Shown here: one piece after another, positions 1-64,000 of the stretch
Position numbering within the stretch: the stretch's first letter is position 1
How the letters are laid out: each line of letters starts with the position of its first letter
NCBI RefSeq assembly: GCF_019721995.1
Contig: NZ_BLYC01000001.1
Location: 62,001 to 126,000 of the forward strand
Length of the DNA stretch: 64,000 nt
Direction of reading: 5' to 3'
From: Bathymodiolus japonicus methanotrophic gill symbiont
GTDB taxonomy: Bacteria; Pseudomonadota; Gammaproteobacteria; Methylococcales; Methylomonadaceae
The notes under the pieces: generated by a model
What the model saw: only the letters and a program-made list of their open reading frames with translations
Databases searched by the model: none
What the model was told of the DNA's origin: nothing
Translations under genes and position numbers: made by a program

Positions 1-64
1 CTAAAATAAACCTCGATACACCAGCATTGTGTATTTCAGCTACTCAATAATTGGGAAACTTCAG
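1..64 (-). mobile_element. MITE-B, partial copy at window edge
   Basis: This is the terminal part of the 204-bp miniature element named here MITE-B (complete copy 22595-22798). The inverted-repeat end GGGAAACTTCAG closes at position 64, directly against the stop codon of the next gene. The rest lies outside the window. Confidence 0.85.
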
Positions 65-1801
65 TTAATAAACATCCCTTACATAACGCTTGTCTTTTTT
101 CATTTGGCTGATATAGTCGGCAGCCTGTTCTTCTGATAGCTTGCCATGTGTGGCAATCACATCATGCAAGGCTTTATCTACGTCTTTGGCCATGCGATAG
201 GCATCTCCACAAACAAAGAAGTACCCGCCTTGTTCTAGCATTGCAAATAGCTCTGCGCCTTGTTCGCGCATGCGATCCTGAACGTAGATTTTTTCTTGTT
301 GATCACGAGAGAAGGCCAGGTCTAATTTCGTTAGCACACCACTCTTTTGCATGGCTTCTATTTCATCCTGGTAGATAAAGTCTGTTGCTGCATTACGATC
401 TCCGAAGAATAACCAGTTAACCCCTTTGGCTTTATGGAATTCGCGCTCTTGCAGGAATGCACGGAAGGGCGCAATACCCGTCCCCGGGCCGACCATGATC
501 ATCGGTAGATCATCATTTTCAGGCACTCTAAAGACTTTGTTGGGGCTAAAAAAGCAACGTACCGGGGTATTTTCATCTGCTAAATCTGCGAGATAGGTCG
601 AGCAAACGCCTTTATGTTCACGGTTATGGCTGTTGTAGCGCACACTGCTGATAGTTAAATGCACGGTGTCAGGGTTAGCTTTGCCGCTAGAGGAGATTGA
701 GTAGGCACGATGCTGCAGTGGTTTGAGTAAGGCTAAAAATTCAGCTGCTGAAAATTGCATTTCCGGGAATTGCAATAATAAGTCCAGCGTATCACGCCCC
801 CATAAATAACTTGCCAGTTTATCTTTGTCGCCAGCGCGTAATAAATTATTTAGTTCCTGAGCGCCTGAGCGCCTAGCGATTTCCTCGAGCAATTCCTTAC
901 TCGGTAGCTTGATTTCAAAATGTTCGCTTAATGCCTTTGTCAGTGGCATTAATTCACCGTGTACAGGCTCATCTTCATCACCTGTACAACCTATGGCCTT
1001 TATAATTTCGGCAACGAGTTCTGGGCAATTAACCGGGATGATATTTAATGCATCTCCCGCTTCATAGCTTAATTCATAACCTGCTATGGAGATTTCATAG
1101 TGACGAATTTCTTTTGAGGAGTCAGAGCTACTTAATAAACGGTTAACGGTCAGTTTGCCAGGGAATGGGTTTTTACGCCCATATTTTGGAGCTGATTTGC
1201 TACTGCCAGTATCGACGGTGATTGTTGCGGCACCATCCGCCATCAGCGGAATAGTGTTGCTAATCCAGGCTTCTGCTGCATCGTCAAAATCGACATCACA
1301 ATCAGCGCGGTCATACACGCGCCTGGCACCGAGTTTTTCCAGGCGCTGATCCCAATCTATACCTGCCTGGCAGAATAAGTCATAACTGGTATCACCCAGA
1401 GCGAGTACCGAGTATTTCATTTGCGCTAAGTCAATGCTATCGTCTGAGCTTATAGCATCCCATAATAGCTGCGCATTATCAGGCATTTCACCTTCGCCAT
1501 AGGTGCTGGTGATAATTAATAAATATTCGATTTTACTGAAAGCATCGGCTTCAATCTCATCCATGCCCATAATGTCAGGGTTTAAACCATGTGCCTTTGC
1601 AACTTGTGCGGCATCATGGGCAACCGACTCTGAATTACCGGTTTGTGAGCCATAGATTATGCTAATACTGCGTGCATTCGCGCTATCACCTGAACCTGCA
1701 CTCTGTAAAATATGGCTGTACATGCCTGCAAAAAAACCACCTAGCCAGGCCTGTTGTGCCTCGTTGAAAGGTATGTTTTGAGAATTGTTCGTTGTAGTCA
1801 T
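65..1801 (-). CDS. cysJ: Assimilatory sulfite reductase (NADPH) flavoprotein, alpha subunit
   Basis: This 578-residue diflavin reductase passes electrons from NADPH through FAD and FMN to the sulfite reductase hemoprotein CysI in assimilatory sulfate reduction; it acts in the cytoplasm. An N-terminal flavodoxin domain starts near residue 46 (IIYGSQTGNSES). It is followed by a connecting/FAD domain with the FAD motif RAYSISSS, an NADPH-binding segment (VGPGTGIAPFRAF, FFGDRN) and the family C-terminus ending KRYVRDVY. The length is slightly below the roughly 600 residues of enterobacterial CysJ. The ATG at 1801 gives the usual short N-terminal lead before the flavodoxin fold. No cysI is next to it in the window. 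The stop codon directly abuts a MITE-B copy. Other diflavin reductases are possible, but the C-terminus favours CysJ. Confidence 0.93.
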   Translation of the reverse strand: MTTTNNSQNIPFNEAQQAWLGGFFAGMYSHILQSAGSGDSANARSISIIYGSQTGNSESVAHDAAQVAKAHGLNPDIMGMDEIEADAFSKIEYLLIITSTYGEGEMPDNAQLLWDAISSDDSIDLAQMKYSVLALGDTSYDLFCQAGIDWDQRLEKLGARRVYDRADCDVDFDDAAEAWISNTIPLMADGAATITVDTGSSKSAPKYGRKNPFPGKLTVNRLLSSSDSSKEIRHYEISIAGYELSYEAGDALNIIPVNCPELVAEIIKAIGCTGDEDEPVHGELMPLTKALSEHFEIKLPSKELLEEIARRSGAQELNNLLRAGDKDKLASYLWGRDTLDLLLQFPEMQFSAAEFLALLKPLQHRAYSISSSGKANPDTVHLTISSVRYNSHNREHKGVCSTYLADLADENTPVRCFFSPNKVFRVPENDDLPMIMVGPGTGIAPFRAFLQEREFHKAKGVNWLFFGDRNAATDFIYQDEIEAMQKSGVLTKLDLAFSRDQQEKIYVQDRMREQGAELFAMLEQGGYFFVCGDAYRMAKDVDKALHDVIATHGKLSEEQAADYISQMKKDKRYVRDVY

Positions 1802-1936
1802 GGGGTTGTTCTTAAAAAGTGTCTCGATAGAAATATGAGAGTTTTGTTAAATTTGGCTTTGCTATCCTGGATAATCTAAACAAAGTTACAATGTAACTGT
1901 TTGTTGGCTCTCTACTTAATTTGAGCTTGAATTCTG

Positions 1937-2004
1937 ATAGGGCGTGGCTTTAGCCCGCCAATAAGCAGAGAGCCTGCTAAAAGCGGGCTAAAGCCACGCC
2001 CTAC
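1937..2004. repeat. REP-type palindromic repeat, GTAG-like class
   Basis: An inverted pair of arms (TAGGGCGTGGCTTTAGCCCG and its complement) is separated by about 25 bp in the gltB-cysJ gap. Related copies lie at 18227-18293, 23771-23836, 25983-26040 and 53669-53998. The GTAG tetranucleotide in front of a GC-rich arm recalls REP elements mobilised by RAYT proteins; no RAYT gene is in the window. Confidence 0.8.
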
Positions 2005-2043
2005 AGGTATCATGTAAGCCAGATATTTTATATAGCAGAACTG

Positions 2044-5000
2044 TTAAGCTGCCTCTTTGGTTTTTAGCATATCCTGAATAACCGTCTTGCTGTTAAGTGC
2101 TGCCAGATATTCATCTATACCTGGAATGTCTGCAAGCGCCTGGTTATTAATGGCTGTTTGCTCAATAATCCAGTTAGTTGAACCAATAGAATATATACTT
2201 TGTACATCACGCAGGATCAAGGCTTGCTTATAATCATTCAAGCGTTTATTGGCTAATAACAGGGCTAGTTGTGCGTCATCATAATTTGCATAGGCTTCGC
2301 GCGTCTCTTTTACTAAGGCATCTTGCAATCTGCGAGCTTTGGTAGTGATCAGGCGCTGAGCAACAATTTTAGTTTGCTGAGCACTCTGTACCTGAGCGGC
2401 GGCAATTATGGTGGCTTTGTTGAGTACCGCAAAGCTATTAATCATCTTAAAGGCAAGAGGGCTGTCAGTTGCACCATAATCAGGTGTCTGTCCGCCAAAT
2501 AAGACGGCCTTAGTTACATAAGCTTCCTGCACCTGAATAATTTGCTGTTGTGCCTGATCTACTGCTAGCTCTTCAATGATCACTTTACGATCAACTGTTT
2601 TAGCGATAAATTCGGCTGTCTGGGTTTTGTATAGCCATAGTGGAATAGCAAATTTAAAGTGCTGGCGCTCATTCTCCCAGTTATTCAGCAGTTTTTGCGC
2701 GACACTGGATTCAGCGTATTCTGCATGTTGCTCCAGCATGGCGATAACAAATTGCTCATGCGCGCGTGCGGTATCGCTGTCTTCAATTATATCCCTGATT
2801 TCGACAGAAGAGACATCGTATAAATGCTGCAACTTATCTTCAGGGTCATACTGATAGGCATTACCCCCCGACATACCATTACAGAAACCTTTGCCAAATG
2901 TACCGATATTCAGTACTGCGCCGTTAGTCATATATTCACAGGCGAAATCCCCCACACCTTCAACAACGGCCATCGCACCGGAATTACGTACTGCAAAGCG
3001 GTCGCCTGCTTCACCATTAATAAAGGTTTTACCACCGGTTGCACCAAACAGGGTGAAATTACCGACCAGTACATTTTCGCCGGGTACTTTATGCCCACCG
3101 CCTGGAGATTTAATAATTATAGTTCCGCCGCAGGCTGATTTTCCCACGCCGTCATTACAGGTGCCAGTATGCTCCATACGCATGCCGTCATTATTAAATG
3201 CGGCGTAGCTTTGCCCTGCAGAGCCGTGAGTGCGAACAATCAGCGAATCCGGCGCTAAATAGCGGCGCTTATGCTGGTTGGTATAGATTTTAGTATTAGC
3301 TGCAAGCTGATCATCATCCAGTTCATAGGATAGCATGCGCTCTATATCAATCGCTGTCTGACCACCGACGGTTTTATGCCGGTTATTCAGCTTAAATGCT
3401 GCGCCTTCGACGATGACTTGCTGTTGTTTCGCATTAATAAAGTCAGCCTTGAATTGCGCAAGAATTTGATCATCGATAGAAAAATCAGCTTCCAGATAAA
3501 CCGGCTTGTCTATATGTACGACATCGACATAGTTTAATAGCTTGCTGAAGTCCATTTGACCGATCATGGTCGCATGATCCATTAAGTGTAATAAGTCAGT
3601 TTGACCGCGAATTTCAGCCAGACTTTGGTAACCCAGGCTAGCGAGAATTCCACGAACCTCATGTGCCAGGTTCATAAAATACTGGGCTAACACACGCGGA
3701 TCCCCCTTAAATTCTTCATGAATCGTGGTTAAGCCAGCAGGGCAGCGGATATTACAGTTTTTCGCCATCACACAGCGCAGCATCATTAATGCTGTAGTAC
3801 CGAACTCAAACGAGTCACCGCCGAGTATGGCTGATTTAACCACATCCGAGCCATTTTGATGTGCAGCACTACAGCGCAGGATCACTTTATCGCGCAAGCC
3901 ATTTAGCGACAGCGCCTGATGCACTTCGGAAATACCGATTTCAGGAGAGCGCCCGGTGTTTTTCAGGCTGGTTACCGCAGCGGCACCTGTACCACCAGTA
4001 TTACCCGCGACGTTGATTACATCGGCGCCGGCTTTTGCCACACCGACAGCAATTGTACCGATACCTTCAGATGAAACCAGTTTTACAACTACCCGTACTC
4101 GTGCCGCTTTGGCATCGTGAATAAGTTGGCCTAAATCTTCAATTGAATAGGTGTCATGGTGTGGGGGAGGACTGATTAATTCGACTTTAGGTGTGCCACC
4201 CCGTGCAGCGGCAATCTCTACCGAGACTTTAGCGGCAGGTAGCTGTCCGCCTTCGCCGGGTTTTGCTCCCTGGGCAATTTTGATTTCGATTTCTTCGATA
4301 TTTAAATCTGCCAGATAACCTGCCCAGACACCAAAGCGACCCGAGGCAAATTGCTTTATTTTGCTCGATCTAAGGGTATTAAAGCGGCTAGAATGTTCAC
4401 CACCTTCGCCCGAGTTGCTCATAGCACCGGCAATATTAGTTCCTTGGGCAACCGCTTCATGTGCTTCGGCTAAGAGTGCGCCGTGGCTCATTGCTCCGGT
4501 GGCTAAAGCTGCCGTAATTTCATGAGCTGGTTGTACGTTTTTCAGACTAATAGGGGCACGTGCAGAAATAATACTGGTAAAGTAATTGCTAACGATATTA
4601 TGCGCATCTTCATTGCGTATAGTCAGCGCGGTATCAGATACTGCGATGACAAATGTATGATCTTCTGCAAAGCGCTTGGTAAAATGCGTAGCCAGGTTAT
4701 CTAAACGCTGTCTGGAAGAGTCATTACTTAATGTGATCTCAAAGCCATTTTCAAGCGGCTTAACAGTTAAGCCGCGAATACTGTAATTAATATTACCACG
4801 CAGGTTTTGCTTGCCTAAGATGGCATCAAATTCAGCGCTTTCCTCGGCGCGAGAAATATCCGCCGGATAGCTCATCACATCACGTAAAGCTGCAGGTCTG
4901 GTACCACGTTCCTGCATCAGAATTTCGCTGAAATTTCGATACGCTGGGGTTACTCCAAAGCCATCGACTTGCTCGGGCGTGCGTTTTTCATAACCAAAAT

Positions 5001-7512
5001 CAGTATAGGCGGTATCGCTAACCGCAGGTGATTTATCCTGATTGACATACAGAATATCCTCATCGGTCATATTGATATATTCACGCACGGAGGTGTTGCC
5101 GAATGTATGGCCTGCTCCTTCATTGCGCTCTTTAAATAAACCGAGGAAAGGAATGTCACTTTCCGCCCCTACCGCTAATGCCTTTTCGTGCCATTCAGTG
5201 GCGCTGGCGGCAATATTGGCAAACTGGATGCCGCCGACAGACGAATTGATATTCGGGAAGTAGATTTTTAATAGTGGCTCATCGGTATCAATATAATTGG
5301 ACTCGAAGAATTCGCCACCGATATAGCTTTCTGCAGTACATAGGCCAAATTTACCCATGATTTTCATTAGCGATTTTTCTACTGCTTTTTGATAACTATC
5401 TAGTGCTGCCTGTTGTTGGTCTGCAGTATATTGCGAGATCACCCGGTTGTGTACACTTAATGGACAGATAGCGGATGCGCCAAAGCCCAGAATCGTGGCG
5501 ACATCGTGCGCACTGACTGCCTGGCCTGTTTCAGATACCAGCGATGAGTTAAAGCGTAAGCCTTCTTTAACCAGGTGTTGATTAGCCGCTGAAATAAGTA
5601 ACAATGCAGGAATAGCCGCCTGTTCTTTGCTAATATTAATGTCGCTAATAATAATAATGCCGGTGTTATTTCTAGCTGCAGGGCCAATAATATTACAAAC
5701 GTCTGTTAGAGCCTGTAGCAGGTTCTTTGAATTTTGTTCAGCATCTTCAAGATCTGGCGAGTACAGGGCATCAATAGTCACTACGCTAACGGTTTTCTGC
5801 TGGCGAATCTGAGCTAATTGTGTGCGCTGTAAAATGGGTGAGTTAATGACCAGCTGTTTGCTGCTACCCTCAGAAAAAGTGGGTTTTGCGCCAAGTGCAA
5901 CCCGTAGCGTCATGCCATCACTTTCACGTAATGAATCCAGTGGAGGATTGGTAACCTGTGCAAAACGCTGGCTGAAATAGCGCGACATTCCGCCTTCGGC
6001 ACCTGAGAGGGAATTAGGCGTAATGCCGTAACCCATGGCCGAGATTTTCTCCAGCCCGGTGCTTAACATGGGGTCTAGCAAGAATTTAAAACTCTCCTGA
6101 TTCAACGAGTAGGCAGTATGCTGCTGATCTATATTAAACGCATGCTGATTGTCCACGTCTGCTAATGCAACGCTTGCTAGCTCATCTAAATGAATCGCGC
6201 GAGCTTTTAATAAAGCATGGTAGTCGGTTGCTTTTGCCAGACGTTCCATGACTTGATGGCTATCGTATATTTCGCCTGTGCTATGGTCAAAATAGATCAT
6301 GCCACCGGCTTCTATGCGTCCACGTTTTAAAACATCAGTGGAAGGGAAGTCTATTTGCCCGGCTTCTGACATCACCGCTATATAGTCAGTGGTTTCAACA
6401 GAGCGTAAAGGACGCAGTCCAAGGCGGTCTAGGCGTGCACCGACACGTATGCCATCATTGAAAATCAGCGCAGCAGGGCCATCGTTCTTTTCTTCGTATA
6501 AGCTGAAATATTCCAGCATTGCTTTAACGTCAGCTGATAAAGTGGTGTCATTTTCCCAGGCAGGCGGCATCATCGCCAGGATTGCGGTAACGATATCCAG
6601 CTTATCTTCATGAATACGGCGTGACAGGGTTTGATCCAGCCGGCTGGAATCAGATTGACCTATAGGAAAAACCAGGTTTTTACCGTGTTGTCTGGCAATT
6701 GCCAGCTCGCTTAGGCGGTTTTTCTTATCGGTATTTAATTCGCCATTATGCGCCACATAGCGGAATGGCTGAGCCATCATGGTTGCCGGGGCAGTGTTGG
6801 TCGAAAACCGGGTGTGAAAAAATAGCGTAGAAATTTCGTGGTCTTTATCGTATAAATCTGTGAAGTAAGGAATCACCTCGCCAGAGTTTAAGCGTCCTTT
6901 ATATACCTGGGTACGAGAGCTCATAGATAGTGGATAAAACCCATCTAACTCATGGTGCGTAAAGCCCTCTTCTTCGATAGCTAACAGTACATCCTGAATA
7001 TAATACTCAAATTCATCGTGGCTTGCGTCTTTTGCTAATGCTTCGGGGCGACCAAAGATCACCTGTTTAATCGGCAGTTGTGCTTTAATCGAAGCTTTAT
7101 TAAGAACACTATTATCTACAGGGATATCACGCCATTTAATAACCGGCAAGCCAAAATTGTGTAAGTGTCTATTTACTAATTCACATGCTGCAGAGTCGTA
7201 ATTGCTATGATCTTCAGGAAAGAAAAAATTAGCGACACCAAACTGGCCTAATTCCAGGTCTGGCTGTTCTGTGACTTTGCGGAAAAACTTCAGAGATAAA
7301 TCAATATTGACACCGGCACCATCACCGATACCTTCAGCACTCATGCCGCCCCGATGTGGGATAGTGCATAATGCTTCATGTGTTTTGTTCAGCAAATCAT
7401 GTGTTTGCTTGCTTTGTTTATGTGTAATAAAGCCAACCCCACAGCTATCCTGTGAAGTATCGGCGTTATATAACAGTTGATCTTTTTTATTTTGTGGGGA
7501 ATTTTTGTTCAT
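2044..7512 (-). CDS. gltB: Glutamate synthase large subunit, long divergent form
   Basis: This large subunit carries a class II glutamine amidotransferase domain and an FMN/3Fe-4S synthase domain; the enzyme makes two glutamates from glutamine and 2-oxoglutarate. The nucleophile is Cys24 (DSCGVGF) after a short propeptide, followed by HRGG and the amidotransferase core. The central domain has QVTNPPLDSLRE. The FMN barrel has PPPHHDTYSIEDL and GNTGGTGAA. The cluster cysteines are spaced CVMAKNCNIRC, one residue closer in the second gap than the Cx5Cx4C of E. coli GltB. The GXGXG C-terminal domain (GATGGKTFINGEAGDRFAVR) is present. At 1822 residues it is about 300 longer than usual, and roughly 220 of the extra residues form a C-terminal alpha-helical extension of unknown role after the normal end (about residue 1600). 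No gltD is adjacent. It is clearly a GltB homologue; its exact electron donor cannot be told from the window. Confidence 0.9.
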   Translation of the reverse strand: MNKNSPQNKKDQLLYNADTSQDSCGVGFITHKQSKQTHDLLNKTHEALCTIPHRGGMSAEGIGDGAGVNIDLSLKFFRKVTEQPDLELGQFGVANFFFPEDHSNYDSAACELVNRHLHNFGLPVIKWRDIPVDNSVLNKASIKAQLPIKQVIFGRPEALAKDASHDEFEYYIQDVLLAIEEEGFTHHELDGFYPLSMSSRTQVYKGRLNSGEVIPYFTDLYDKDHEISTLFFHTRFSTNTAPATMMAQPFRYVAHNGELNTDKKNRLSELAIARQHGKNLVFPIGQSDSSRLDQTLSRRIHEDKLDIVTAILAMMPPAWENDTTLSADVKAMLEYFSLYEEKNDGPAALIFNDGIRVGARLDRLGLRPLRSVETTDYIAVMSEAGQIDFPSTDVLKRGRIEAGGMIYFDHSTGEIYDSHQVMERLAKATDYHALLKARAIHLDELASVALADVDNQHAFNIDQQHTAYSLNQESFKFLLDPMLSTGLEKISAMGYGITPNSLSGAEGGMSRYFSQRFAQVTNPPLDSLRESDGMTLRVALGAKPTFSEGSSKQLVINSPILQRTQLAQIRQQKTVSVVTIDALYSPDLEDAEQNSKNLLQALTDVCNIIGPAARNNTGIIIISDINISKEQAAIPALLLISAANQHLVKEGLRFNSSLVSETGQAVSAHDVATILGFGASAICPLSVHNRVISQYTADQQQAALDSYQKAVEKSLMKIMGKFGLCTAESYIGGEFFESNYIDTDEPLLKIYFPNINSSVGGIQFANIAASATEWHEKALAVGAESDIPFLGLFKERNEGAGHTFGNTSVREYINMTDEDILYVNQDKSPAVSDTAYTDFGYEKRTPEQVDGFGVTPAYRNFSEILMQERGTRPAALRDVMSYPADISRAEESAEFDAILGKQNLRGNINYSIRGLTVKPLENGFEITLSNDSSRQRLDNLATHFTKRFAEDHTFVIAVSDTALTIRNEDAHNIVSNYFTSIISARAPISLKNVQPAHEITAALATGAMSHGALLAEAHEAVAQGTNIAGAMSNSGEGGEHSSRFNTLRSSKIKQFASGRFGVWAGYLADLNIEEIEIKIAQGAKPGEGGQLPAAKVSVEIAAARGGTPKVELISPPPHHDTYSIEDLGQLIHDAKAARVRVVVKLVSSEGIGTIAVGVAKAGADVINVAGNTGGTGAAAVTSLKNTGRSPEIGISEVHQALSLNGLRDKVILRCSAAHQNGSDVVKSAILGGDSFEFGTTALMMLRCVMAKNCNIRCPAGLTTIHEEFKGDPRVLAQYFMNLAHEVRGILASLGYQSLAEIRGQTDLLHLMDHATMIGQMDFSKLLNYVDVVHIDKPVYLEADFSIDDQILAQFKADFINAKQQQVIVEGAAFKLNNRHKTVGGQTAIDIERMLSYELDDDQLAANTKIYTNQHKRRYLAPDSLIVRTHGSAGQSYAAFNNDGMRMEHTGTCNDGVGKSACGGTIIIKSPGGGHKVPGENVLVGNFTLFGATGGKTFINGEAGDRFAVRNSGAMAVVEGVGDFACEYMTNGAVLNIGTFGKGFCNGMSGGNAYQYDPEDKLQHLYDVSSVEIRDIIEDSDTARAHEQFVIAMLEQHAEYAESSVAQKLLNNWENERQHFKFAIPLWLYKTQTAEFIAKTVDRKVIIEELAVDQAQQQIIQVQEAYVTKAVLFGGQTPDYGATDSPLAFKMINSFAVLNKATIIAAAQVQSAQQTKIVAQRLITTKARRLQDALVKETREAYANYDDAQLALLLANKRLNDYKQALILRDVQSIYSIGSTNWIIEQTAINNQALADIPGIDEYLAALNSKTVIQDMLKTKEAA

Positions 7513-7965
7513 TCATCCAACCCGTTTAGCAGTGTGGTATATGGTTTTAACTCTGTCTGCAGTTAATGATAGGTATTTGTTAATTCAGTAGTTTGCGCTT
7601 ATGTAGCACCTATTTTTGAAAGATTAATAAGTAATTTAAAGTGTATATTAAATCTTAAAAGTATCTCTATCCATCAAAGGAAAAAAGCTGCAGTACTAGT
7701 CTGTTTGTGTAGCTAGCTAGTCCAAAGTGACCTATAAAACCATTTTTGTTAATTAAATTTTTTGTAGTGAAACTTTCCAATATTAACATGGAAACTTCTA
7801 TATGTCATTTTTGCCAGAAATGGCATAGACAGATTTGCCTGTGTTAGATTTTCTTCTCTTACTTTACATTGGTTATTCTAGGCTAAGTGAGATTGGATGA
7901 TTATTTATTTACAGCTCCCTAAGTCAGCAGTTGAACTGCCCGAGATTGAGTTTCAAAGACTTATA
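7513..7965. other. AT-rich intergenic stretch upstream of gltB
   Basis: I see no gene here. It must hold the promoter of gltB, which reads leftward, but no clear -35/-10 or -24/-12 pair stands out. It ends at the TTATA duplication bounding MITE-A. Confidence 0.5.
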
Positions 7966-8117
7966 CTCGATGTTCAAGTTTTCAGCTATAACTGGGCTAA
8001 GAAAAGTAAATTTTTCCGGCTTTGTTTTATAAGTGATTGATTTACAATGATGTTGATGCTTTCTTTGTCAGTAGAATTATCAATAAAATCAATCAGTTAA
8101 AAAACTTGAACATCGAG
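7966..8117. mobile_element. MITE-A (152 bp), non-autonomous relative of IS-A
   Basis: Perfect inverted ends CTCGATGTTCAAGTTTT and AAAACTTGAACATCGAG bound a 152-bp AT-rich segment without a reading frame. The 5-bp target duplication TTATA is present on both sides (7961-7965 and 8118-8122). The same terminal sequence begins the large IS-A at 55214, also after TTATA, and ends it at 60363. MITE-A is therefore most likely moved by the IS-A transposase. Confidence 0.85.
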
Positions 8118-8361
8118 TTATACAATCACCATATAAAGTATCTTGCTTCGCCTCCTTTTTCAAAGGGGAGGTTTATAATACTCCCCATTGTCCAGACCAA
8201 TTTATTAAATAGTTAAGATAGCCCTTCCCTTTTTATATTAATAATTTGTTATTATTGCGCCGCAGGCGTTTTGATACTACTCTTTGCCGACTGCGGTGAA
8301 ATGTGGTTAAAGGGTGAATTAGTGTGGGTAAGTTCGTGGGAAACGGCTTTATCGTTTTCCA

Positions 8362-9276
8362 TCAGCGTATCCACACGTTCCGTAGGAAATTCACGCTTTG
8401 TCCACATGGAGTCCGCCTGCAGGGACTCTCACGTATAGACCGTTTTTTTTTATAATAAACCTCCGCTGGCGTTCGATAGTCCAAGGACTGATGAATTCGC
8501 CTGTGATTGTAAAATTCAAAATAGTCTTTCAGCCCTAAATATGCTTCATTCACTGTCTGAAAGTCATTCAGATAGACCTTTTCATATTTGACTGATCGCC
8601 ACAATCGTTCAACAAGAATATTATCCAATGCGCGGCCTCTGCCATTCATGCTAACACGGATTCCTTTCTCCAATAAGGGCCCTGTAAATCGATTCGTTGT
8701 GAATTGACTTCCCTGGTCCGTATTAAAGATTTCACACTGTGATGAACTTAGTGTTTCATTAAGGGCTGCTATGCAAAAGTCTGCGTCCATTGTCGTACTT
8801 AACGCCCAATTAAGTACATATCGGCTATGCCAGTCAATAATGGCCATCAGATAGACAAAACCATGCTTCATGCGGATGTAGGTAATATCCGTACTCCAGA
8901 CCTGATTGCATCGCTCGATCTGCAGGTTTCTCAGTAAATAAGGATAGATCTTATGCTCTGAGTTGCCCTGACTTAGTCTTGGCTTTCGCTGTCAGCCCCG
9001 GACGGGCTGATAGTCTCCAGAAGGCGCAGGGAAATTTGCCAATCCGAAGTGCGCGATAGCGCGCGAGGGAGGCTAAAATTTTATCCCGAATAGCCGTAGA
9101 GCCATTTGTGGTAGCCATGACTGAGCTGCTTTGTGCTCAGTCTGTGGCGGACGCAGGGCGGCTGGAGCATCTCCTATTCGCTGCGTAGGTGAACGAATTA
9201 CGGCGACAGGAGTCCCGGAATTCCGTGAGGTAGCATGGCGCGCCTGGGATATACCGCTTCCAGCCCCATCTGCCTT
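8362..9276 (-). pseudogene. IS3-family transposase orfB, N-terminus lost, split by R260
   Basis: The catalytic integrase core of an IS3-family transposase is present. Visible parts are a WSTDITYI lead, an Asp in IIDWHSR, NTDQGSQFT, and the Glu in VERLWRSVKYE, followed by YNHRRIHQSLDYRTPAEVYY. The R260 at 8987-9246 interrupts it. Joining 8986 to 9247 gives an unbroken frame reading QMGLEAVYPKPRLSQ, so the insertion duplicated no target bases. The 5' part of orfB is gone, replaced at 9277 by other mobile DNA. Confidence 0.88.
8987..9246 (-). mobile_element. R260 structured repeat, copy 1 (in IS3 orfB)
   Basis: This is a complete 260-bp copy. Forward is defined as starting CAGGCGCGCC and ending GACAGCG; this copy is reversed relative to the plus strand. 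The inferred empty site in element orientation is tatcc/aaagc, with no duplicated bases. The element holds several hairpins, including a terminal one with arms CTATCAGCCC and GGGCTGACAG. Confidence 0.9.
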
Positions 9277-9325
9277 CGCTGAAAATCATCACTTCGCTTA
9301 GGCTCCGTTTCCCTGATTTTCAGCG
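9277..9325. repeat. 49-bp solo terminal hairpin related to R295
   Basis: The sequence is a perfect inverted repeat, CGCTGAAAATCA and TGATTTTCAGCG around a 25-nt loop. Loop and right arm are identical to the last bases of R295, but the left arm has become CGCTGAAAATCA instead of CTAAAAATCA, making both ends identical. It lies at the join between IS3 and IS630 sequence. Confidence 0.8.
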
Positions 9326-10368
9326 GCGGTAGAAGAAAAGAGTGTCGTTTTATTCGGTGATGAGGTGTCATTTGCTATGTGGGGTTCATTGGCACGAACC
9401 TGGGCTCCAATAGGAGAGCAACCCACAGTGAAAACATCAGGGATTCGAAAAGGGTTGGTACGATCGAACTCGAAGGAGGGAGTTTTCAATACCGAGAATC
9501 ATTGGCTTATGAGATAAAACCAAAGTCACTTAGACTTTTAAAAGAAGCTGGGCTGCCTCAAGAATTTTTAGCTATTCTTAAAAGCTTAAAAAATGAGAAA
9601 TATCCAACACAGAAGCTTTTTATGGAAGCGATATATTCTATTGCCGACAACGTCTTAATCGAGAGTTATAAGCCAATGATATTACAACACGCTGAAACAT
9701 CTGGGCGTTTTAATGGTGAAAGCTATGTTGAGTTTTTAACACAATTGCTGGCTTATTATAAAGGCAAGATTATTCTAATTGAAGATGGTGCCCCGTATCA
9801 TGGAAGCGGTGTTATTAAGGAATTTAAGTTAGCTAATGTAGATCGTTTGACAGTAGAACGTCTCCCTGCGTTCTCGCCCGCTGTCAGCCCCGGACGGGCT
9901 GATAGTCTCCAGAAGGCGCAGGGAAATTTGCCAATCCGAAGTGCGCGATAGCGCGCGAGGGAGGCTAAAATTTTATCCCGAATAGCCGTAGAGCCATTTG
10001 TGGTAGCCATGACTGAGCTGCTTTGTGCTCAGTCTGTGGCGGACGCAGGGCGGCTGGAGCATCTCCTATTCGCTGCGTAGGTGAACGAATTACGGCGACA
10101 GGAGTCCCAGAATTTCGTGAGGTAGCATGGCGCGCCTGGGATTTTAATCCGATTGAGAAATTATGGAAAAATACGAAACGCGATTCGACTCATATGAAGT
10201 ATTTTAAAACTTTTGAAGATCTTCATGATTCAGTTGTGCAAACTTTTAACACTTATATGCATGATGCCAGTAAAGTGATTTGTGTTATGCAAAAATTGCG
10301 GGAAGATTTCGTTGTTACCGCCTAAGTTTAAGCGCTCCAAATTTGGAAATTATTTATCTGAGAAACTA
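9326..10368 (+). pseudogene. IS630-family transposase fragment, frameshifted and split
   Basis: This copy matches the second half of the IS630 transposase at 57341-58630. It begins at AVEEKSVVLFGDEVSF and lacks the N-terminal part. A 10-bp deletion relative to the other copy near 9457 shifts the frame just after GIRKGL. R260 copy 2 sits at 9879-10138. The C-terminus (DFNPIEKLW to VVTA) resumes after it and stops at 10325. The IS end TTTCTCAG-type repeat runs to 10368 and is followed by TA, the family target. Confidence 0.88.
9879..10138 (-). mobile_element. R260 structured repeat, copy 2 (in IS630)
   Basis: A complete 260-bp copy, reversed. The empty site is directly visible in the other IS630 copy near 57525-57540. 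In element orientation it reads aatcc/ggcga, and the two sides rejoin with no gained or lost base. This is one of the cleanest demonstrations of insertion without target duplication. Confidence 0.93.
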
Positions 10369-10370
10369 TA

Positions 10371-10988
10371 GCATGGCAATGGCTCCAGGGTTAATAGTCA
10401 TTGGCAAGGTTGTCACAAACCGGTGAAGTTTTCCGGTTTCTGGGTCACGGTAATCCACCACGTTAAATTTGATGCCCTTGTTTTCGTACACACTGTATGC
10501 TTCAACCCCTGTATTGATCTCATGGCGGGAGTCAAAAGGGATAGACTCAACCAGAGTCGCAATTGAATTTTCTTTTAGCATTGAAATCATGTAATTAGCA
10601 TGTCGTTTCTGCCGATCCCACCAGACAAAGTCGGTGACGGCTTTATCGTAGACATAGAGATGTTTCTGAGAGCTGTTATTTCCCTTGTTTTGCTTTTCAA
10701 TATGATCTCGTAACACAGGTATTTCTTGATGTCTCTGAGTTTCGTTTGTCACCAGACAAAGAAATCTGAGCAACCCACTTCTGAGATTCAACGCGTAAAT
10801 CCCCCCGGCCGCATAAACTTTCCCCTTGCTGTTTTTTCAGTATGGCAGGCATGATCAATAAAATGTCCATCCGCCGCTTCTATGGTGTATTCGTCAAGTT
10901 CCGGGAATGCTTTAAGATAATCAATGCCTTGCGATAGCAGTGTTTCAGCGTGAAGATGATAGCTCTGCTGTTCAAATGCCTCAAGCAT
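10371..10988 (-). pseudogene. IS4-family transposase internal fragment
   Basis: This segment matches the middle of the complete IS4-family transposases at 29121-30679 and 48083-49921, from MLEAFEQQSYHLHAE to PMTINPGAIAML. One A is missing in a run near 10828, so the frame breaks at the ACHTEK segment. The left edge is cut by the IS630 end. The right edge is fused to IS3 orfA at the codon for Met in MLEAFEQQ. Both IS ends are missing, so it is a rearranged remnant. Confidence 0.88.
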
Positions 10989-11117
10989 ATTGTTGATTTG
11001 TGTTGCATGAATACCATATTTCGCGGTAATTTCAGCTCTTGTCTTTTCCCCTTTTAGTACGTCTAATACCACTTTTACTTTGGTTTGCGTACTATGCTTC
11101 TTCCGATTTATGGTCAT
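10989..11117 (-). pseudogene. IS3-family orfA, N-terminal fragment
   Basis: The 43 codons from the ATG at 11117 encode a typical IS3 orfA helix-turn-helix start (RKKHSTQTKVKVVLDVLKGE, then EITAKYGIHATQIN). The frame then runs straight into IS4-family sequence, so the rest of orfA and the frameshift region are lost. Confidence 0.82.
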
Positions 11118-11353
11118 TTCTTAATCCTCAGTTTTGAGGGCAAGATTCTATCTTAAATGCTGGTCTAGTTTTTGGGGATCATTATAGTTTTTTTAGAGCT
11201 TCTCTATTATTTTTTAGTATATCTCTTGTATATCGGGAGTCTACGCATGATGATAAATTCTCTGATAAATAACAAAACAGGAAAAAATCCTATATTTTTT
11301 GTGTTTCTTAGCGCTTACAATTTGGTTTTTTTTAATCTAGAATTATAAATAAA

Positions 11354-13663
11354 ATGATTAACAAAATCGTACCTTGTAGCGTTATCTTGTTATGCGTCAC
11401 CACAACGACACACGGAGCCGAGGAGGAGCCTGAAACAGCACAGCGAATCGAGCTGGAAACATATAATGTGGTTAACACCACACCCTTGGGAGCCGGGATT
11501 TCGCTAGATAAAGTCACTACTAATGTGCATGTGATGACAGCCGAGGATATGGCGCGGGCGCAAAGTATTTCGATTGCAGATTATATGAATCAGTATATGG
11601 GGAGTGTTAGTGTCAACGATGCACAAAATAACCCTCTGCAGCCCGATATTCAGTATCGGGGATTTACTATTTCGCCACTAATGGGCCTACCTCAAGGGCT
11701 GTCTGTGTATACAAATGGAATCCGCTTTAATGAGCCATTTGGTGATTCGGTGCACTGGGATCTGATTCCCAAAGGGGCAGTCGAAAGTATGACTCTGCAA
11801 GGTGGGCCTAATCCGGCTTACGGTTTGAATAGTCTGGGTGGCGCAATTGCGATAAAAACTAAAACAGGATTTACTGCGCCTGAACACAGCCTAACCCTAA
11901 GCGGTGGTTCATGGTCTAGGCATAATGAAGAGCTGACAAGTGGCTGGAATAATGGCGAATTTGCTTATTTCCTTGATCTGCAGTACTTCCATGAAGAGGG
12001 CTGGCGTGATTTTTCCCCAAGTGGCGTGTTTAATGGTCTGGGTACTTTAAGCTGGCGCGGTGATGATGGACAATTAAATCTAACTCTGGCGGGTGCCAAT
12101 AGTAGCTTAATCGGTAATGGTGCAATACCAGTAGAGCTAGAAGCAATTGACCGGGCAGCTATTTTTACGCAACCAGATAAAACCAGTAATCATTTTTTCA
12201 TGTCGGCATTAGATGGAAATTTATGGGTTAATAATGAGATTGAGTTAGCTGGAAATATTTATTATCGTAGCAATCGTATCGACTCTTTAAATGGTGATGG
12301 CAGTGAGTTTGAAGAGTGTGATGATCCGGGGTTTCTGTGTGAAGAAGGCAGTGACGAGATTGTCGAAGATATTAATGGCGAACCTATCTTGGCGAATGAT
12401 GAGGTTGAAGGGGGGACGCTAAACACGTCAGAAACTGATCAATGGTCATTTGGTCTGGCATTGCAAGCAGCATTTAATCAAAGGCTCTGGGGGCATGAAA
12501 ACCAGTTTGTTATTGGCAGTAGTTACGACCTCAGTCGAGTGGCTTATAGTGCAGATACTGAATTAGGTTCTCTAAATAATGAGCGTGGGGTTATTGGCTC
12601 CGGCATTTTGGTCGATGAGTCGCGCGTTCGTTTAGATACGACGACCAATTCTTTCGGGACATTTTTCACCGATGTTTTTAATGTGACTGAAAAACTCGCA
12701 GTGAATGTGGCGGCGCGTTATAACATTGTTGAAATAGATATGCAGGATCGTTATGGAACAGCGCTGACGGGCAAACATAAATTTGGTCTATTTAATCCCG
12801 CAGCAGGATTAACTTATGCCTTTATGCCGGAAATTAATTTCTATGGTGGTTACAGTGAGTCACCGCGAGTACCCACACCGATGGAGCTAAGCTGTGCCGA
12901 CCCGAAAGACCCTTGTAAGTTGCCAAACGCCTTTATTGCTGACCCACCTCTGGATCAAGTGGTCGCAAAGTCCTGGGAAGTTGGGTTTAGAGGGCATTTT
13001 TCCAATGTGCTCGATGGTGGTGTCCAATGGAACCTGGGGTATTTTAATACTATTAATCATAATGATATTATTTTTCAAAGCGCGGGTAAGGCCAATAGTG
13101 CCGGATTCTTTGATAACGTCGGGCGTACTCAGAGACAGGGTGTAGAGCTAGGGCTGAACAGTTCGTTTTTTGATCGCTGGCGTATGGCTCTTAATTACTC
13201 GTATATTAATGCTGTTTACCTAACCCCCTTTACGGCACACAGTCCAAGTAACCCGTTTGCGGATGCCAATGGTGATATACAGGTGCAAAACGGTAGTCAT
13301 ATTCCGGGGATACCTGAGCATATCGTTAAATTTTCCTCGGATGTTGATATTATCGAGAGCTTGACCTTTGGCTTTAATGTGCTGTTTAACGCGGAGCAAT
13401 TCCTGCGTGGCGATGAGGCCAATCTGGATACTCCGTTGCGTTCCTTTGCGGTGGTTAATTTATACACAGAGTACCGCTTTAATGAGCACCTGACGATTTT
13501 CGGGAGGTTGAATAATTTGTTTAACGAAAAATATAATAATTTTGGAGCCTATGGCCAAACTGGTGATGTACTGGAAGGCATCGGAATTGCTGATCAGGAT
13601 ACCCGGTTTGTCGGAGTCAGTGCACCACGGGCTGGCTGGGTCGGTGTGAAACTAAGCTTGTAA
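11354..13663 (+). CDS. TonB-dependent outer membrane receptor
   Basis: This is a 769-residue outer-membrane receptor that would import a ligand using TonB energy. A signal peptide covers roughly residues 1-22 (hydrophobic run, then TTTHGAEE). A plug domain follows (about 50-165, with VHVMTAEDMARAQSISIADYM and PNPAYGLNSLGGAIAIKTK), then a long beta-barrel rich in alternating aromatic strands. The barrel ends with the TonB-receptor C-terminal pattern (RLNNLFNEKYNNFGAYGQ, ending GWVGVKLSL). Its ligand is not evident; there is no adjacent transporter, ferric reductase or Fur box that I can recognise. The stop codon TAA is the first triplet of a MITE-C copy. The gene stands alone between IS debris and a broken dehydrogenase. 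Confidence 0.88.
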   Translation: MINKIVPCSVILLCVTTTTHGAEEEPETAQRIELETYNVVNTTPLGAGISLDKVTTNVHVMTAEDMARAQSISIADYMNQYMGSVSVNDAQNNPLQPDIQYRGFTISPLMGLPQGLSVYTNGIRFNEPFGDSVHWDLIPKGAVESMTLQGGPNPAYGLNSLGGAIAIKTKTGFTAPEHSLTLSGGSWSRHNEELTSGWNNGEFAYFLDLQYFHEEGWRDFSPSGVFNGLGTLSWRGDDGQLNLTLAGANSSLIGNGAIPVELEAIDRAAIFTQPDKTSNHFFMSALDGNLWVNNEIELAGNIYYRSNRIDSLNGDGSEFEECDDPGFLCEEGSDEIVEDINGEPILANDEVEGGTLNTSETDQWSFGLALQAAFNQRLWGHENQFVIGSSYDLSRVAYSADTELGSLNNERGVIGSGILVDESRVRLDTTTNSFGTFFTDVFNVTEKLAVNVAARYNIVEIDMQDRYGTALTGKHKFGLFNPAAGLTYAFMPEINFYGGYSESPRVPTPMELSCADPKDPCKLPNAFIADPPLDQVVAKSWEVGFRGHFSNVLDGGVQWNLGYFNTINHNDIIFQSAGKANSAGFFDNVGRTQRQGVELGLNSSFFDRWRMALNYSYINAVYLTPFTAHSPSNPFADANGDIQVQNGSHIPGIPEHIVKFSSDVDIIESLTFGFNVLFNAEQFLRGDEANLDTPLRSFAVVNLYTEYRFNEHLTIFGRLNNLFNEKYNNFGAYGQTGDVLEGIGIADQDTRFVGVSAPRAGWVGVKLSL

Positions 13664-13834
13664 GGCAACACAATTAATAACCTGGCATGTTTAGGGTATG
13701 GCGCAGGATTTTTTTATTCGTCTTCAATACTCAATGTAGGGAGCATTGCAAGCTATGTGATCTGAGTTGCAACGCAGAAGGCGGATAAAAAGACAAGTTA
13801 GGGGCTGGCGGGTTATTTATTGCGAGTTGCCTAA
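13661..13834. mobile_element. MITE-C copy 1
   Basis: This is one of three dispersed copies of a roughly 150-170-bp repeat with ends close to TAAGGCAACTCGCAATAA and complement (others at 34140-34285 and 60526-60685). Internal stretches such as GCGCAGGATTTTT and the bases around CAACGCAGAAG are shared. The first triplet coincides with the stop codon of the TonB receptor. I see no reading frame. Confidence 0.7.
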
Positions 13835-13867
13835 TAAAGGTAGTGTATTTTAAGTGAAGTAACAGGC

Positions 13868-13898
13868 ATAAAAAAACCTGCGTGAAGCAGGTTCTTAA
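13868..13898. terminator. Probable intrinsic terminator
   Basis: A hairpin with arms AACCTGC and GCAGGTT, preceded by a run of A and followed by TTCTTAATA, could act in either direction. It is suitably placed after the TonB receptor gene. Confidence 0.55.
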
Positions 13899-14255
13899 TA
13901 ATGTAAATTTTATTATTTTTATTTTTAAATGGAAACTAAATCCTTTTTAAGCTTATTTGTTATTTTTTTTGTTAAGCCTCTCTTACCTCGTTGTCCCTGT
14001 TTTTCTTTACTTAAATCCCTCAAGTGGGACAAAGTATATATCAATAATTTAGTGAGTGTCTATCAAAAAAATGATATTTTGATTAAAAGAAGTTTCGCGT
14101 CGAAAGCATAATACAAAAACAAGGGTTTAATATTTTTTAGGGCTTAAAAAAGTGTGATGTAGCTGGCATTTTCTGCCTGATGATTATGCGCTGAATTATT
14201 TATTATGCTGCTGGTAAAGTTTAATGAGCGTCGCAGGATCCTGCTCTAAAAAACC

Positions 14256-14515
14256 CAGGCGCGCCATGCTACCTCACGAAATTCCGGGACTCCTGTCGCC
14301 GTAATTCGTTCACCTACGCAGCGAATAGGAGATGCTCCAGCCGCCCTGCGTCCGCCACAGACTGAGCACAAAGCAGCTCAGTCATGGCTACCACAAATGG
14401 CTCTACGGCTATTCGGGATAAAATTTTAGCCTCCCTCGCGCGCTATCGCGCACTTCGGATTGGCAAATTTCCCTGCGCCTTCTGGAGACTATCAGCCCGT
14501 CCGGGGCTGACAGCG
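14256..14515 (+). mobile_element. R260 structured repeat, copy 3 (in dehydrogenase gene)
   Basis: A complete 260-bp copy, forward on the plus strand. Flanks in element orientation are aaacc/gtggt. Excision restores the codons for NHGFLEQ of the host gene, with no target duplication. Confidence 0.92.
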
Positions 14516-15317
14516 GTGGTTGCCATGTAATTGCATGAGTTGTGCAGCCAGCGCCGACATCGGTGTGGCCGTAGACTGTCTATTCGCCAGGTCAGTCGCC
14601 ATATTAAGGTCTTTAAGTAAGGTTTTTACCCGCCATTTAACCGGTGTAAATTTGCCACTGGCCATTTCTGGGGCAACAATTTGTAGGGGCTTGGAATCGG
14701 CAAAGCCACCCGCCAAAGCGGTAGCGATCTTATTAGTATCTACCCCCGATCTTTCAGCCAAGGCGAGCATTTCTGCGATCACCAGGACATTGCAACTGAC
14801 AATCATTTGATTGCAAACCTTGGTGACCTGGCCGCTTCCTACATCACCCATATGCGTTAGCTGTGTGTAAAGTGGCTTTAATATGACTCTGGCAATATCA
14901 ACAGCTTTTTCCGTGCCGCCAGCCATAATTGCAAGACTGCCATTTGTTGCGCAGGCAACACCGCCCGAAACAGGCGCATCAACCCAGTCCATCGCACAAT
15001 CTTTATTTAATAGTTGAGCCAGTTGACGAGTGGTCTCAGGATGAGTGCTGGACAAATCAATGAGTAATTTATGCTGCTTACCCTGCGGCAGTATTTGCTG
15101 CTTAACTATATTTTCAACTATTGGCGTATCGGCCAGGCAAAGCAGGATAATATCGGATTGTGCAACTAAATCAGTAATACTGGCACACGGGATTGCTCCT
15201 GCCTGAGTGACAGCCTGCAGTTTTTCTGTTGTCCGGTTCCAGACATTTACACGGTAACCCGCCGTTAATAAACGCAAGGTCATAGGGTGACCCATCAGCC
15301 CAATGCCGATAAACCCC

Positions 15318-15612
15318 CGCTGAAAATCCTGGAAACGGAGCTTTAGCGAAGTGAAGATTTTTAGTCCGCGATAGCCGTAGGGCCGTTGTTTTGTCGGAGT
15401 CTGAGCGTTAGCGAAGGTGGAGACAAAATAAAAGGCCATCCGACACGGCGTCAAGTCATTTGGAGCCTATGTTCCGACCCCTTGTTGGGTCGGGACAAGG
15501 TGACGAGGACGAATCGGGGCCGCCGGAGGCATAAGTGGTCGCGTTAAGTTTTTGCTGCTTGCTTGGGCTGGGATGCCCAAAACAAGCTTTCGCAAAAATA
15601 GCGACTCCCCGA
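15318..15612 (-). mobile_element. R295 structured repeat, copy 1 (in dehydrogenase gene)
   Basis: A complete 295-bp copy, reversed. R295 starts TYGGGGAGTCGC and ends TGATTTTCAGCG. It contains strong hairpins, including arms CCGACCC/GGGTCGG and TTTTGTC/GACAAAA. Excision rejoins accca/ggggt and restores the eighth and ninth codons of the dehydrogenase (Gln-Gly). Confidence 0.92.
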
Positions 15613-15651
15613 TGGGTTGGTTTAGAGTCAGTCATAGATGATATAGGCAGA

Positions 15652-15972
15652 CTACTGGTCTTTTAATTTTACAGCGGTACCATAGGCTAATATTTCAGAA
15701 GCATTAGCCATAATAGCGCTGGTGGTAAAGCGAATATTGATAATTGCATCAGCACCGCGCTTGTCTGCTTCATCGACCATCCTCTGAATAGCGATATCTC
15801 GGGCTTCGGCTAACATTTCCGTATAGCCTGCGATTTCTCCGCCGATAAGCCCTTTCAGGCCAGCCATAAAGTCACGGCCCACATGTTTGGATTGCACTAC
15901 ATTGCCAGTGACAACCCCCATGTTTTCTATAATAGTTTTGCAAGGGATTTCAGGTGTAGTAGAAAATTGCAT
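15652..15972 (-). CDS. YbjQ-family (UPF0145) protein
   Basis: A 106-residue cytoplasmic protein of the YbjQ/UPF0145 family, whose members form pentameric rings of unknown function. The family pattern is clear: VTGNVVQSKHVGRDFMAGLK, then GGEIAGYTEML, then ADAIINIRFTTS and a final AYGTAVKL. Length is normal. It lies between the broken dehydrogenase and the M23 peptidase gene, all leftward; no functional link is evident. Confidence 0.9.
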   Translation of the reverse strand: MQFSTTPEIPCKTIIENMGVVTGNVVQSKHVGRDFMAGLKGLIGGEIAGYTEMLAEARDIAIQRMVDEADKRGADAIINIRFTTSAIMANASEILAYGTAVKLKDQ

Positions 15973-16010
15973 TTGGATTTCCTGTTTTTAAGTAAAAAAG
16001 TGTTTGGAGC

Positions 16011-16853
16011 TTATTGTGCGTCTTCAGTTTGTTTCACACATAGCTCTGGGACAAACAGAGCTGGATCTACCTTGGTTTTATTAAGATAAACATTCCAGTG
16101 TAAATGCGGGCCGGTAACGCGACCTGTTTCACCAACTTCACCGAGTTTTGTGCCTTGCTCTACTATTTGGCCGGCTTTAACTGATATTTTAGACATATGA
16201 AAATAGCCTGTTACCAGACCCTGCCCATGATCTAAAAACACGGTATTACCATTGTAATAATAGCTACCGGTATTGATGACCAGACCAGGCGCAGACGCGT
16301 TAATCGCTGTGCCAGTGGGCGCTGCAATATCCAGCCCGCTATGCGGGTTTTTAGGCTGGTTATTAAAAAAGCGCTTTAGTCCAAAAGGGCTACTTAGGCG
16401 ACCCTGGACTGGTATGCTAAATAATATGTCCTCAACCGGCTGCTCTGTCCAGGTGTTAAGGGCTTTATTAATTGCAGGGCGTTCGCTACTGATCCGCTCA
16501 AGGTCAACCGGGTTAGGGTTGACCATGCGTTTGTTCTTAATAGTAATATATTGCGCAGGGTAGTCTTTGTCCACAATATTAAAACTACGCTTCTCGTTTA
16601 GCCCTTCTGATTTTACCTGAACGGCATGTTTACCAGCCTTAGTGTTTAAGGGAATGCCCACTACTGCATACCATTGATGCTCATTTTCCAGTACCAGTAC
16701 GCGCTTACCCTGAAACAAAACTTCAGGCGCAGGGATTGCTACAGAGCCTAATTTGATATTGACGATGCCGCCGGGAACAGCCAGTTGTTTTGGAAGCACG
16801 CTACTGAGTGCTATTTGTGGTAGTAGTAATAAGCTTATGAGTATTTTATGCAT
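16011..16853 (-). CDS. M23-family (LytM) peptidoglycan peptidase, exported
   Basis: An approximately 280-residue exported zinc metallopeptidase likely to cut peptidoglycan cross-bridges in the periplasm. The start at 16853 (MHKILISLLLLP) is preferred over the upstream in-frame ATG because it begins a signal peptide and overlaps the end of xseA by 8 bases. The N-terminal half is a beta-rich domain. The LytM domain contains PHSGLDIA (first His and Asp ligands), NTVFLDHGQGLVTGYFHMS and GPHLHWNVY (HxH ligand pair). All expected zinc ligands are present. Translational coupling with xseA is likely. Confidence 0.9.
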   Translation of the reverse strand: MHKILISLLLLPQIALSSVLPKQLAVPGGIVNIKLGSVAIPAPEVLFQGKRVLVLENEHQWYAVVGIPLNTKAGKHAVQVKSEGLNEKRSFNIVDKDYPAQYITIKNKRMVNPNPVDLERISSERPAINKALNTWTEQPVEDILFSIPVQGRLSSPFGLKRFFNNQPKNPHSGLDIAAPTGTAINASAPGLVINTGSYYYNGNTVFLDHGQGLVTGYFHMSKISVKAGQIVEQGTKLGEVGETGRVTGPHLHWNVYLNKTKVDPALFVPELCVKQTEDAQ

Positions 16854-18198
16854 GATTAATTTCCTGTATCTGGCTGCTGATGGAGCCTGTTGCCAGGCGT
16901 GTTTTAATCGTTTGTCCAACGTTAAGCTGCTGGGTCGAGGTGATAAGTTTATTATTTTCATCGGTGCTTAAAGTGTAACCGCGATTAAGCGTTGCCAATG
17001 GGCTGACAATATTCAGTGTCTGGCTAAGATGAGCCAGTTTTTCGTGTTGCTCATGTAGCTTGTTTTTAATGTTAGAGTTTAAGCGGCTATTTAGATTCAG
17101 GTATTGGGCTTTAAGCTGCTCTACGGTATGCGCTGGATTATATTGCCATAGCCGGGCATGCTGTGTTTTGAGTTTTGCCTGTGCCTGAGCTAACTGGTTT
17201 TGCAGCGTGTTGCTAAGGCGTAACTCTAATTCATCCAGCCGTTGTGACATGATTTGCAATTGCTTGCCAGGATGCTGCAGTTGCAGGTTTTTAGTAAGCC
17301 AGTCCAGGTGTTGCGTAGCTTGTTGAATTTTATTATTTATTAACTGGCTTAAGCGCTGTTCATAGGCGATAAATTGTTCTAGCCACTGTTGTCTGTCCGG
17401 AGTGCAGTGTTCTGCCGCTGCGGTTGGTGTTGCCGCACGCAAATCAGCAACATAGTCTGCAATCGTGGTGTCGGTTTCATGGCCTATGCCGGTGATAATC
17501 GGAATACGGCTCTTATAGATTGCATTGGCAACCATGGCTTCATTAAAGGCCCATAAATCTTCCAGTGAACCACCTCCGCGGGCAAGCAATAGCACATCAC
17601 ATTCTTTACGCTTATTCGCGCTGATGATGGCCTGGTTAATGGCATATTTAGCTTCGTTACCTTGGACCATAACCGGATAGATAATCACCGGAATACTAGG
17701 AAAGCGGCGGGCAAGCACGGATAAAATATCGCGTATCGCAGCACCTGAAGGCGAGGTGATAATGCCGATCGCTTTAGGAATCAACGGTAATGGTTTTTTG
17801 TGTTCCGGAGCAAAAAGTCCTTTGTCCGCGAGTTTGACCTTAAGCTGCTCATAGGCACGACGCAGTGCGCCATCACCCGTCTCCTGCACCTGGCTCACAA
17901 TCAGCTGATAGTCTCCACGCGCCTCATACAGGCTGACATTTGCACTGGCCTGAATTTGCAGGCCGTTTTCAGGGATAAATTTTAGCTGTTGCGCCTGGCT
18001 TCTAAATAGCGCGCAACGCACCTGGGCACGGTCATCTTTTAATGAAAAGTATAGGTGGCCAGAAGCGGGGCGACTTAAATTAGAAATCTCACCAGTCACT
18101 TGTATGGAAAAAAAGTTCTGTTCCAGTAAGGATTTAACCTGACGATTAAGTTGCGAGACGCTATAAACTGTAGTGTTGGAAGTAGTTAATGCATTCAT
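16846..18198 (-). CDS. xseA: Exodeoxyribonuclease VII large subunit
   Basis: A 450-residue large subunit of exonuclease VII, which degrades single-stranded DNA into oligonucleotides. Residues 10-110 form the OB-fold (TGEISNLSRPASGHLYFSLKD). The catalytic domain follows (GIITSPSGAAIRDILSVL, LLLARGGGSLEDLWAFNE, GIGHETDTTIADYVAD). A long coiled-coil arm rich in Gln and Leu and a C-terminal segment (LNRGYTLSTDE) complete it. Length and motifs are standard. The small subunit xseB is not in the window. Confidence 0.96.
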   Translation of the reverse strand: MNALTTSNTTVYSVSQLNRQVKSLLEQNFFSIQVTGEISNLSRPASGHLYFSLKDDRAQVRCALFRSQAQQLKFIPENGLQIQASANVSLYEARGDYQLIVSQVQETGDGALRRAYEQLKVKLADKGLFAPEHKKPLPLIPKAIGIITSPSGAAIRDILSVLARRFPSIPVIIYPVMVQGNEAKYAINQAIISANKRKECDVLLLARGGGSLEDLWAFNEAMVANAIYKSRIPIITGIGHETDTTIADYVADLRAATPTAAAEHCTPDRQQWLEQFIAYEQRLSQLINNKIQQATQHLDWLTKNLQLQHPGKQLQIMSQRLDELELRLSNTLQNQLAQAQAKLKTQHARLWQYNPAHTVEQLKAQYLNLNSRLNSNIKNKLHEQHEKLAHLSQTLNIVSPLATLNRGYTLSTDENNKLITSTQQLNVGQTIKTRLATGSISSQIQEINHA

Positions 18199-18226
18199 AG
18201 CTTTGGTAGTTATTGCTCAGGCAATA

Positions 18227-18293
18227 GTAGGGCGCGGCTTTAGCCCGCTATATTAAGAAAGTTTTATATAGTTGGACTGAATCACTGCCCTAC
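18227..18293. repeat. REP-type palindromic repeat
   Basis: GTAGGGCGCGGCTTTAGCCC with a degenerate partner ending in TGCCCTAC, in the gap between the divergent xseA and gdx genes. Same class as 1937-2004. Confidence 0.7.
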
Positions 18294-18363
18294 AGAATAA
18301 ATAATTAAACAGATCTCCGAGTATTGTAAAATATTCCTTATTATCTGTATATTGATTGGAGTA

Positions 18364-18687
18364 ATGATGGGGTGGTTATACCTTTTAGGCGCAAGTATTG
18401 CAGAAATTTTCTTTGCGCTTAGCCTTAAATATAATGAAGGGTTCACTAAGCTGATTCCTTCGATTGTCACGATGGTAACCGGAGCCGGGAGTTTTGGTCT
18501 GTTGATTTTGGCGATTAAAACCCTGCCGTTAGGCACAGCCTATGCAATATGGACGGGAGTAGGCGCTGCGGGGATAGCGATTGCCGGGATATTTTTATTT
18601 AAAGAGTCGGTGGATATTTACCGGCTGGCCTCTATCTCGCTGATTATTATTGGCGTGGTGGGGCTGAAACTATTTTCTGAAGAGTGA
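18364..18687 (+). CDS. gdx: Small multidrug resistance family transporter, SugE/Gdx type
   Basis: A four-helix inner-membrane protein of 107 residues. The start at 18364 follows TTGGAG by a short gap; an upstream TTG in frame is less likely. The signature GTAYAIWTGVGAAG with FLFKES and the RLASISLIIIGVVGLKL helix match SugE/Gdx proteins, which export guanidinium in exchange for protons, rather than EmrE-type drug pumps. The conserved membrane Glu in the first helix (GASIAEIFFALSLKY) is present. No guanidine riboswitch was recognised in the short upstream gap. Its stop overlaps the next ATG (TGATG), so it is cotranscribed with tusB-dsrC. Confidence 0.85.
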   Translation: MMGWLYLLGASIAEIFFALSLKYNEGFTKLIPSIVTMVTGAGSFGLLILAIKTLPLGTAYAIWTGVGAAGIAIAGIFLFKESVDIYRLASISLIIIGVVGLKLFSEE

Positions 18688-18977
18688 TGCTGCATATTAT
18701 CACTACCACCGTAGGGCGCGAGGTATTGCTGCAGCGAATTAGCCACGGTGATGCACTTTTATTCGTTGAGAGCGCTGTACTCAACTTGCATAAAAACGCA
18801 CAGACTGCACAAATACTCTTGCCTCATTATCAACATTTTCAATGTTATGCTCTGGAAGCAGATTTATTAGCCAGGGGACTTGCTGCCGATAAGATTCTAG
18901 CTGAGGTAGCTGTAGTAGACTATCAGGGCTTTGTCGCTTTAACTGTTGAACACGAAGTGATTAAAACATGGAACTAG
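18687..18977 (+). CDS. tusB: TusB/DsrH-family sulfur relay protein
   Basis: A 96-residue protein of the DsrH/TusB family, a subunit of the TusBCD or DsrEFH complex that passes persulfide sulfur to TusE/DsrC. The family start MLHIITTT and the DALLFVESAV segment are seen. Start at 18687 overlaps the gdx stop by one base; the end overlaps the next gene by 10 bases. TusC and TusD (DsrF, DsrE) are not adjacent, so the complex would need subunits encoded elsewhere. Confidence 0.78.
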   Translation: MLHIITTTVGREVLLQRISHGDALLFVESAVLNLHKNAQTAQILLPHYQHFQCYALEADLLARGLAADKILAEVAVVDYQGFVALTVEHEVIKTWN

Positions 18978-19300
18978 TGCTACATGGTATAAGGGTTGCC
19001 ATTAACGAGCAGGGTTTTTTGCTGGATATGCGCGACTGGAATGAGCAGTTAGCAGTGCATCTGGCGGATATAGAGGGGATAGTTTTAACTGAGGCGCATT
19101 GGGAAATATTGCACTTTATTCGTGGGTTTTATTTAGAGTATAAATACCTGCCGAATGCTCGCGTGTTTAGCAAAGCTATTAAAAATCAGCTGGGTGCAGA
19201 CAAGGCTAATAGCCGTTATTTACTGAAATTATTTCCTGAAGGACCTTTAAAATATTCTTGTAAGATTGCAGGTTTACCCAAACCGCCCAGCTGCATGTAA
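18968..19300 (+). CDS. DsrC/TusE-family sulfur carrier with two C-terminal cysteines
   Basis: A 110-residue member of the DsrC/TusE/RspA family. The family motifs are AHWEILHFIRGFYLEY, SRYLLKLFPEGP and the flexible C-terminal arm IAGLPKPPSCM. The arm has the penultimate Cys that carries the persulfide and a second Cys placed as C-x10-C. That two-cysteine pattern is the DsrC type known from dissimilatory sulfur metabolism; E. coli TusE has only the last cysteine. It directly overlaps the tusB-like gene. The sequence supports a redox-active sulfur carrier, but tRNA thiolation and dissimilatory sulfur roles cannot be separated here. Confidence 0.88.
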   Translation: MELVLHGIRVAINEQGFLLDMRDWNEQLAVHLADIEGIVLTEAHWEILHFIRGFYLEYKYLPNARVFSKAIKNQLGADKANSRYLLKLFPEGPLKYSCKIAGLPKPPSCM

Positions 19301-19373
19301 CCTAGCATAGCGGTGTGATACTGCATAGGGTGGGTAACATTATCAACGACGCGCTTAATATGCTAATGCAACG

Positions 19374-19763
19374 CTATTGCTGCTTAAACCGATGAATCTG
19401 CCGGCGCTGTTTTTTATTCGGCCGCTCCGCAGGATCAGTATGCATAAATTGGCGTTCCAGGCGTCTTTGAGCTACATCCTGTTCGCGTTTTAATTTGCTG
19501 GCTGTCGTTTCCGTATACAATAGCACCGCTTCTGACGCAGGCCTGCGCTGGGCGTTGAAGCCCACTACGCTAATATCCCAGCTAAACTGATCCTTATGGA
19601 TAATAATCTGACTACCTAGCTTCACTTCTTTACTGGGTTTAGTGCGCTGGCCATTTAGGTGGACTTTGCCGCCCGAGATGGCTTCAGCAGCCAGTTTGCG
19701 CGTTTTAAAAAAACGCGCAGCCCAAAGCCATTTATCCAGGCGGATAGATTCCAGTGCAGACAT
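19374..19763 (-). CDS. hslR: Ribosome-associated heat shock protein Hsp15
   Basis: A 129-residue S4-domain RNA-binding protein related to Hsp15, which recycles 50S subunits that carry stalled nascent chains. The S4 fold is visible in IRLDKWLWAARFFKTRKLA and GGKVHLNGQRTKPSKEVKLG, followed by a basic tail rich in Arg and Lys. The start at 19763 (MSALESIRLDKW) is chosen over the longer frame because it begins eight bases after the rhodanese stop and matches family length. Confidence 0.92.
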   Translation of the reverse strand: MSALESIRLDKWLWAARFFKTRKLAAEAISGGKVHLNGQRTKPSKEVKLGSQIIIHKDQFSWDISVVGFNAQRRPASEAVLLYTETTASKLKREQDVAQRRLERQFMHTDPAERPNKKQRRQIHRFKQQ

Positions 19764-19770
19764 AAACGTA

Positions 19771-20115
19771 TTAGCTTTCAGTCCAGGCTTTATAACCACC
19801 CGCGAGGCTGACCGCATTGGCATAACCTAGTTTGTGCAAGCTTTCTGTTGCTAATGCAGAGCGACCACCTGACTGACAGTAGACGATAATTTTAGCCGCA
19901 TGCTGGCCAGTAAACGCAGGGTGGTTGTTGATTTGAAATTCAAGTACTCCACGGGGAATATTAACCGCATTAGGTATCTGGCCCGCTGCAAATTCAGCAG
20001 GTTCACGAGCATCTATAATAAGATAATCATGTAAAGCCTGTTGCGCATCAGGTACAGTGATTTCGGTAATGTTTTGTTTGGCATTTGCGACTAGGTCCAT
20101 TGCAGTTAAAGGCAT
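19771..20115 (-). CDS. Single-domain rhodanese-like sulfurtransferase
   Basis: A 114-residue rhodanese domain. The start at 20115 is preceded by GGAG at the proper distance; an upstream ATG at 20187 lacks this. Residues LIIDAREPAEFAAGQIPNA and the active-site loop CQSGGRS with its cysteine are intact. Such proteins transfer sulfane sulfur to thiols. It forms a two-gene operon with hslR. Confidence 0.9.
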   Translation of the reverse strand: MPLTAMDLVANAKQNITEITVPDAQQALHDYLIIDAREPAEFAAGQIPNAVNIPRGVLEFQINNHPAFTGQHAAKIIVYCQSGGRSALATESLHKLGYANAVSLAGGYKAWTES

Positions 20116-20331
20116 GTTTTCTCCGAAGGAATGATTTAAAAAAACTATATTAGCATAGTATGATATAAGAGCTAGTGTAGCACCCACTAAATAAAATGCA
20201 GTAATTTTACCATTTAGTTATCGTATTTATTCGGTTTCTAGCTTTAAGGGGTGCGGTATTAGTTTTTTAGTGACAGGTAAGTATTTAAGGTAAAATGGTT
20301 TTCTTTTTGCTTTTCGTGCTGGGGATATTTC

Positions 20332-20715
20332 GTGAATCTTGAAAAGGTTATTTTCGGTTTTTTCATTGTACTATCATTAACCCTAAATGTAGGTTTTGTA
20401 TTAGGTGAATATAGTAATCCTGATCACCATAGTGTCTATGAGTTATTTGGTGTTGTGGTAGTTAACCTGATTGCCACTGGCTTAAAATTAGGTGATCGCT
20501 CACAAATCGGAGCACTATTACTGGCAACCAGTCTAGTGGCTGATTTTGAATTAATTGCCGCAGCGCTGGAGTGGACTTTTGCCGTACACATTATTGGTAC
20601 GGGGATTACGCCAGAAGTTATGACCAGTATCGTGTCCCTTGCCGGGGGAGCGTTGGTAGCGAATATTATTTCAGTTGTTATTCTGGTTTCAGAAACCCTA
20701 ATTTCCAGGATGTAG
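20332..20715 (+). CDS. Small inner-membrane protein upstream of an RCK channel
   Basis: A 127-residue protein with three to four hydrophobic segments. The frame starts with GTG at 20332. I do not assign a function. It lies 42 bases before the RCK channel gene and is probably cotranscribed, so it may be an accessory subunit. An aspartate and a glutamate lie near the middle (LVADFELIAAALEW) within hydrophobic sequence. Confidence 0.75.
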   Translation: MNLEKVIFGFFIVLSLTLNVGFVLGEYSNPDHHSVYELFGVVVVNLIATGLKLGDRSQIGALLLATSLVADFELIAAALEWTFAVHIIGTGITPEVMTSIVSLAGGALVANIISVVILVSETLISRM

Positions 20716-20757
20716 CAGACTGATGTTTATTTAACTCCTTACTTTAAAGTCTAGCCT

Positions 20758-22488
20758 ATGTATACCAGCGATGAGCTAAGTCGCGTTAGTTTTATTGTAA
20801 TGCGCGAGATGCGCCTGCCTTTGATTACCCTGTTAACCGTGTATTCGGTGGCTATTTTCGGTATGGTGTCAATTCCGGGACCTGAAATAGATGGGGAGCG
20901 CGCGTATTTAAGCATTTTCCATGCGTTTTACTTTATGACCTACACAGCAACCACCACAGGTTTTGGTGAAATTCCGTTTGAATTTAGTGATGGGCAGCGT
21001 TTATGGGCGATTGTGTGTCTGTATGTCAGTGTCGTTACCTGGTTTTATGCGCTAGGGAGTATCGTCCGTTTATTCCAGAATGAATTTTTTAAACGCGCGG
21101 TCGATGAGTTACGTTTTGCACTGAGTGTTAATCGTATTGGCGCGCCTTTTTATATTATCTGTGGCTTTGGTGATACTGGCAGTGTATTGGTCAGAGGTTT
21201 AAACGATGCAGGCATGCATGCCGTGGTTATTGATGAAAATGTCGAGCGTATTCAGGCGTTAAAATTACGTAATTATAAGACCTCGGTGCCGGGTCTATAT
21301 GCTGATGCCAGTGTGCCGAAACATTTGCTCGAAGCAGGCGTTACTAATCAATTTTGTAAAGCGGTGGTTGCGATTACCAACAAGGAAGATGTTAATCTTA
21401 AAATTTCGGCTGTTGCACGCCTGTTGAATCCAGATGTAGGGATTCTTACCATGTCTAAAGTGGATGTTTTTGAAGAAACATTAGCAACTTTAGGCGGGGA
21501 AGTACATATCGTCGACCCCTTTAAAACCTTTGCAAAAGTATTGAACGCCTGTATCAATAATCCGGCTTTCTATGCTTTAAATAACTGGCTGGTAGGGGAC
21601 AAGGGGGCCACACTGCAATCGTATGTGCATCCACCTGTGGGTGGGTGGATTATTTGTGGTTATGGGCGTATGGGCATGGAAGCGAACCATGTGCTGACTA
21701 TGAATGGGGTTGAAACTGCAGTTATTGATCCACATGCGCGAAAAAAGGAAGAGGAAGTAGCAACTTATATCATTGGTAGTGCGAATGCCAAAACCTTGAA
21801 TAAAGCGGGTATTGCTAATGCAGTCGGGCTATTAGCTGCGGCAGATGACGATGGACAGAATTTAAGTGTATTACTAAATGCACGTAGCCTTAATCAGAAT
21901 TTATTTACTATCGTCAGGCAAAATAGTCATCAAAATGAGCTGGCCTTTGCCAAGGCCGATGCGGATATGATTATGCAGCCTACTCTGGTTACGGCAAGAA
22001 AAATTCTTTTATTATTGATCGCGCCGTTACTAAAGCACTTTTTTCGTTATCTACTGGCTAAAGAACCAGGCAGAGAAAAGCTACTTGAACATGTTATTAA
22101 GTCATTACGGGAAAAGATAGGCGATAAAAAACCCTTGCTGGTTACCATCGATTTCACTCGGGAAAAAAGCAGTGCAGTTATTCAGTGCCTGGATGCTGGT
22201 GAACATGTTTTGATAGGCGATATTATCTCCGATCCACGTAATCGCGACCGGGACCTGGATTTAATGGTCTTTGTTATTCGCTCAGCAGGTAAAGAAGTCG
22301 TATTACCTGCGCGGGAGCATAAAATCAGGGAAGGTGATCAGCTGCTTTTTTGTGGTACTGCTTATGCGAAGCAATTACTCAAGTCTACGCTTAATAATGA
22401 ATATACCTTACATTACTTGCGCACCGGGAAATTTAAGCTCTCAAGCTATTTTACCCAGTGGTATGCGCGGAAGTTTACTAAAGCATAG
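20758..22488 (+). CDS. Potassium-channel-like membrane protein with tandem RCK (TrkA-N) domains
   Basis: A 576-residue protein. Two transmembrane helices flank a pore loop with selectivity-filter-like TTTGFGEIP (residues about 60-70). They are followed by two Rossmann-type RCK domains beginning ICGFGDTGSVLVRG (about 135) and ICGYGRMGMEANHV (about 298) and a C-terminal RCK_C segment (KIREGDQLLFCG). Tandem RCK units in one chain would give a gating ring from four subunits. The filter TTTGFGE differs from the classical TVGYG, so K+ selectivity is inferred. Likely partner: the small membrane protein just upstream. Confidence 0.87.
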   Translation: MYTSDELSRVSFIVMREMRLPLITLLTVYSVAIFGMVSIPGPEIDGERAYLSIFHAFYFMTYTATTTGFGEIPFEFSDGQRLWAIVCLYVSVVTWFYALGSIVRLFQNEFFKRAVDELRFALSVNRIGAPFYIICGFGDTGSVLVRGLNDAGMHAVVIDENVERIQALKLRNYKTSVPGLYADASVPKHLLEAGVTNQFCKAVVAITNKEDVNLKISAVARLLNPDVGILTMSKVDVFEETLATLGGEVHIVDPFKTFAKVLNACINNPAFYALNNWLVGDKGATLQSYVHPPVGGWIICGYGRMGMEANHVLTMNGVETAVIDPHARKKEEEVATYIIGSANAKTLNKAGIANAVGLLAAADDDGQNLSVLLNARSLNQNLFTIVRQNSHQNELAFAKADADMIMQPTLVTARKILLLLIAPLLKHFFRYLLAKEPGREKLLEHVIKSLREKIGDKKPLLVTIDFTREKSSAVIQCLDAGEHVLIGDIISDPRNRDRDLDLMVFVIRSAGKEVVLPAREHKIREGDQLLFCGTAYAKQLLKSTLNNEYTLHYLRTGKFKLSSYFTQWYARKFTKA

Positions 22489-22526
22489 ATAAAAACAACT
22501 TTTACTTAAAGATAAATTGGCCAGTA

Positions 22527-22890
22527 ATGGAAGATGAAATAAATAAATGCGCTTTATGTGGGCTTGCAGTTGAAGTTGAGGGGTTTACTGTAGACTGAAG
22601 TTTCCCAATTATTGAGTAGCTGAAATACACAATGTTGGTGTATCGAGGTTTATTTTAGGTGGTTTTGCCATGTTTATAGCAAACCCCTACTTAATTCCCC
22701 TTAGGCAATAGCATTTGAAACGAATGAAAAGACTGTTTTTTTCATATAGTTGTAGCATAGTTTCAATTTCACCATAAATAATTATTGGGAAACTTCAGCT
22801 GTAGAGACTATTGAGGGCTTAAAGCAATTCTGTTGTGCAGGCTGCGTATCTGTTTATCGCTTATTGAACGGTGATAAACTCAAAGAATAA
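22527..22890 (+). pseudogene. Small CxxC/CCxxC metal-binding-type protein, split by MITE-B
   Basis: The ATG at 22527 opens a frame reading MEDEINKCALCGLAVEVEGF that soon stops inside a MITE-B (22595-22798). Removing the MITE and one copy of its 7-bp duplication (CTGTAGA) gives a 50-residue protein, continuing FTVETIEGLKQFCCAGCVSV to a TAA at 22890. The CxxCG and FCCAGC pair resembles the metal-binding N-terminal segment of CcoI/FixI-type copper ATPases, here as a stand-alone protein. It follows the RCK channel gene by 38 bases. Confidence 0.8.
22595..22798. mobile_element. MITE-B, complete copy
   Basis: A 204-bp miniature element with inverted ends CTGAAGTTTCCCAATTATT and complement, no reading frame, and target duplication CTGTAGA at 22588-22594 and 22799-22805. 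Other copies: 1-64, 38273-38772, 55130-55213 and 59488-59986. The terminal CTGAAGTTTC is shared with the transposase-bearing IS-B (61656-63452). Confidence 0.92.
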
Positions 22891-23007
22891 CGGTGTGCAC
22901 ACATAGGGCGAACTTCAAGCCAGATAATGAGCGTATTTGTTTAGTGAGGGTGTGAGCATTTAAGGAAAAATTACTATGATAGCGATTAGCTGCATTTAAA
23001 AGTCCTT

Positions 23008-23733
23008 TTAAATCGCCTCTGTTCTATACCTAGTTTCCGACCAGGATAACAGGCTGGCACTGTCTTTCTTCCATTCTGCAAGCACAAAACGCTGTGCTTT
23101 TTCGCCTTGTACTTCTAAATCATGTACCGCAGGCCGATGGGTATGGCCATGAATCATACGCTGCGTCTGATATTTAGCCATGATCTGCTTAACAGTATCC
23201 TGATTAACATCCATAATATCCTGTGATTTTTTGCGCTTATGGAAGTAGCTGCGCAGGCGATACCAGCGGGCATATAACAATCTGAATATTAATGGCTTGG
23301 AGAGAACATTTGCTTGCCATTCAGCAGAGTGTGACTTGATGCGAAACGCCTGGTAGTGCAGGTCGTCGGTGCATAATAAATCGCCGTGGGTCAATAAAGT
23401 CCTAGTGCCATAGAGATCAATCACACTATATTCATCCAGTAGCATAACGCCCGTTTGTTTACTAAAGCGCTTGCCAATCAGAAAGTCACGATTGCCATGA
23501 ATATAAAAAACGGGCGTGCCCTGATCGGTGAGTGCTTTTAGATGTTTTTTTACGCTATTGATCGGCGGGCTGAAATCATCATCGCCTATCCAGGTATCAA
23601 ATAAATCACCTAGAATATACAGAGCCTGGGCTTTTGTCGCACGGGTCTTTAATAACTTAATAAATTTGCGCGTGACTTCAGGTCGCTCAATAGTTAGATG
23701 CAGGTCTGAAATAAACAGAGTCTCATTGCGCAT
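23008..23733 (-). CDS. lpxH: UDP-2,3-diacylglucosamine diphosphatase
   Basis: A 241-residue calcineurin-like phosphoesterase of lipid A synthesis that hydrolyses UDP-2,3-diacylglucosamine to lipid X and UMP at the inner face of the inner membrane. Metal-binding motifs are complete: SDLHLTIERP, GDLFDTWIGDDD, HGNRDFLIGKRF, THGDLLCTDD and HGHTHRP. Length is normal for LpxH. It runs leftward after the cyclophilin gene, separated by a REP element. Confidence 0.95.
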   Translation of the reverse strand: MRNETLFISDLHLTIERPEVTRKFIKLLKTRATKAQALYILGDLFDTWIGDDDFSPPINSVKKHLKALTDQGTPVFYIHGNRDFLIGKRFSKQTGVMLLDEYSVIDLYGTRTLLTHGDLLCTDDLHYQAFRIKSHSAEWQANVLSKPLIFRLLYARWYRLRSYFHKRKKSQDIMDVNQDTVKQIMAKYQTQRMIHGHTHRPAVHDLEVQGEKAQRFVLAEWKKDSASLLSWSETRYRTEAI

Positions 23734-23770
23734 GATTGCTACATTTTGAAGAGTAGAAGGAATAACGGGA

Positions 23771-23836
23771 GTAGGGCGTGGCTTCAGCCCGCTTATATGC
23801 GAAAAAAGTTGATATAAATGGGCTGAAGCCTGGCTC
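23771..23836. repeat. REP-type palindromic repeat
   Basis: GTAGGGCGTGGCTTCAGCCC with a partner GGGCTGAAGCCTGGCT, between lpxH and the cyclophilin gene. Same class as 1937-2004. Confidence 0.75.
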
Positions 23837-23849
23837 TCTAATGCGGACG

Positions 23850-24431
23850 CTATTTAATAACTTCCGCTTTTTCTATCACGATGTCAGTTTTTGGCACATC
23901 CTGGTGTCCGCCACGGTTAGCTGTAGGAGTCTTTTCCATTGCATCAAAAGTATCCATACCCTCAACAACTTTACCAAAAACAGTATAGCCCCAGCCCTGC
24001 GATGTTTTAGAGGTATGGTTTAAAAAGCTATTATCTTTATAGTTAATAAAAAACTGTGACGATGCAGAATCAGGAATTCCAGTACGCGCCATAGCAACGG
24101 TGCCACGTTCATTTTTTAAACCATTGTCGGCTTCAATCTTGATGGTATCGTGAGTAGTCTTTTGTTTGAAGTCAGTATCAAAACCACCGCCTTGCGCCAT
24201 AAAGCCTGGAATAATGCGGTGAAAAATAGTGCCGTTGTAAAAGACTTCATTAACATAAACAAGGAAGTTTTTTACCGTAATAGGTGCTTCTTCTGGATTA
24301 AGCTCGATAGTGAAATCACCGGCAGTAGTAGTGAATTTGACTCTAGGATGTGTCTCAGACATGTTGTTTTCCGTTGAAAAAGAATAGGTTGAAGTTAAAG
24401 AAAGTATCAAAAAAAGAATTAAAGAACGCAT
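23850..24431 (-). CDS. Cyclophilin-type peptidyl-prolyl cis-trans isomerase, probably exported
   Basis: A 193-residue protein. A signal-peptide-like stretch (MRSLILFLILSLTSTYSFS) precedes the cyclophilin domain, which could also start at an internal Met (MSETHPRVKF). Catalytic segments are FHRIIPGFMAQGGGF, GTVAMARTG, SSQFFINYKDN and VFGKVVEGMD. It catalyses proline isomerisation during folding; the lead sequence argues for the periplasm. It is 141 bases upstream of, and divergent from, cysS. Confidence 0.9.
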   Translation of the reverse strand: MRSLILFLILSLTSTYSFSTENNMSETHPRVKFTTTAGDFTIELNPEEAPITVKNFLVYVNEVFYNGTIFHRIIPGFMAQGGGFDTDFKQKTTHDTIKIEADNGLKNERGTVAMARTGIPDSASSQFFINYKDNSFLNHTSKTSQGWGYTVFGKVVEGMDTFDAMEKTPTANRGGHQDVPKTDIVIEKAEVIK

Positions 24432-24572
24432 GGTGCTATTGTAAAAAGATGTAAATCGTAAATTCTATGTGTTTTTAGCTTGAAAGAGAAGAGTTAATAT
24501 TGGAAAATTGAACGATTAAACTCATGCCAGTAACTCTCTCGGTATGAATTAGTCGCAATTACGAAGTTCAAA

Positions 24573-25958
24573 ATGTTAAAAATATATAATACCCTGACGC
24601 GTAGCAAACAGGTTTTTACCCCGCGAGTTGAGGGCAAGGTGGGCATGTATGTCTGCGGGATGACCGTTTATGATTACTGCCATATTGGGCATGCACGGGT
24701 GATGGTCGTGTTTGATATCGTTGCCCGGTATTTGCGTTATTCAGGTTATGATTTAACGTATGTACGCAATGTTACCGATATAGACGATAAAATTATTCAG
24801 CGTGCGAATGAGAATAATGAATATATAGGCGCATTAACGGGTCGATTTATCACTGCAATGCATGAAGATGAGCGTACATTAGCCGTATTGCCGCCAGATA
24901 TAGAGCCTAGGGCAACGAAATCAATGGATGATATTATCCTGATGATTACCGCCTTATTTGAAAAAGGCCTGGCCTACGCTGGAACGAATGGCGATGTATT
25001 TTATGCAGTGAATAAGTTTGCCAGCTACGGCGCTTTATCGGGTAAAAAACTAGACGAATTACAGGCAGGTGAACGCGTAGAAGTTGATCAGGCGAAGAAA
25101 AATCCGTTTGACTTTGTATTATGGAAAAAAGCTAAAGCCGATGAGCCGTACTGGAATTCTCCCTGGGGGAGAGGGCGACCAGGCTGGCATATAGAGTGTT
25201 CAGCAATGGCAACGCGGTGCCTGGGGAATCATTTTGATATCCATGGTGGTGGCATGGATTTACAATTCCCGCATCATGAGAATGAAATTGCTCAATCTGA
25301 AGGCGCGAATGATGAAAAATTCGTTAATGTCTGGATGCATAATGGCTTTGTGCGCATAAATGAAGAAAAAATGTCCAAATCACGGGGCAATTTTTTTACA
25401 GTAAGAGAAGTGCTAAAGCAATACCGGCCTGAAGTGGTACGTTTTTTTGTGATGTCCAGCCATTATCGCAGTCCGCTTAATTATTCGGATGAACAACTGG
25501 ATGATGCCGGGCTTGCATTGACTCGACTATATACAGCATTGCGCGGAGTAAATGCTGTTGCAGGGAAAAACAGTGCATATAGTGAGCGGTTTAAACAGGC
25601 AATGGATGATGATTTTAATACGCCGGTTGCTGTGGCGGTTTTATTTGATATGGCGAGAGAATTGAATAAAGAAAAGAACAATGCTGTCGAACTTGCGGAG
25701 CAGTTAGCTGGCGAACTAAAAGAGCTATCCAATGTTTTGGGGATTTTGCAGGATGACCCGAAAAGCTTTCTGCAATCAGCCGATGCAGTTAGCCCGGGAA
25801 GCTTGAGCGAGCATGAAATTGAGAAATTTATCGAGCAGCGCCTGCAGGCAAAGCAGAGTAAAGACTGGGCGTTGGCCGATAAAATCCGCGATGAGTTAAA
25901 GCAGCAGGGCATCGTACTGGAAGATATTGCGACAGGAACTAGCTGGAGACGCGAGTAG
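24573..25958 (+). CDS. cysS: Cysteinyl-tRNA synthetase
   Basis: A 461-residue class I aminoacyl-tRNA synthetase that charges tRNA-Cys. It has the first zinc ligand in [17 protein letters not shown] (the HIGH motif), [32 protein letters not shown] (zinc ligands) and the KMSKSRGNF signature. The C-terminal helical domain ends normally. Length matches the family. Confidence 0.98.
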
Positions 25959-25982
25959 TGCGTTACTAATTTTAAATTCATT

Positions 25983-26040
25983 GTAGGGCGCGGCTTTAGC
26001 ACGCCTGCCCTTAATATGGTGGGCTAAAGCCACACCCTGC
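25983..26040. repeat. REP-type palindromic repeat
   Basis: GTAGGGCGCGGCTTTAGCAC and its approximate complement, just after cysS. Same class as 1937-2004. Confidence 0.75.
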
Positions 26041-26059
26041 GCGTAACTTCGTTATTATT

Positions 26060-26109
26060 AAGGAACGCGCACGGAATAAGTTGCTTAAGTTATTTCGTGC
26101 AGGTTCCTA
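26060..26109. repeat. Long palindrome between cysS and fchA
   Basis: Near-complementary arms of about 19 bp (AGGAACGCGCACGGAATAA and TTATTTCGTGCAGGTTCCT) around a 10-nt loop could form a strong hairpin upstream of fchA. There is no T-run, so an operator, processing site or small repeat fits better than a terminator. Confidence 0.55.
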
Positions 26110-26154
26110 AGAGCCCGGAAACATTAATCAAAAGCCTATTATATAAGAGCGTGC

Positions 26155-26784
26155 ATGACTGAAATAAAAGATAAATCCATCCAGGTCTATTTGGACGAAC
26201 TTGCCAGTAAATCGCCGACTCCTGGTGGCGGGAGTGCGGCAGCATTATTGGGAGCACAATCGACTGCATTAACCAGCATGGTATGTAACATCACCCTAGG
26301 CAAGCCAAAATACGCCGCAGTTGAAGCGGATATGCAGGCCTTATTGCACAAGTCAACAGCCTTACGCGCAACATTAACCGCTTTGATCAAAGCGGATATT
26401 GATGTGTTTAATCAACTTATGGCTGCATATGGCCTGGCAAAAACAACGGAACATGAAAAAACCGAGCGTAGTCACAAAATCCAGACAGTATTACGCGAGG
26501 CGACATTAATTCCGCTCGCTTGTGCTCAAGCTTGTGCAGATGCAATACAACTAAGCCGCGAGGCTGCGGATAAAGGTAATGTGAATGTCATAAGCGATGC
26601 CGGGGTCGCGGTAGTGTCGGCCTATGCGGGATTAAAAAGCGCCGCTTTAAATGTCTACATTAATGCGGCGAGTTTAAAAGACAGGCCCTTTGCTGAAGAA
26701 AAATTAGCCGAATTAGCAGTGATACTCAAAGGAGCGGATATTAATGCGGAAGAGATCTATCAGTTGGTAAAAAATAAATTGTGA
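26155..26784 (+). CDS. fchA: Methenyltetrahydrofolate cyclohydrolase / cyclodeaminase family
   Basis: A 209-residue all-helical protein of the FTCD_C family. Stand-alone members (FchA) convert 5,10-methenyl-THF to 10-formyl-THF in C1 metabolism. The family start is clear: YLDELASKSPTPGGGSAAAL, followed by the helical core with DVFNQLMAAYGL and a GNVNVISDAGVA segment. In methylotrophs FchA works beside MtdA; no mtdA is visible here. A histidine-degradation role is less likely because no formiminotransferase domain or hut gene is near. Confidence 0.9.
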   Translation: MTEIKDKSIQVYLDELASKSPTPGGGSAAALLGAQSTALTSMVCNITLGKPKYAAVEADMQALLHKSTALRATLTALIKADIDVFNQLMAAYGLAKTTEHEKTERSHKIQTVLREATLIPLACAQACADAIQLSREAADKGNVNVISDAGVAVVSAYAGLKSAALNVYINAASLKDRPFAEEKLAELAVILKGADINAEEIYQLVKNKL

Positions 26785-26883
26785 AACGACCAAATAATTA
26801 TTGACCGGCTATAAAAAGAAGCTATAATAGTCAGCTCTTTAAGGCATTAATTGCTAACGTAGTAATTGAACTTATAAGTGTAT

Positions 26884-26960
26884 CGGGGTATAGCGCAGTT
26901 TGGTAGCGCGCCTGCTTTGGGAGCAGGATGTCGGGGGTTCGAATCCCTCTACCCCGACCA
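26884..26960 (+). tRNA. tRNA-Pro (anticodon TGG)
   Basis: 77-nt cloverleaf with acceptor CGGGGTA/TACCCCG, anticodon stem CCTGC/GCAGG with loop TTTGGGA, T-arm GGGGGTTCGAATCCCTC and encoded CCA. First of three clustered tRNA genes. Confidence 0.97.
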
Positions 26961-26967
26961 AAATAAT

Positions 26968-27044
26968 GCGCTTGTAGCTCAGCTGGATAGAGCATCGGCC
27001 TTCTAAGCCGAGGGTCGCAGGTTCGACTCCTGCCAAGCGTACCA
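26968..27044 (+). tRNA. tRNA-Arg (anticodon TCT)
   Basis: 77-nt cloverleaf with acceptor GCGCTTG/CAAGCGT, anticodon stem TCGGC/GCCGA with loop CTTCTAA, T-arm CGCAGGTTCGACTCCTGC and encoded CCA. Confidence 0.97.
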
Positions 27045-27069
27045 ATATTCCTTAAAGTATCTACATTAT

Positions 27070-27146
27070 GGTGAGCGTAGCTCAGTTGGTAGAGTCCCGG
27101 ATTGTGATTCCGGTTGTCGCGGGTTCGAACCCCGTCGTTCACCCCA
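27070..27146 (+). tRNA. tRNA-His (anticodon GTG)
   Basis: Cloverleaf with anticodon stem CCGGA/TCCGG and loop TTGTGAT. The extra G at 27070 can pair with the discriminator C, the G-1 expected for tRNA-His. CCA is encoded. Confidence 0.97.
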
Positions 27147-27556
27147 ACTATATGTTATAAACAATAACTTACAAGTTTCTTCTTGTAAGCAGTTAATCAA
27201 TTATTCTCCCTATTTTAATACCTAAACTAGCTTGCTGCATTCAAGAACTAGTTGTTGTGGCAGGATTGATGTGTATAAGATCATGCTTTACCTGCTATTT
27301 TTATACCACCTAAATCCATTTGTGATCTTGCTTCTTCAAGCCATGTTTCACAAGTCGCTCGTTCGCTTTACTTCCTGTGTTAGCCAAGGGGGAGGTTGCC
27401 ATTGACCTTGCTCGTTAATCCATGTGCCGTGGAAGGTATTCTGATTGAACGCGTACCGCTTCGGACACGCGGTGAGGTTGAGTATTCTCATTCTCAGAGA
27501 CAAGTCGAGGCACTTTTATTAAAGAAATAAGTAACTACTCAGCGTAAATAATTAAA
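27147..27556 (-). other. Region with a degraded, unrecognised coding remnant
   Basis: On the minus strand, around 27320-27445, a broken frame reads NTFHGTWINEQGQWQPPPWL and, after a frameshift, CETWLEEARSQMDLGG. I do not recognise the protein. Nothing else is evident between the tRNA cluster and the R295 remnant. Confidence 0.35.
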
Positions 27557-27684
27557 TAGCGACTCCCCGCTTATTTTGTCTCCACCTTCGCTAACGCTCA
27601 GACTCCGACAAAATAACGGCCCTACGGCTATCGCGGACTAAAAATCATCACTTCGCTTAGGCTCCGTTTCCCTGATTTTCAGCG
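27557..27684 (+). mobile_element. R295-related element, shortened and rearranged
   Basis: The last about 115 bases match the right part of R295 (from TTTTGTCTCCACC to TTTTCAGCG). Its left edge is AGCGACTCCCCG, the inverse complement of the R295 start CGGGGAGTCGCT. The left end has therefore been inverted and about 165 bases of interior are missing. Confidence 0.75.
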
Positions 27685-27735
27685 AAAGTTCTTGAAAAAC
27701 ACCGGGGTTTTGGCTCGAATTTTCTGATTTTTAGT

Positions 27736-28318
27736 CAGCTATCCTCCGACCTGTTCATGAACTTTCCGCCCTCCAGCTTTGTTCAGTGATCACCCGTGAT
27801 CATTCACGGTTATGGAATGAGTACATACATCGCTACCACTACCTGGGCCATAAGCCGCTACCCGGCGCACAGCTTCGCTACTTTGTTACCTTTGACGAGC
27901 AAATTATTGCAGCGCTCGGCTTTGGTGCTGCCGCTTGGCAAACGGCACCACGTGATCAATTTATTGGCTGGAGCCACGAACAGCGACAAAGAAATCTACC
28001 GTTAGTCGTGAACAACGCCCGTTTTCTGATTATGCCCAGGGTGAAATCCAAAAATCTCGCATCCACGTGTTATCCATGATAGTTCGTCGGCTTCCTACGC
28101 AATGGGAAGAGCGTTATGGCATACGTCCGGTGTTACTGGAAACGTTTGTTGATACCGAGCAATTTGCAGGGACTTGTTACAAAGCCGCCAACTGGATCTA
28201 CGTAGGTAAAACTAAAGGGCGTGGCAAGTTAGGGCCGGCTGGCAAACAAAGTGTGCAAATCAATGACTTATGGCTTTATCCGCTGAGACGTCAGTTTAGA
28301 AGCCGCCTAACTCGCTGA
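27736..28318 (+). pseudogene. DUF4338 (DruA-like) family gene, frameshifted
   Basis: Two overlapping frames together match the DUF4338 family: LWNEYIHRYHYLGHKPLPGA, QFIGWSHEQRQRNLPLVVNN, ARFLIMPRVKSKNLAS and RPVLLETFVDTEQFAGTCYK. A missing C near 28060 (SKNLAS to VLSM) shifts the frame, so the first frame stops at 28079 and the second carries the rest to 28318. The 5' end is undefined and has an in-frame TAG near 27732. DUF4338 proteins include DruA of the Druantia defence system and many stand-alone copies. No other Druantia gene is present, so a defence role is not supported here. Confidence 0.75.
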
Positions 28319-28584
28319 TTCTAGGTAGTATGTGTTAGCCGAATATTTACCTTTTTAAAATTTCAACCAATTGATTTATAACAACTACATCATCAATAGT
28401 GACGAAGATGGGTTAATAGCACAGAAAGCAGATTTCCGCGAACTAATTTAAGGATGATTTTTAAACTGGGATCAAAGTAAATTCCTCGAGATCAGGTGTT
28501 CTGACCTTCTTTGGAAATGATGGGCTTCCATTTACGACTGGAAGCATTTCTGCTCATTTGGCAGAATAAGTTGTAAGGTGATCT
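28319..28584. other. Non-coding stretch before IS4-family copy 2
   Basis: I see no supported gene. The last bases (CTTATAGG, 28585-28592) are the left target duplication of the following IS. Confidence 0.4.
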
Positions 28585-28732
28585 CTTATAGGCATCAGTG
28601 TTCCCATTGAAAGAAGAAGTACCTAAACAAAGCAGCCTATAACCTACCTGAAGGCAGCACCACTCGAATATTCCCATCTTTTTGATTTTAATCACTTATA
28701 ACAGCAAATAGACACTCTGTAGGCACCGTAAA

Positions 28733-29027
28733 TCGGGGAGTCGCTATTTTTGCGAAAGCTTGTTTTGGGCATCCCAGCCCAAGCAAGCAGCAAAAACTTA
28801 ACGCGACCACTTATGCCTCCGGCGGCCCCGATTCGTCCTCGTCACCTTGTCCCGACCCAACAAGGGGTCGGAACATAGGCTCCAAATGACTTGACGCCGT
28901 GTCGGATGGCCTTTTATTTTGTCTCCACCTTCGCTAACGCTCAGACTCCGACAAAACAACGGCCCTACGGCTATCGCGGACTAAAAATCTTCACTTCGCT
29001 AAAGCTCCATTTCCAGGATTTTCAGCG
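28733..29027 (+). mobile_element. R295 structured repeat, copy 2 (in IS4-family leader)
   Basis: A complete 295-bp copy, forward. It lies between the left IS end and the transposase start. The empty site is visible in copy 3 near 50015-50020: the bases on either side (gtaaa/aaa) rejoin without a duplication. Confidence 0.9.
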
Positions 29028-29120
29028 AAAGCAACAAATAATTTCAAATAAAGCTTGCATTTGCCGAAAAGATTTTTCTAAAAATTTCCGTTTTAATCAC
29101 CTCATAAACGGATATCACCC

Positions 29121-30679
29121 ATGCTTAAAGACCTACCACTCTCTGAACATATTCACCAACACTGCAATGAAAGTATGGAACGTGCCCTGTTAGCAGAGCG
29201 TCATCCTTTGTGGGCTCGTTCATGCCCAGAGTTGAAGGATATCGACTTTATTCGCCTTGGGTTATTACGCTGTATCAGTGTAGTCGATAGTGGTCGCCAT
29301 TTCCTCCAAACCAATGAACAGATTTATGGCCAGCTGCTTCCCCACTCAACGTATTTTAAATCACTGAAGTCGCATAGGCGAACAAGTATGCTTGAGGCAT
29401 TTGAACAGCAGAGCTATCATCTTCACGCTGAAACACTTCTATCGCAAGGCATTGATTATCTTAAAGCATTCCCGGAACTTGACGAATACACCATAGAAGC
29501 AGCGGATGGACATTTTATTGATCATGCCTGCCATACTGAAAAAAACAGCAAGGGGAAAGTTTATGCGGCCGGGGGGATTTACGCGTTGAATCTCAGAAGT
29601 GGGTTGCTCAGATTTCTTTGTCTGGTGACAAACGGAACTCAGAGACATCAAAAAATACCTGTGTTACGAGATCATATTGGAAAGCAAAACAAGGGAAATA
29701 ACAGCTCTCAGAAACATCTCTATGTCTACGATAAAGCCGTCACCGACTTTGTCTGGTGGGATCGGCAGAAACGACATGCTAATTACATGATTTCAATGCT
29801 AAAAGAAAATTCAATTGCGACTCTGGTTGAGTCTATCCCTTTTGACTCCCGCCATGAGACCAATACAGGGGTTGAAGCATACAGTGTGTACGAAAACAAG
29901 GGCATCAAATTTAACCAGGCGCGCCATGCTACCTCACGAAATTCCGGGACTCCTGTCGCCGTAATTCGTTCACCTACGCAGCGAATAGGAGATGCTCCAG
30001 CCGCCCTGCGTCCGCCACAGACTGAGCACAAAGCAGCTCAGTCATGGCTACCACAAATGGCTCTACGGCTATTCGGGATAAAATTTTAGCCTCCCTCGCG
30101 CGCTATCGCGCACTTCGGATTGGCAAATTTCCCTGCGCCTTCTGGAGACTATCAGCCCGTCCGGGGCTGACAGCGGTGGTGGATTACCGTGATCCAGAAA
30201 CCGGAAAACTTCACCGGTTTGTGACAACCTTGCCAATGACTATTAACCCTGGAACCATTGCCATGCTGTATTTCAAGCGATGGACGATTGAAAAGACATT
30301 CAATAACACTAAAAGTAATTTCAAGGAAACTAAAGCTTGGTCTTCCAATACCCGCTCACTTGAAAATCAAATGCGCCTGACTGCAATGAGCTATAATTTA
30401 ATGCGCGTGTTTGAAGAGATTTCAAAAACACAACAGCCAGAATTGATTCATCCATCGGATAAAAAATATAGCGAGGCTCTGGAGATTAGGCAGCAACAGG
30501 CTCAAAAACGAGATCGTTTTGTGAATCCATTATTTTTCCAGGCAAGAATATCTCGTATCAGCTCGTATACCATTCGGGCAGTTCAAAACGCAATAATAAC
30601 AGGAATGTCTTTACAGTGCTTTATGAGCTCTCTTGTGGCGAGGTTAGTTTCACGGCCTCAATTGATAGGGGAACACTGA
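29121..30679 (+). pseudogene. IS4-family transposase, interrupted by R260
   Basis: A DDE transposase with the IS4 signature Y-x2-R-x3-E-x6-K, visible as YFKRWTIEKTFNNTK near its C-terminal third. The N-terminus MLKDLPLSEHIHQHC and the Asp-bearing segments EAADGHFIDHA and YVYDKAVTDF are intact. R260 at 29916-30175 interrupts the frame after NKGIKFN. Joining the sides gives NKGIKFNVVDYRDPETGK exactly as in copy 3. Apart from this the frame is open to 30679. Confidence 0.92.
29916..30175 (+). mobile_element. R260 structured repeat, copy 4 (in IS4-family transposase)
   Basis: A complete 260-bp copy, forward. The empty site ttaac/gtggt is read directly from the uninterrupted stretch near 48580-48595 of the sister IS. 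No base is duplicated or lost. Internal hairpin GCGC-TATC-GCGC is at about 30100-30111. Confidence 0.94.
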
Positions 30680-30714
30680 TGCTTATAGGTTCAAAGCAAA
30701 CTATCTCAAACATA

Positions 30715-30995
30715 CGCTGAAAATCATGGAAACGGAGCTTAGCGAAGTGGTGATTTTTAGTCCCTGATAGGCGACAGGGCAATTCGCTGATTCGACGTGT
30801 GCTAGCAGCACGCGAGAGGAGCAAGAATTTGCATTCCGAATAGCCGTCCAGCCAGTGAGGTAGTAATGACTAAGCGGATTTTGTGCGTAGTCGTTGCGGA
30901 CGCAGGGCGTTCAGGACATCTCCCATCCGCTGCGTAGGTGAACGAATTATGGCGACAGGAGTCCCGGAATTTCGTGAGGTAGCATGGCGCGCCTG
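30715..30995 (-). mobile_element. R280 structured repeat, copy 1
   Basis: A 281-bp copy, reversed. R280 starts CAGGCGCGCC like R260 and ends TGATTTTCAGCG like R295. It sits 26 bp past the right target duplication of the IS, in sequence without a recognisable gene. Confidence 0.88.
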
Positions 30996-31152
30996 AAATC
31001 TCAGGGTTATTTATACTCTTGAAATAAGAGGGTCTGCACAGAACTAATTATTATCATATTGATTTGTATGGTCTGTTATATACAGAATGGTTCTGCCGTA
31101 TAGCACAGCGAGACTCATTATTCCATCTTCTAGCAATTTTCTGGGCTCAATC

Positions 31153-32580
31153 TTATTCAATAGCTAATTCTTTAATTTTCCTGGTTAACGTATTACGTCC
31201 GTAACCCAGTAAATTTGCAGCTTCATGTCGGTGCCCCTGAGTGTGTTCTAAAGCAGACTTAATTAGAATCGCTTCGGTTAAAGGGATAATTTTCTTGGCT
31301 ATATCATGTTGGCCTTGTTGAATTCTTTCCTGGATGGATTTTTTTAAGCATAATTCCCAGTTGTTTTCTGTATCAGCAGTATCTGCAGGGGTGTCACTGG
31401 TGTTGTAATCAGGTAACAATTCGGGGGGCAGGTCGGCCAGATGAATTTCTCTTCCTGACGCCATAACCGTAATCCAGCGGCAAATATTCTCTAGTTGACG
31501 GACATTGCCAGGCCAGGCTAATGTACATAAGTAGGCCTCGGCTTCAGGTGTTAATAGCTTTACTTCAGTATCTAGTTCTTGCGCAGCAGCGGCTAGAAAA
31601 TACTGCATTAAAACCGGTATATCCTGGGTGCGTTCGCTGAGTGGTGGTATATTAATGCGTATGACATTCAAACGATGGAATAAGTCTTCCCTGAATACGC
31701 CTTGCTTAACCAGTGCCTCCAGGTTTTGATGTGTGGCAGCGATAATGCGGACATTGACTCTGATAGATGTGTGTGCGCCAACCGGATAAAACTCATTGTC
31801 AGCCAGAACCCGCAATAAGCGGGTCTGTAACTCGGCGGGCATATCGCCTATTTCATCAAGAAATAAAGTGCCATTATCTGCCTGTTCAAAGCGTCCAGCG
31901 CGACGGGAATTTGCTCCAGTAAATGCCCCTTTTTCATGGCCAAATAATTCTGACTCCATTAAATCTTTAGGGATGGCTGCCATATTCAGAGCGATAAACG
32001 GCTGCTTCGCTCGTGGGCTGTGTCGGTGCAGGGCTTTTGCTACCAGTTCTTTTCCGGTGCCAGACTGGCCATTAATCAACACGGTAATATGTGAGCGTGC
32101 CAGGCGGCCGATTGCACGAAATACCTCTTGCATGGCTGGGGCTGCACCTATGATCTCAGGTGTTTCGGGATAATCTTTGCCTGGGCCGAGCTTGTTTTTT
32201 CCCTGCTGTTGATTGTGTAGACAGGCGCGTTGTACGACAGCGAGCATTTCCTTAATGTCGAATGGCTTGGGTAGGTACTCAAATGCCCCGCCATGAAACG
32301 CTGCAACCGCACTTTCCAGGTCAGAATGAGCGGTCATAATAATCACAGGGAGCTGGGGGTGTGTGCTTTGCAGTTTTTTGAGTAATTGCAAGCCATCCAT
32401 GCCCGGCATACGAATATCAGATAACAGCACATCAGGGGTATCACTTTCCAGTGCTTTCAGTAGTTCTTGTGCGGATGCAAAGCTGCGGGTTATACTCCCG
32501 CTTTTAGTAAGTGCTTTATCAATAACCCAGCGAATAGATTTATCATCATCGCAAATCCAGACCTGGCAAGTTTTAGTCAT
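31153..32580 (-). CDS. glnG: Nitrogen regulation response regulator NtrC
   Basis: A 475-residue sigma-54 activator of nitrogen-regulated genes. The receiver domain has the phospho-acceptor Asp55 in LLSDIRMPGMDG. The AAA+ domain has Walker A (GQSGTGKELVAKAL), the sigma-54 contact loop GAFTGA and LFLDEIGDMP. The C-terminal Fis-type helix-turn-helix is visible (HEAANLLGYGRNTLTRKIKEL). It overlaps the end of glnL by 8 bases, as expected for the ntrBC pair. Confidence 0.97.
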   Translation of the reverse strand: MTKTCQVWICDDDKSIRWVIDKALTKSGSITRSFASAQELLKALESDTPDVLLSDIRMPGMDGLQLLKKLQSTHPQLPVIIMTAHSDLESAVAAFHGGAFEYLPKPFDIKEMLAVVQRACLHNQQQGKNKLGPGKDYPETPEIIGAAPAMQEVFRAIGRLARSHITVLINGQSGTGKELVAKALHRHSPRAKQPFIALNMAAIPKDLMESELFGHEKGAFTGANSRRAGRFEQADNGTLFLDEIGDMPAELQTRLLRVLADNEFYPVGAHTSIRVNVRIIAATHQNLEALVKQGVFREDLFHRLNVIRINIPPLSERTQDIPVLMQYFLAAAAQELDTEVKLLTPEAEAYLCTLAWPGNVRQLENICRWITVMASGREIHLADLPPELLPDYNTSDTPADTADTENNWELCLKKSIQERIQQGQHDIAKKIIPLTEAILIKSALEHTQGHRHEAANLLGYGRNTLTRKIKELAIE

Positions 32581-33619
32581 TTACATTTCCTACGGGTAAA
32601 TAAATCGAAAAAACGGTGTTTTCAGCGTTACTGCTGCACTCGATAATACCGTTATATTGGTTAATAATTGATTGCGAGATAGGTAACCCAAGTCCCGTAC
32701 CGTTGCTTCGTCCCGTGATCATAGGATAAAAAATCTGATCCAGGATCTCTGGTTGTATGCCGCTGCCGTTGTCGATAACATCAATACGCGTGACTAATCT
32801 GTGGCGCTTTCCTGCTATAGTCATTTGCCGGTAAATGCGTGTGCGTAGCGTAATTTCGCCAGTATCCACAATTGCCTGGCTGGCATTGCGGAGTATATTT
32901 AAAAAGGCTTGAATCAACTGGTTTTTATCCGCTTTAAGCTCTGGAATACTGGGGTCATAATCACGTTTAATAATAATTCTATCGCTAAGCTCAGCCTGAA
33001 CCAGTTGTCTTACCCGCTCTAGCGCTTCGTGTATATTCAGGGTGACTTTAATAGGCAGCTTATTTGGCCCCAGCATTTTATCTATCAACGCCTTCATGCG
33101 GTCAGCTTCTTCGATAATAATCTGGGTGTATTCTTTTAAGTCATCTGTCTGTAGTTCCAGCTCCAGTAATTGGGCGGCGCCGCGTAATCCTCCCAGCGGG
33201 TTTTTAATTTCATGAGCAAAACCGCGCATTAGCATACGCGAGATATGCTCCTGGGCAATAAGTTGTTCTTCTTTAGAGATGCGTATGTGTTGATCTAGCT
33301 GCTGTAATTCTATCAGTAGCTCTACTTGTTGCGGGTTTTCCAAAATGGGGGTAACGCTAAAGCTAATGATCATTTTTTTGTGGAATAATTCCAGTGCAAG
33401 TTCACGATCAAAAAAAACCTCGTTGCGCGCTAGACACTGTAATAAGTCATCAATAAGCTTAGTATTGCTGCCAAAAATGTCTTGCGCAGATTTACCCAGC
33501 AGGTGTTTTGCGCTATCGTCAAATAACACTTCACCTGCGGTATTTATATAAATAAGCTTTAGCTCGCTATTAAATAATAGAATAGCCTGGCTAATATTGT
33601 CGAGAATTTTTTTATGCAC
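32573..33619 (-). CDS. glnL: Nitrogen regulation sensor kinase NtrB
   Basis: A 348-residue cytoplasmic histidine kinase that phosphorylates NtrC under nitrogen limitation. It contains a PAS-like domain (ILDNISQAILLFNSELKLIY), the phospho-acceptor His in GFAHEIKNPLGGLRGAAQL, the N box (QAFLNILRNASQA), and G boxes (DNGSGIQPEI, GTGLGLPIS). The native start is taken as the GTG at 33619 (VHKKILDN): the ATG further upstream at 33712 lies inside an inserted R295. The R295 begins only 18 bases upstream of this GTG, so the original ribosome-binding and promoter context is displaced. The coding region itself is intact. Confidence 0.93.
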   Translation of the reverse strand: MHKKILDNISQAILLFNSELKLIYINTAGEVLFDDSAKHLLGKSAQDIFGSNTKLIDDLLQCLARNEVFFDRELALELFHKKMIISFSVTPILENPQQVELLIELQQLDQHIRISKEEQLIAQEHISRMLMRGFAHEIKNPLGGLRGAAQLLELELQTDDLKEYTQIIIEEADRMKALIDKMLGPNKLPIKVTLNIHEALERVRQLVQAELSDRIIIKRDYDPSIPELKADKNQLIQAFLNILRNASQAIVDTGEITLRTRIYRQMTIAGKRHRLVTRIDVIDNGSGIQPEILDQIFYPMITGRSNGTGLGLPISQSIINQYNGIIECSSNAENTVFSIYLPVGNVND

Positions 33620-33637
33620 TATGATGATCTGAAGGAA

Positions 33638-33929
33638 TCGGGGAGTCGCTATTTTTGCTGCTTGTTTTGGGCATCCCAGCCCAAGCAAGCAGCAAAAACT
33701 TAACGCGACCACTTATGCCTCCGGCGGCCCCGATTCGTCCTCGTCACCTCGTCCCGACCCAACAAGGGGTCGGAACATAGGCTCCAAATGACTTGACGCC
33801 GTGTCGAATGGCCTTTTATTTTGTCTCCACCTTCGCTAACGCTCAGACTCCGACAAAACAACGGCCCTACGGCTATCGCGGACTAAAAATCATCACTTCG
33901 CTTAGGCTACGTTTCCCTGATTTTCAGCG
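33638..33929 (+). mobile_element. R295 structured repeat, copy 3 (just upstream of glnL)
   Basis: A 292-bp copy, forward, three bases shorter near its left hairpin than the standard. It separates glnL from whatever lay upstream and contributes a spurious N-terminal extension to the glnL frame. Confidence 0.9.
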
Positions 33930-34075
33930 GTAGCTTGTATGTTAGAAGCAAGATATAGACCAACTAAGAATATTAATGATACGGCTGAGAAATTATTGGG
34001 TTCCCTATTATGCGCTAATCATGTGCATAATAATATCAAAACTCGCACTGTAATGGTGCATTGAATTTTATGCAA

Positions 34076-34112
34076 AAAAAAGGGTAACTGCATAGGCAGT
34101 TACCCTTTTAGT
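34076..34112. terminator. Intrinsic terminator between glnA and glnL
   Basis: A strong hairpin with 14-bp arms AAAAGGGTAACTGC and GCAGTTACCCTTTT around ATAG; A-rich on one side and T-rich on the other, so usable in both directions. It lies 180 bases beyond the glnA stop and would limit read-through into glnL. Confidence 0.85.
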
Positions 34113-34139
34113 TTTAACCACTACTGTCAGGCAGTAGTG

Positions 34140-34285
34140 TTAAGGCAACTCGCAACATCCACCCCCTTACTAGTCTTCTGCGTTGCTGAAATAGTTGCGT
34201 AGCCTATATGCGCCTATTTCTACGCCTTGAAGACAAGCAAAAGTCCTGTGCAATATGGGTGGATTATTTATTGCGCGTTACCTAA
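34140..34285. mobile_element. MITE-C copy 2
   Basis: About 146 bp with imperfect ends TTAAGGCAACTCGCAACA and TTATTGCGCGTTACCTAA, between the glnA stop and the terminator. Shares interior sequence with 13661-13834 and 60526-60685. Confidence 0.7.
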
Positions 34286-34291
34286 GCTTTT

Positions 34292-35701
34292 TTACAAGCT
34301 ATAGTACATATCGAACTCAACAGGGTGAGTGCTCATACGTAGGCGAGTCACTTCTTCCATTTTTAAATCAATATAACCATCAATCACATCATCAGTAAAG
34401 ACACCACCGCGTGTTAAGAATTCACGATCTTCATCCAATGCCTTTAATGCTTCATCAAAAGAGAATGCCACTTGTGGAATCAATTTTTCTTCTTCTGGTG
34501 GCAAGTCGTATAGATCTTTATCCATTGCATCGCCAGGGTGGATTTTGTTTTGAATGCCGTCTAGGCCAGCCATTAACATTGCAGCGAAGCAAAGATAAGG
34601 GTTAGCTGTAGAATCACCAAAACGTAGCTCGATACGACGACCTTTAGGGTTGTTTACAAATGGGATGCGGATAGAGGCTGAACGATTACGCGCAGAATAA
34701 GCAAGCATTACAGGTGCTTCAAAACCTGGGACTAAACGCTTGTAACTGTTAGTTGACGCATTAGCAAAAGCGTTTAGTGCTTTAGCGTGTTTAATGATGC
34801 CGCCAATGTAAAATAAAGCCGTTTCAGATAAACCACCGTATAAGTCGCCAGAGAATAAATTGTTACCATCTTTAAACAAAGACTGGTGAACATGCATGCC
34901 GTTACCATTATCACCAACTAAGGGCTTAGGCATAAATGTAGCAGTCTTGCCATAGGCATGGGCAATATTGGCTACCACATATTTCAGTTCTAGTACTTCA
35001 TCCGCTTTAGTAACTAGTGTATTAAATTTAGAGCCGATTTCACACTGTCCAGCTGTGGCAACTTCGTGGTGATGAACTTCAGTGGTCTGACCCATTTCTT
35101 CTAGTACCAGACACATGGCAGAACGCATGTCCTGTAAAGAATCAACTGGAGGTACCGGAAAGTAACCGCCTTTTACGCCAGGACGGTGACCGATGTTTCC
35201 ATCTTCGTAGGCCTTTTCTGAGTTCCAGCCTGCTTCTTCTGAATCAATTTTGTAGCCGCAGCTACCCATATCGCTATTCCAGCGTACATCGTCAAATACG
35301 AAAAATTCATTTTCAGGACCAAAAAATGCAGCGTCAGCGATGCCTGTTGATTGCATATAAGCTTCAGCGCGTCTGGCAATTGAGCGTGGGTCACGTTCGT
35401 AACCTTGCATGTCGCTTGGTTCAATGATGTCGCAACGGATGATTAAAGTGTTGTCATCAAAGAAAGGATCAATTTTTGCTGTTGCAGGGTCAGGCATTAA
35501 AATCATGTCAGATTCATTAATACCTTTCCAGCCTGCAACTGAAGAGCCATCAAACATATTACCTTCTTCAAAGGTATCTTCATCGATGCTGTGCGCAGGG
35601 AAGGTAACATGTTGCTCTTTACCGCGAGTATCACAAAAACGAAAGTCAACAAACTTGACATCGTTTTCCTGGATCATTTTTAGAACGTTTTCTACTGACA
35701 T
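34292..35701 (-). CDS. glnA: Glutamine synthetase, type I
   Basis: A 469-residue enzyme making glutamine from glutamate, ammonia and ATP, forming dodecamers. Signature segments are [59 protein letters not shown] and [17 protein letters not shown]. The adenylylation site Tyr is in [11 protein letters not shown], so GlnE-type control is likely. The start at 35701 follows AGGAGAG. It is upstream of glnL-glnG in the same orientation, the classical nitrogen-regulation cluster. Confidence 0.99.
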
Positions 35702-35769
35702 TTTAGGGCTCTCCTAAAGAGTTGTTTTGAGTAAGCTATTAATACGTTGTATGTAGCATCGAAAAAAGC

Positions 35770-35775
35770 ATTATA
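35770..35775 (-). promoter_or_regulatory. Candidate -10 box for glnA
   Basis: Read on the minus strand, TATAAT lies about 70 bases upstream of the glnA start. The -35 position at the right spacing is poor. I found no convincing sigma-54 (-24/-12) pair in 35702-36028, although NtrC control of glnA would predict one. This 327-base gap holds no other gene. Confidence 0.35.
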
Positions 35776-36028
35776 CAATATAATTAAGACAAGTTAGCTT
35801 TTTCTTGTATCTTGGCGGCATCTTGTTGGCTAGCAAAAGATTGTTTATAAGATTATGATTTGTATGTGTATATTATTCCGGCATAGACGGGCGATTGCGG
35901 ACAGGAAAATAAGTAAAGCTGCGGCTTTATAGTAAAACAGAAAATTTTACTATAAACGGCGATCAGAGCATGCGCAGAGATAAGGAGTTTGCTATCATTG
36001 TCATTCCATCTCTACGGTGTATATAAAT

Positions 36029-36912
36029 ATGAAACGATTAATAATTGCATTTATTCTGGGCTGTTTACTGACGCTGAAAATCATGGAAACGGAGCTTAGC
36101 GAAGTGGTGATTTTTAGTCCCTGATAGGCGACAGGGCAATTCGCTGATTCGACGTGTGCTAGCAGCACGCGAGAGGAGCAAGAATTGCATTCTGAATAGC
36201 CGTCCAGCCAGTGAGGTAGTAATGACGAAGCGGCTTTTGTGCGTAGTCGTTGCGGACGCAGGGCGTTCAGGGCATCTCCCATCCGCTGCGTAGGTGAACG
36301 AATTATGGCGACAGGAGTCCCGGAATTTCGTGAGGTAGCATGGCGCGCCTGCTGCATGTCAGACATTTTCACGTGATGATGATCCAGGCCCAAAGTCGTC
36401 TTTAGCACCAGGTGAAGTTGCTTTTGGCCCCTTGGCAGCAATAGACAGGAAGCAATATTTAATAGAGCAGCATGCATTGCTCCGCAGTAAATTACTGGAT
36501 AAAGGTGTTGAGTCAAAAATAGAGGGTGAAACGTTGATTGTAAACATTCCAGGAAATATTGCGTTTGGTATTAATTCGGCGCGGATGAACTGGAATGTCC
36601 ATAATATCCTGGATAAAATTACGCCTATTTTACAAGAATATAAATACACTTCGATACTGGTGCTAGGGCATTCAGATTCTCAAGGCGACCAAGAGCTTAA
36701 TCAGCTACTTTCCGAGCAAAGAGCCAGAGTAATACGTGAGTACTTTAATTAATAGTGGTGTTGATAGTCAGCGCTTAACATCCAGAGGCCTAGGCGGTGA
36801 TGACCCGCTAGTTGTTGATGAACTGACTAGCCTGGAGCGTGCCCTGAATAGACGGATTACCCTGGAAATTAAAATTGACGATAGCTTAGTGGGGAAAGGT
36901 TCGAGTGACTAG
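36029..36912 (+). pseudogene. OmpA-family peptidoglycan-associated lipoprotein, interrupted in its lipobox
   Basis: The gene starts MKRLIIAFILGCLL at 36029. R280 (36072-36351) follows in the next codon. Removing it restores LLTACQTFSRDDD, a perfect lipobox with the lipid-anchored Cys, and an open frame into an OmpA-C domain (ILVLGHSDSQGDQELNQLLS, EQRARVIREYF). One extra T near 36748 then shifts the frame. After it the expected C-terminus reads SRGLGGDDPLVVDE and ALNRRITLEI, ending at 36912. The protein would have tied the outer membrane to peptidoglycan. Two independent lesions suggest it is dead. Confidence 0.88.
36072..36351 (-). mobile_element. R280 structured repeat, copy 2 (in lipoprotein gene)
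   Basis: A complete 280-bp copy, reversed. Excision joins the fifteenth codon (ACT) and recreates the LTAC lipobox, so no target bases were duplicated. Confidence 0.92.
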
Positions 36913-36945
36913 TAAAACTAGAGTAACAGTATTTTTTCTTATGAC

Positions 36946-38244
36946 ATGATGGGGCGTTTTTTTATTGTCGACTCAGAAGTTTATAAAAACTTCCATGATA
37001 TAAAGTTGAATATCTTAAAAACTGCTAGTCTTGGCGCAATCGCTTTATTGATGCCAATGGCTGCTCAGGCTACGAATACCAATGAAACGCTAGAAAATGC
37101 TCTGATGTTTGGTCGGCAGGGCGAGTACGGTCAGCTTAAATTTGACCTGCGCTATCGCTATGAAAATGTCCATATTACCGATGATCTACCGATAAAAACA
37201 GCAAATGCCAACACCTTGCGTTTGCAATTCGGTTATCTCACGCCTGAGTTCTATGGTATACAGGTTTATGCTGAATATGAAGGTAATCTGGCGATGCAGG
37301 AAGAATACAATAGCCTGCGTAATGGCCAGACTAACCATGAAGTAGTCGCTGATCCGCAAGAGCAGGAGCTCAATCAGTTTTGGCTAAGTTATAAAGGCAA
37401 CCCTGATACCTTAATAAAAGGGGGACGGCAAAGAATTGCGCTAGATAATCAGCGCTTTATTGGTAATACCGGTTGGCGACAAATGGAGCGAACCTTTGAT
37501 TCGGTGCTGATTCAGAATCAGTCGATAGAAAATCTCACCTTAAATCTTATCTATATAGGTCAGGTAAGAACAGTTATCTCTACTGATAGGCCTATTACTA
37601 TGCCATTACTGAATTTTAGCTATAAATTTGGTCGTTTTAGTACCCTGACCGGATATGGCTATTGGCTGGCTGATTATGCTGATGGGGCTAATTCGACGCA
37701 AACTTATGGGGTGCGCATACACGGCGCGCCCAGGTTAAAACATGATATTCAGTTATCCTATGATGTGGGGTACAGCAATCAGTCTGATTACAAGAATAAC
37801 CCGGGTAATTATGCTTTAGATAGATACAATATCATGCTTGGGGCAAGCTATTATGGTGTGACCATCAAGTCAGGAATGGAGCAGTTAGATGGTAATGGTC
37901 GCTACGCCTTTCAGACACCTCTCGGTACGAACCATATTTTTCAAGGTTGGGCAGATAAGTTTCTGGTAACGCCAGAAACCGGTGTTCGAGATATTCAGGG
38001 CACTATCGATAAAAGTTTCTATGGGGTTAAATTAATGTTTGCCTATCATCACTTTACTGATTCAAACGGGCATGGCGAGTATGGTAATGAATATGATTTT
38101 CTGGTGAGTAAGAGCTTTGGAAAGCATTATCATTTATTGGCAAAGTATGCGTTTTATGATGCTGATGATAGTGCTACTGCGGTGAATGCGGGTGTAGAAA
38201 AAAATACGCAGAAAATCTGGGTGCAGGGCAGTGTGAATTTCTAA
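36946..38244 (+). CDS. Outer-membrane porin of the alginate-export type
   Basis: A 432-residue beta-barrel protein. A signal peptide (hydrophobic run ending AAQATNTNET) follows about 20 extra residues, so translation may begin at a later start. Segments IKGGRQRIALDNQRFIGN and WRQMERTFDSV are typical of the alginate_exp/AlgE-like porin family, and the C-terminal strand ends QGSVNF. The substrate is unknown; no alginate genes are near. It begins 33 bases after the broken lipoprotein gene. Confidence 0.8.
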   Translation: MMGRFFIVDSEVYKNFHDIKLNILKTASLGAIALLMPMAAQATNTNETLENALMFGRQGEYGQLKFDLRYRYENVHITDDLPIKTANANTLRLQFGYLTPEFYGIQVYAEYEGNLAMQEEYNSLRNGQTNHEVVADPQEQELNQFWLSYKGNPDTLIKGGRQRIALDNQRFIGNTGWRQMERTFDSVLIQNQSIENLTLNLIYIGQVRTVISTDRPITMPLLNFSYKFGRFSTLTGYGYWLADYADGANSTQTYGVRIHGAPRLKHDIQLSYDVGYSNQSDYKNNPGNYALDRYNIMLGASYYGVTIKSGMEQLDGNGRYAFQTPLGTNHIFQGWADKFLVTPETGVRDIQGTIDKSFYGVKLMFAYHHFTDSNGHGEYGNEYDFLVSKSFGKHYHLLAKYAFYDADDSATAVNAGVEKNTQKIWVQGSVNF

Positions 38245-38272
38245 AATAATGTAAGCCGGGTTAGATTCTTAA

Positions 38273-38772
38273 CTGAAGTTTCCCAATAATTATTTATGGT
38301 AAAATTGAAACTATGCTACAACTATATGAAAAAAAACAGTCTTTTCATTCGCTGAAAATCCTGGAAACGGAGCTTTAGCGAAGTGAAGATTTTTAGTCCG
38401 CGATAGCCGTAGGGCCGTTGTTTTGTCGGAGTCTGAGCGTTAGCGAAGGTGGAGACAAAATAAAAGGCCATCCGACACGGCGTCAAGTCATTTGGAGCCT
38501 ATGTTCCGACCCCTTGTTGGGTCGGGACGAGGTGACGAGGACGAATCGGGGCCGCCGGAGGCATAAGTGGTCGCGTTAAGTTTTTGCTGCTTGCTTGGGC
38601 TGGGATGCCCAAAACAAGCTTTCGCAAAAATAGCGACTCCCCAACGTTTCAAATGCTATTGCCTAAGGGGAATTAAGTAGGGGTTTGCTATAAACATGGC
38701 AAAACCACCTAAAATAAACCTCGATACACCAGCATTGTGTATTTCAGCTACTCAATAATTGGGAAACTTCAG
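38273..38772. mobile_element. MITE-B copy with an R295 inside
   Basis: The 500-bp interval starts and ends with the MITE-B inverted repeats and is flanked by an 8-bp duplication ATTCTTAA on both sides. Removing the R295 at 38350-38644 leaves a 205-bp MITE matching the copy at 22595. Confidence 0.92.
38350..38644 (-). mobile_element. R295 structured repeat, copy 4 (in MITE-B)
   Basis: A complete 295-bp copy, reversed. The empty site aaacg/aatga in element orientation is read from the MITE-B at 22595. The halves rejoin with no gained base if the terminal CG is counted as part of the element. Confidence 0.92.
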
Positions 38773-38830
38773 ATTCTTAATTGCACCGCAATAAAAAACG
38801 TAACCCGGCAACAGCTTGTGCAGTTCTATC

Positions 38831-40015
38831 TTAAGCAATAGCTTGCTTAATCCTTTGCAAAGCAGTCTGTAAATTCTCCATACTGGTGGCAATGGAAATT
38901 CTGATATGTCCCGGGCAACCAAACGCAGAGCCAGGCACTAAAGCCACGCCAGCCTTTTCGATAAAATACTCGGCCATATCCAGGTCATTATTAACCCCCT
39001 CTAGTCGAGAGTATACTGCTTCAACATTAGGGAAAACATAAAAAGTCCCATCGGATTTGATACACTCAAATCCAGGCATTTTATTGAGTTCATCCACCAC
39101 GTAGTCGTGACGCTTCTTGAATTCTACCAACATAGTCTCAATACAGCTTTGATCGCCCTTCAAAGCCTCTTCGGCAGCTACCTGTGAAATAGAGGTAGGG
39201 TTGGATGTGCTTTGTGACTGCACTTTGCGCATACCTGCAATAATCGCTTCAGGGCCTGCAGCATAACCAATACGCCAACCAGTCATCGAATAGGCTTTAG
39301 ACGCGCCATTCAGTACCATAGTACGATCATAGAGTTCAGGGCAGGCATTGAGGATATTTACAAAGCTGTCTTTTTTCCAGAGGATATGCTCGTACATATC
39401 ATCGGTTGCCACGATCACATTCGGAAAATCCAGTAAAACATCCGCGAGTGCTTTGAGCTCGTCTAAAGAATAGGCAACGCCAGTCGGATTGGACGGACTA
39501 TTAATGACAAATAAGCGAGTTTTGTCGGTCATGGCGGCGCGTAATTGCGCGGGGTTTATCTTGAAGTTTTGTGCCTGGGTGGTTTTGATAATCACCGGAA
39601 TGGCATCTGCAAGCAATGCAATATCAGGATAGGAAACCCAGTAAGGCGCGGGGATAATTACTTCGTCACCCTTGTTTAATAGGGCCTGGGCAAGATTATA
39701 GAAGCTCTGCTTACCGCCGGAAGAAACCAGAATTTGCTTTAGCGTATAGTCAAAGCCATTATCTTTTTTAAATTTATCGATAACCGCCTGTTTTAGGCTA
39801 GGAGTACCATCCACCGCAGTATATTTGGTAAAGCCATTATTAATCGCGGTGATAGCAGCAGCTTTAATATGCTCTGGAGTATCAAAGTCAGGCTCGCCAG
39901 CACCCAGGCCAATAATATCTTTACCCGCAGCGCGCATTTCCGCTGCTCGTGCGGTAATTGCCAGGGTGGGTGATGGTTTAACTGCGCTAAGTCGGTCAGA
40001 AAGTTTGATACTCAT
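38831..40015 (-). CDS. aspC: Aspartate aminotransferase, class I PLP enzyme
   Basis: A 394-residue class I aminotransferase interconverting aspartate/2-oxoglutarate and oxaloacetate/glutamate. The start at 40015 (MSIKLSDRL) follows GAGGGAG. The PLP-binding lysine lies in NGASKAYSMTGWRIGYAAGP. NSPSNPTGVAYS and a C-terminal RISIATSMENL complete the fold. Similarity is to the bacterial subgroup Ib type; a broader or prephenate specificity cannot be excluded. Confidence 0.9.
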   Translation of the reverse strand: MSIKLSDRLSAVKPSPTLAITARAAEMRAAGKDIIGLGAGEPDFDTPEHIKAAAITAINNGFTKYTAVDGTPSLKQAVIDKFKKDNGFDYTLKQILVSSGGKQSFYNLAQALLNKGDEVIIPAPYWVSYPDIALLADAIPVIIKTTQAQNFKINPAQLRAAMTDKTRLFVINSPSNPTGVAYSLDELKALADVLLDFPNVIVATDDMYEHILWKKDSFVNILNACPELYDRTMVLNGASKAYSMTGWRIGYAAGPEAIIAGMRKVQSQSTSNPTSISQVAAEEALKGDQSCIETMLVEFKKRHDYVVDELNKMPGFECIKSDGTFYVFPNVEAVYSRLEGVNNDLDMAEYFIEKAGVALVPGSAFGCPGHIRISIATSMENLQTALQRIKQAIA

Positions 40016-40117
40016 TAAGCTCCCTCGAATCATGTGATGATTAAGTAAGGTGCGAATTATACCCTATCAATAATCGTTGCTAAAATCATAATCTTGCATT
40101 TAAGGAATTTTCCAGGC

Positions 40118-41034
40118 TTATCTAAATGAGACACCTACACCACCCAGCCCACAATAACCGGCTGGATTTTTGGCCAGATATTGCTGATGCTCATTTTCTG
40201 CATAATAAAAAACCGGGGTAGATATGATTTCGGTACTGATTAAGCCAAGCCCCGCTGCTGTGAGCCGCTGCTGATAATGCTGTTTTGATTGTAGCGCTGC
40301 ATCAAGCTGCCGCTTAAAATCAGGGAAACGGAGCCTAAGCGGAGTGATGATTTTTAGTCCCTGGTAGGCGACAGGGCAATTCGCTGATCCGAAGTGCGCT
40401 AGTAGCGCTCGAGGGAGGCAAGAATTGCATTCCGAATAGCCGTCCAGCCATTTGAGGTAGTCTTAACGGAGCAGGGTTTTGTGCGTAGTTGAGACGGACG
40501 CAGGGCGACCAGGGCATCTCCCATTCGCTGCGTAGGCGAATGAATGTTGGTGACAGAAGTCCCAGAATGTTGTGAGGTAGCATGGCGCGCCTGTCGGCAC
40601 TGGTTGCGTAGATGGCCGAACGATACTGGGTGCCGATATCATTACCCTGGCGCATGCCTTGAGTAGGGTCATGTGCTTGCCAGAAAAGTGCGAGTAAATT
40701 CTGATAGCTGATTTTTACCGGATCAAACATTACTTTAACTACTTCGGTATGTCCGGTTAAGCCAGTACAGAGCTCTTTATATGTTGGGTTAGGCGTGAAC
40801 CCACCGGCATAACCAACCCGCTGTACTGAAGATGCCTTGCTGTTGCCAGAAAAGTCGCTCTGCTCCCCAGAAACAACCCAGAGCAAAAATAGTATGCTGA
40901 ATATTTTCAGGCAGGGGAGGAGCAATAGGCTTGGCTGTTACAAAATGTTTTTTCGGTATACAGATTGCAGTGTCACGGCCGGGTAATGCCTCTTCAGCCG
41001 TAGGGAGTGATAGTTTTTTTTGTGAAAATAACAT
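40118..41034 (-). pseudogene. msrA: Peptide methionine sulfoxide reductase A, interrupted and frameshifted
   Basis: MsrA reduces methionine-S-sulfoxide in proteins. The N-terminal frame begins at 41034 and reaches the catalytic [14 protein letters not shown]. An extra G near 40816 then shifts the frame. The continuing frame reads [30 protein letters not shown] and [14 protein letters not shown]280 (40311-40593) interrupts here. After it the C-terminus resumes ([37 protein letters not shown]) and stops at 40118. Excision of the R280 restores the Glu codon exactly. The frameshift is independent, so the gene is inactive as read. Confidence 0.92.
40311..40593 (-). mobile_element. R280 structured repeat, copy 3, divergent (in msrA)
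   Basis: A 283-bp copy, reversed, clearly older or a different lineage: many substitutions relative to the other R280 copies, but the same ends (with CGCTTAAAATC for CGCTGAAAATC). Some bases match R260 instead (for example AAGTGCGC). Stem positions change in a compensating way. Confidence 0.88.
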
Positions 41035-41044
41035 AATGAATTAT

Positions 41045-41923
41045 TTAACCTCTAAGCCGTTTCATTTGACCAGCAAAGCTCTGCATAACCAGAGCACATA
41101 AGATCAGCCCGGTACCAGTTACAATCTCCAGCGTTAGAGCTTCTTTATTTAAATAATGACCTAATAACAGCGCTAAAACGGGTGATACCAGGGTGATTAG
41201 AGCAACACTGGTAGCTGGAAGGTGAGTCAGAATATAGTAATACAGCGCAAAGCCGATCGGTGTGGCGATCAGGCCTAAATATAAAATAGAGAGGGCAGCA
41301 TTAACGGGTAGGGTGGCAGGAAGCGTGCCGTCAATAAACCACCAGCTAGCGATATAAAAGGGAAGGGCAAATAACATCCCGCCAGTGACCTGGGTAATCG
41401 CGGGTAATTGTGCATGAATAAGCTTGACCCAGACAGCACTGAAAGACTGTAGAAAAGTGGAGAGTAATACGCCAAGTACGCCCAGGGCAGTGGTGTAGCT
41501 TATATGCAAGGCGGAATGAAACATGATGGCGAGTCCGGTCAGCCCTAAGGTATATGCCAGTAATTTATCCCAGGATAAGCTGCGCTCCCCTAGCCATAGA
41601 GCAGAGAGGACAGCGGTAATAAAAGGTGTCAGACCAAAGATCACGGAAATCCAGCCCGAAGGAATAAACTGGGCTGACCAGTAAACGGCCATCATTGCGC
41701 CATATATCTGCACCGCGATGGCAAAATAAGTTTGTTTGGCCTTACTATGCCAGACCAGGCGCTGGCGCATAAGTAATAGCATAAAGATCAGACAGACCAT
41801 GCCTATGCACATGCGTGCAGTGACCCCGAAAATAAAGCTGGAGCCATCAGCGCTCCATTTAATGGCGAGAGGAGTAGTCGCCCAAAGCAATACTATAAAA
41901 ATAAATGACAGCGCAATTCGCAT
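41045..41923 (-). CDS. EamA/DMT-family transporter
   Basis: A 292-residue inner-membrane protein with ten hydrophobic segments in two EamA repeats (first LLWATTPLAIKWSADGSSF, second LGVLGVLLSTFLQSFSAVW). Members export amino acids or other metabolites; the substrate is unknown. It follows a truncated transporter gene by one base and precedes msrA. Confidence 0.85.
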   Translation of the reverse strand: MRIALSFIFIVLLWATTPLAIKWSADGSSFIFGVTARMCIGMVCLIFMLLLMRQRLVWHSKAKQTYFAIAVQIYGAMMAVYWSAQFIPSGWISVIFGLTPFITAVLSALWLGERSLSWDKLLAYTLGLTGLAIMFHSALHISYTTALGVLGVLLSTFLQSFSAVWVKLIHAQLPAITQVTGGMLFALPFYIASWWFIDGTLPATLPVNAALSILYLGLIATPIGFALYYYILTHLPATSVALITLVSPVLALLLGHYLNKEALTLEIVTGTGLILCALVMQSFAGQMKRLRG

Positions 41924-41924
41924 A

Positions 41925-42644
41925 TTATAAATAGCCTGTATTTTGTAGCAGCATTAATCCCAGGGTGATGACCAGGATACTACTACCGGTCGAGAGTGCG
42001 ATGATTTCAGCGGCTATAGTGCCGTGGTCAGTCAGTTTTTTAGCCATAATATAACTGGAAACTGCGGTAGGCGATGATAGCACCAGATAAATAAGGCCTA
42101 ATTCCTGCCCCTGAAATCCCAGGTAAATCGCCAGGCCAGTTCCCAGTAATGGCATCATTAATAATTTGCATAATGTCGCCCAGATCACATCTTTAGAGTG
42201 GCCCTGAAAGTTTTCCCAGTATAGGCTGCCACCAATGCATATCAGTGCAAGTGGTAGTGTCATTTGCGCCAGATATTGACCTGACTGGCTGATAAATGTT
42301 GGTAGAGGGACTTGTAATGCTGAAAATACTAGGCCTAAAAAAACGGCAATAATAATGGGATTGGTGAGGATGGATTGATACGGTATATGTCCTTTAGGCT
42401 TTAAAATTAAAATCGATAAAGGGTTATCTATCATAGCAATAAGAGCCATATACAGACTGGCTACCGCCAGAATTTCTGTCCCGTAAGCGTTGAATACCAG
42501 GGCAATGCCGATAATACCCAGATTTCCCCTGAAAGCACCCTGGATAAACACGCCGCGTTTATTAGGCTCAACTAAAATCAGACTGATAGGTATTTTGGCT
42601 TTTACAAACCGTATCAGCCGAACTGATTCCTTGCTGAAATGCAT
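41925..42644 (-). pseudogene. AEC-family (auxin efflux carrier type) permease, 5'-truncated
   Basis: The 239-residue frame matches the last three quarters of AEC permeases (GAFRGNLGIIGIALVFNAYG, LPLALICIGGSLYW, SSPTAVSSYIMAKKL). The first roughly 70-80 residues, with the first two helices, are missing. The upstream DNA holds an unrelated secreted-protein remnant, so a deletion probably fused the two. The start codon is uncertain and activity is doubtful. Confidence 0.75.
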
Positions 42645-42692
42645 TCAATGCTAAAGCAAACATTTCCACACTGACCGATGTTGCCACTTCGT

Positions 42693-42857
42693 TCAGATCT
42701 CTCTGGAAAATTGACTGTTGACCATTGTAAAACTGACAATGCTTTTATCTTCATGCATAAGATAATCCGCTAATTGAGTGTTGCTACAACTACCGCTAGT
42801 AGCAAAAGCTATATTGGGCAGTAGCCATAATAAGCAAATGAGAGCATTTTTAAGCAT
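42693..42857 (-). pseudogene. Small exported protein remnant
   Basis: An ATG at 42857 starts a signal peptide (MLKNALICLLWLLPNIAFA) and 35 further residues with a Cys pair, stopping at 42693. A shifted frame continues LNEVATSVSVEMFALALNAF toward the truncated permease, which suggests a frameshifted, deletion-truncated gene. Not recognised. Confidence 0.5.
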
Positions 42858-42902
42858 AAACGTTTCCTGCTGTGTGAAAAACAGATGAAGCCGGTGGTTT
42901 TA

Positions 42903-44204
42903 TCAAAGTGGTGATGATAACTTCTGCTGCCAAAGTGCAATTTCACTTTGTAAGTCCTGCAGGTTTAATGTGGTTAACTGATTGTTTTTTAAGAGCCGTT
43001 TTCCCGCAACCCAGACATCACTGACCTGATCCCGAGACGCAGAATAAACTATTTGCGTTGTGGCATTGTAGAGTGGCTGGGTTTCAATTTCAGCCAGGCT
43101 TAGGGCGCAAATATCAGCAGCCTTACCGATGGTCAACGAGCCAGTAATACCATCTATTCCCAATGCTTTTGCACCATTTAAGGTTGCCATGCGCAATGCA
43201 GTGGCAGCTGATACTGCGCTGGCATCATCGGCAACCCCCTTGGCTAATAATGCGGCAGTACGCATTTCACTAAGCATATCCAGATCATTATTAGACGCTG
43301 CGCCATCGGTACCTAATGCTACATTAATTCCTGCTTCCAGGCATTTTTGTACCGGACAAAAGCCACTGGCAAGTTTTAGATTGGATTCAGGGCAGTGCAC
43401 GATATGCGCACCTGCTTGTGCAAATTTATTGATTTCACCCGTAGTTAACTGGGTCATATGCACGGCAATAAATGCTGGGTTAATCAGGCCTAGAGTATGC
43501 AAGCGTTTTAAGGGGCGTTCGCCTTGACTGACTTCAAATTTAGTCTCATGCACATGCATATGAATCGGTAGATTTAATTCATCTGCAAGGGTACTGATCT
43601 GGCGCAAAGGTTCATCGGAAACTGTATAGGGTGCATGAGGCGCAAATGGGGTGCGCAGTAAAGGCTCATGACGCAGTTCGTCATGCAAAGCCAGGCCCTT
43701 TTGCATATATTGTTCAGGGCCGTCTGCCCAGGCAGTAGGGAAGTCGATCATGATCAGCCCGATATTCGCACGTATCCCATGCTGGATAGCCTGGTGAGCT
43801 GTAACCTCAGGAAAAAAATACATATCGTTAAAGCAGGTGGTTCCCCCGCGCAGCATTTCAGCAATCGCCAGGTCAGTACCAGTGCGAACAAAGGTATCAT
43901 TTACCCATTTTTGTTCTAAAGGCCAGATATGCTTTTCTAGCCAGTCCATCAGCGGTAAATCATCGGCAATTCCTCTGAATAAGGTCATGGCGATATGCGT
44001 ATGGGCATTGATAAAGCCTGGAATAAGGGCATGTGAATCCAGATTTTCAAGCTGAGCAGCTTGGTATTTTTCCTGTGCCTGTTGTTGTGGCAATATATCC
44101 AGTATATTGCCTTCATGAATGACGAGTGCCTGATGTTCCAGGATTACTTCATGCGGTTCTACAGGTATAATCCAGCGAGCGTTAATAAGCGTGTCAACTT
44201 GCAT
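42903..44204 (-). CDS. mtaD: 5-methylthioadenosine/S-adenosylhomocysteine deaminase family amidohydrolase
   Basis: A 433-residue metal-dependent amidohydrolase. Metal ligands are in FINAHTHIAMTLFRG (HxH), HMHVHETKFE and the TDGAASNNDLDM aspartate; VHMTQLTTGEI and IVHCPESNLKLASG are typical of the MtaD/TrzA/SsnA group. These enzymes deaminate MTA or SAH. Divergent placement against mtnA, with only 85 bases between, supports a methionine-salvage role. Confidence 0.85.
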   Translation of the reverse strand: MQVDTLINARWIIPVEPHEVILEHQALVIHEGNILDILPQQQAQEKYQAAQLENLDSHALIPGFINAHTHIAMTLFRGIADDLPLMDWLEKHIWPLEQKWVNDTFVRTGTDLAIAEMLRGGTTCFNDMYFFPEVTAHQAIQHGIRANIGLIMIDFPTAWADGPEQYMQKGLALHDELRHEPLLRTPFAPHAPYTVSDEPLRQISTLADELNLPIHMHVHETKFEVSQGERPLKRLHTLGLINPAFIAVHMTQLTTGEINKFAQAGAHIVHCPESNLKLASGFCPVQKCLEAGINVALGTDGAASNNDLDMLSEMRTAALLAKGVADDASAVSAATALRMATLNGAKALGIDGITGSLTIGKAADICALSLAEIETQPLYNATTQIVYSASRDQVSDVWVAGKRLLKNNQLTTLNLQDLQSEIALWQQKLSSPL

Positions 44205-44289
44205 AGTAGAATATATAATTGCTTAGCATTTAGTTCCCGTATAGCGTAGGGAACCCGAACAAGATAATGACTAATGAGTATACGTGTTA

Positions 44290-45342
44290 ATGAGTAGTTC
44301 CCCAAATAAACTCAATGTACATGCCCTGGTATGGCAGGAGACGCAGTTATCAGTATTGGATCAGCGGCAATTACCCGAGCAGGTGCATTACGATACTTTT
44401 AGCACAGCCCCAGAGGTTGCTGAGGCTATAAAGAGCATGCGAGTCCGTGGTGCGCCGGCAATCGGCATCGCTGCCGCTTATGCTGTTGCTTTATCGGTAC
44501 AGCAGCATTACGCACTAGATAATACACAATGGCGGCAACAGGTAAATGCTGATATAGCGATATTGGCTGCAGCTAGACCCACGGCAGTGAATTTGTTCTG
44601 GGCGCTATCTGTTATGCAGGATGTATTGGCTTGCCAATCAGGCTCGCCCGTGGCGGCAATGATTTCTAAGGCAGTGGAAATTCACCAGCAAGATATCGCT
44701 GCCAATCAGCAAATGGGTGAAATAGGCGCGGATATCCTGGCCGATGCCCAGAGCTTATTAACGCATTGTAATGCGGGTGCCTTGGCGACTGGCGGATACG
44801 GCACTGCACTAGGTGTTATACGTAGTGCAGTGCAACGTCAGGCACGCACAGTGTTTGCCGGGGAAACGCGCCCATGGTTACAAGGGACACGTTTAACCGT
44901 GTGGGAACTGGCAGAGGATAATATTCCGGTAACCCTCATTGCCGATTCTGCTGCAGCGGTGCTGATGCACAGCGGTAAAATTGACTGGATTATCGTGGGT
45001 GCAGACCGCATTGCCGCAAATGGCGATGTCGCTAATAAAATTGGTACCTATTCGCTCGCGGTTTTAGCTAAATATCATAGCGTAAAGATGATGGTGGTCG
45101 CGCCGGTTTCAACAATAGATTTTACGATGGATAATGGCAGCCAGATTGAAATAGAGCAACGCGCAGCAAGTGAGTTCCTGCCCGACTGTTATATGCATAA
45201 GGATAGTCTGATTGGTGCGTGGAACCCTGTGTTTGATGTGACTCCGGCAGAGTTAATTAGTGTTATTGTTACCGAACGGGGTGCAGTTTTTAATCCTTTT
45301 GAGCAAGGCGTTAAAGAGTTACAAAATGAAAATAGAATTTAA
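44290..45342 (+). CDS. mtnA: S-methyl-5-thioribose-1-phosphate isomerase
   Basis: A 350-residue isomerase converting methylthioribose-1-phosphate to methylthioribulose-1-phosphate. The start at 44290 (MSSSPNKLN) is preferred over the upstream GTG. MRVRGAPAIGIAAAYA, LTHCNAGALATGGYGTALGV, the catalytic-Asp loop IIVGADRIAANGDVANKIGT and GAWNPVFDVTPAELI match MtnA. The end overlaps cysZ by 17 bases. Confidence 0.95.
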   Translation: MSSSPNKLNVHALVWQETQLSVLDQRQLPEQVHYDTFSTAPEVAEAIKSMRVRGAPAIGIAAAYAVALSVQQHYALDNTQWRQQVNADIAILAAARPTAVNLFWALSVMQDVLACQSGSPVAAMISKAVEIHQQDIAANQQMGEIGADILADAQSLLTHCNAGALATGGYGTALGVIRSAVQRQARTVFAGETRPWLQGTRLTVWELAEDNIPVTLIADSAAAVLMHSGKIDWIIVGADRIAANGDVANKIGTYSLAVLAKYHSVKMMVVAPVSTIDFTMDNGSQIEIEQRAASEFLPDCYMHKDSLIGAWNPVFDVTPAELISVIVTERGAVFNPFEQGVKELQNENRI

Positions 45343-46051
45343 TAAAAAATCCGGGGCAAACCCATTACTTGCCGTACAGAGTTTAGCGCAAGGTGCGTCT
45401 TTGTTATGGCATAAGCAATTAAGAAAATATGTGTTAATCCCGATCGCAGTAAATTTAGTTTTGTTTTCCAGTCTGTTGTATCTGGGCTATCTGTATGTGG
45501 GTGATCTAATCGCACGGTTTATACCCGGCTGGCTGGAGTGGCTAGACTGGCTGATTTATCCGCTGTTTTTTACAAGCTTCTTTGCTGCTGGTTTTTTTAC
45601 CTTTACATTAATAGCTAATTTAATTGCATCGCCTTTTTATGGTGGTCTGGCTGCAAAGACGCAGCATATCCTGAATGATCAAACCGGGGAGATTCAAGAG
45701 CAGCCTATACTGCTGGTGCTAGGCTCGGAGTTAAGACGGCTGGTGTATTTATTAAGCCGCGCTATTCCCCTCGTGGTTATTTCGATTATTCCAGGTGTGA
45801 ATCTAATTGCGCCGGTTTTATGGGGACTCTTTGGGGCATGGGGGATCAGTATGGAATATTTTGCCTATACGCTGGAAAATGAAGGAGCACTATTTGCCGA
45901 GCAAAGACAGGCACTTAAAACAGTACGCATTGGCGCCTTGAGTTTTGGTGGTATGCTGTTATTCGCGCTGATGATTCCTGTATTGAATATTTTTATTCCA
46001 CCGATAGCCGTGATTAGTGCAACTATTTATCGGAATAAAATAGCTGTTTAA
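45326..46051 (+). CDS. cysZ: CysZ-like sulfate transport membrane protein (EI24 family)
   Basis: A 241-residue inner-membrane protein. The start at 45326 (MKIEFNKKS) is inside the end of mtnA. The family core is visible in SLLWHKQLRKYVLIPIAVNL, ANLIASPFYGGLAAK and SIIPGVNLIAPVLWGLFGAW. CysZ supports sulfate uptake for cysteine synthesis, which fits cysJ in the same window. Overlap with mtnA suggests coexpression with methionine salvage. Confidence 0.88.
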   Translation: MKIEFNKKSGANPLLAVQSLAQGASLLWHKQLRKYVLIPIAVNLVLFSSLLYLGYLYVGDLIARFIPGWLEWLDWLIYPLFFTSFFAAGFFTFTLIANLIASPFYGGLAAKTQHILNDQTGEIQEQPILLVLGSELRRLVYLLSRAIPLVVISIIPGVNLIAPVLWGLFGAWGISMEYFAYTLENEGALFAEQRQALKTVRIGALSFGGMLLFALMIPVLNIFIPPIAVISATIYRNKIAV

Positions 46052-46298
46052 AGCTAGTGCAGCACAAGTTAGTTATGCATGACTTTTAGCTATCTTTTAT
46101 TCATGAACGCTGTTAGCGGGAATCTCTCTGGTTAAACACGGGGTCTCGCTAAAACACTTCGGCAATGACTTTTTTTACATACCGATACATAGCGCAAGTA
46201 ATTCACTACAATAAAGAAGAGGTGGCTGTAAACAGGCAAACGCATATTAATTTTTCTGCTATTATTCAAGGATAATAATAAAAATCAGGGTGATTTAT

Positions 46299-46535
46299 AT
46301 GCCAGATTGTTCATTTTGTGGCACGACAGAAAAAAAAGAATACCCACTCTGCCATTCATGTGGTGCGATACGCTATCCTGTGGAAAAAAGCTCTAACATC
46401 GCTGTCAGTCGGCAACAGAAATTAAAGCTGTCTGCTTCAGTTGCGGCAGCAATCGTTACACCGGGAGCTTTTGTTGTTCTTGCACTGGTGGGTGCTAAAC
46501 ATTTCAATGCAAAATTAAAAAATCAGAAATTTTAA
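46299..46535 (+). CDS. Small zinc-ribbon membrane protein
   Basis: A 78-residue protein from the ATG at 46299. Two CxxC pairs (CSFCGTTEKKEYPLCHSCG) form a probable zinc ribbon, followed by a basic linker and one hydrophobic helix (AAAIVTPGAFVVLALVG). I cannot assign a function. The 240 bases before it hold no gene. Confidence 0.7.
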   Translation: MPDCSFCGTTEKKEYPLCHSCGAIRYPVEKSSNIAVSRQQKLKLSASVAAAIVTPGAFVVLALVGAKHFNAKLKNQKF

Positions 46536-46571
46536 AGCAGCCAGCTTTGCTGATTTCTATATGACCAGGTA

Positions 46572-47204
46572 TTAGTCTGGGTTTCCTTCTAGTGCTTCCA
46601 GTTGTTTCCAGCGGTTCACGATATTGCAGAAAATTTCAGCCGTTTGCTTTGCATCATACAGCGCGGAGTGCGCCTGCTCATTATCCCACTCCATTCCTGC
46701 TGCCTTGCCAATTTTAGCCAGCACTGTCTGTTTATACATTAAGCCGCCCAGGGTCGCAGTATCAAAGGTACTAAAGGGGTGAAACGGGCTGCGCTTTATT
46801 CTCGTGCGGCTAATGGCAGCGTTGAGAAAGTTAATATCAAAATTGGGGTTGTGTCCGACTAAAATGGCTCGAGTGCACTTGTTGCGTTTTACGGCATGCT
46901 TAATGGGCATAAATAATTTATGTAATGCTTCTTTTTCAGCAACAGCCATACGAAACGGGTGGTATGGGTCTATGCCGGTAAATTTTAGAGCAGATTGATC
47001 TAAAATTGAATTTTCAAATGGAATAATATGCGCAGCATGACTTTCGGTAATTTGCAGTTGCTCACCTTCATCATATTCAACAATTACCGCAGCGATTTCT
47101 AGCAATGGATTTTTTTTTGCATCAAACCCTGCTGTTTCTATATCAACAATCACAGGAAGGTATCCCCTAAATCGTTCGTTTAATGGATGTTCAACTGGTT
47201 CCAT
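46572..47204 (-). CDS. rnt: Ribonuclease T
   Basis: A 210-residue DEDD-family 3'-5' exoribonuclease that trims the 3' ends of tRNA and other stable RNAs. Exo motifs are VDIETAGFDAKKNPLLEIAA (Exo I), GHNPNFDINFLNAA (Exo II) and HSALYDAKQTAEIF (Exo III), with the catalytic DEDDh residues present. Start and length agree with the family. Confidence 0.95.
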   Translation of the reverse strand: MEPVEHPLNERFRGYLPVIVDIETAGFDAKKNPLLEIAAVIVEYDEGEQLQITESHAAHIIPFENSILDQSALKFTGIDPYHPFRMAVAEKEALHKLFMPIKHAVKRNKCTRAILVGHNPNFDINFLNAAISRTRIKRSPFHPFSTFDTATLGGLMYKQTVLAKIGKAAGMEWDNEQAHSALYDAKQTAEIFCNIVNRWKQLEALEGNPD

Positions 47205-47291
47205 GGTGCTAAATATTAAATGACTGGGGAAAAATATGCTATGTTACGCGAAGTTTTTGTGTGTATAAACTTTTAGCTAGTATTTTAAGTA

Positions 47292-48077
47292 ATGATAAAT
47301 AAAATAAATAAATATCGTTTGCTGCTTGGTGGAGTCATCTTGGCAGTGTTGCAGGGCTGTACCACGGTTCCTCACCCAGTTACGGAAGATCCATGGGAAG
47401 GAATGAATCGAGATATATTATCATTCAATGACCAAGTTGATAAATTTGTTTTAAAGCCAGTAGCCAAGGGATATCAATGGATAACCCCTGAATTTGCAGA
47501 TATAGGCATCAGTAACTTCTTTTCTAATTTAAAAGATATTGGGGTCAGTGTTAATGATTTTTTACAGGCAAAACCTAAACGGGGCATTATGGATACCACT
47601 CGATTCCTGGTGAATAGCACCGCTGGAATTGCCGGATTTATCGATGTCGCAACCATGATCGACTTACCTAAACATCAAGAGGACTTTGCGCAAACCTTGG
47701 CGGTATGGGGTGTGCCTAGAGGACCTTATTTTGTTATCCCGCTGTTGGGCCCTAGTTCGGTAAGAGGCGTGGGTGGTTATGTCGGAGATTCAGCTTTGCA
47801 CCCGTTAACCTATACTTTCTTTTTTGGCAGTTCAGCAGTATCCTGGGGGCTATCAGTCGGTTTGAGTACGGTAGAAATTGTTGATGCTCGAGCAGACTTT
47901 TTAGGTGCTGAAGCAGTAGCTTCAGAGGCAGCAATAGATCGATATGTATTTTTCCGTTCTGCCTATATGCAGCGCAGAGATTATTTAATTAGTGATGGCG
48001 CAGTACAACCCCTCGACTTTGAAGGTATGAATGGTGAGGATCTGGGTGAGGACCTATATGAAGAAGGGCTGGAATAA
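47292..48077 (+). CDS. mlaA: MlaA/VacJ outer-membrane lipoprotein
   Basis: A 261-residue lipoprotein of the Mla system that removes mislocalised phospholipids from the outer leaflet. The lipobox is in ILAVLQGCTT. The family segments DPWEGMNRDILSFNDQVDKF, GRFLVNSTAGIAG-like TRFLVNSTAGIAGFIDVATM and WGVPRGPYFVIPLLGPSSVR are clear. The stop codon lies inside the 8-bp target duplication of the adjacent IS4-family element, so the protein end was preserved by the insertion. mlaBCDEF are not nearby. Confidence 0.95.
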   Translation: MINKINKYRLLLGGVILAVLQGCTTVPHPVTEDPWEGMNRDILSFNDQVDKFVLKPVAKGYQWITPEFADIGISNFFSNLKDIGVSVNDFLQAKPKRGIMDTTRFLVNSTAGIAGFIDVATMIDLPKHQEDFAQTLAVWGVPRGPYFVIPLLGPSSVRGVGGYVGDSALHPLTYTFFFGSSAVSWGLSVGLSTVEIVDARADFLGAEAVASEAAIDRYVFFRSAYMQRRDYLISDGAVQPLDFEGMNGEDLGEDLYEEGLE

Positions 48078-49158
48078 GATCATCAGTGTTCCCCTATCAA
48101 TTGAGGCCGTAAAACTAACCTCGCCACAAGAGAGCTCATAAAGCACTGTAAAGACATTCCTGTTATTATTGCGTTTTGAACTGCCCGAATGGTATACGAG
48201 CTGATACGAGATATTCTTGCCTGGAAAAATAATGGATTCACAAAACGATCTCGTTTTTGAGCCTGTTGCTGCCTTATCTCCAGAGCCTCGCTATATTTTT
48301 TATCCGATGGATGAATCAATTCTGGCTGTTGTGTTTTTGAACTCTCTTCAAACACGCGCATTAAATTATAGCTCATTGCAGTCAGGCGCATTTGATTTTC
48401 AAGTGAGCGGGTATTGGAAGACCAAGCTTTAGTTTCCTTGAAATTACTTTTAGTGTTATTGAATGTCTTTTCAATCGTCCATCGCTTGAAATACAGCATG
48501 GCAATGGTTCCAGGGTTAATAGTCATTGGCAAGGTTGTCACGAACCGGTGAAGTTTTCCGGTTTCTGGATCACGGTAATCCACCACGTTAAATTTGATGC
48601 CCTTGTTTTCGTACACACTGTATGCTTCAACCCCTGTATTGATCTCATGGCGGGAGTCAAAAGGGATAGACTCAACCAGAGTCGCAATTGAATTTTCTTT
48701 TAGCATTGAAATCATGTAATTAGCATGTCGTTTCTGCCGATCCCACCAGACAAAGTCGGTGACGGCTTTATCGTAGACATAGAGATGTTTCTGAGAGCTG
48801 TTATTTCCCTTGTTTTGCTTTTCAATATGACCTCGTAACACAGGTATTTCTTGATGTCTCTGAGTTCCGTTTGTCACCAGACAAAGAAATCTGAGCAACC
48901 CACTTCTGAGATTCAACGCGTAAATCCCCCCGGCCGCATAAACTTTCCCCTTGCTGTTTTTTTCAGTATGGCAGGCATGATCAATAAAATGTCCATCCGC
49001 TGCTTCTATGGTGTATTCGTCAAGTTCCGGGAATGCTTTAAGATAATCAATGCCTTGCGATAGCAGTGTTTCAGCGTGAAGATGATAGCTCTGCTGTTCA
49101 AATGCCTCAAGCATACTTGTTCGTCTATGCGACTTCAGTGATTTAAAATACATTGAGT

Positions 49159-49698
49159 CAGGCGCGCCATGCTACCTCACGAAATTCCGGGACTCCTGTC
49201 GCCATAATTCGTTCACCTACGCAGCGGATGGGAGATGCCCTCGCTGTCAGCCCCGGACGGGCTGATAGTCTCCAGAAGGCGCAGGGAAATTTGCCAATCC
49301 GAAGTGCGCGATAGCGCGCGAGGGAGGCTAAAATTTTATCCCGAATAGCCGTAGAGCCATTTGTGGTAGCCATGACTGAGCTGCTTTGTGCTCAGTCTGT
49401 GGCGGACGCAGGGCGGCTGGAGCATCTCCTATTCGCTGCGTAGGTGAACGAATTACGGCGACAGGAGTCCCGGAATTTCGTGAGGTAGCATGGCGCGCCT
49501 GGAACGCCCTGCGTCCGCAACGACTACGCACAAAAGCCGCTTCGTCATTACTACCTCACTGGCTGGACGGCTATTCGGAATGCAATTCTTGCTCCTCTCG
49601 CGTGCTGCTAGCACACGTCGAATCAGCGAATTGCCCTGTCGCCTATCAGGGACTAAAAATCACCACTTCGCTAAGCTCCGTTTCCATGATTTTCAGCG
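49159..49698 (+). mobile_element. R280 copy 4, itself split by an R260
   Basis: Forward copy. The two arms 49159-49241 and 49502-49698 add to 280 bp. The insertion point in the transposase gene (cccc/actc on the gene strand) matches copy 2 exactly without duplication. Confidence 0.93.
49242..49501 (-). mobile_element. R260 structured repeat, copy 5 (inside R280)
   Basis: A complete 260-bp copy, reversed. The interrupted R280 reads gatgccct/gaacgccc on the plus strand, exactly the uninterrupted sequence of the R280 at 36072-36351. R260 was therefore mobile after R280. Confidence 0.94.
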
Positions 49699-50348
49699 GG
49701 GGAAGCAGCTGGCCATAAATCTGTTCATTGGTTTGGAGGAAATGGCGACCACTATCGACTACACTGATACAGCGTAATAACCCAAGGCGAATAAAGTCGA
49801 TATCCTTCAACTCTGGGCATGAACGAGCCCACAAAGGATGACGCTCTGCTAACAGGGCACGTTCCATACTTTCATTGCAGTGTTGGTGAATATGTTCAGA
49901 GAGTGGTAGGTCTTTAAGCATGGGTGATATCCGTTTATGAGGTGATTAAAACGGAAATTTTTAGAAAAATTTTTTCGGCAATTGCAAGCTTTATTTGAAA
50001 TTATTTGTTGTTTTTTTACGGTGCCTACAGAGTGTTTATTTTCTGTTATAAGTGATTAAAATCAAAAAGATGGAAATATTCGAGTGTTGCTACCTTCAGG
50101 TAGGTCATAGGCTGCTTTGTTTAGGTACTTCTTCTTTCAATGGGAACACTGATGAATAAGATAGAGAATATGGGCGACATATTAGACGCTGGTTTTATGC
50201 CAGGTACTGGTTCTTACCATGAAGGACTTGAAGGCATTACGATATAACTTCATAGCGACGTTTAACAAAAACATATACCTATACCTAATTATATCTGTAA
50301 CAATCTGTTCTTTATGCTCTTCATGGTGAAAATGGGATATGTGCTGGG

Positions 50349-51395
50349 CTATGCCACTGATTCTTTTAGTTTCCAGTGCAATGTTTCGCCCGCTTTAAGC
50401 GGTGTTAATCGGGTCTTATCTGAGACAGGATAATTATCAGGTACTTGCCAGTCAGTTTTTTCCAGGGTGATGTGCTGTGTATTTCGCGGTAACTGGTAAA
50501 AATCTGCGCCATAAAAACTGGCGAAGCCTTCCAGTTTATCCAATGCACTAGCCGCATCAAATGCTTCGGCATAGAGTTCAATGGCTGCATAAGCAGAATA
50601 ACAACCAGCACAGCCACAGCTATTTTCTTTTAAATGACTTAAATGCGGCGCACTGTCAGTACCTAAAAAGAACTTGGGGTTGCCGCTAGTTGCAGCCTTT
50701 ACCAAGGCTTCTCGATGTGTTTCCCGTTTAAGTATCGGCAGGCAATAATAATGTGGTTTGATGCCCCCGACCAGGATTGCATTGCGATTATATAGCAGGT
50801 GCTGGGGGGTAATGGTTGCAGCAATATTATCTGGTGCTTGTTGCACAAATTGCACTGCCTCCCGGGTAGTTACATGTTCAAGCACAATGCGCAGGGTCGG
50901 GAAGTGCAGGTGAATAACGCTTAGTTTCTGTTCAATAAAAACCCGCTCCCGATCAAAGATGTCAATGTCGGCATCGGTCACTTCTCCATGCACCAGTAGT
51001 GGTACATTGTGTTCTTCCATTGCCGCAAATATAGGGAAAACAGCTTTTAGATCAGTTATTCCCTGAGCGGAATTAGTGGTTGCACCAGCGGGATAGAGCT
51101 TAAAAGCATGTATAGCCGATGAATCTGCTGCTAGTCGGACATCTTCTACCGTTGTGCTATTAGTCAGGTAAAGGACCATCAGCGGATTGAAGTTATACTG
51201 GCTTGAGGCGGCATGCAGAATTTCTTGTTGATAGATGAGAGCCTGAGCAACATTAGTCACTGGGGGCTGTAAATTGGGCATAATTATTGCGCGCGCAAAT
51301 TGCCGGACAGTATGATTGATTACTGTTTTCAGCATGTCTCCAGTGCGTACATGTAAGTGCCAGTCATCGGGTTGGGTCAGAGTTATTTGTTGCAT
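50349..51395 (-). CDS. pyrC: Dihydroorotase, class II
   Basis: A 348-residue amidohydrolase closing carbamoyl-aspartate to dihydroorotate in pyrimidine synthesis. The start at 51395 (MQQITLTQPDDWHLHVRTGD) fits E. coli-type PyrC. The zinc-binding WHLHVR, the carbamylated Lys in AFKLYPAGATTNS, HGEVTD, EHVTTREAVQFV and the catalytic Asp in FFLGTDSAPHLS are present. It stands alone. Confidence 0.96.
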   Translation of the reverse strand: MQQITLTQPDDWHLHVRTGDMLKTVINHTVRQFARAIIMPNLQPPVTNVAQALIYQQEILHAASSQYNFNPLMVLYLTNSTTVEDVRLAADSSAIHAFKLYPAGATTNSAQGITDLKAVFPIFAAMEEHNVPLLVHGEVTDADIDIFDRERVFIEQKLSVIHLHFPTLRIVLEHVTTREAVQFVQQAPDNIAATITPQHLLYNRNAILVGGIKPHYYCLPILKRETHREALVKAATSGNPKFFLGTDSAPHLSHLKENSCGCAGCYSAYAAIELYAEAFDAASALDKLEGFASFYGADFYQLPRNTQHITLEKTDWQVPDNYPVSDKTRLTPLKAGETLHWKLKESVA

Positions 51396-51555
51396 TGATA
51401 GCCGCCTTAAAGTCTGTGTTTGGTCTAATGTGTTCGCTGTTTCTTGCTTGTACTGCTGCTTATTATTAAAATACACGGTTAATTTTGATTTGCTTATTGA
51501 AAAAAAGCAAATCAGTCTCCATATTTCTAGTTATTTTCCTCTTTCGGAGTAGCAA

Positions 51556-51804
51556 ATGCCAATTTATGAATATGAGTGCCAGTCCTGTGGAAATGAGCAT
51601 GAAGCCTTGCAGAAAATGAGCGCAGAGCCACTGGTAACGTGTCCTAGCTGTAATGATCCTGAACTAAAGAAAAAAATATCAGCAGCGGGCTTCCGCTTAA
51701 AAGGCAGCGGCTGGTATGAAACTGACTTTAAAAGTGGCAATAAGAAAAATGTTGCTGGAGAAAAAAAAGCACCTGCTGCTGCCAAGCCCGCTAAAGCCGG
51801 GTAA
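51556..51804 (+). CDS. FmdB-type zinc-ribbon regulatory protein
   Basis: An 82-residue protein starting MPIYEYECQSCGNEHEALQK, with two CxxC pairs and an Ala/Lys-rich tail. It belongs to the FmdB/CxxC_CXXC_SSSS family, often called putative regulators. It is 73 bases upstream of aspS, an arrangement common in Gammaproteobacteria, suggesting cotranscription. Confidence 0.9.
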   Translation: MPIYEYECQSCGNEHEALQKMSAEPLVTCPSCNDPELKKKISAAGFRLKGSGWYETDFKSGNKKNVAGEKKAPAAAKPAKAG

Positions 51805-51877
51805 AATAAGAATAATAACGGTCGGTACGAGTGTCTCGAACCGATAATGTCTATAAATATTTACAGAGAAATAATAT

Positions 51878-53662
51878 ATGCGTACCCATAAGTGCGGAGA
51901 ATTAAAAAAAGATAACTTAGGTGAATCAGTTGCGCTGTGCGGCTGGGTACATAAAAGACGTGATCATGGTGGTGTTATTTTTATCGACTTAAGAGATCGT
52001 GAAGGTCTGGTGCAAGTAGTTTTTAATCCGGAAACAACGGACACCTTTGCGATTGCTGAAAGTGTGCGCAGCGAATATGTATTGCGTGTAGAGGGTATAG
52101 TCAGAGATCGTCTGGAAGGAACGGTTAATCCTAATATGGCAACTGGCGAAATCGAGGTCTTGGTCAGCCATATTGAAGTATTAAATGAGTCAGAAACACC
52201 ACCTTTCCCGATTGAAAGCGAGATTGAAGTTAACGAAGAAATGCGCTTGCGTTATCGTTATATCGACCTGCGTAAAACATCAATGCTGGAAAAGATGAAA
52301 GTGCGGCGCGATGTTACGCGTAATTTACGTAATTTTCTGGATGCGCAGGACTTCTTTGAAATGGAAACGCCTATTTTAACTAAGGCAACGCCAGAAGGCG
52401 CGCGTGATTATATCGTACCCAGCCGTACCCACCAACATGCGTTTTTTGCCCTACCGCAATCCCCACAATTATATAAACAGATATTGATGATGGCGGGTAT
52501 GGACCGCTATTATCAAGTAGTGCGTTGTTTTCGTGACGAGGATTTACGTGCGGATCGACAGCCTGAATTTACTCAGTTGGATATAGAAACTTCGTTTATG
52601 GATGAAGATGCGATTATGGCTATTATGGAAGATATGATGCGTAATTTATTCAAAGAAGTAATTGATGTCGATTTAGGCAATCCTTTTCCGCGCATGACGC
52701 ATGAAGAGGCCATGTCAGGTTATGGCTCTGATAAACCAGATTTACGGATTCCATTAGAGCTAGTGGATATTGCCGAAGAAATGCAAGACGTCGAGTTTAA
52801 GGTTTTCTCTGGCCCCGCTAATGATCCAAAAGGGCGCGTGGTTGCTTTACGTATTCCAGAGGGTGCAAAACTAAGTCGAAAAGAAATAGACGCTTATACC
52901 AAGTTCGTCAGTATTTATGGCGCGCGAGGTCTGGCTTATATTAAAGTCAATGATCGCAATGGTGGGCTTGAAGGTCTACAGTCTCCGATTGTTAAGTTTG
53001 CACCGGCTGAAGTCTGGGAAGCGGTACTAGAAAAAACGGGCGCGCAAACAGGCGACCTGATTTTCTTTGGTGCAGATAAAGCCAATATTGTAAATGAAGC
53101 AATAGGTGCATTACGCGTAAAGGTTGGTACCGATTTAGGGCTTTTAGAAGGTGACTGGAAGCCGCTTTGGGTGGTTGATTTTCCAATGTTTGAATGGGAT
53201 GAAAAAGGCAAGCGCTGGAATGCCATCCACCACCCTTTTACCGCGCCTAGCTGCTCGGAAGAGGAGTTAAAATCTGACCCAGGCGCGGCATTATCGCGTG
53301 CCTATGATCTAGTGCTGAATGGTACTGAAGTGGGTGGTGGTTCGATTCGTATTAATAAAACCGCAATGCAGTCTACTGTTTTAGATATTTTAGGCATAGG
53401 CGAGCAAGAAGCGAATGATAAATTCGGTTTTTTATTGGAGGCTTTAAAATATGGTTGTCCTCCACATGGGGGCATGGCTTATGGGCTTGATCGTCTGGTT
53501 ATGTTAATGACCGGTTCGAGTTCAATCCGCGAAGTGATTGCTTTCCCTAAAACCCAATCGGCCGCATGTCCATTAGTGGATGCACCGGCGATGATTAATG
53601 CCGAGCAATTAAAGGAACTGCATATTAAATTGCATAAGCCGATTGTTAAAGACGACGCTTAG
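51878..53662 (+). CDS. aspS: Aspartyl-tRNA synthetase
   Basis: A 594-residue class II synthetase. The N-terminal OB-fold binds the anticodon ([20 protein letters not shown]). Motif 2 is in [20 protein letters not shown], the bacterial GAD insertion lies in the middle, and motif 3 is [13 protein letters not shown]. Length is standard for the bacterial enzyme. Discriminating versus non-discriminating activity cannot be told by eye. Confidence 0.98.
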
Positions 53663-53668
53663 TCAATT

Positions 53669-53998
53669 GTAGGGCGTGGCTTTAGCCCGCTCTTTCGCTG
53701 TCAGCCCCGGACGGGCTGATAGTCTCCAGAAGGCGCAGGGAAATTTGCCAATCCGAAGTGCGCGATAGCGCGCGAGGGAGGCTAAAATTTTATCCCGAAT
53801 AGCCGTAGAGCCATTTGTGGTAGCCATGACTGAGCTGCTTTGTGCTCAGTCTGTGGCGGACGCAGGGCGGCTGGAGCATCTCCTATTCGCTGCGTAGGTG
53901 AACGAATTACGGCGACAGGAGTCCCGGAATTTCGTGAGGTAGCATGGCGCGCCTGTATCAAAGCAGGTAGATGTTTGCGGGCTGAAGCCACGCCCTAC
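53669..53998. repeat. REP-type palindrome with an R260 in its loop
   Basis: The arms GTAGGGCGTGGCTTTAGCCC (from 53669) and GGGCTGAAGCCACGCCCTAC (to 53998) form the same palindrome as at 1937-2004. R260 occupies the loop between them. Confidence 0.85.
53696..53955 (-). mobile_element. R260 structured repeat, copy 6 (in REP loop)
   Basis: A complete 260-bp copy, reversed. Flanks in element orientation are tgata/aaaga; unlike most R260 sites the left flank does not end in C. Confidence 0.9.
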
Positions 53999-54022
53999 AA
54001 AAAGAGTTTTTGAGAATTTATT

Positions 54023-55117
54023 ATGACTGCATTAGCCATTCAAGATTACGCATTACTTTCTGATGAGGAATGTGCAATAAAAATCCAGCAAGCGAAAGCC
54101 ACTTTAGGCAAACGTTGTATTGTTTTAGGCCATCATTATCAGCGTGATGAAGTCTTTCAGCACGCTGATATTTCTGGTGATTCGTTAAAACTTTCCCGGG
54201 AAGCAGCCGAATCCGATGCGGAATATATCGTTTTTTGCGGCGTGCATTTTATGGCAGAAGTGGCAGATATTCTGTCTCGGCCCGAGCAAATAGCTATATT
54301 GCCCGATTTAGCCGCTGGCTGTTCGATGGCCGATATGGCAAATAAAGTTAATGTGCAACGCTGCTGGGATGAATTAGCCAAAGTTATTGATGTAGAAAAT
54401 ACGGTTACACCGGTTACCTATATTAATTCTGCTGCTGATTTAAAAGCCTTTTGTGGTGAGCATGAAGGTATTGTCTGTACTTCATCTAATGCTAGAAAAA
54501 TTCTTGAATGGAGCTTTGCCAAGCGAGAAAAAATTCTTTTTTTCCCGGATCAGCATCTAGGCCGTAATACTGCATTTAATATGGGTATTCCTTTAGATGA
54601 AATGGTGGTCTGGGATTTTTCTAAGCCTATGGGAGGTTTAACTGCTGAGGAAATTCGGCAGGCGAAAATGATTCTCTGGGGTGGTTACTGTTCAGTGCAT
54701 CAGGTTTTTAAGCCTGAGCAGATTGATGCGTTTTTAGAGCGCTACCCTGAAACTAATGTAGTTGCCCATCCTGAAGCCTGTTTTGAAGTATGTCAAAAGG
54801 CTGATTATATTGGCTCTACCGAAGTTATTTTAAAAATCGTGCGTGAAGCCGAACCGAATACTCGCTGGCTGGTGGCAACTGAGTTGAATTTAGTCAACCG
54901 CTTGCATGATGAATGTAAGGCAGAGGGTAAAAATGTACACTTTATGTCACCGGCACTCAGCATGTGTTCAACCATGTTCCGCACCGATCCACAGCATCTG
55001 GCATGGATTCTGGAAAACCTGGTTGCCGGGCATGTCGTTAATCGCATTCAAGTGGCCGAGCAAGAAGCACAATATGCCAAGGTTGCACTGGATAATATGC
55101 TCTCCATAAAACTATAA
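54023..55117 (+). CDS. nadA: Quinolinate synthase A
   Basis: A 364-residue 4Fe-4S enzyme condensing iminoaspartate with dihydroxyacetone phosphate to quinolinate in NAD synthesis. The three-fold repeat structure is visible. Cluster cysteines lie in IVFCGVHFMAEVA, HPEACFEVCQ and MSPALSMCSTMFRTDP; GHHYQRDEV is the substrate loop. Length is normal. No nadB or nadC is adjacent. Confidence 0.96.
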   Translation: MTALAIQDYALLSDEECAIKIQQAKATLGKRCIVLGHHYQRDEVFQHADISGDSLKLSREAAESDAEYIVFCGVHFMAEVADILSRPEQIAILPDLAAGCSMADMANKVNVQRCWDELAKVIDVENTVTPVTYINSAADLKAFCGEHEGIVCTSSNARKILEWSFAKREKILFFPDQHLGRNTAFNMGIPLDEMVVWDFSKPMGGLTAEEIRQAKMILWGGYCSVHQVFKPEQIDAFLERYPETNVVAHPEACFEVCQKADYIGSTEVILKIVREAEPNTRWLVATELNLVNRLHDECKAEGKNVHFMSPALSMCSTMFRTDPQHLAWILENLVAGHVVNRIQVAEQEAQYAKVALDNMLSIKL

Positions 55118-55129
55118 TTTAATTACCTA

Positions 55130-55213
55130 CTGAAGTTTCCCAATTATTGAGTAGCTGAAATACACAATGCTGGTGTGTCGAGGTTTATTTTAGGTGGTTT
55201 TGCCATGTTTATA
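55130..55213. mobile_element. MITE-B, left part, cut by IS-A
   Basis: The MITE-B end CTGAAGTTTCCC opens 12 bases after the nadA stop and runs to the internal TTATA at 55209-55213, where IS-A begins. The remaining MITE half is not found after IS-A, so a deletion or recombination followed. Confidence 0.85.
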
Positions 55214-56180
55214 CTCGATGTTCAAGTTTTTCCATCCCATTGCCATCAAACTCTTACCTTCACCCAGCAGAACAATACTTTAATGATGGTGTTGGCTCTA
55301 AGCGCCCTAAATCTCTGCCAATCATATGTTTTCCTGATGGCATCAGTTGAAACACATCCTTTATTAATTCACCTAACTCTTTCAGCTTATCACCAGGATC
55401 TGGAAACTCTAGCAATGACGTGATGAACTCAAGCAGTACATCCATTTGAGACTTGCGCTGTAAGCTTCCTACGGTATACGCAGGTAGTTTGCTTTCAATG
55501 CGGGCTATTTGCTCTGGGTGAAGGAGAAGGCAATGGTCAAACAAAAGACTCAGAATCAGGCCACGGTTTGATCCCTCTTCATCTAATTGTTTGGCCTCAC
55601 GCCCCCATCCTTCATAAAGCTTCCAGTCCTCAAAGGAAACCTCAATCAGCCATCTCAACGTATAGGCTTGAATAATATCTTGTGTGCGCCAAGTCAGGTC
55701 TGTCGCCACTAAATAGCGATAGTCGTTTTCACCGTCATATTTTAAGGCAATGACAAAGCGTTTTTTACTGTGAGAACTCACCTTTAATCGTGCACTGCTG
55801 GCAGTCACTTTAATCTCTTTGCCGCCACGTACACGTATTATCTGATCAATGCCTTTGTTAATCGAATTAAAGTAGCTCTCGACTGACCTTATTCTACCTC
55901 TATATTCAATATTTTGGTTTTCACGTAATTGGCTAATCACCTGCGAGCCTCCAGATTCTTTAGCGGCTTCGTCCATAAAGGCTTTTTCACCATACAGCGC
56001 TTCAAGCCAGTACGCCTTTAATTTTAATCAGGCTATGCGCAACTTTAAACTCTCCTGAATTCAAGTCATAAGTACATAACCCAATAAATTTTTCATATCT
56101 ATCCCAGTCAGCTCTTCAAATACCTCATAAGGTGTTTTGTAATTGAGACACTTTTTAGGGCGACTATTTAGCTTATCAAC

Positions 56181-56440
56181 CGCTGTCAGCCCCGGACGGG
56201 CTGATAGTCTCCAGAAGGCGCAGGGAAATTTGCCAATCCGAAGTGCGCGATAGCGCGCGAGGGAGGCCAAAATTTTATCCCGAATAGCCGTAGAGCCATT
56301 TGTGGTAGCCATGACTGAGCTGCTTTGTGCTCAGTCTGTGGCGGACGCAGGGCGGCTGGAGCATCTCCTATTCGCTGCGTAGGTGAACGAATTACGGCGA
56401 CAGGAGTCCCGGAATTTCGTGAGGTAGCATGGCGCGCCTG
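56181..56440 (-). mobile_element. R260 structured repeat, copy 7 (in IS30)
   Basis: A complete 260-bp copy, reversed. Inferred empty site in element orientation: tagcc/gttga. Excision restores the codons for IAVDKLN, without duplication. Confidence 0.92.
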
Positions 56441-57297
56441 GGCTATAAAAACCTCTTTTATCGTAACATCAATCAACTCCATTACTTTAGGGAAATACTG
56501 TCTTAATAAGCCATTAGCATTCTCATTTTGCCCTCTTTCCCAAGAGCTGTAGGGAGTCGCAAAATACGTATCACAACCTAGTGCTTCTGCTATTTTTTCA
56601 TGCAGGGTAAACTCTTTCCCGTTATCAAAAGTAATTGTTTTAACAAAGCTTTTTATAGGATCAAGCATTAAAATAGTTGCGTCTAATACATATTGAGCCT
56701 TTTTCCCCGCTAAAGGGAAGGCCAACCGTAATTTAGAGACTCGCTCATCCAACGTTACAATCGCCCCTTTGTGATTTTTCCCAATGATTGTATCTGCCTC
56801 CCAACCACCTATACGCTTACGGTTGTTGACCTCTTCAGAACGCTCATCTATATCGACTCTATTAGGGATTCCTGTCCTATTATGGGCTGACCCATATCGC
56901 TTGCGATAGGTTTTGTTCTGATGCCGAAGATGCTTGTATAGTTCACCCCCTGCCTTTTTGTACGCCAGAATGTGCTGGTAGATTGTTTCATGATGAAGAC
57001 TAATTATACCTTCTTGTTTTAACCGCCCTGCAATCTGCTCAGGACTCCAGTCATCCTCAATGCGAACATTAACAATGCCTTTCATTTCATCCGTTAATTT
57101 AACCTCTTTAGGCTTGTTTTTGTGTCGTTCTTGGGCAAAATCTTCTGCTTGTTTATGCCTGTAGCCTCTTTGACCTGTATTGCGTTTAATCTCGCGTGAA
57201 ATATTGCTTTGGCTTCGTTCTAAGGCTTCTGCTATTTTATTCTGTGAAGTTCCCTTTTTTAATTCAATTTCTATATAATATCTTTCTTCAGGACATA

Positions 57298-58725
57298 TAG
57301 TTTCTCAGATAAATAATTTCCAAATTTGGAGCGCTTAAACTTAGGCGGTAACAACGAAATCTTCCCGCAATTTTTGCATAACACAAATCACTTTACTGGC
57401 ATCATGCATATAAGTGTTAAAAGTTTGCACAACTGAATCATGAAGATCTTCAAAAGTTTTAAAATACTTCATATGAGTCGAATCGCGTTTCGTATTTTTC
57501 CATAATTTCTCAATCGGATTAAAATCCGGCGAGAACGCAGGGAGACGTTCTACTGTCAAACGATCTACATTAGCTAACTTAAATTCCTTAATAACACCGC
57601 TTCCATGATACGGGGCACCATCTTCAATTAGAATAATCTTGCCTTTATAATAAGCCAGCAATTGTGTTAAAAACTCAACATAGCTTTCACCATTAAAACG
57701 CCCAGATGTTTCAGCGTGTTGTAATATCATTGGCTTATAACTCTCGATTAAGACGTTGTCGGCAATAGAATATATCGCTTCCATAAAAAGCTTCTGTGTT
57801 GGATATTTCTCATTTTTTAAGCTTTTAAGAATAGCTAAAAATTCTTGAGGCAGCCCAGCTTCTTTTAAAAGTCTAAGTGACTTTGGTTTTATCTCATAAG
57901 CCAATGATTCTCGGTATTGAAAACTCCCTCCTTCGAGTTCGATCGTACCAAACATTTTCAACCCTTTTCGAATCCCTGATGTTTTCACTGTGGGTTGCTC
58001 TCCTATTGGAGCCCAGGTTCGTGCCAATGAACCCCACATAGCAAATGACACCTCATCACCGAATAAAACGACACTCTTTTCTTCTACCGCCTTTTCCATA
58101 ATGGCAGGCAATGTTTCTTCCAGCCACGTTTTTCTTTCAAGCTCGTACTTTTCTTCTTCTTGGCGATCAGTCACAAAACGAGCTTTTTGATAACTGAAGC
58201 CCAGTTTTTTCATTAGGCTTGATAAATAGTTCAAGTTATAACGAACTTCAAATTTTAACCAAATAAGCTCGGCAATCATCGCAGTATTCCATATTCCACA
58301 ATGAAATCCATTGTCTTCTGGGCCTTTCTTTATCAACTCAACCAATTTATTTTTCTGGTCTTTAGTTAACTTTGACTTCCGACCACGTCCTTGATAGTGT
58401 TGCCCTATTAACCAACCGACACCTTTATGCATGAATGTTTTCAGCCAATTTATAATGGTTTTTTCACAGACTCACATTAGGCGTGCTATTTCTTTGATTC
58501 CCATGCATTCACTGAACCAGAGTAGAGCTTGAGTTAATCGATATAAACAAATATTACTTAGCTTGAGAGCTGTCGCCATATTTTTTTTTAGTCGGTCTAC
58601 AATTGACTTTGAAAAAGTGAGGGATACCATTTTTGACTGTTTCCGTTAGTGTTGGGACGAAAATTATAAGCCAGTTTCCCCTCTGTCGTTTTTGTTTGTT
58701 CGGAAATTAATTTTCTGAAAGTCTA
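57298..58725 (-). mobile_element. IS630-family element inserted in IS30
   Basis: Imperfect inverted ends TAGTTTCTCAGATAAATAAT and, on the other strand, TAGACTTTCAGAAAATTAAT, flanked by TA on both sides (57296-57297, 58726-58727), the family target. Length about 1.43 kb. Confidence 0.85.
57341..58630 (-). pseudogene. IS630-family transposase with one in-frame stop
   Basis: The full frame from the ATG at 58630 is 430 codons, with a single TGA at codon 53 (58472-58474) in the N-terminal helix-turn-helix region (GIKEIARLM, stop, VCEKTIINWL). Downstream of it an ATG at 58432 opens 363 residues with the DDE core: VVLFGDEVSFAMWG, IILIEDGAPYHGSG and the final Glu in DFNPIEKLWKNTKR. This copy lacks R260 and supplies the empty site for copy 2. 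Confidence 0.9.
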
Positions 58726-59027
58726 TAGGTGTGTATAGCTCATTTGTAGCCTCTGTAAATTGTTTGGTAGCTGTTTACTTTACACCTATGTCTTGTCTTA
58801 ATTCAACAGGTGTTAGTCTAGCCAATACTTGCAGAGGGTTATGCACTTATTATACGAATTCAGGTCTTTTAATAAGCCTAATGCAATCTCTGTTTTGGTC
58901 GGGTAGGCACTGTCACGTTCAGGCTTAATAGGCCGATCTTTTTCTGCTATACCGCTCTTTTTCAACCGTTTATCTTCTTTATCCCACTGCTTTAAGGCTG
59001 GATCCGGCATATAAAAGAAAAAACCGA

Positions 59028-59322
59028 TCGGGGAGTCGCTATTTTTGCGAAAGCTTGTTTTGGGCATCCCAGCCCAAGCAAGCAGCAAAAACTTAACGCG
59101 ACCACTTATGCCTCCGGCGGCCCCGATTCGTCCTCGTCACCTCGTCCCGACCCAACAAGGGGTCGGAACATAGGCTCCAAATGACTTGACGCCGTGTCGG
59201 ATGGCCTTTTATTTTGTCTCCACCTTCGCTAACGCTCAGACTCCGACAAAACAACGGCCCTACGGCTATCGCGGACTAAAAATCATCACTTCGCTTAGGC
59301 TCCGTTTCCCTGATTTTCAGCG
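59028..59322 (+). mobile_element. R295 structured repeat, copy 5 (in IS-A transposase)
   Basis: A complete 295-bp copy, forward. Excision rejoins accga/cagg and restores the transposase codons TVPVGFFFY. Confidence 0.92.
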
Positions 59323-59487
59323 CAGGCACTGTAATGGATGAGGTAACTAGCAGCAATAATACTATCGTTTGTCCATTAACATAACCGCCGGAGCCTTTGT
59401 GTTTCTGTTTGTAAACCTTATAAATACGTTTTGTAGACTTAGATCGTGCTCGGTCTGATTCATCAAAGGCCAACACACCTTCAGTAA

Positions 59488-59986
59488 CTGAAGTTTCCCA
59501 ATTATTGATTGGGGAGTCGCTATTTTTGCGAAAGCTTGTTTTGGGCATCCCAGCCCAAGCAAGCAGCAAAAACTTAACGCGACCACTTATGCCTCCGGCG
59601 GCCCCGATTCGTCCTCGTCACCTCGTCCCGACCCAACAAGGGGTCGGAACATAGGCTCCAAATGACTTGACGCCGTGTCGGATGGCCTTTTATTTTGTCG
59701 CCACCTTCGCTAACGCTCAGACTCCGACAAAATAACGGCCCTACGGCTATCGCGGACTAAAAATCATCACTTCGCTTAGGCTCCGTTTCCCTGATTTTCA
59801 GCGGTAGCTGAAATACACAATGCTGGTGTATCGAGGTTTATTTTAGGTGGTTTTGCCATGTTTATAGCAAACCCCTACTTAATTCCCCTTAGGCAATAGC
59901 ATTTGAAACGAATGAAAAGACTATTTTTTTCATATAGTTGTAGCATAGTTTCAATTTTACCATAAATAATTATTGGGAAACTTCAG
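59488..59986. mobile_element. MITE-B copy inside IS-A, with R295 inside it
   Basis: 499 bp with intact MITE-B ends and a 9-bp duplication CTTCAGTAA at 59479-59487 and 59987-59995. Removing the R295 leaves a 204-bp MITE. Removing the MITE and one duplication restores the IS-A frame. Confidence 0.93.
59509..59803 (+). mobile_element. R295 structured repeat, copy 6 (in MITE-B)
   Basis: A complete 295-bp copy, forward. The empty site attga/gtagc is seen in the other MITE-B copies. There is no duplicated base. Confidence 0.94.
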
Positions 59987-60363
59987 CTTCAGTAATGCCA
60001 TAACGTTTTAAAATTAAGACCACACTCACCCGTAGCAACCAGTCCCAGGGTATACTTGCTTTACGAAACACCCAGGATAATGCGGCTACTTTGCAATCTC
60101 CAAGGCTTGCTCGCTCAAACTTAGCCCAGCAAACAGAGTTCATTAGCAGTATGCCCGTTAAACAAGTGCCCAACCAAGCGGCTTGAATCCGTGTCAAAGC
60201 GGCTCCGGGTTTTAGCTGATTGAGCGCATCATTTAAATCGTCAATATAGCTTTGGATAAAGGTGGCTGGGGCATTCATTAACATGGGCTTACACCGATAA
60301 AATTACAACAACCTCAGAATACCTGATTTTACCTTCTCAATATCAAAAACTTGAACATCGAGT

Positions 60364-60525
60364 GAGAGCAAGCAAGCCTGTATTAATGATGCAATACGTT
60401 CGACGCAACGGTTTGAAGGCATTAAGGGATTAATTTCCTTCGATGAAACAGGCAAGGCTCATCGCTCACTGTTTATAAACAGGTTCGAGAATGGGCAACT
60501 GAATTTTATAGTTCAGGTTTTTTAG
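60364..60525 (+). pseudogene. C-terminal remnant of a periplasmic amino-acid-binding receptor
   Basis: An open frame directly after the IS-A end reads DAIRSTQRFEGIKGLISFDE then TGKAHRSLFINRFENGQL and stops at 60525. The pattern 'FEGIKGLISFDETG' matches the C-terminal part of LivJ-type (Peripla_BP_6) branched-chain amino-acid receptors of ABC transporters. The rest of the gene has been removed by the IS-A events. Confidence 0.6.
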
Positions 60526-60685
60526 CTAAGGCGCAAAACAAATCTACCCATATTGCGCAGGATTTTTGTTTGTCTTCAAGGCGTATAAATAGGCGCATAG
60601 CTAGCTACGAAACTATTTCTACAACGCAGAAGACGGACAAAAAAACCTGCATGGTGGGTGGGTTATTTATTGCGAGTTGCCTTAA
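60526..60685. mobile_element. MITE-C copy 3
   Basis: About 160 bp, starting directly after the stop codon of the receptor remnant and ending TTGCGAGTTGCCTTAA. Shares TGCGCAGGATTTTTGTTTGT and CAACGCAGAAG segments with the other copies. Confidence 0.7.
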
Positions 60686-60748
60686 TACCGGTCTGATGTG
60701 ATTTGCGATAATGGCTTATTCAGAAATTCAATTATTTAACTTAAAACA

Positions 60749-61603
60749 ATGACGCTAATGCAAAAAAAAATCTTATTAAGCATGATATTGCTACAGGGCT
60801 GCAGTCATACTTCGGATAACATGACTGCGGCAGAGCAATTAATAGAGCCGCCTGATATTCGGCCTATCAGTGCAAACTTAAACAGCGGCAATCAGCAAAG
60901 GCGAAGCATGCAAAATTCATTATATGGCGACCAGTGGCAGCTAATCAGTTACTTCGCAGAGCAGGGGATGAAAGCTGTTTTAGCAGACACTGTGGTGAGT
61001 ATTGAGTTTGCAGAAAATAAAATATCGGGTAGTACCGGGTGTAACCGTTATTTTGGGGCTTTTCAGTTCACAGGCTATGACAGCTTGAATATATCTCAGC
61101 CAGGCATGACCATGATGGCCTGTTCGGAGCCTATTGCAGTGCAAGAACAGCAATAAAATCTAGCGGATATTAAATTCTACCAGTTTCAAGATGATATCTT
61201 GCAATTGCTAGACGCAGAAAGACAGATGCTGCTGATATTTAAAAACCTGCCGGTACTCACATTAGAGCAAACAACGTGGCAGATGATAGGCATTAATAAT
61301 GGCAAGGGCGGCGTGCTCAGTAGCGCGCAAACCGGCAAGGCCAGCCTGCAATTTATTGATGGCAAATTGCAGGGCAATAGCTGCTGTAATTCCCTGACTG
61401 CCAGTTACCAGCTAAATGGCACTGCAATAACGATTGGCCCGGTTATCAGCACACGGAAATTTTGTACAGATAATGACCTAATGGTTCAGGAGCAGCAGTT
61501 ATTACAGGAGCTAACAAAAGTGACGCGCTACGAAATTCGTGCAAATCAACTACGCGTAGTCGATGCTAATGGCGCGTTAATGCTGAATCTCAAGCAGCGA
61601 TAA
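60749..61603 (+). pseudogene. Twin META-domain lipoprotein with a premature stop
   Basis: An N-terminal lipoprotein signal (ILLSMILLQGCSHTS) is followed by a first META domain (WQLISYFAEQGMKAVLADT, GSTGCNRYFGAF, MACSEPIAVQEQQ). A TAA at 61154-61156 stops it. The same frame continues NLADIKFYQFQDDILQLLD and a second META domain (TTWQMIGINNGKGGV, GNSCCNSLTASYQL, KFCTDNDLMVQEQQ) to 61603. Family members are secreted or outer-membrane proteins related to HslJ. A single nonsense change explains the split. Confidence 0.8.
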
Positions 61604-61676
61604 TTGCTGGGCGATTTTTTCTGTCGGTGCTTAGCATGTCGAAGTAACGGTTAAGCTGAAGTTTCTTAGAAATTCA

Positions 61677-63244
61677 TCAAGGAACCATTCGCAATAAAAC
61701 GGCTACCACCGAATTTACAGGGGAGCTGCTGTATTTGGGGCAAACCCTTTCAAAATCCGGATCCAAAGCCGCTTCGGCAATGATGCGGCGGATATCTGAA
61801 AATGCGAAACTGGCTCGCCCCTTCACTTTGTGCCGACGTTCCGGATCGGTTTTTAAACGATCCGCGTAAATCCACGTCAGCGTTGTTGCCATCATACAGA
61901 AGTTCAAATGGTTGGTCACTGCCTGCGCATTTCGACACTGACTTTTCTGACTCCCTATGTCTTGCTTGAGCTCTTTGAACCCGGATTCTATTTTCCATCG
62001 CGCACCATAATACTCAATAATCTGTGTGACGGATAAACTTAGATCGGTCGTAAACAAAGCAATCCACTGTGTGCGACGAAACACCCAGACAACCTGAACG
62101 GGTCGTTTCAATGTTTTCAGCATGACAACGCGACTATAAGCCCTGACTTCACGCTGTTTTCCATAGAGATTCACGGTATACGATCGGGCCTTTTGTTGTA
62201 CTTTTTTTGCCATGTCTGTGGCTGACCTCAGACGCTGCCCGTACTTTTTATTCCGCCCCCTCTGCTTGGGTTTTCTTTTTTCTGGACGATCGTACAGTAC
62301 ATTATTGCACCTTAACCTAGAGAGAATATTAAACCGGCTTCCGATAGCTTTGTAAACAGGCTTCCATAGGCCATTGTTGCCAAACCAGCTATCAGTGACT
62401 GTCAATATCGGAGCGGTGGAAAAATGTTCTGCAATTGCAATCAGCATTTGAGCCGCCTGAGTCATCTTGGTCTGGAAAGGAACGACTTCCCCTCTTATCG
62501 TGGCGGTTTCTTTTTTTGCCTGAATTGTTTTTAAGGGCAGATAAAATCGGAAATCTAAAAATAAGCACGCCCAGCGACCGCTGAAAATCAGGGAAACGGA
62601 GCCTAAGCGAAGGTGGAGACAAAATAAAAGGCCATCCGACACGGCGTCAAGTCATTTGGAGCCTATGTTCCGACCCCTTGTTGGGTCGGGACGAGGTGAC
62701 GAGGACGAATCGGGGCCGCCGGAGGCATAAGTGGTCGCGTTAAGTTTTTGCTGCTTGCTTGGGCTGGGATGCCCAAAACAAGCTTTCGCAAAAATAGCGA
62801 CTCCCCGACTTTGACCTGTTTCAGCAACCCTACCGACACAATATTTTGTGCCCATGGATATTTGCTTTGATTCGATTTGGCCGCGTGGTCAAAAATGGCT
62901 TCACAGCCGAAGATATTTTTGCCTACTTTAGTGATAATGGAGTCATCCAGTGCAACCAATATGCGCCCATCTGTTTCAGGAGACGGAATCAGCTCCCAGA
63001 TAGTTTTCCACAGCCCAGCCCACGGCAAAGTTGAAGAAGCCATGAAAGTGTAAACGCGCTTATTCTTGATCTCAAACCCAAACAGCGTATCAAGGCAACG
63101 CCAAAGATTAGATGTCATCGACGACGTAAAGGGAACGATAATAGACGGGATCGTGTAAACAAACAGAGAGGCTCGTTCGCGGCCTAAAGTGGTTTTGGAA
63201 AAATGATCTTGAAACGGAAGTAAAGTATCGCGTAAAATGAACAT
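61677..63244 (-). pseudogene. IS-B transposase (IS4 family), split by an R295 remnant
   Basis: The N-terminal part starts at 63244 (MFILRDTLLPFQDHFSKT) and runs to SVGLLKQVK. The R295 remnant follows. The C-terminal part resumes GRWACLFLDFRFYLPLK and ends at 61677 (VAVLLRMVP). DDE residues are in VALDDSIITKVG, LTVTDSWFGNNG and the Y-x2-R-x3-E-x6-K signature YGARWKIESGFKELK. Joining across the insert gives an exact frame. Confidence 0.9.
62579..62808 (-). mobile_element. R295 structured repeat, copy 7, internally deleted (in IS-B)
   Basis: A 230-bp reversed copy with both R295 ends. About 65 bases are lost between two GCGAA-type repeats, removing one of its hairpin arms. Empty site caaag/gtcgc restores the IS-B frame. 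Confidence 0.9.
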
Positions 63245-63570
63245 GAATGAGGCCGGTTTGTTTGTATAATCAATGTGTTAGAAACTTTCATTATACAGTG
63301 AAACCAGGCCTCATTAACGATTAATCTGTTGTTTTTAAAAAGAATTCAAGGCTTTTAGTCAACGGAATTCCATCGATATTAGCAATATCTAATATTTCAG
63401 AAAAATAAGCATTAGCTGATATTCTTATGCTTTAAAAACTAGGAAACTTCAGACGGTTAAGCAGTGTAACTAAAGTAATCAGGTGCAATACAAAATTTAA
63501 ATTGATAATGGAATAATCACCACCGAGCCTGTATTATTAAGCACTTAATTCTAAGTCGAGTGTTTGTGCT

Positions 63571-63957
63571 ATGGAACAGAGAAGAAGACCGCTTTCACCT
63601 CATTTGCAAGTGTATAGATTACCCCTGACTGCAGTGGTGTCGATGACGCATAGAATGACTGGGGTATTGTTAGCAGCCGGGTTGATGTTATTTGTAGTGA
63701 GTCTGGCCGTGCTTCAATGTGGTGCCAGTAGCTTTGAATCTATGCAGTCTGTTATATTGCAGCCTTTAGTCAGCGTAGCAATCTGGATGATGGTCTATGC
63801 CTTGTTCTTTCATATGTGTCATGGCGTTCGCCATTTATTCTGGGATGCAGGTGAGGGCTATGAAAAACCCCTAATGAATTACTATATTATATTGGAGCTT
63901 TTTGCCTCGGTTATTCTAACCGGGATCAGTTACTTATTTGTTCAGTTAGGGAGTTAA
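63571..63957 (+). CDS. sdhC: Succinate dehydrogenase cytochrome b556 subunit
   Basis: A 128-residue membrane anchor of complex II that carries heme b and helps form the quinone site. The signature RRRPLSPHLQVYRLPLTAVV and SMTHRMTGVLL, the heme-ligand His in FHMCHGVRHLFWD and three membrane helices match SdhC. It starts a probable sdhCDAB operon that continues past the window. Confidence 0.95.
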   Translation: MEQRRRPLSPHLQVYRLPLTAVVSMTHRMTGVLLAAGLMLFVVSLAVLQCGASSFESMQSVILQPLVSVAIWMMVYALFFHMCHGVRHLFWDAGEGYEKPLMNYYIILELFASVILTGISYLFVQLGS

Positions 63958-63960
63958 ATA

Positions 63961-64000
63961 TGAGTTATCAAACTCCTTTGGCACGAGCACGAGGCCTGGG
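63961..64000 (+). CDS. sdhD: Succinate dehydrogenase membrane anchor subunit D, start only
   Basis: Three bases after the sdhC stop, an ATG opens a frame reading MSYQTPLARARGLG, the usual beginning of SdhD (PLARxRGLG). The gene continues past the window end. Confidence 0.8.

Follow-up and report, generated by a model that had tools for sequence, protein, structure and literature searches.

What are the short structured repeats that crowd this part of the genome of the Bathymodiolus japonicus methanotrophic gill symbiont, and what moves them? A sequence-only reading of the 64,000-nucleotide stretch analysed here (the window) had described about 20 of them as one lineage of non-autonomous mobile DNA, with three length classes, exchangeable ends and a mover encoded elsewhere. 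We located 20 copies in the window (16 complete, three derivatives and one that a further copy interrupts), and a search of the window with the covariance model R1 returned exactly the same 20 places, confirming the count (Table 1). Recovery of all three classes by one model supports the single lineage. Three short stretches recur in the window, at up to one mismatch, far above the numbers expected from shuffles: CAGGCGCGCC 17 times (3.0 expected), TGATTTTCAGCG 14 times (0.5) and CTACGGCTAT 15 times (3.2). The fixed lengths also hold, with seven R260 copies of exactly 260 bp each, four R280 copies of 280-283 bp (281, 280 and 283 bp, plus one split by R260) and six R295 copies of about 293-296 bp. 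As proposed, all classes are richer in G+C (58% in R260, 54% in R280 and 54% in R295) than the window as a whole (43.9%), and CAGCG generally ends the copies in the orientation of the sequence-only reading, the exception being 40311-40593 with AAGCG.

Table 1. Elements and empty target sites in the window. For elements, the strand is that of the folded strand, opposite to the orientation used in the sequence-only reading.
Feature	Position	Strand	Remark	R1 match
R260	8987..9246	+		yes
R260	9879..10138	+	lies in a copy of a transposase gene; at 57527/57528 the empty site is intact	yes
R260	14256..14515	-		yes
R260	29916..30175	-	lies in a copy of a transposase gene; at 48586/48587 the empty site is intact	yes
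R260	49242..49501	+	nested in R280 of 49159-49698	yes
R260	53696..53955	+		yes
R260	56181..56440	+		yes
R280	30715..30995	+		yes
R280	36072..36351	+		yes
R280	40311..40593	+	variant R280b, 283 bp, end AAGCG	yes
R280	49159..49698	-	split at own positions 83/84 by R260, without duplication or loss	yes
R295	15318..15613	+		yes
R295	28732..29027	-		yes
R295	33637..33929	-	small internal difference	yes
R295	38350..38644	+		yes
R295	59027..59322	-		yes
R295	59508..59803	-		yes
R295 derivative	27560..27684	-	deletion	yes
R295 derivative	62579..62808	+	deletion	yes
Solo terminal hairpin	9277..9325	.	palindromic CGCTG...CAGCG	yes
Empty target site	48557..48616	-	for R260 at 29916-30175; flanks identical to base	
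Empty target site	57498..57557	+	for R260 at 9879-10138; flanks identical to base	

Covariation was found at 31 of 63 pairs, with 0 of 500 shuffles for all five measures and a signal that collapses on sliding; in the R260/R280 group, counted without a shuffle control, 19 of 73 pairs covary. Mismatches flanked by pairs comprise 79 G.U and 0 A.C cells. From the folding and this excess of G.U we conclude that the folded strand is the complement of the strand originally written, so that the implied orientation is reversed and the apparent A-C mismatch in the CTA...CAG hairpin arms becomes an invariant G-U pair. A point on the other side is that within the Watson-Crick columns selected, G.U and A.C occur about equally often. 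A first strand reading of our own, which took the RNA to be the sense strand followed by a TAM, was likewise reversed by the folding results. The fold runs from one border to near the other, where it closes; on the folded strand of the R295 group, helix 1 occupies the 5' end and helices 7-11 the 3' end, the 3'-end hairpins being less clear in R260/R280. Pairing begins at the second base of the element, and CGCT precedes the hairpin foot only if the G.U foot is open.

Filled and empty sites agree to the base without target duplication, and of eight nested insertions, which bear out the claim that the elements insert into each other, seven have abutting halves and one a 3-bp overlap. On the folded strand the element begins three bases past a C (C at -4), a rule to which 354 of 360 ends conform across 1.2 Mb of this genome. 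It recurs in partly overlapping sets from a pattern scan of other genomes (54/54), relatives (14/16), CGCT-type starts among distant loci (37/38) and four genomes (52/53), and is absent as a rule from distant rows with other starts (2/21). The target thus reads D-C-N-N-H, followed by the element start CGCTG; only the C at -4 is strict, positions -3 to -1 being nearly free. In the same 1.2 Mb, with elements masked, 289 of 360 copies (p 2.5e-32) have their folded strand on the G-rich strand, taken from GC skew as the lagging-strand template, and in five other genomes 44 of 62 do (p 0.0013); the bias is weak in places (17 vs 12 in C14; 3/7 in genome G076). Insertion into genes had been noted and does occur, including two copies in transposase genes whose uninterrupted counterparts (48083-49153 and 57341-58432) match DDE transposase families, yet it is depleted: open reading frames of at least 150 codons hold 12 of 89 empty sites vs 642 of 1000 random sites.

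Elements make up 9.0% of the DNA in 1.2 Mb of the same genome, and 341 of 434 element pieces are full length. About 60 bp of one end is common to R260 and R280 and the opposite end to R280 and R295, while elsewhere in the genome a fourth combination joins an R295 body to a different terminal hairpin, so the proposal of exchangeable modules stands. Many copies lie at contig ends in draft genomes. No longer, protein-bearing element with the same ends was recognised among the loci examined in 1.2 Mb of the own genome, in relatives and at 60 distant loci; together with the exact empty sites and the nested insertions, this supports the description as non-autonomous and mobile. Clusters of neighbouring genes inspected by eye seemed to be frames through the element or transposases. 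The window itself has no match for Y1, RRXRR or the TnpB ribbon (in the RRXRR search the control genomes were silent), in keeping with a mover encoded elsewhere.

To account for these properties, we give about an even chance to non-autonomous mobile elements of the single-stranded DNA type, about 260-310 bp long, that carry a conserved structured RNA and are moved in the manner of IS200/IS605. The folded strand would be the one that moves: at replication forks, a trans-acting enzyme that may recognise the terminal hairpin together with the C located four bases upstream would cut that strand out and reinsert it as single-stranded DNA. Transcription of the same strand into a structured RNA is also most likely, and the conserved interior may act at the RNA level, perhaps to recruit or guide this machinery. 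The likeness to IS200/IS605, including ends-only PATEs, lies in the absence of duplication, the terminal hairpins on one strand, the lagging-template bias and the short derivatives moved in trans. For IS608 and ISDra2, an excerpt of PMC6006769 documents targeting of the lagging template and recognition of hairpins; it also gives a conserved tetranucleotide target at the left end, whereas here one C is strict. The elements further differ in that the hairpin is preceded by no clear 4-nt guide, the copies seen lack tnpA and the interior is conserved as structure. Pairing that starts at the second base of the element also leaves little room for a guide. Against such movement stand the lack of any recognised autonomous copy and the conserved interior, which a purely DNA-based transposon would not need; the places with a weak strand bias and the distant rows that do not follow the C rule count against it as well. 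Y1 genes are weakly associated with the elements: a Y1 match occurs in 35 of 42 genomes with elements and in 206 of 327 without (p 0.009). Seven bearers lack one, among them G478 with at least eight copies, and no copy seen contains a Y1 transposase. We inspected 20 Y1/RAYT loci, 19 among the matches listed plus L355, chosen since an element lay there. Two Y1 genes of G184 have an element no more than about 200 bp away, one of these loci having been picked for its element; at the 18 loci of 15 other bearers none was found.

Alternatively, and in our judgement unlikely, the elements may be guides akin to omegaRNA or reRNA, with flanking DNA as the guide at the RNA 3' end and the C at -4 as a TAM; a trans-acting RNA-guided nuclease would keep copies in place or drive insertion. 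The one-sided motif at a fixed distance followed by three nearly free bases is PAM/TAM-like, the structure reaches from one border to near the other, and HEARO/IscB in relatives shows that such systems occur in this bacterial family. In the own genome, however, neither RRXRR/IscB (control genomes silent; 22 of 151 relatives matched in the same search) nor the TnpB zinc ribbon PF07282 (control positive) found a match, RF02033 (HEARO) did not match the elements although the positive control matched four of six IscB loci, and no alignment between elements and IscB loci exceeded 19 nt. Membership in HEARO/IscB was dropped after these RRXRR, RF02033 and blastn comparisons. ISC elements share the mobile nature, the long structured RNA and a one-sided flanking motif; the motif distance and the folding strand differ.

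Quite unlikely, in turn, is a retroelement that enters the lagging-strand template by reverse transcription or reverse splicing of its RNA, as in group II introns or SINE-like RNAs that use the RT of another element. It would fit the RNA-like folding and the lagging-template position of the folded strand, a preference shared by group II introns, and the modular ends with a shared terminal hairpin resemble SINE tails. Five RT matches exist in the genome, the best for L204 being a group II RT model below cut-off; of three RTs scanned, however, one passes the cut-off of Drt3a (defence) and one matches retron models below cut-off. Truncations are balanced, 32 pieces lacking one end and 28 the other, which argues against the one-sided loss of target-primed copying, and we rejected a LINE/SINE-like origin on this ground; the nearly random flanks likewise indicate no extended pairing with the target. 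Group II introns, including ORF-less ones, resemble the elements in structured RNA and exact insertion, but no Rfam intron or domain V matched the elements (the intron in L277 lies more than 1 kb from the element), and the AY 3' end that serves as a group II criterion is absent. Depletion from genes disfavours the intron reading too.

It is very improbable that a RAYT/TnpA-REP enzyme mobilises the elements as giant relatives of REPs. The own genome holds a RAYT-like gene (L068, 65 bits at a cut-off of 80), the two G184 genes have elements close by, and RAYTs act in trans on palindromes (excerpt of PMC6006769), much as REPs and BIMEs form many, mostly intergenic, palindromic copies served by an enzyme in trans. 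REPs, however, are 21-65 nt long and carry GT[AG]G directly 5' of the hairpin foot according to the same excerpt, whereas the elements span 260-310 bp, have their own structured core and show CGCT, or ACTA on the other strand, in place of that box. One of the two G184 elements appears by eye to sit within a REP belonging to the neighbouring RAYT, and the element-free Y1 loci and Y1-less bearers also speak against it. Practically no weight falls on an assembly artefact, an ordinary MITE or rearrangement debris: the copies at contig ends would suit an artefact, and MITEs too are short, non-coding and numerous, but the same elements and rules occur in single-contig genomes of other species, and neither the terminal inverted repeats (judged by eye) nor the target duplication of MITEs was seen.

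The copies in the window turned out to be a small sample of a family spread across a bacterial class: among 369 gammaproteobacterial genomes, 42 hold relatives, and for 37 of these the match reaches E of 1e-5 or better. A phylum search with model R2 matched 4 of 398 genomes, the own genome included and the other three marginal; absence outside Gammaproteobacteria is only suggested, since R2 has only 15 pairs. Four plasmid records of Methylomonas, Methylobacter and Methyloprofundus carry an element; distant-member queries added no plasmids of further organisms, two queries found no match in phage records and one distant member none in E. coli. No Rfam family matched the elements. A description of the family was not found in literature on Methylomonas MITEs, under mobile-element phrases or for 15-16-letter stretches of distant members, nor among titles on Methylobacter repeats, Bathymodiolus symbiont repeats and structured mobile RNAs; as most subscription papers lie outside this scope, it is weak evidence of novelty.

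Tentatively, and somewhat short of an even chance, we propose that these are previously undescribed mobile RNA genes across Gammaproteobacteria, in which the RNA itself, together with a host-encoded partner, would steer the element's DNA to a site three bases past a C in the lagging-strand template, filling up to about a tenth of a genome without a protein. If this is right, about one in nine sampled gammaproteobacterial genomes would hold a mobile structured RNA, at an estimated thousand-odd copies in one genome, although no Rfam family matched it here. Copies at contig ends may then account for some of the fragmentation seen in assemblies of methanotrophs and mussel symbionts. One base, one strand and one hairpin would then offer a testable handle on an enzyme that handles single-stranded DNA or RNA.

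The short protein-free elements of the three length classes R260, R280 and R295 are a real, large family of mobile structured elements, apparently undescribed so far. The window contains 20 elements, in agreement with the roughly 20 members proposed by the sequence-only reading: seven R260 copies, all of precisely 260 bp, four R280 copies of which one is split, six R295 copies and three derivatives. Exactly the same 20 places were matched by model R1, a covariance model covering the first half of the folded strand (the reverse complement of the strand in which the elements had been written) and built from 27 R260/R280/R295 relatives. Furthermore, counts of the shared element motifs in the window far exceed shuffled expectation. 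In 1.202 Mb of the symbiont genome (4.97 Mb in 109 contigs; the window is C1:62001-126000), 360 intact terminal hairpins were found and elements cover 9.0% of bases. The tail pattern, a short sequence pattern at the element end, occurs 111 times in the 1.202 Mb and 382 times in the whole genome; scaling by it extrapolates to about 1,240 intact copies. Terminal hairpins with the ends CGCTG...CAGCG and no remaining element (see table) are possibly footprints or a minimal form of the element.

Copies of DDE-family transposase genes host, as had been suggested, two of the window's R260 elements. Their joined flanks agree base for base with the uninterrupted counterparts of these genes, and nothing is duplicated or lost at the site. 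In the 1.202 Mb, eight nested insertions split another element, with the halves abutting exactly in seven and overlapping by 3 bp in one; together with the exact empty counterparts, these bear out the proposed mobility. Of 434 matched pieces, 341 are full-length (two of them touching a stretch edge), 32 are missing one end and 28 the opposite end, 13 are cut by stretch ends, four are internal and 16 belong to nested pairs. Empty sites fall within ORFs of at least 150 codons in 12 of 89 testable cases (full copies only, each with 900 bp free of elements to either side) compared to 642 of 1000 random positions; gene insertions are thus selected against. Some R280 copies carry, near positions 227-231, insertions with the ends CTCGATGTTCAAGTTTT / AAAACTTGAACATCGAG and an apparent TATCA duplication; these look like a TIR element that uses R280 as its site.

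Coordinates of features in the window, in fetched loci (L) and on contigs of the symbiont genome (C)
Feature	Sequence	Position
Solo terminal hairpin	window	9277-9325
Solo terminal hairpin	L080	near 17494
Solo terminal hairpin	L100	near 5077
Three consecutive tRNA genes	window	26884-27143
CTCGATGTTCAAGTTTT / AAAACTTGAACATCGAG insertion in R280	L086	542-978
CTCGATGTTCAAGTTTT / AAAACTTGAACATCGAG insertion in R280	L186, L197, L100	
RT loci L204, L206, L207, L208	C92, C102, C85	
Second subtype, distant genomes	L293-L298, L313-L316, L321-L323, L339	
IscB genes, relatives of the symbiont	L169-L175	
Group II intron match, distant genome	L277	268-343

In the orientation in which the elements had been written, NNNG directly follows them: 98% of 51 distinct R260 ends carry this G, as do 99% of 87 distinct R280/R295 ends and 354 of the 360 ends in the 1.202 Mb. 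The opposite flank has no consensus apart from seemingly element-derived bases in R295. Across 339 distinct flanks, +1 avoids C, +5 avoids G and the other positions are nearly free, so that the target on the folded strand reads D-C-N-N-H, followed by the element start CGCTG. The rule recurs in sets from other genomes that partly overlap (G027 is the Methylotuvimicrobium buryatense genome of the pattern scan, and genome G184 is in both the 60-locus and the four-genome sets): the G is found at all 54 ends with enough flank among at least 55 ends from a pattern scan of genome contigs and at 14/16 ends in another set of relatives, and the upstream C at 52/53 CGCT starts in windows from four genomes and, among 60 distant loci, at 37 of the 38 with a CGCT start and flank. 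Rows with other starts, which are second-subtype, truncated or misaligned copies, have the C in 2 of 21, and one row lacks flank. The second subtype begins with GAAGGAGCAC or AGCAC rather than CGCTG and has a similar core; there may be complementarity between its two ends.

Of the 360 copies, which are spread over seven contigs of both skew signs, 289 have their folded strand on the G-rich strand when elements are masked; the weakest contig is C14 (17 versus 12). Five other genomes, sampled in 40 windows, give 44/62, with neighbouring copies not independent (G184, 17/20; G008, 11/16; G027, 8/11; G093, 5/8; G076, 3/7). GC skew is commonly used as an indicator of replication strand, and we read the G-rich strand as the lagging-strand template from skew rather than from mapped origins.

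Folding calculations identified the complement of the originally written strand as the more stable in 19/19 representatives, by 13 to 32 kcal/mol, and shuffle z-scores favoured it in 15/19; the R280 representative showed excess stability over shuffles on neither strand. Consensus energies of the folded and the other strand are -66 and -31 for the R260/R280 group and -65 and -52 for R295. The R295 alignment of 20 hand-picked full-length sequences shows compensatory changes in 31/63 pairs, with 0/500 shuffles reaching any of five measures, for a structure derived from the same alignment and thus somewhat favourable to it; the signal collapses once partners are slid. Compensatory changes occur in 19/73 pairs of the R260/R280 alignment (14 hand-picked sequences, without shuffle control), and both alignments leave out truncated and variant clusters. 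At mismatch positions with pairs on both sides, the folded strand has 79 G.U and no A.C cells; at helix ends the counts are 105 and 37, and G.U and A.C are similarly frequent within selected Watson-Crick columns. The A-C mismatch in the hairpin arms described as CTA...CAG is a G.U pair (5-47) on the folded strand in 20/20. As G.T also pairs in DNA, this evidence identifies the folded strand, not RNA action.

A DNA search of 151 genomes, including that of the symbiont, gave matches in 40, and the tail pattern is present in 25. Among the named records listed by the pattern scan of genome contigs are Bathymodiolus methanotrophic symbionts, M. buryatense, Methylomonas, Methylomicrobium, Methylicorpusculum and Methylomagnum, as well as three contigs labelled Bathymodiolus thiotrophic symbiont (L226, L244, L250) and one Rhodospirillales bin. 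The last two groups may be binning mix-ups; for the thiotrophic-symbiont contigs, either this or transfer between co-resident symbionts would account for the elements. Across the class, R1 members were found in 42/369 genomes (34/272 genera) with an E-value limit of 0.01 per genome. The E-values are approximate, and at this limit some four matches would be expected by chance, but 37 of the 42 genomes reach 1e-5 or below, and many contain multiple copies. Most members retain the TAGTC core, the hairpin at the 5' end and the C rule, and the second subtype starts differently. Phylum-wide, the covariance model R2 matched 4/398 genomes: the symbiont itself, one genome with a marginal match over the full length and two with short matches.

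Passages of PMC6006769 describe IS200/IS605 enzymes as recognising the hairpins at the element termini and as using the lagging-strand template for insertion; cleavage occurs where a conserved tetranucleotide of the target meets a 4-nt guide located at the foot of the hairpin, and in REPs this foot carries GT[AG]G. The family studied here resembles IS200/IS605 in strand behaviour and hairpins, but its target rule is different. PATEs, as described in PMC7290912, are ends-only derivatives moved in trans. Comparison with Rfam, proposed in the sequence-only reading, gave no match at gathering score on any element scanned; stray matches below it included microRNA models and, in L324, SRP (23.5 bits versus 70, E 0.0073). 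The group II intron match in L277 exceeds its gathering score and lies more than 1 kb from the element there.

Searches for Y1, RAYT, RT, TnpB-ribbon and RRXRR families and inspection of Y1 neighbourhoods did not find the moving enzyme, and no element copy with an internal protein was recognised, consistent with the earlier view of the elements as non-autonomous. The symbiont genome has 22 Y1 matches, many partial and at least one (L062) split by an R295, a RAYT-like gene scoring under the family cut-off, and no TnpB-ribbon or RRXRR match in profile searches, of which the RRXRR search gave matches in 22 of 151 relatives but none in its control genomes. Of its five RT matches three were scanned: one is above the Drt3a cut-off, and the others matched group II/Drt3a and retron models, both below cut-off. 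The group II/Drt3a-like RT adjoins a small upstream ORF, and the retron-like RT is preceded by a small ORF seemingly encoding an HTH protein. Y1 genes are commoner in element-bearing genomes (35/42 versus 206/327 others, p = 0.009, from counts made by hand and rechecked), but seven bearers have no Y1 match. At 20 Y1 loci from 16 bearers, elements were nearby at only two, both in G184 (L290/L355, L356): one element lies within a REP-like repeat that directly precedes a RAYT-like gene, both labels assigned by reading the sequence, and around the other Y1 gene there are three elements in a span of 6.4 kb, the closest of them about 160 bp from the gene. HEARO RNAs are located before IscB genes, RF02033 matching 65% of such 5' regions (excerpt of PMC9755519). 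In relatives of the symbiont they occurred at 4/6 IscB loci scanned.

The elements are shown to be mobile, strand-biased, structured and C-directed. Movement in single-stranded DNA form by means of an HUH-type enzyme fits best, a reading to which we give about an even chance, and the conserved interior makes a function of the putative element RNA likely.
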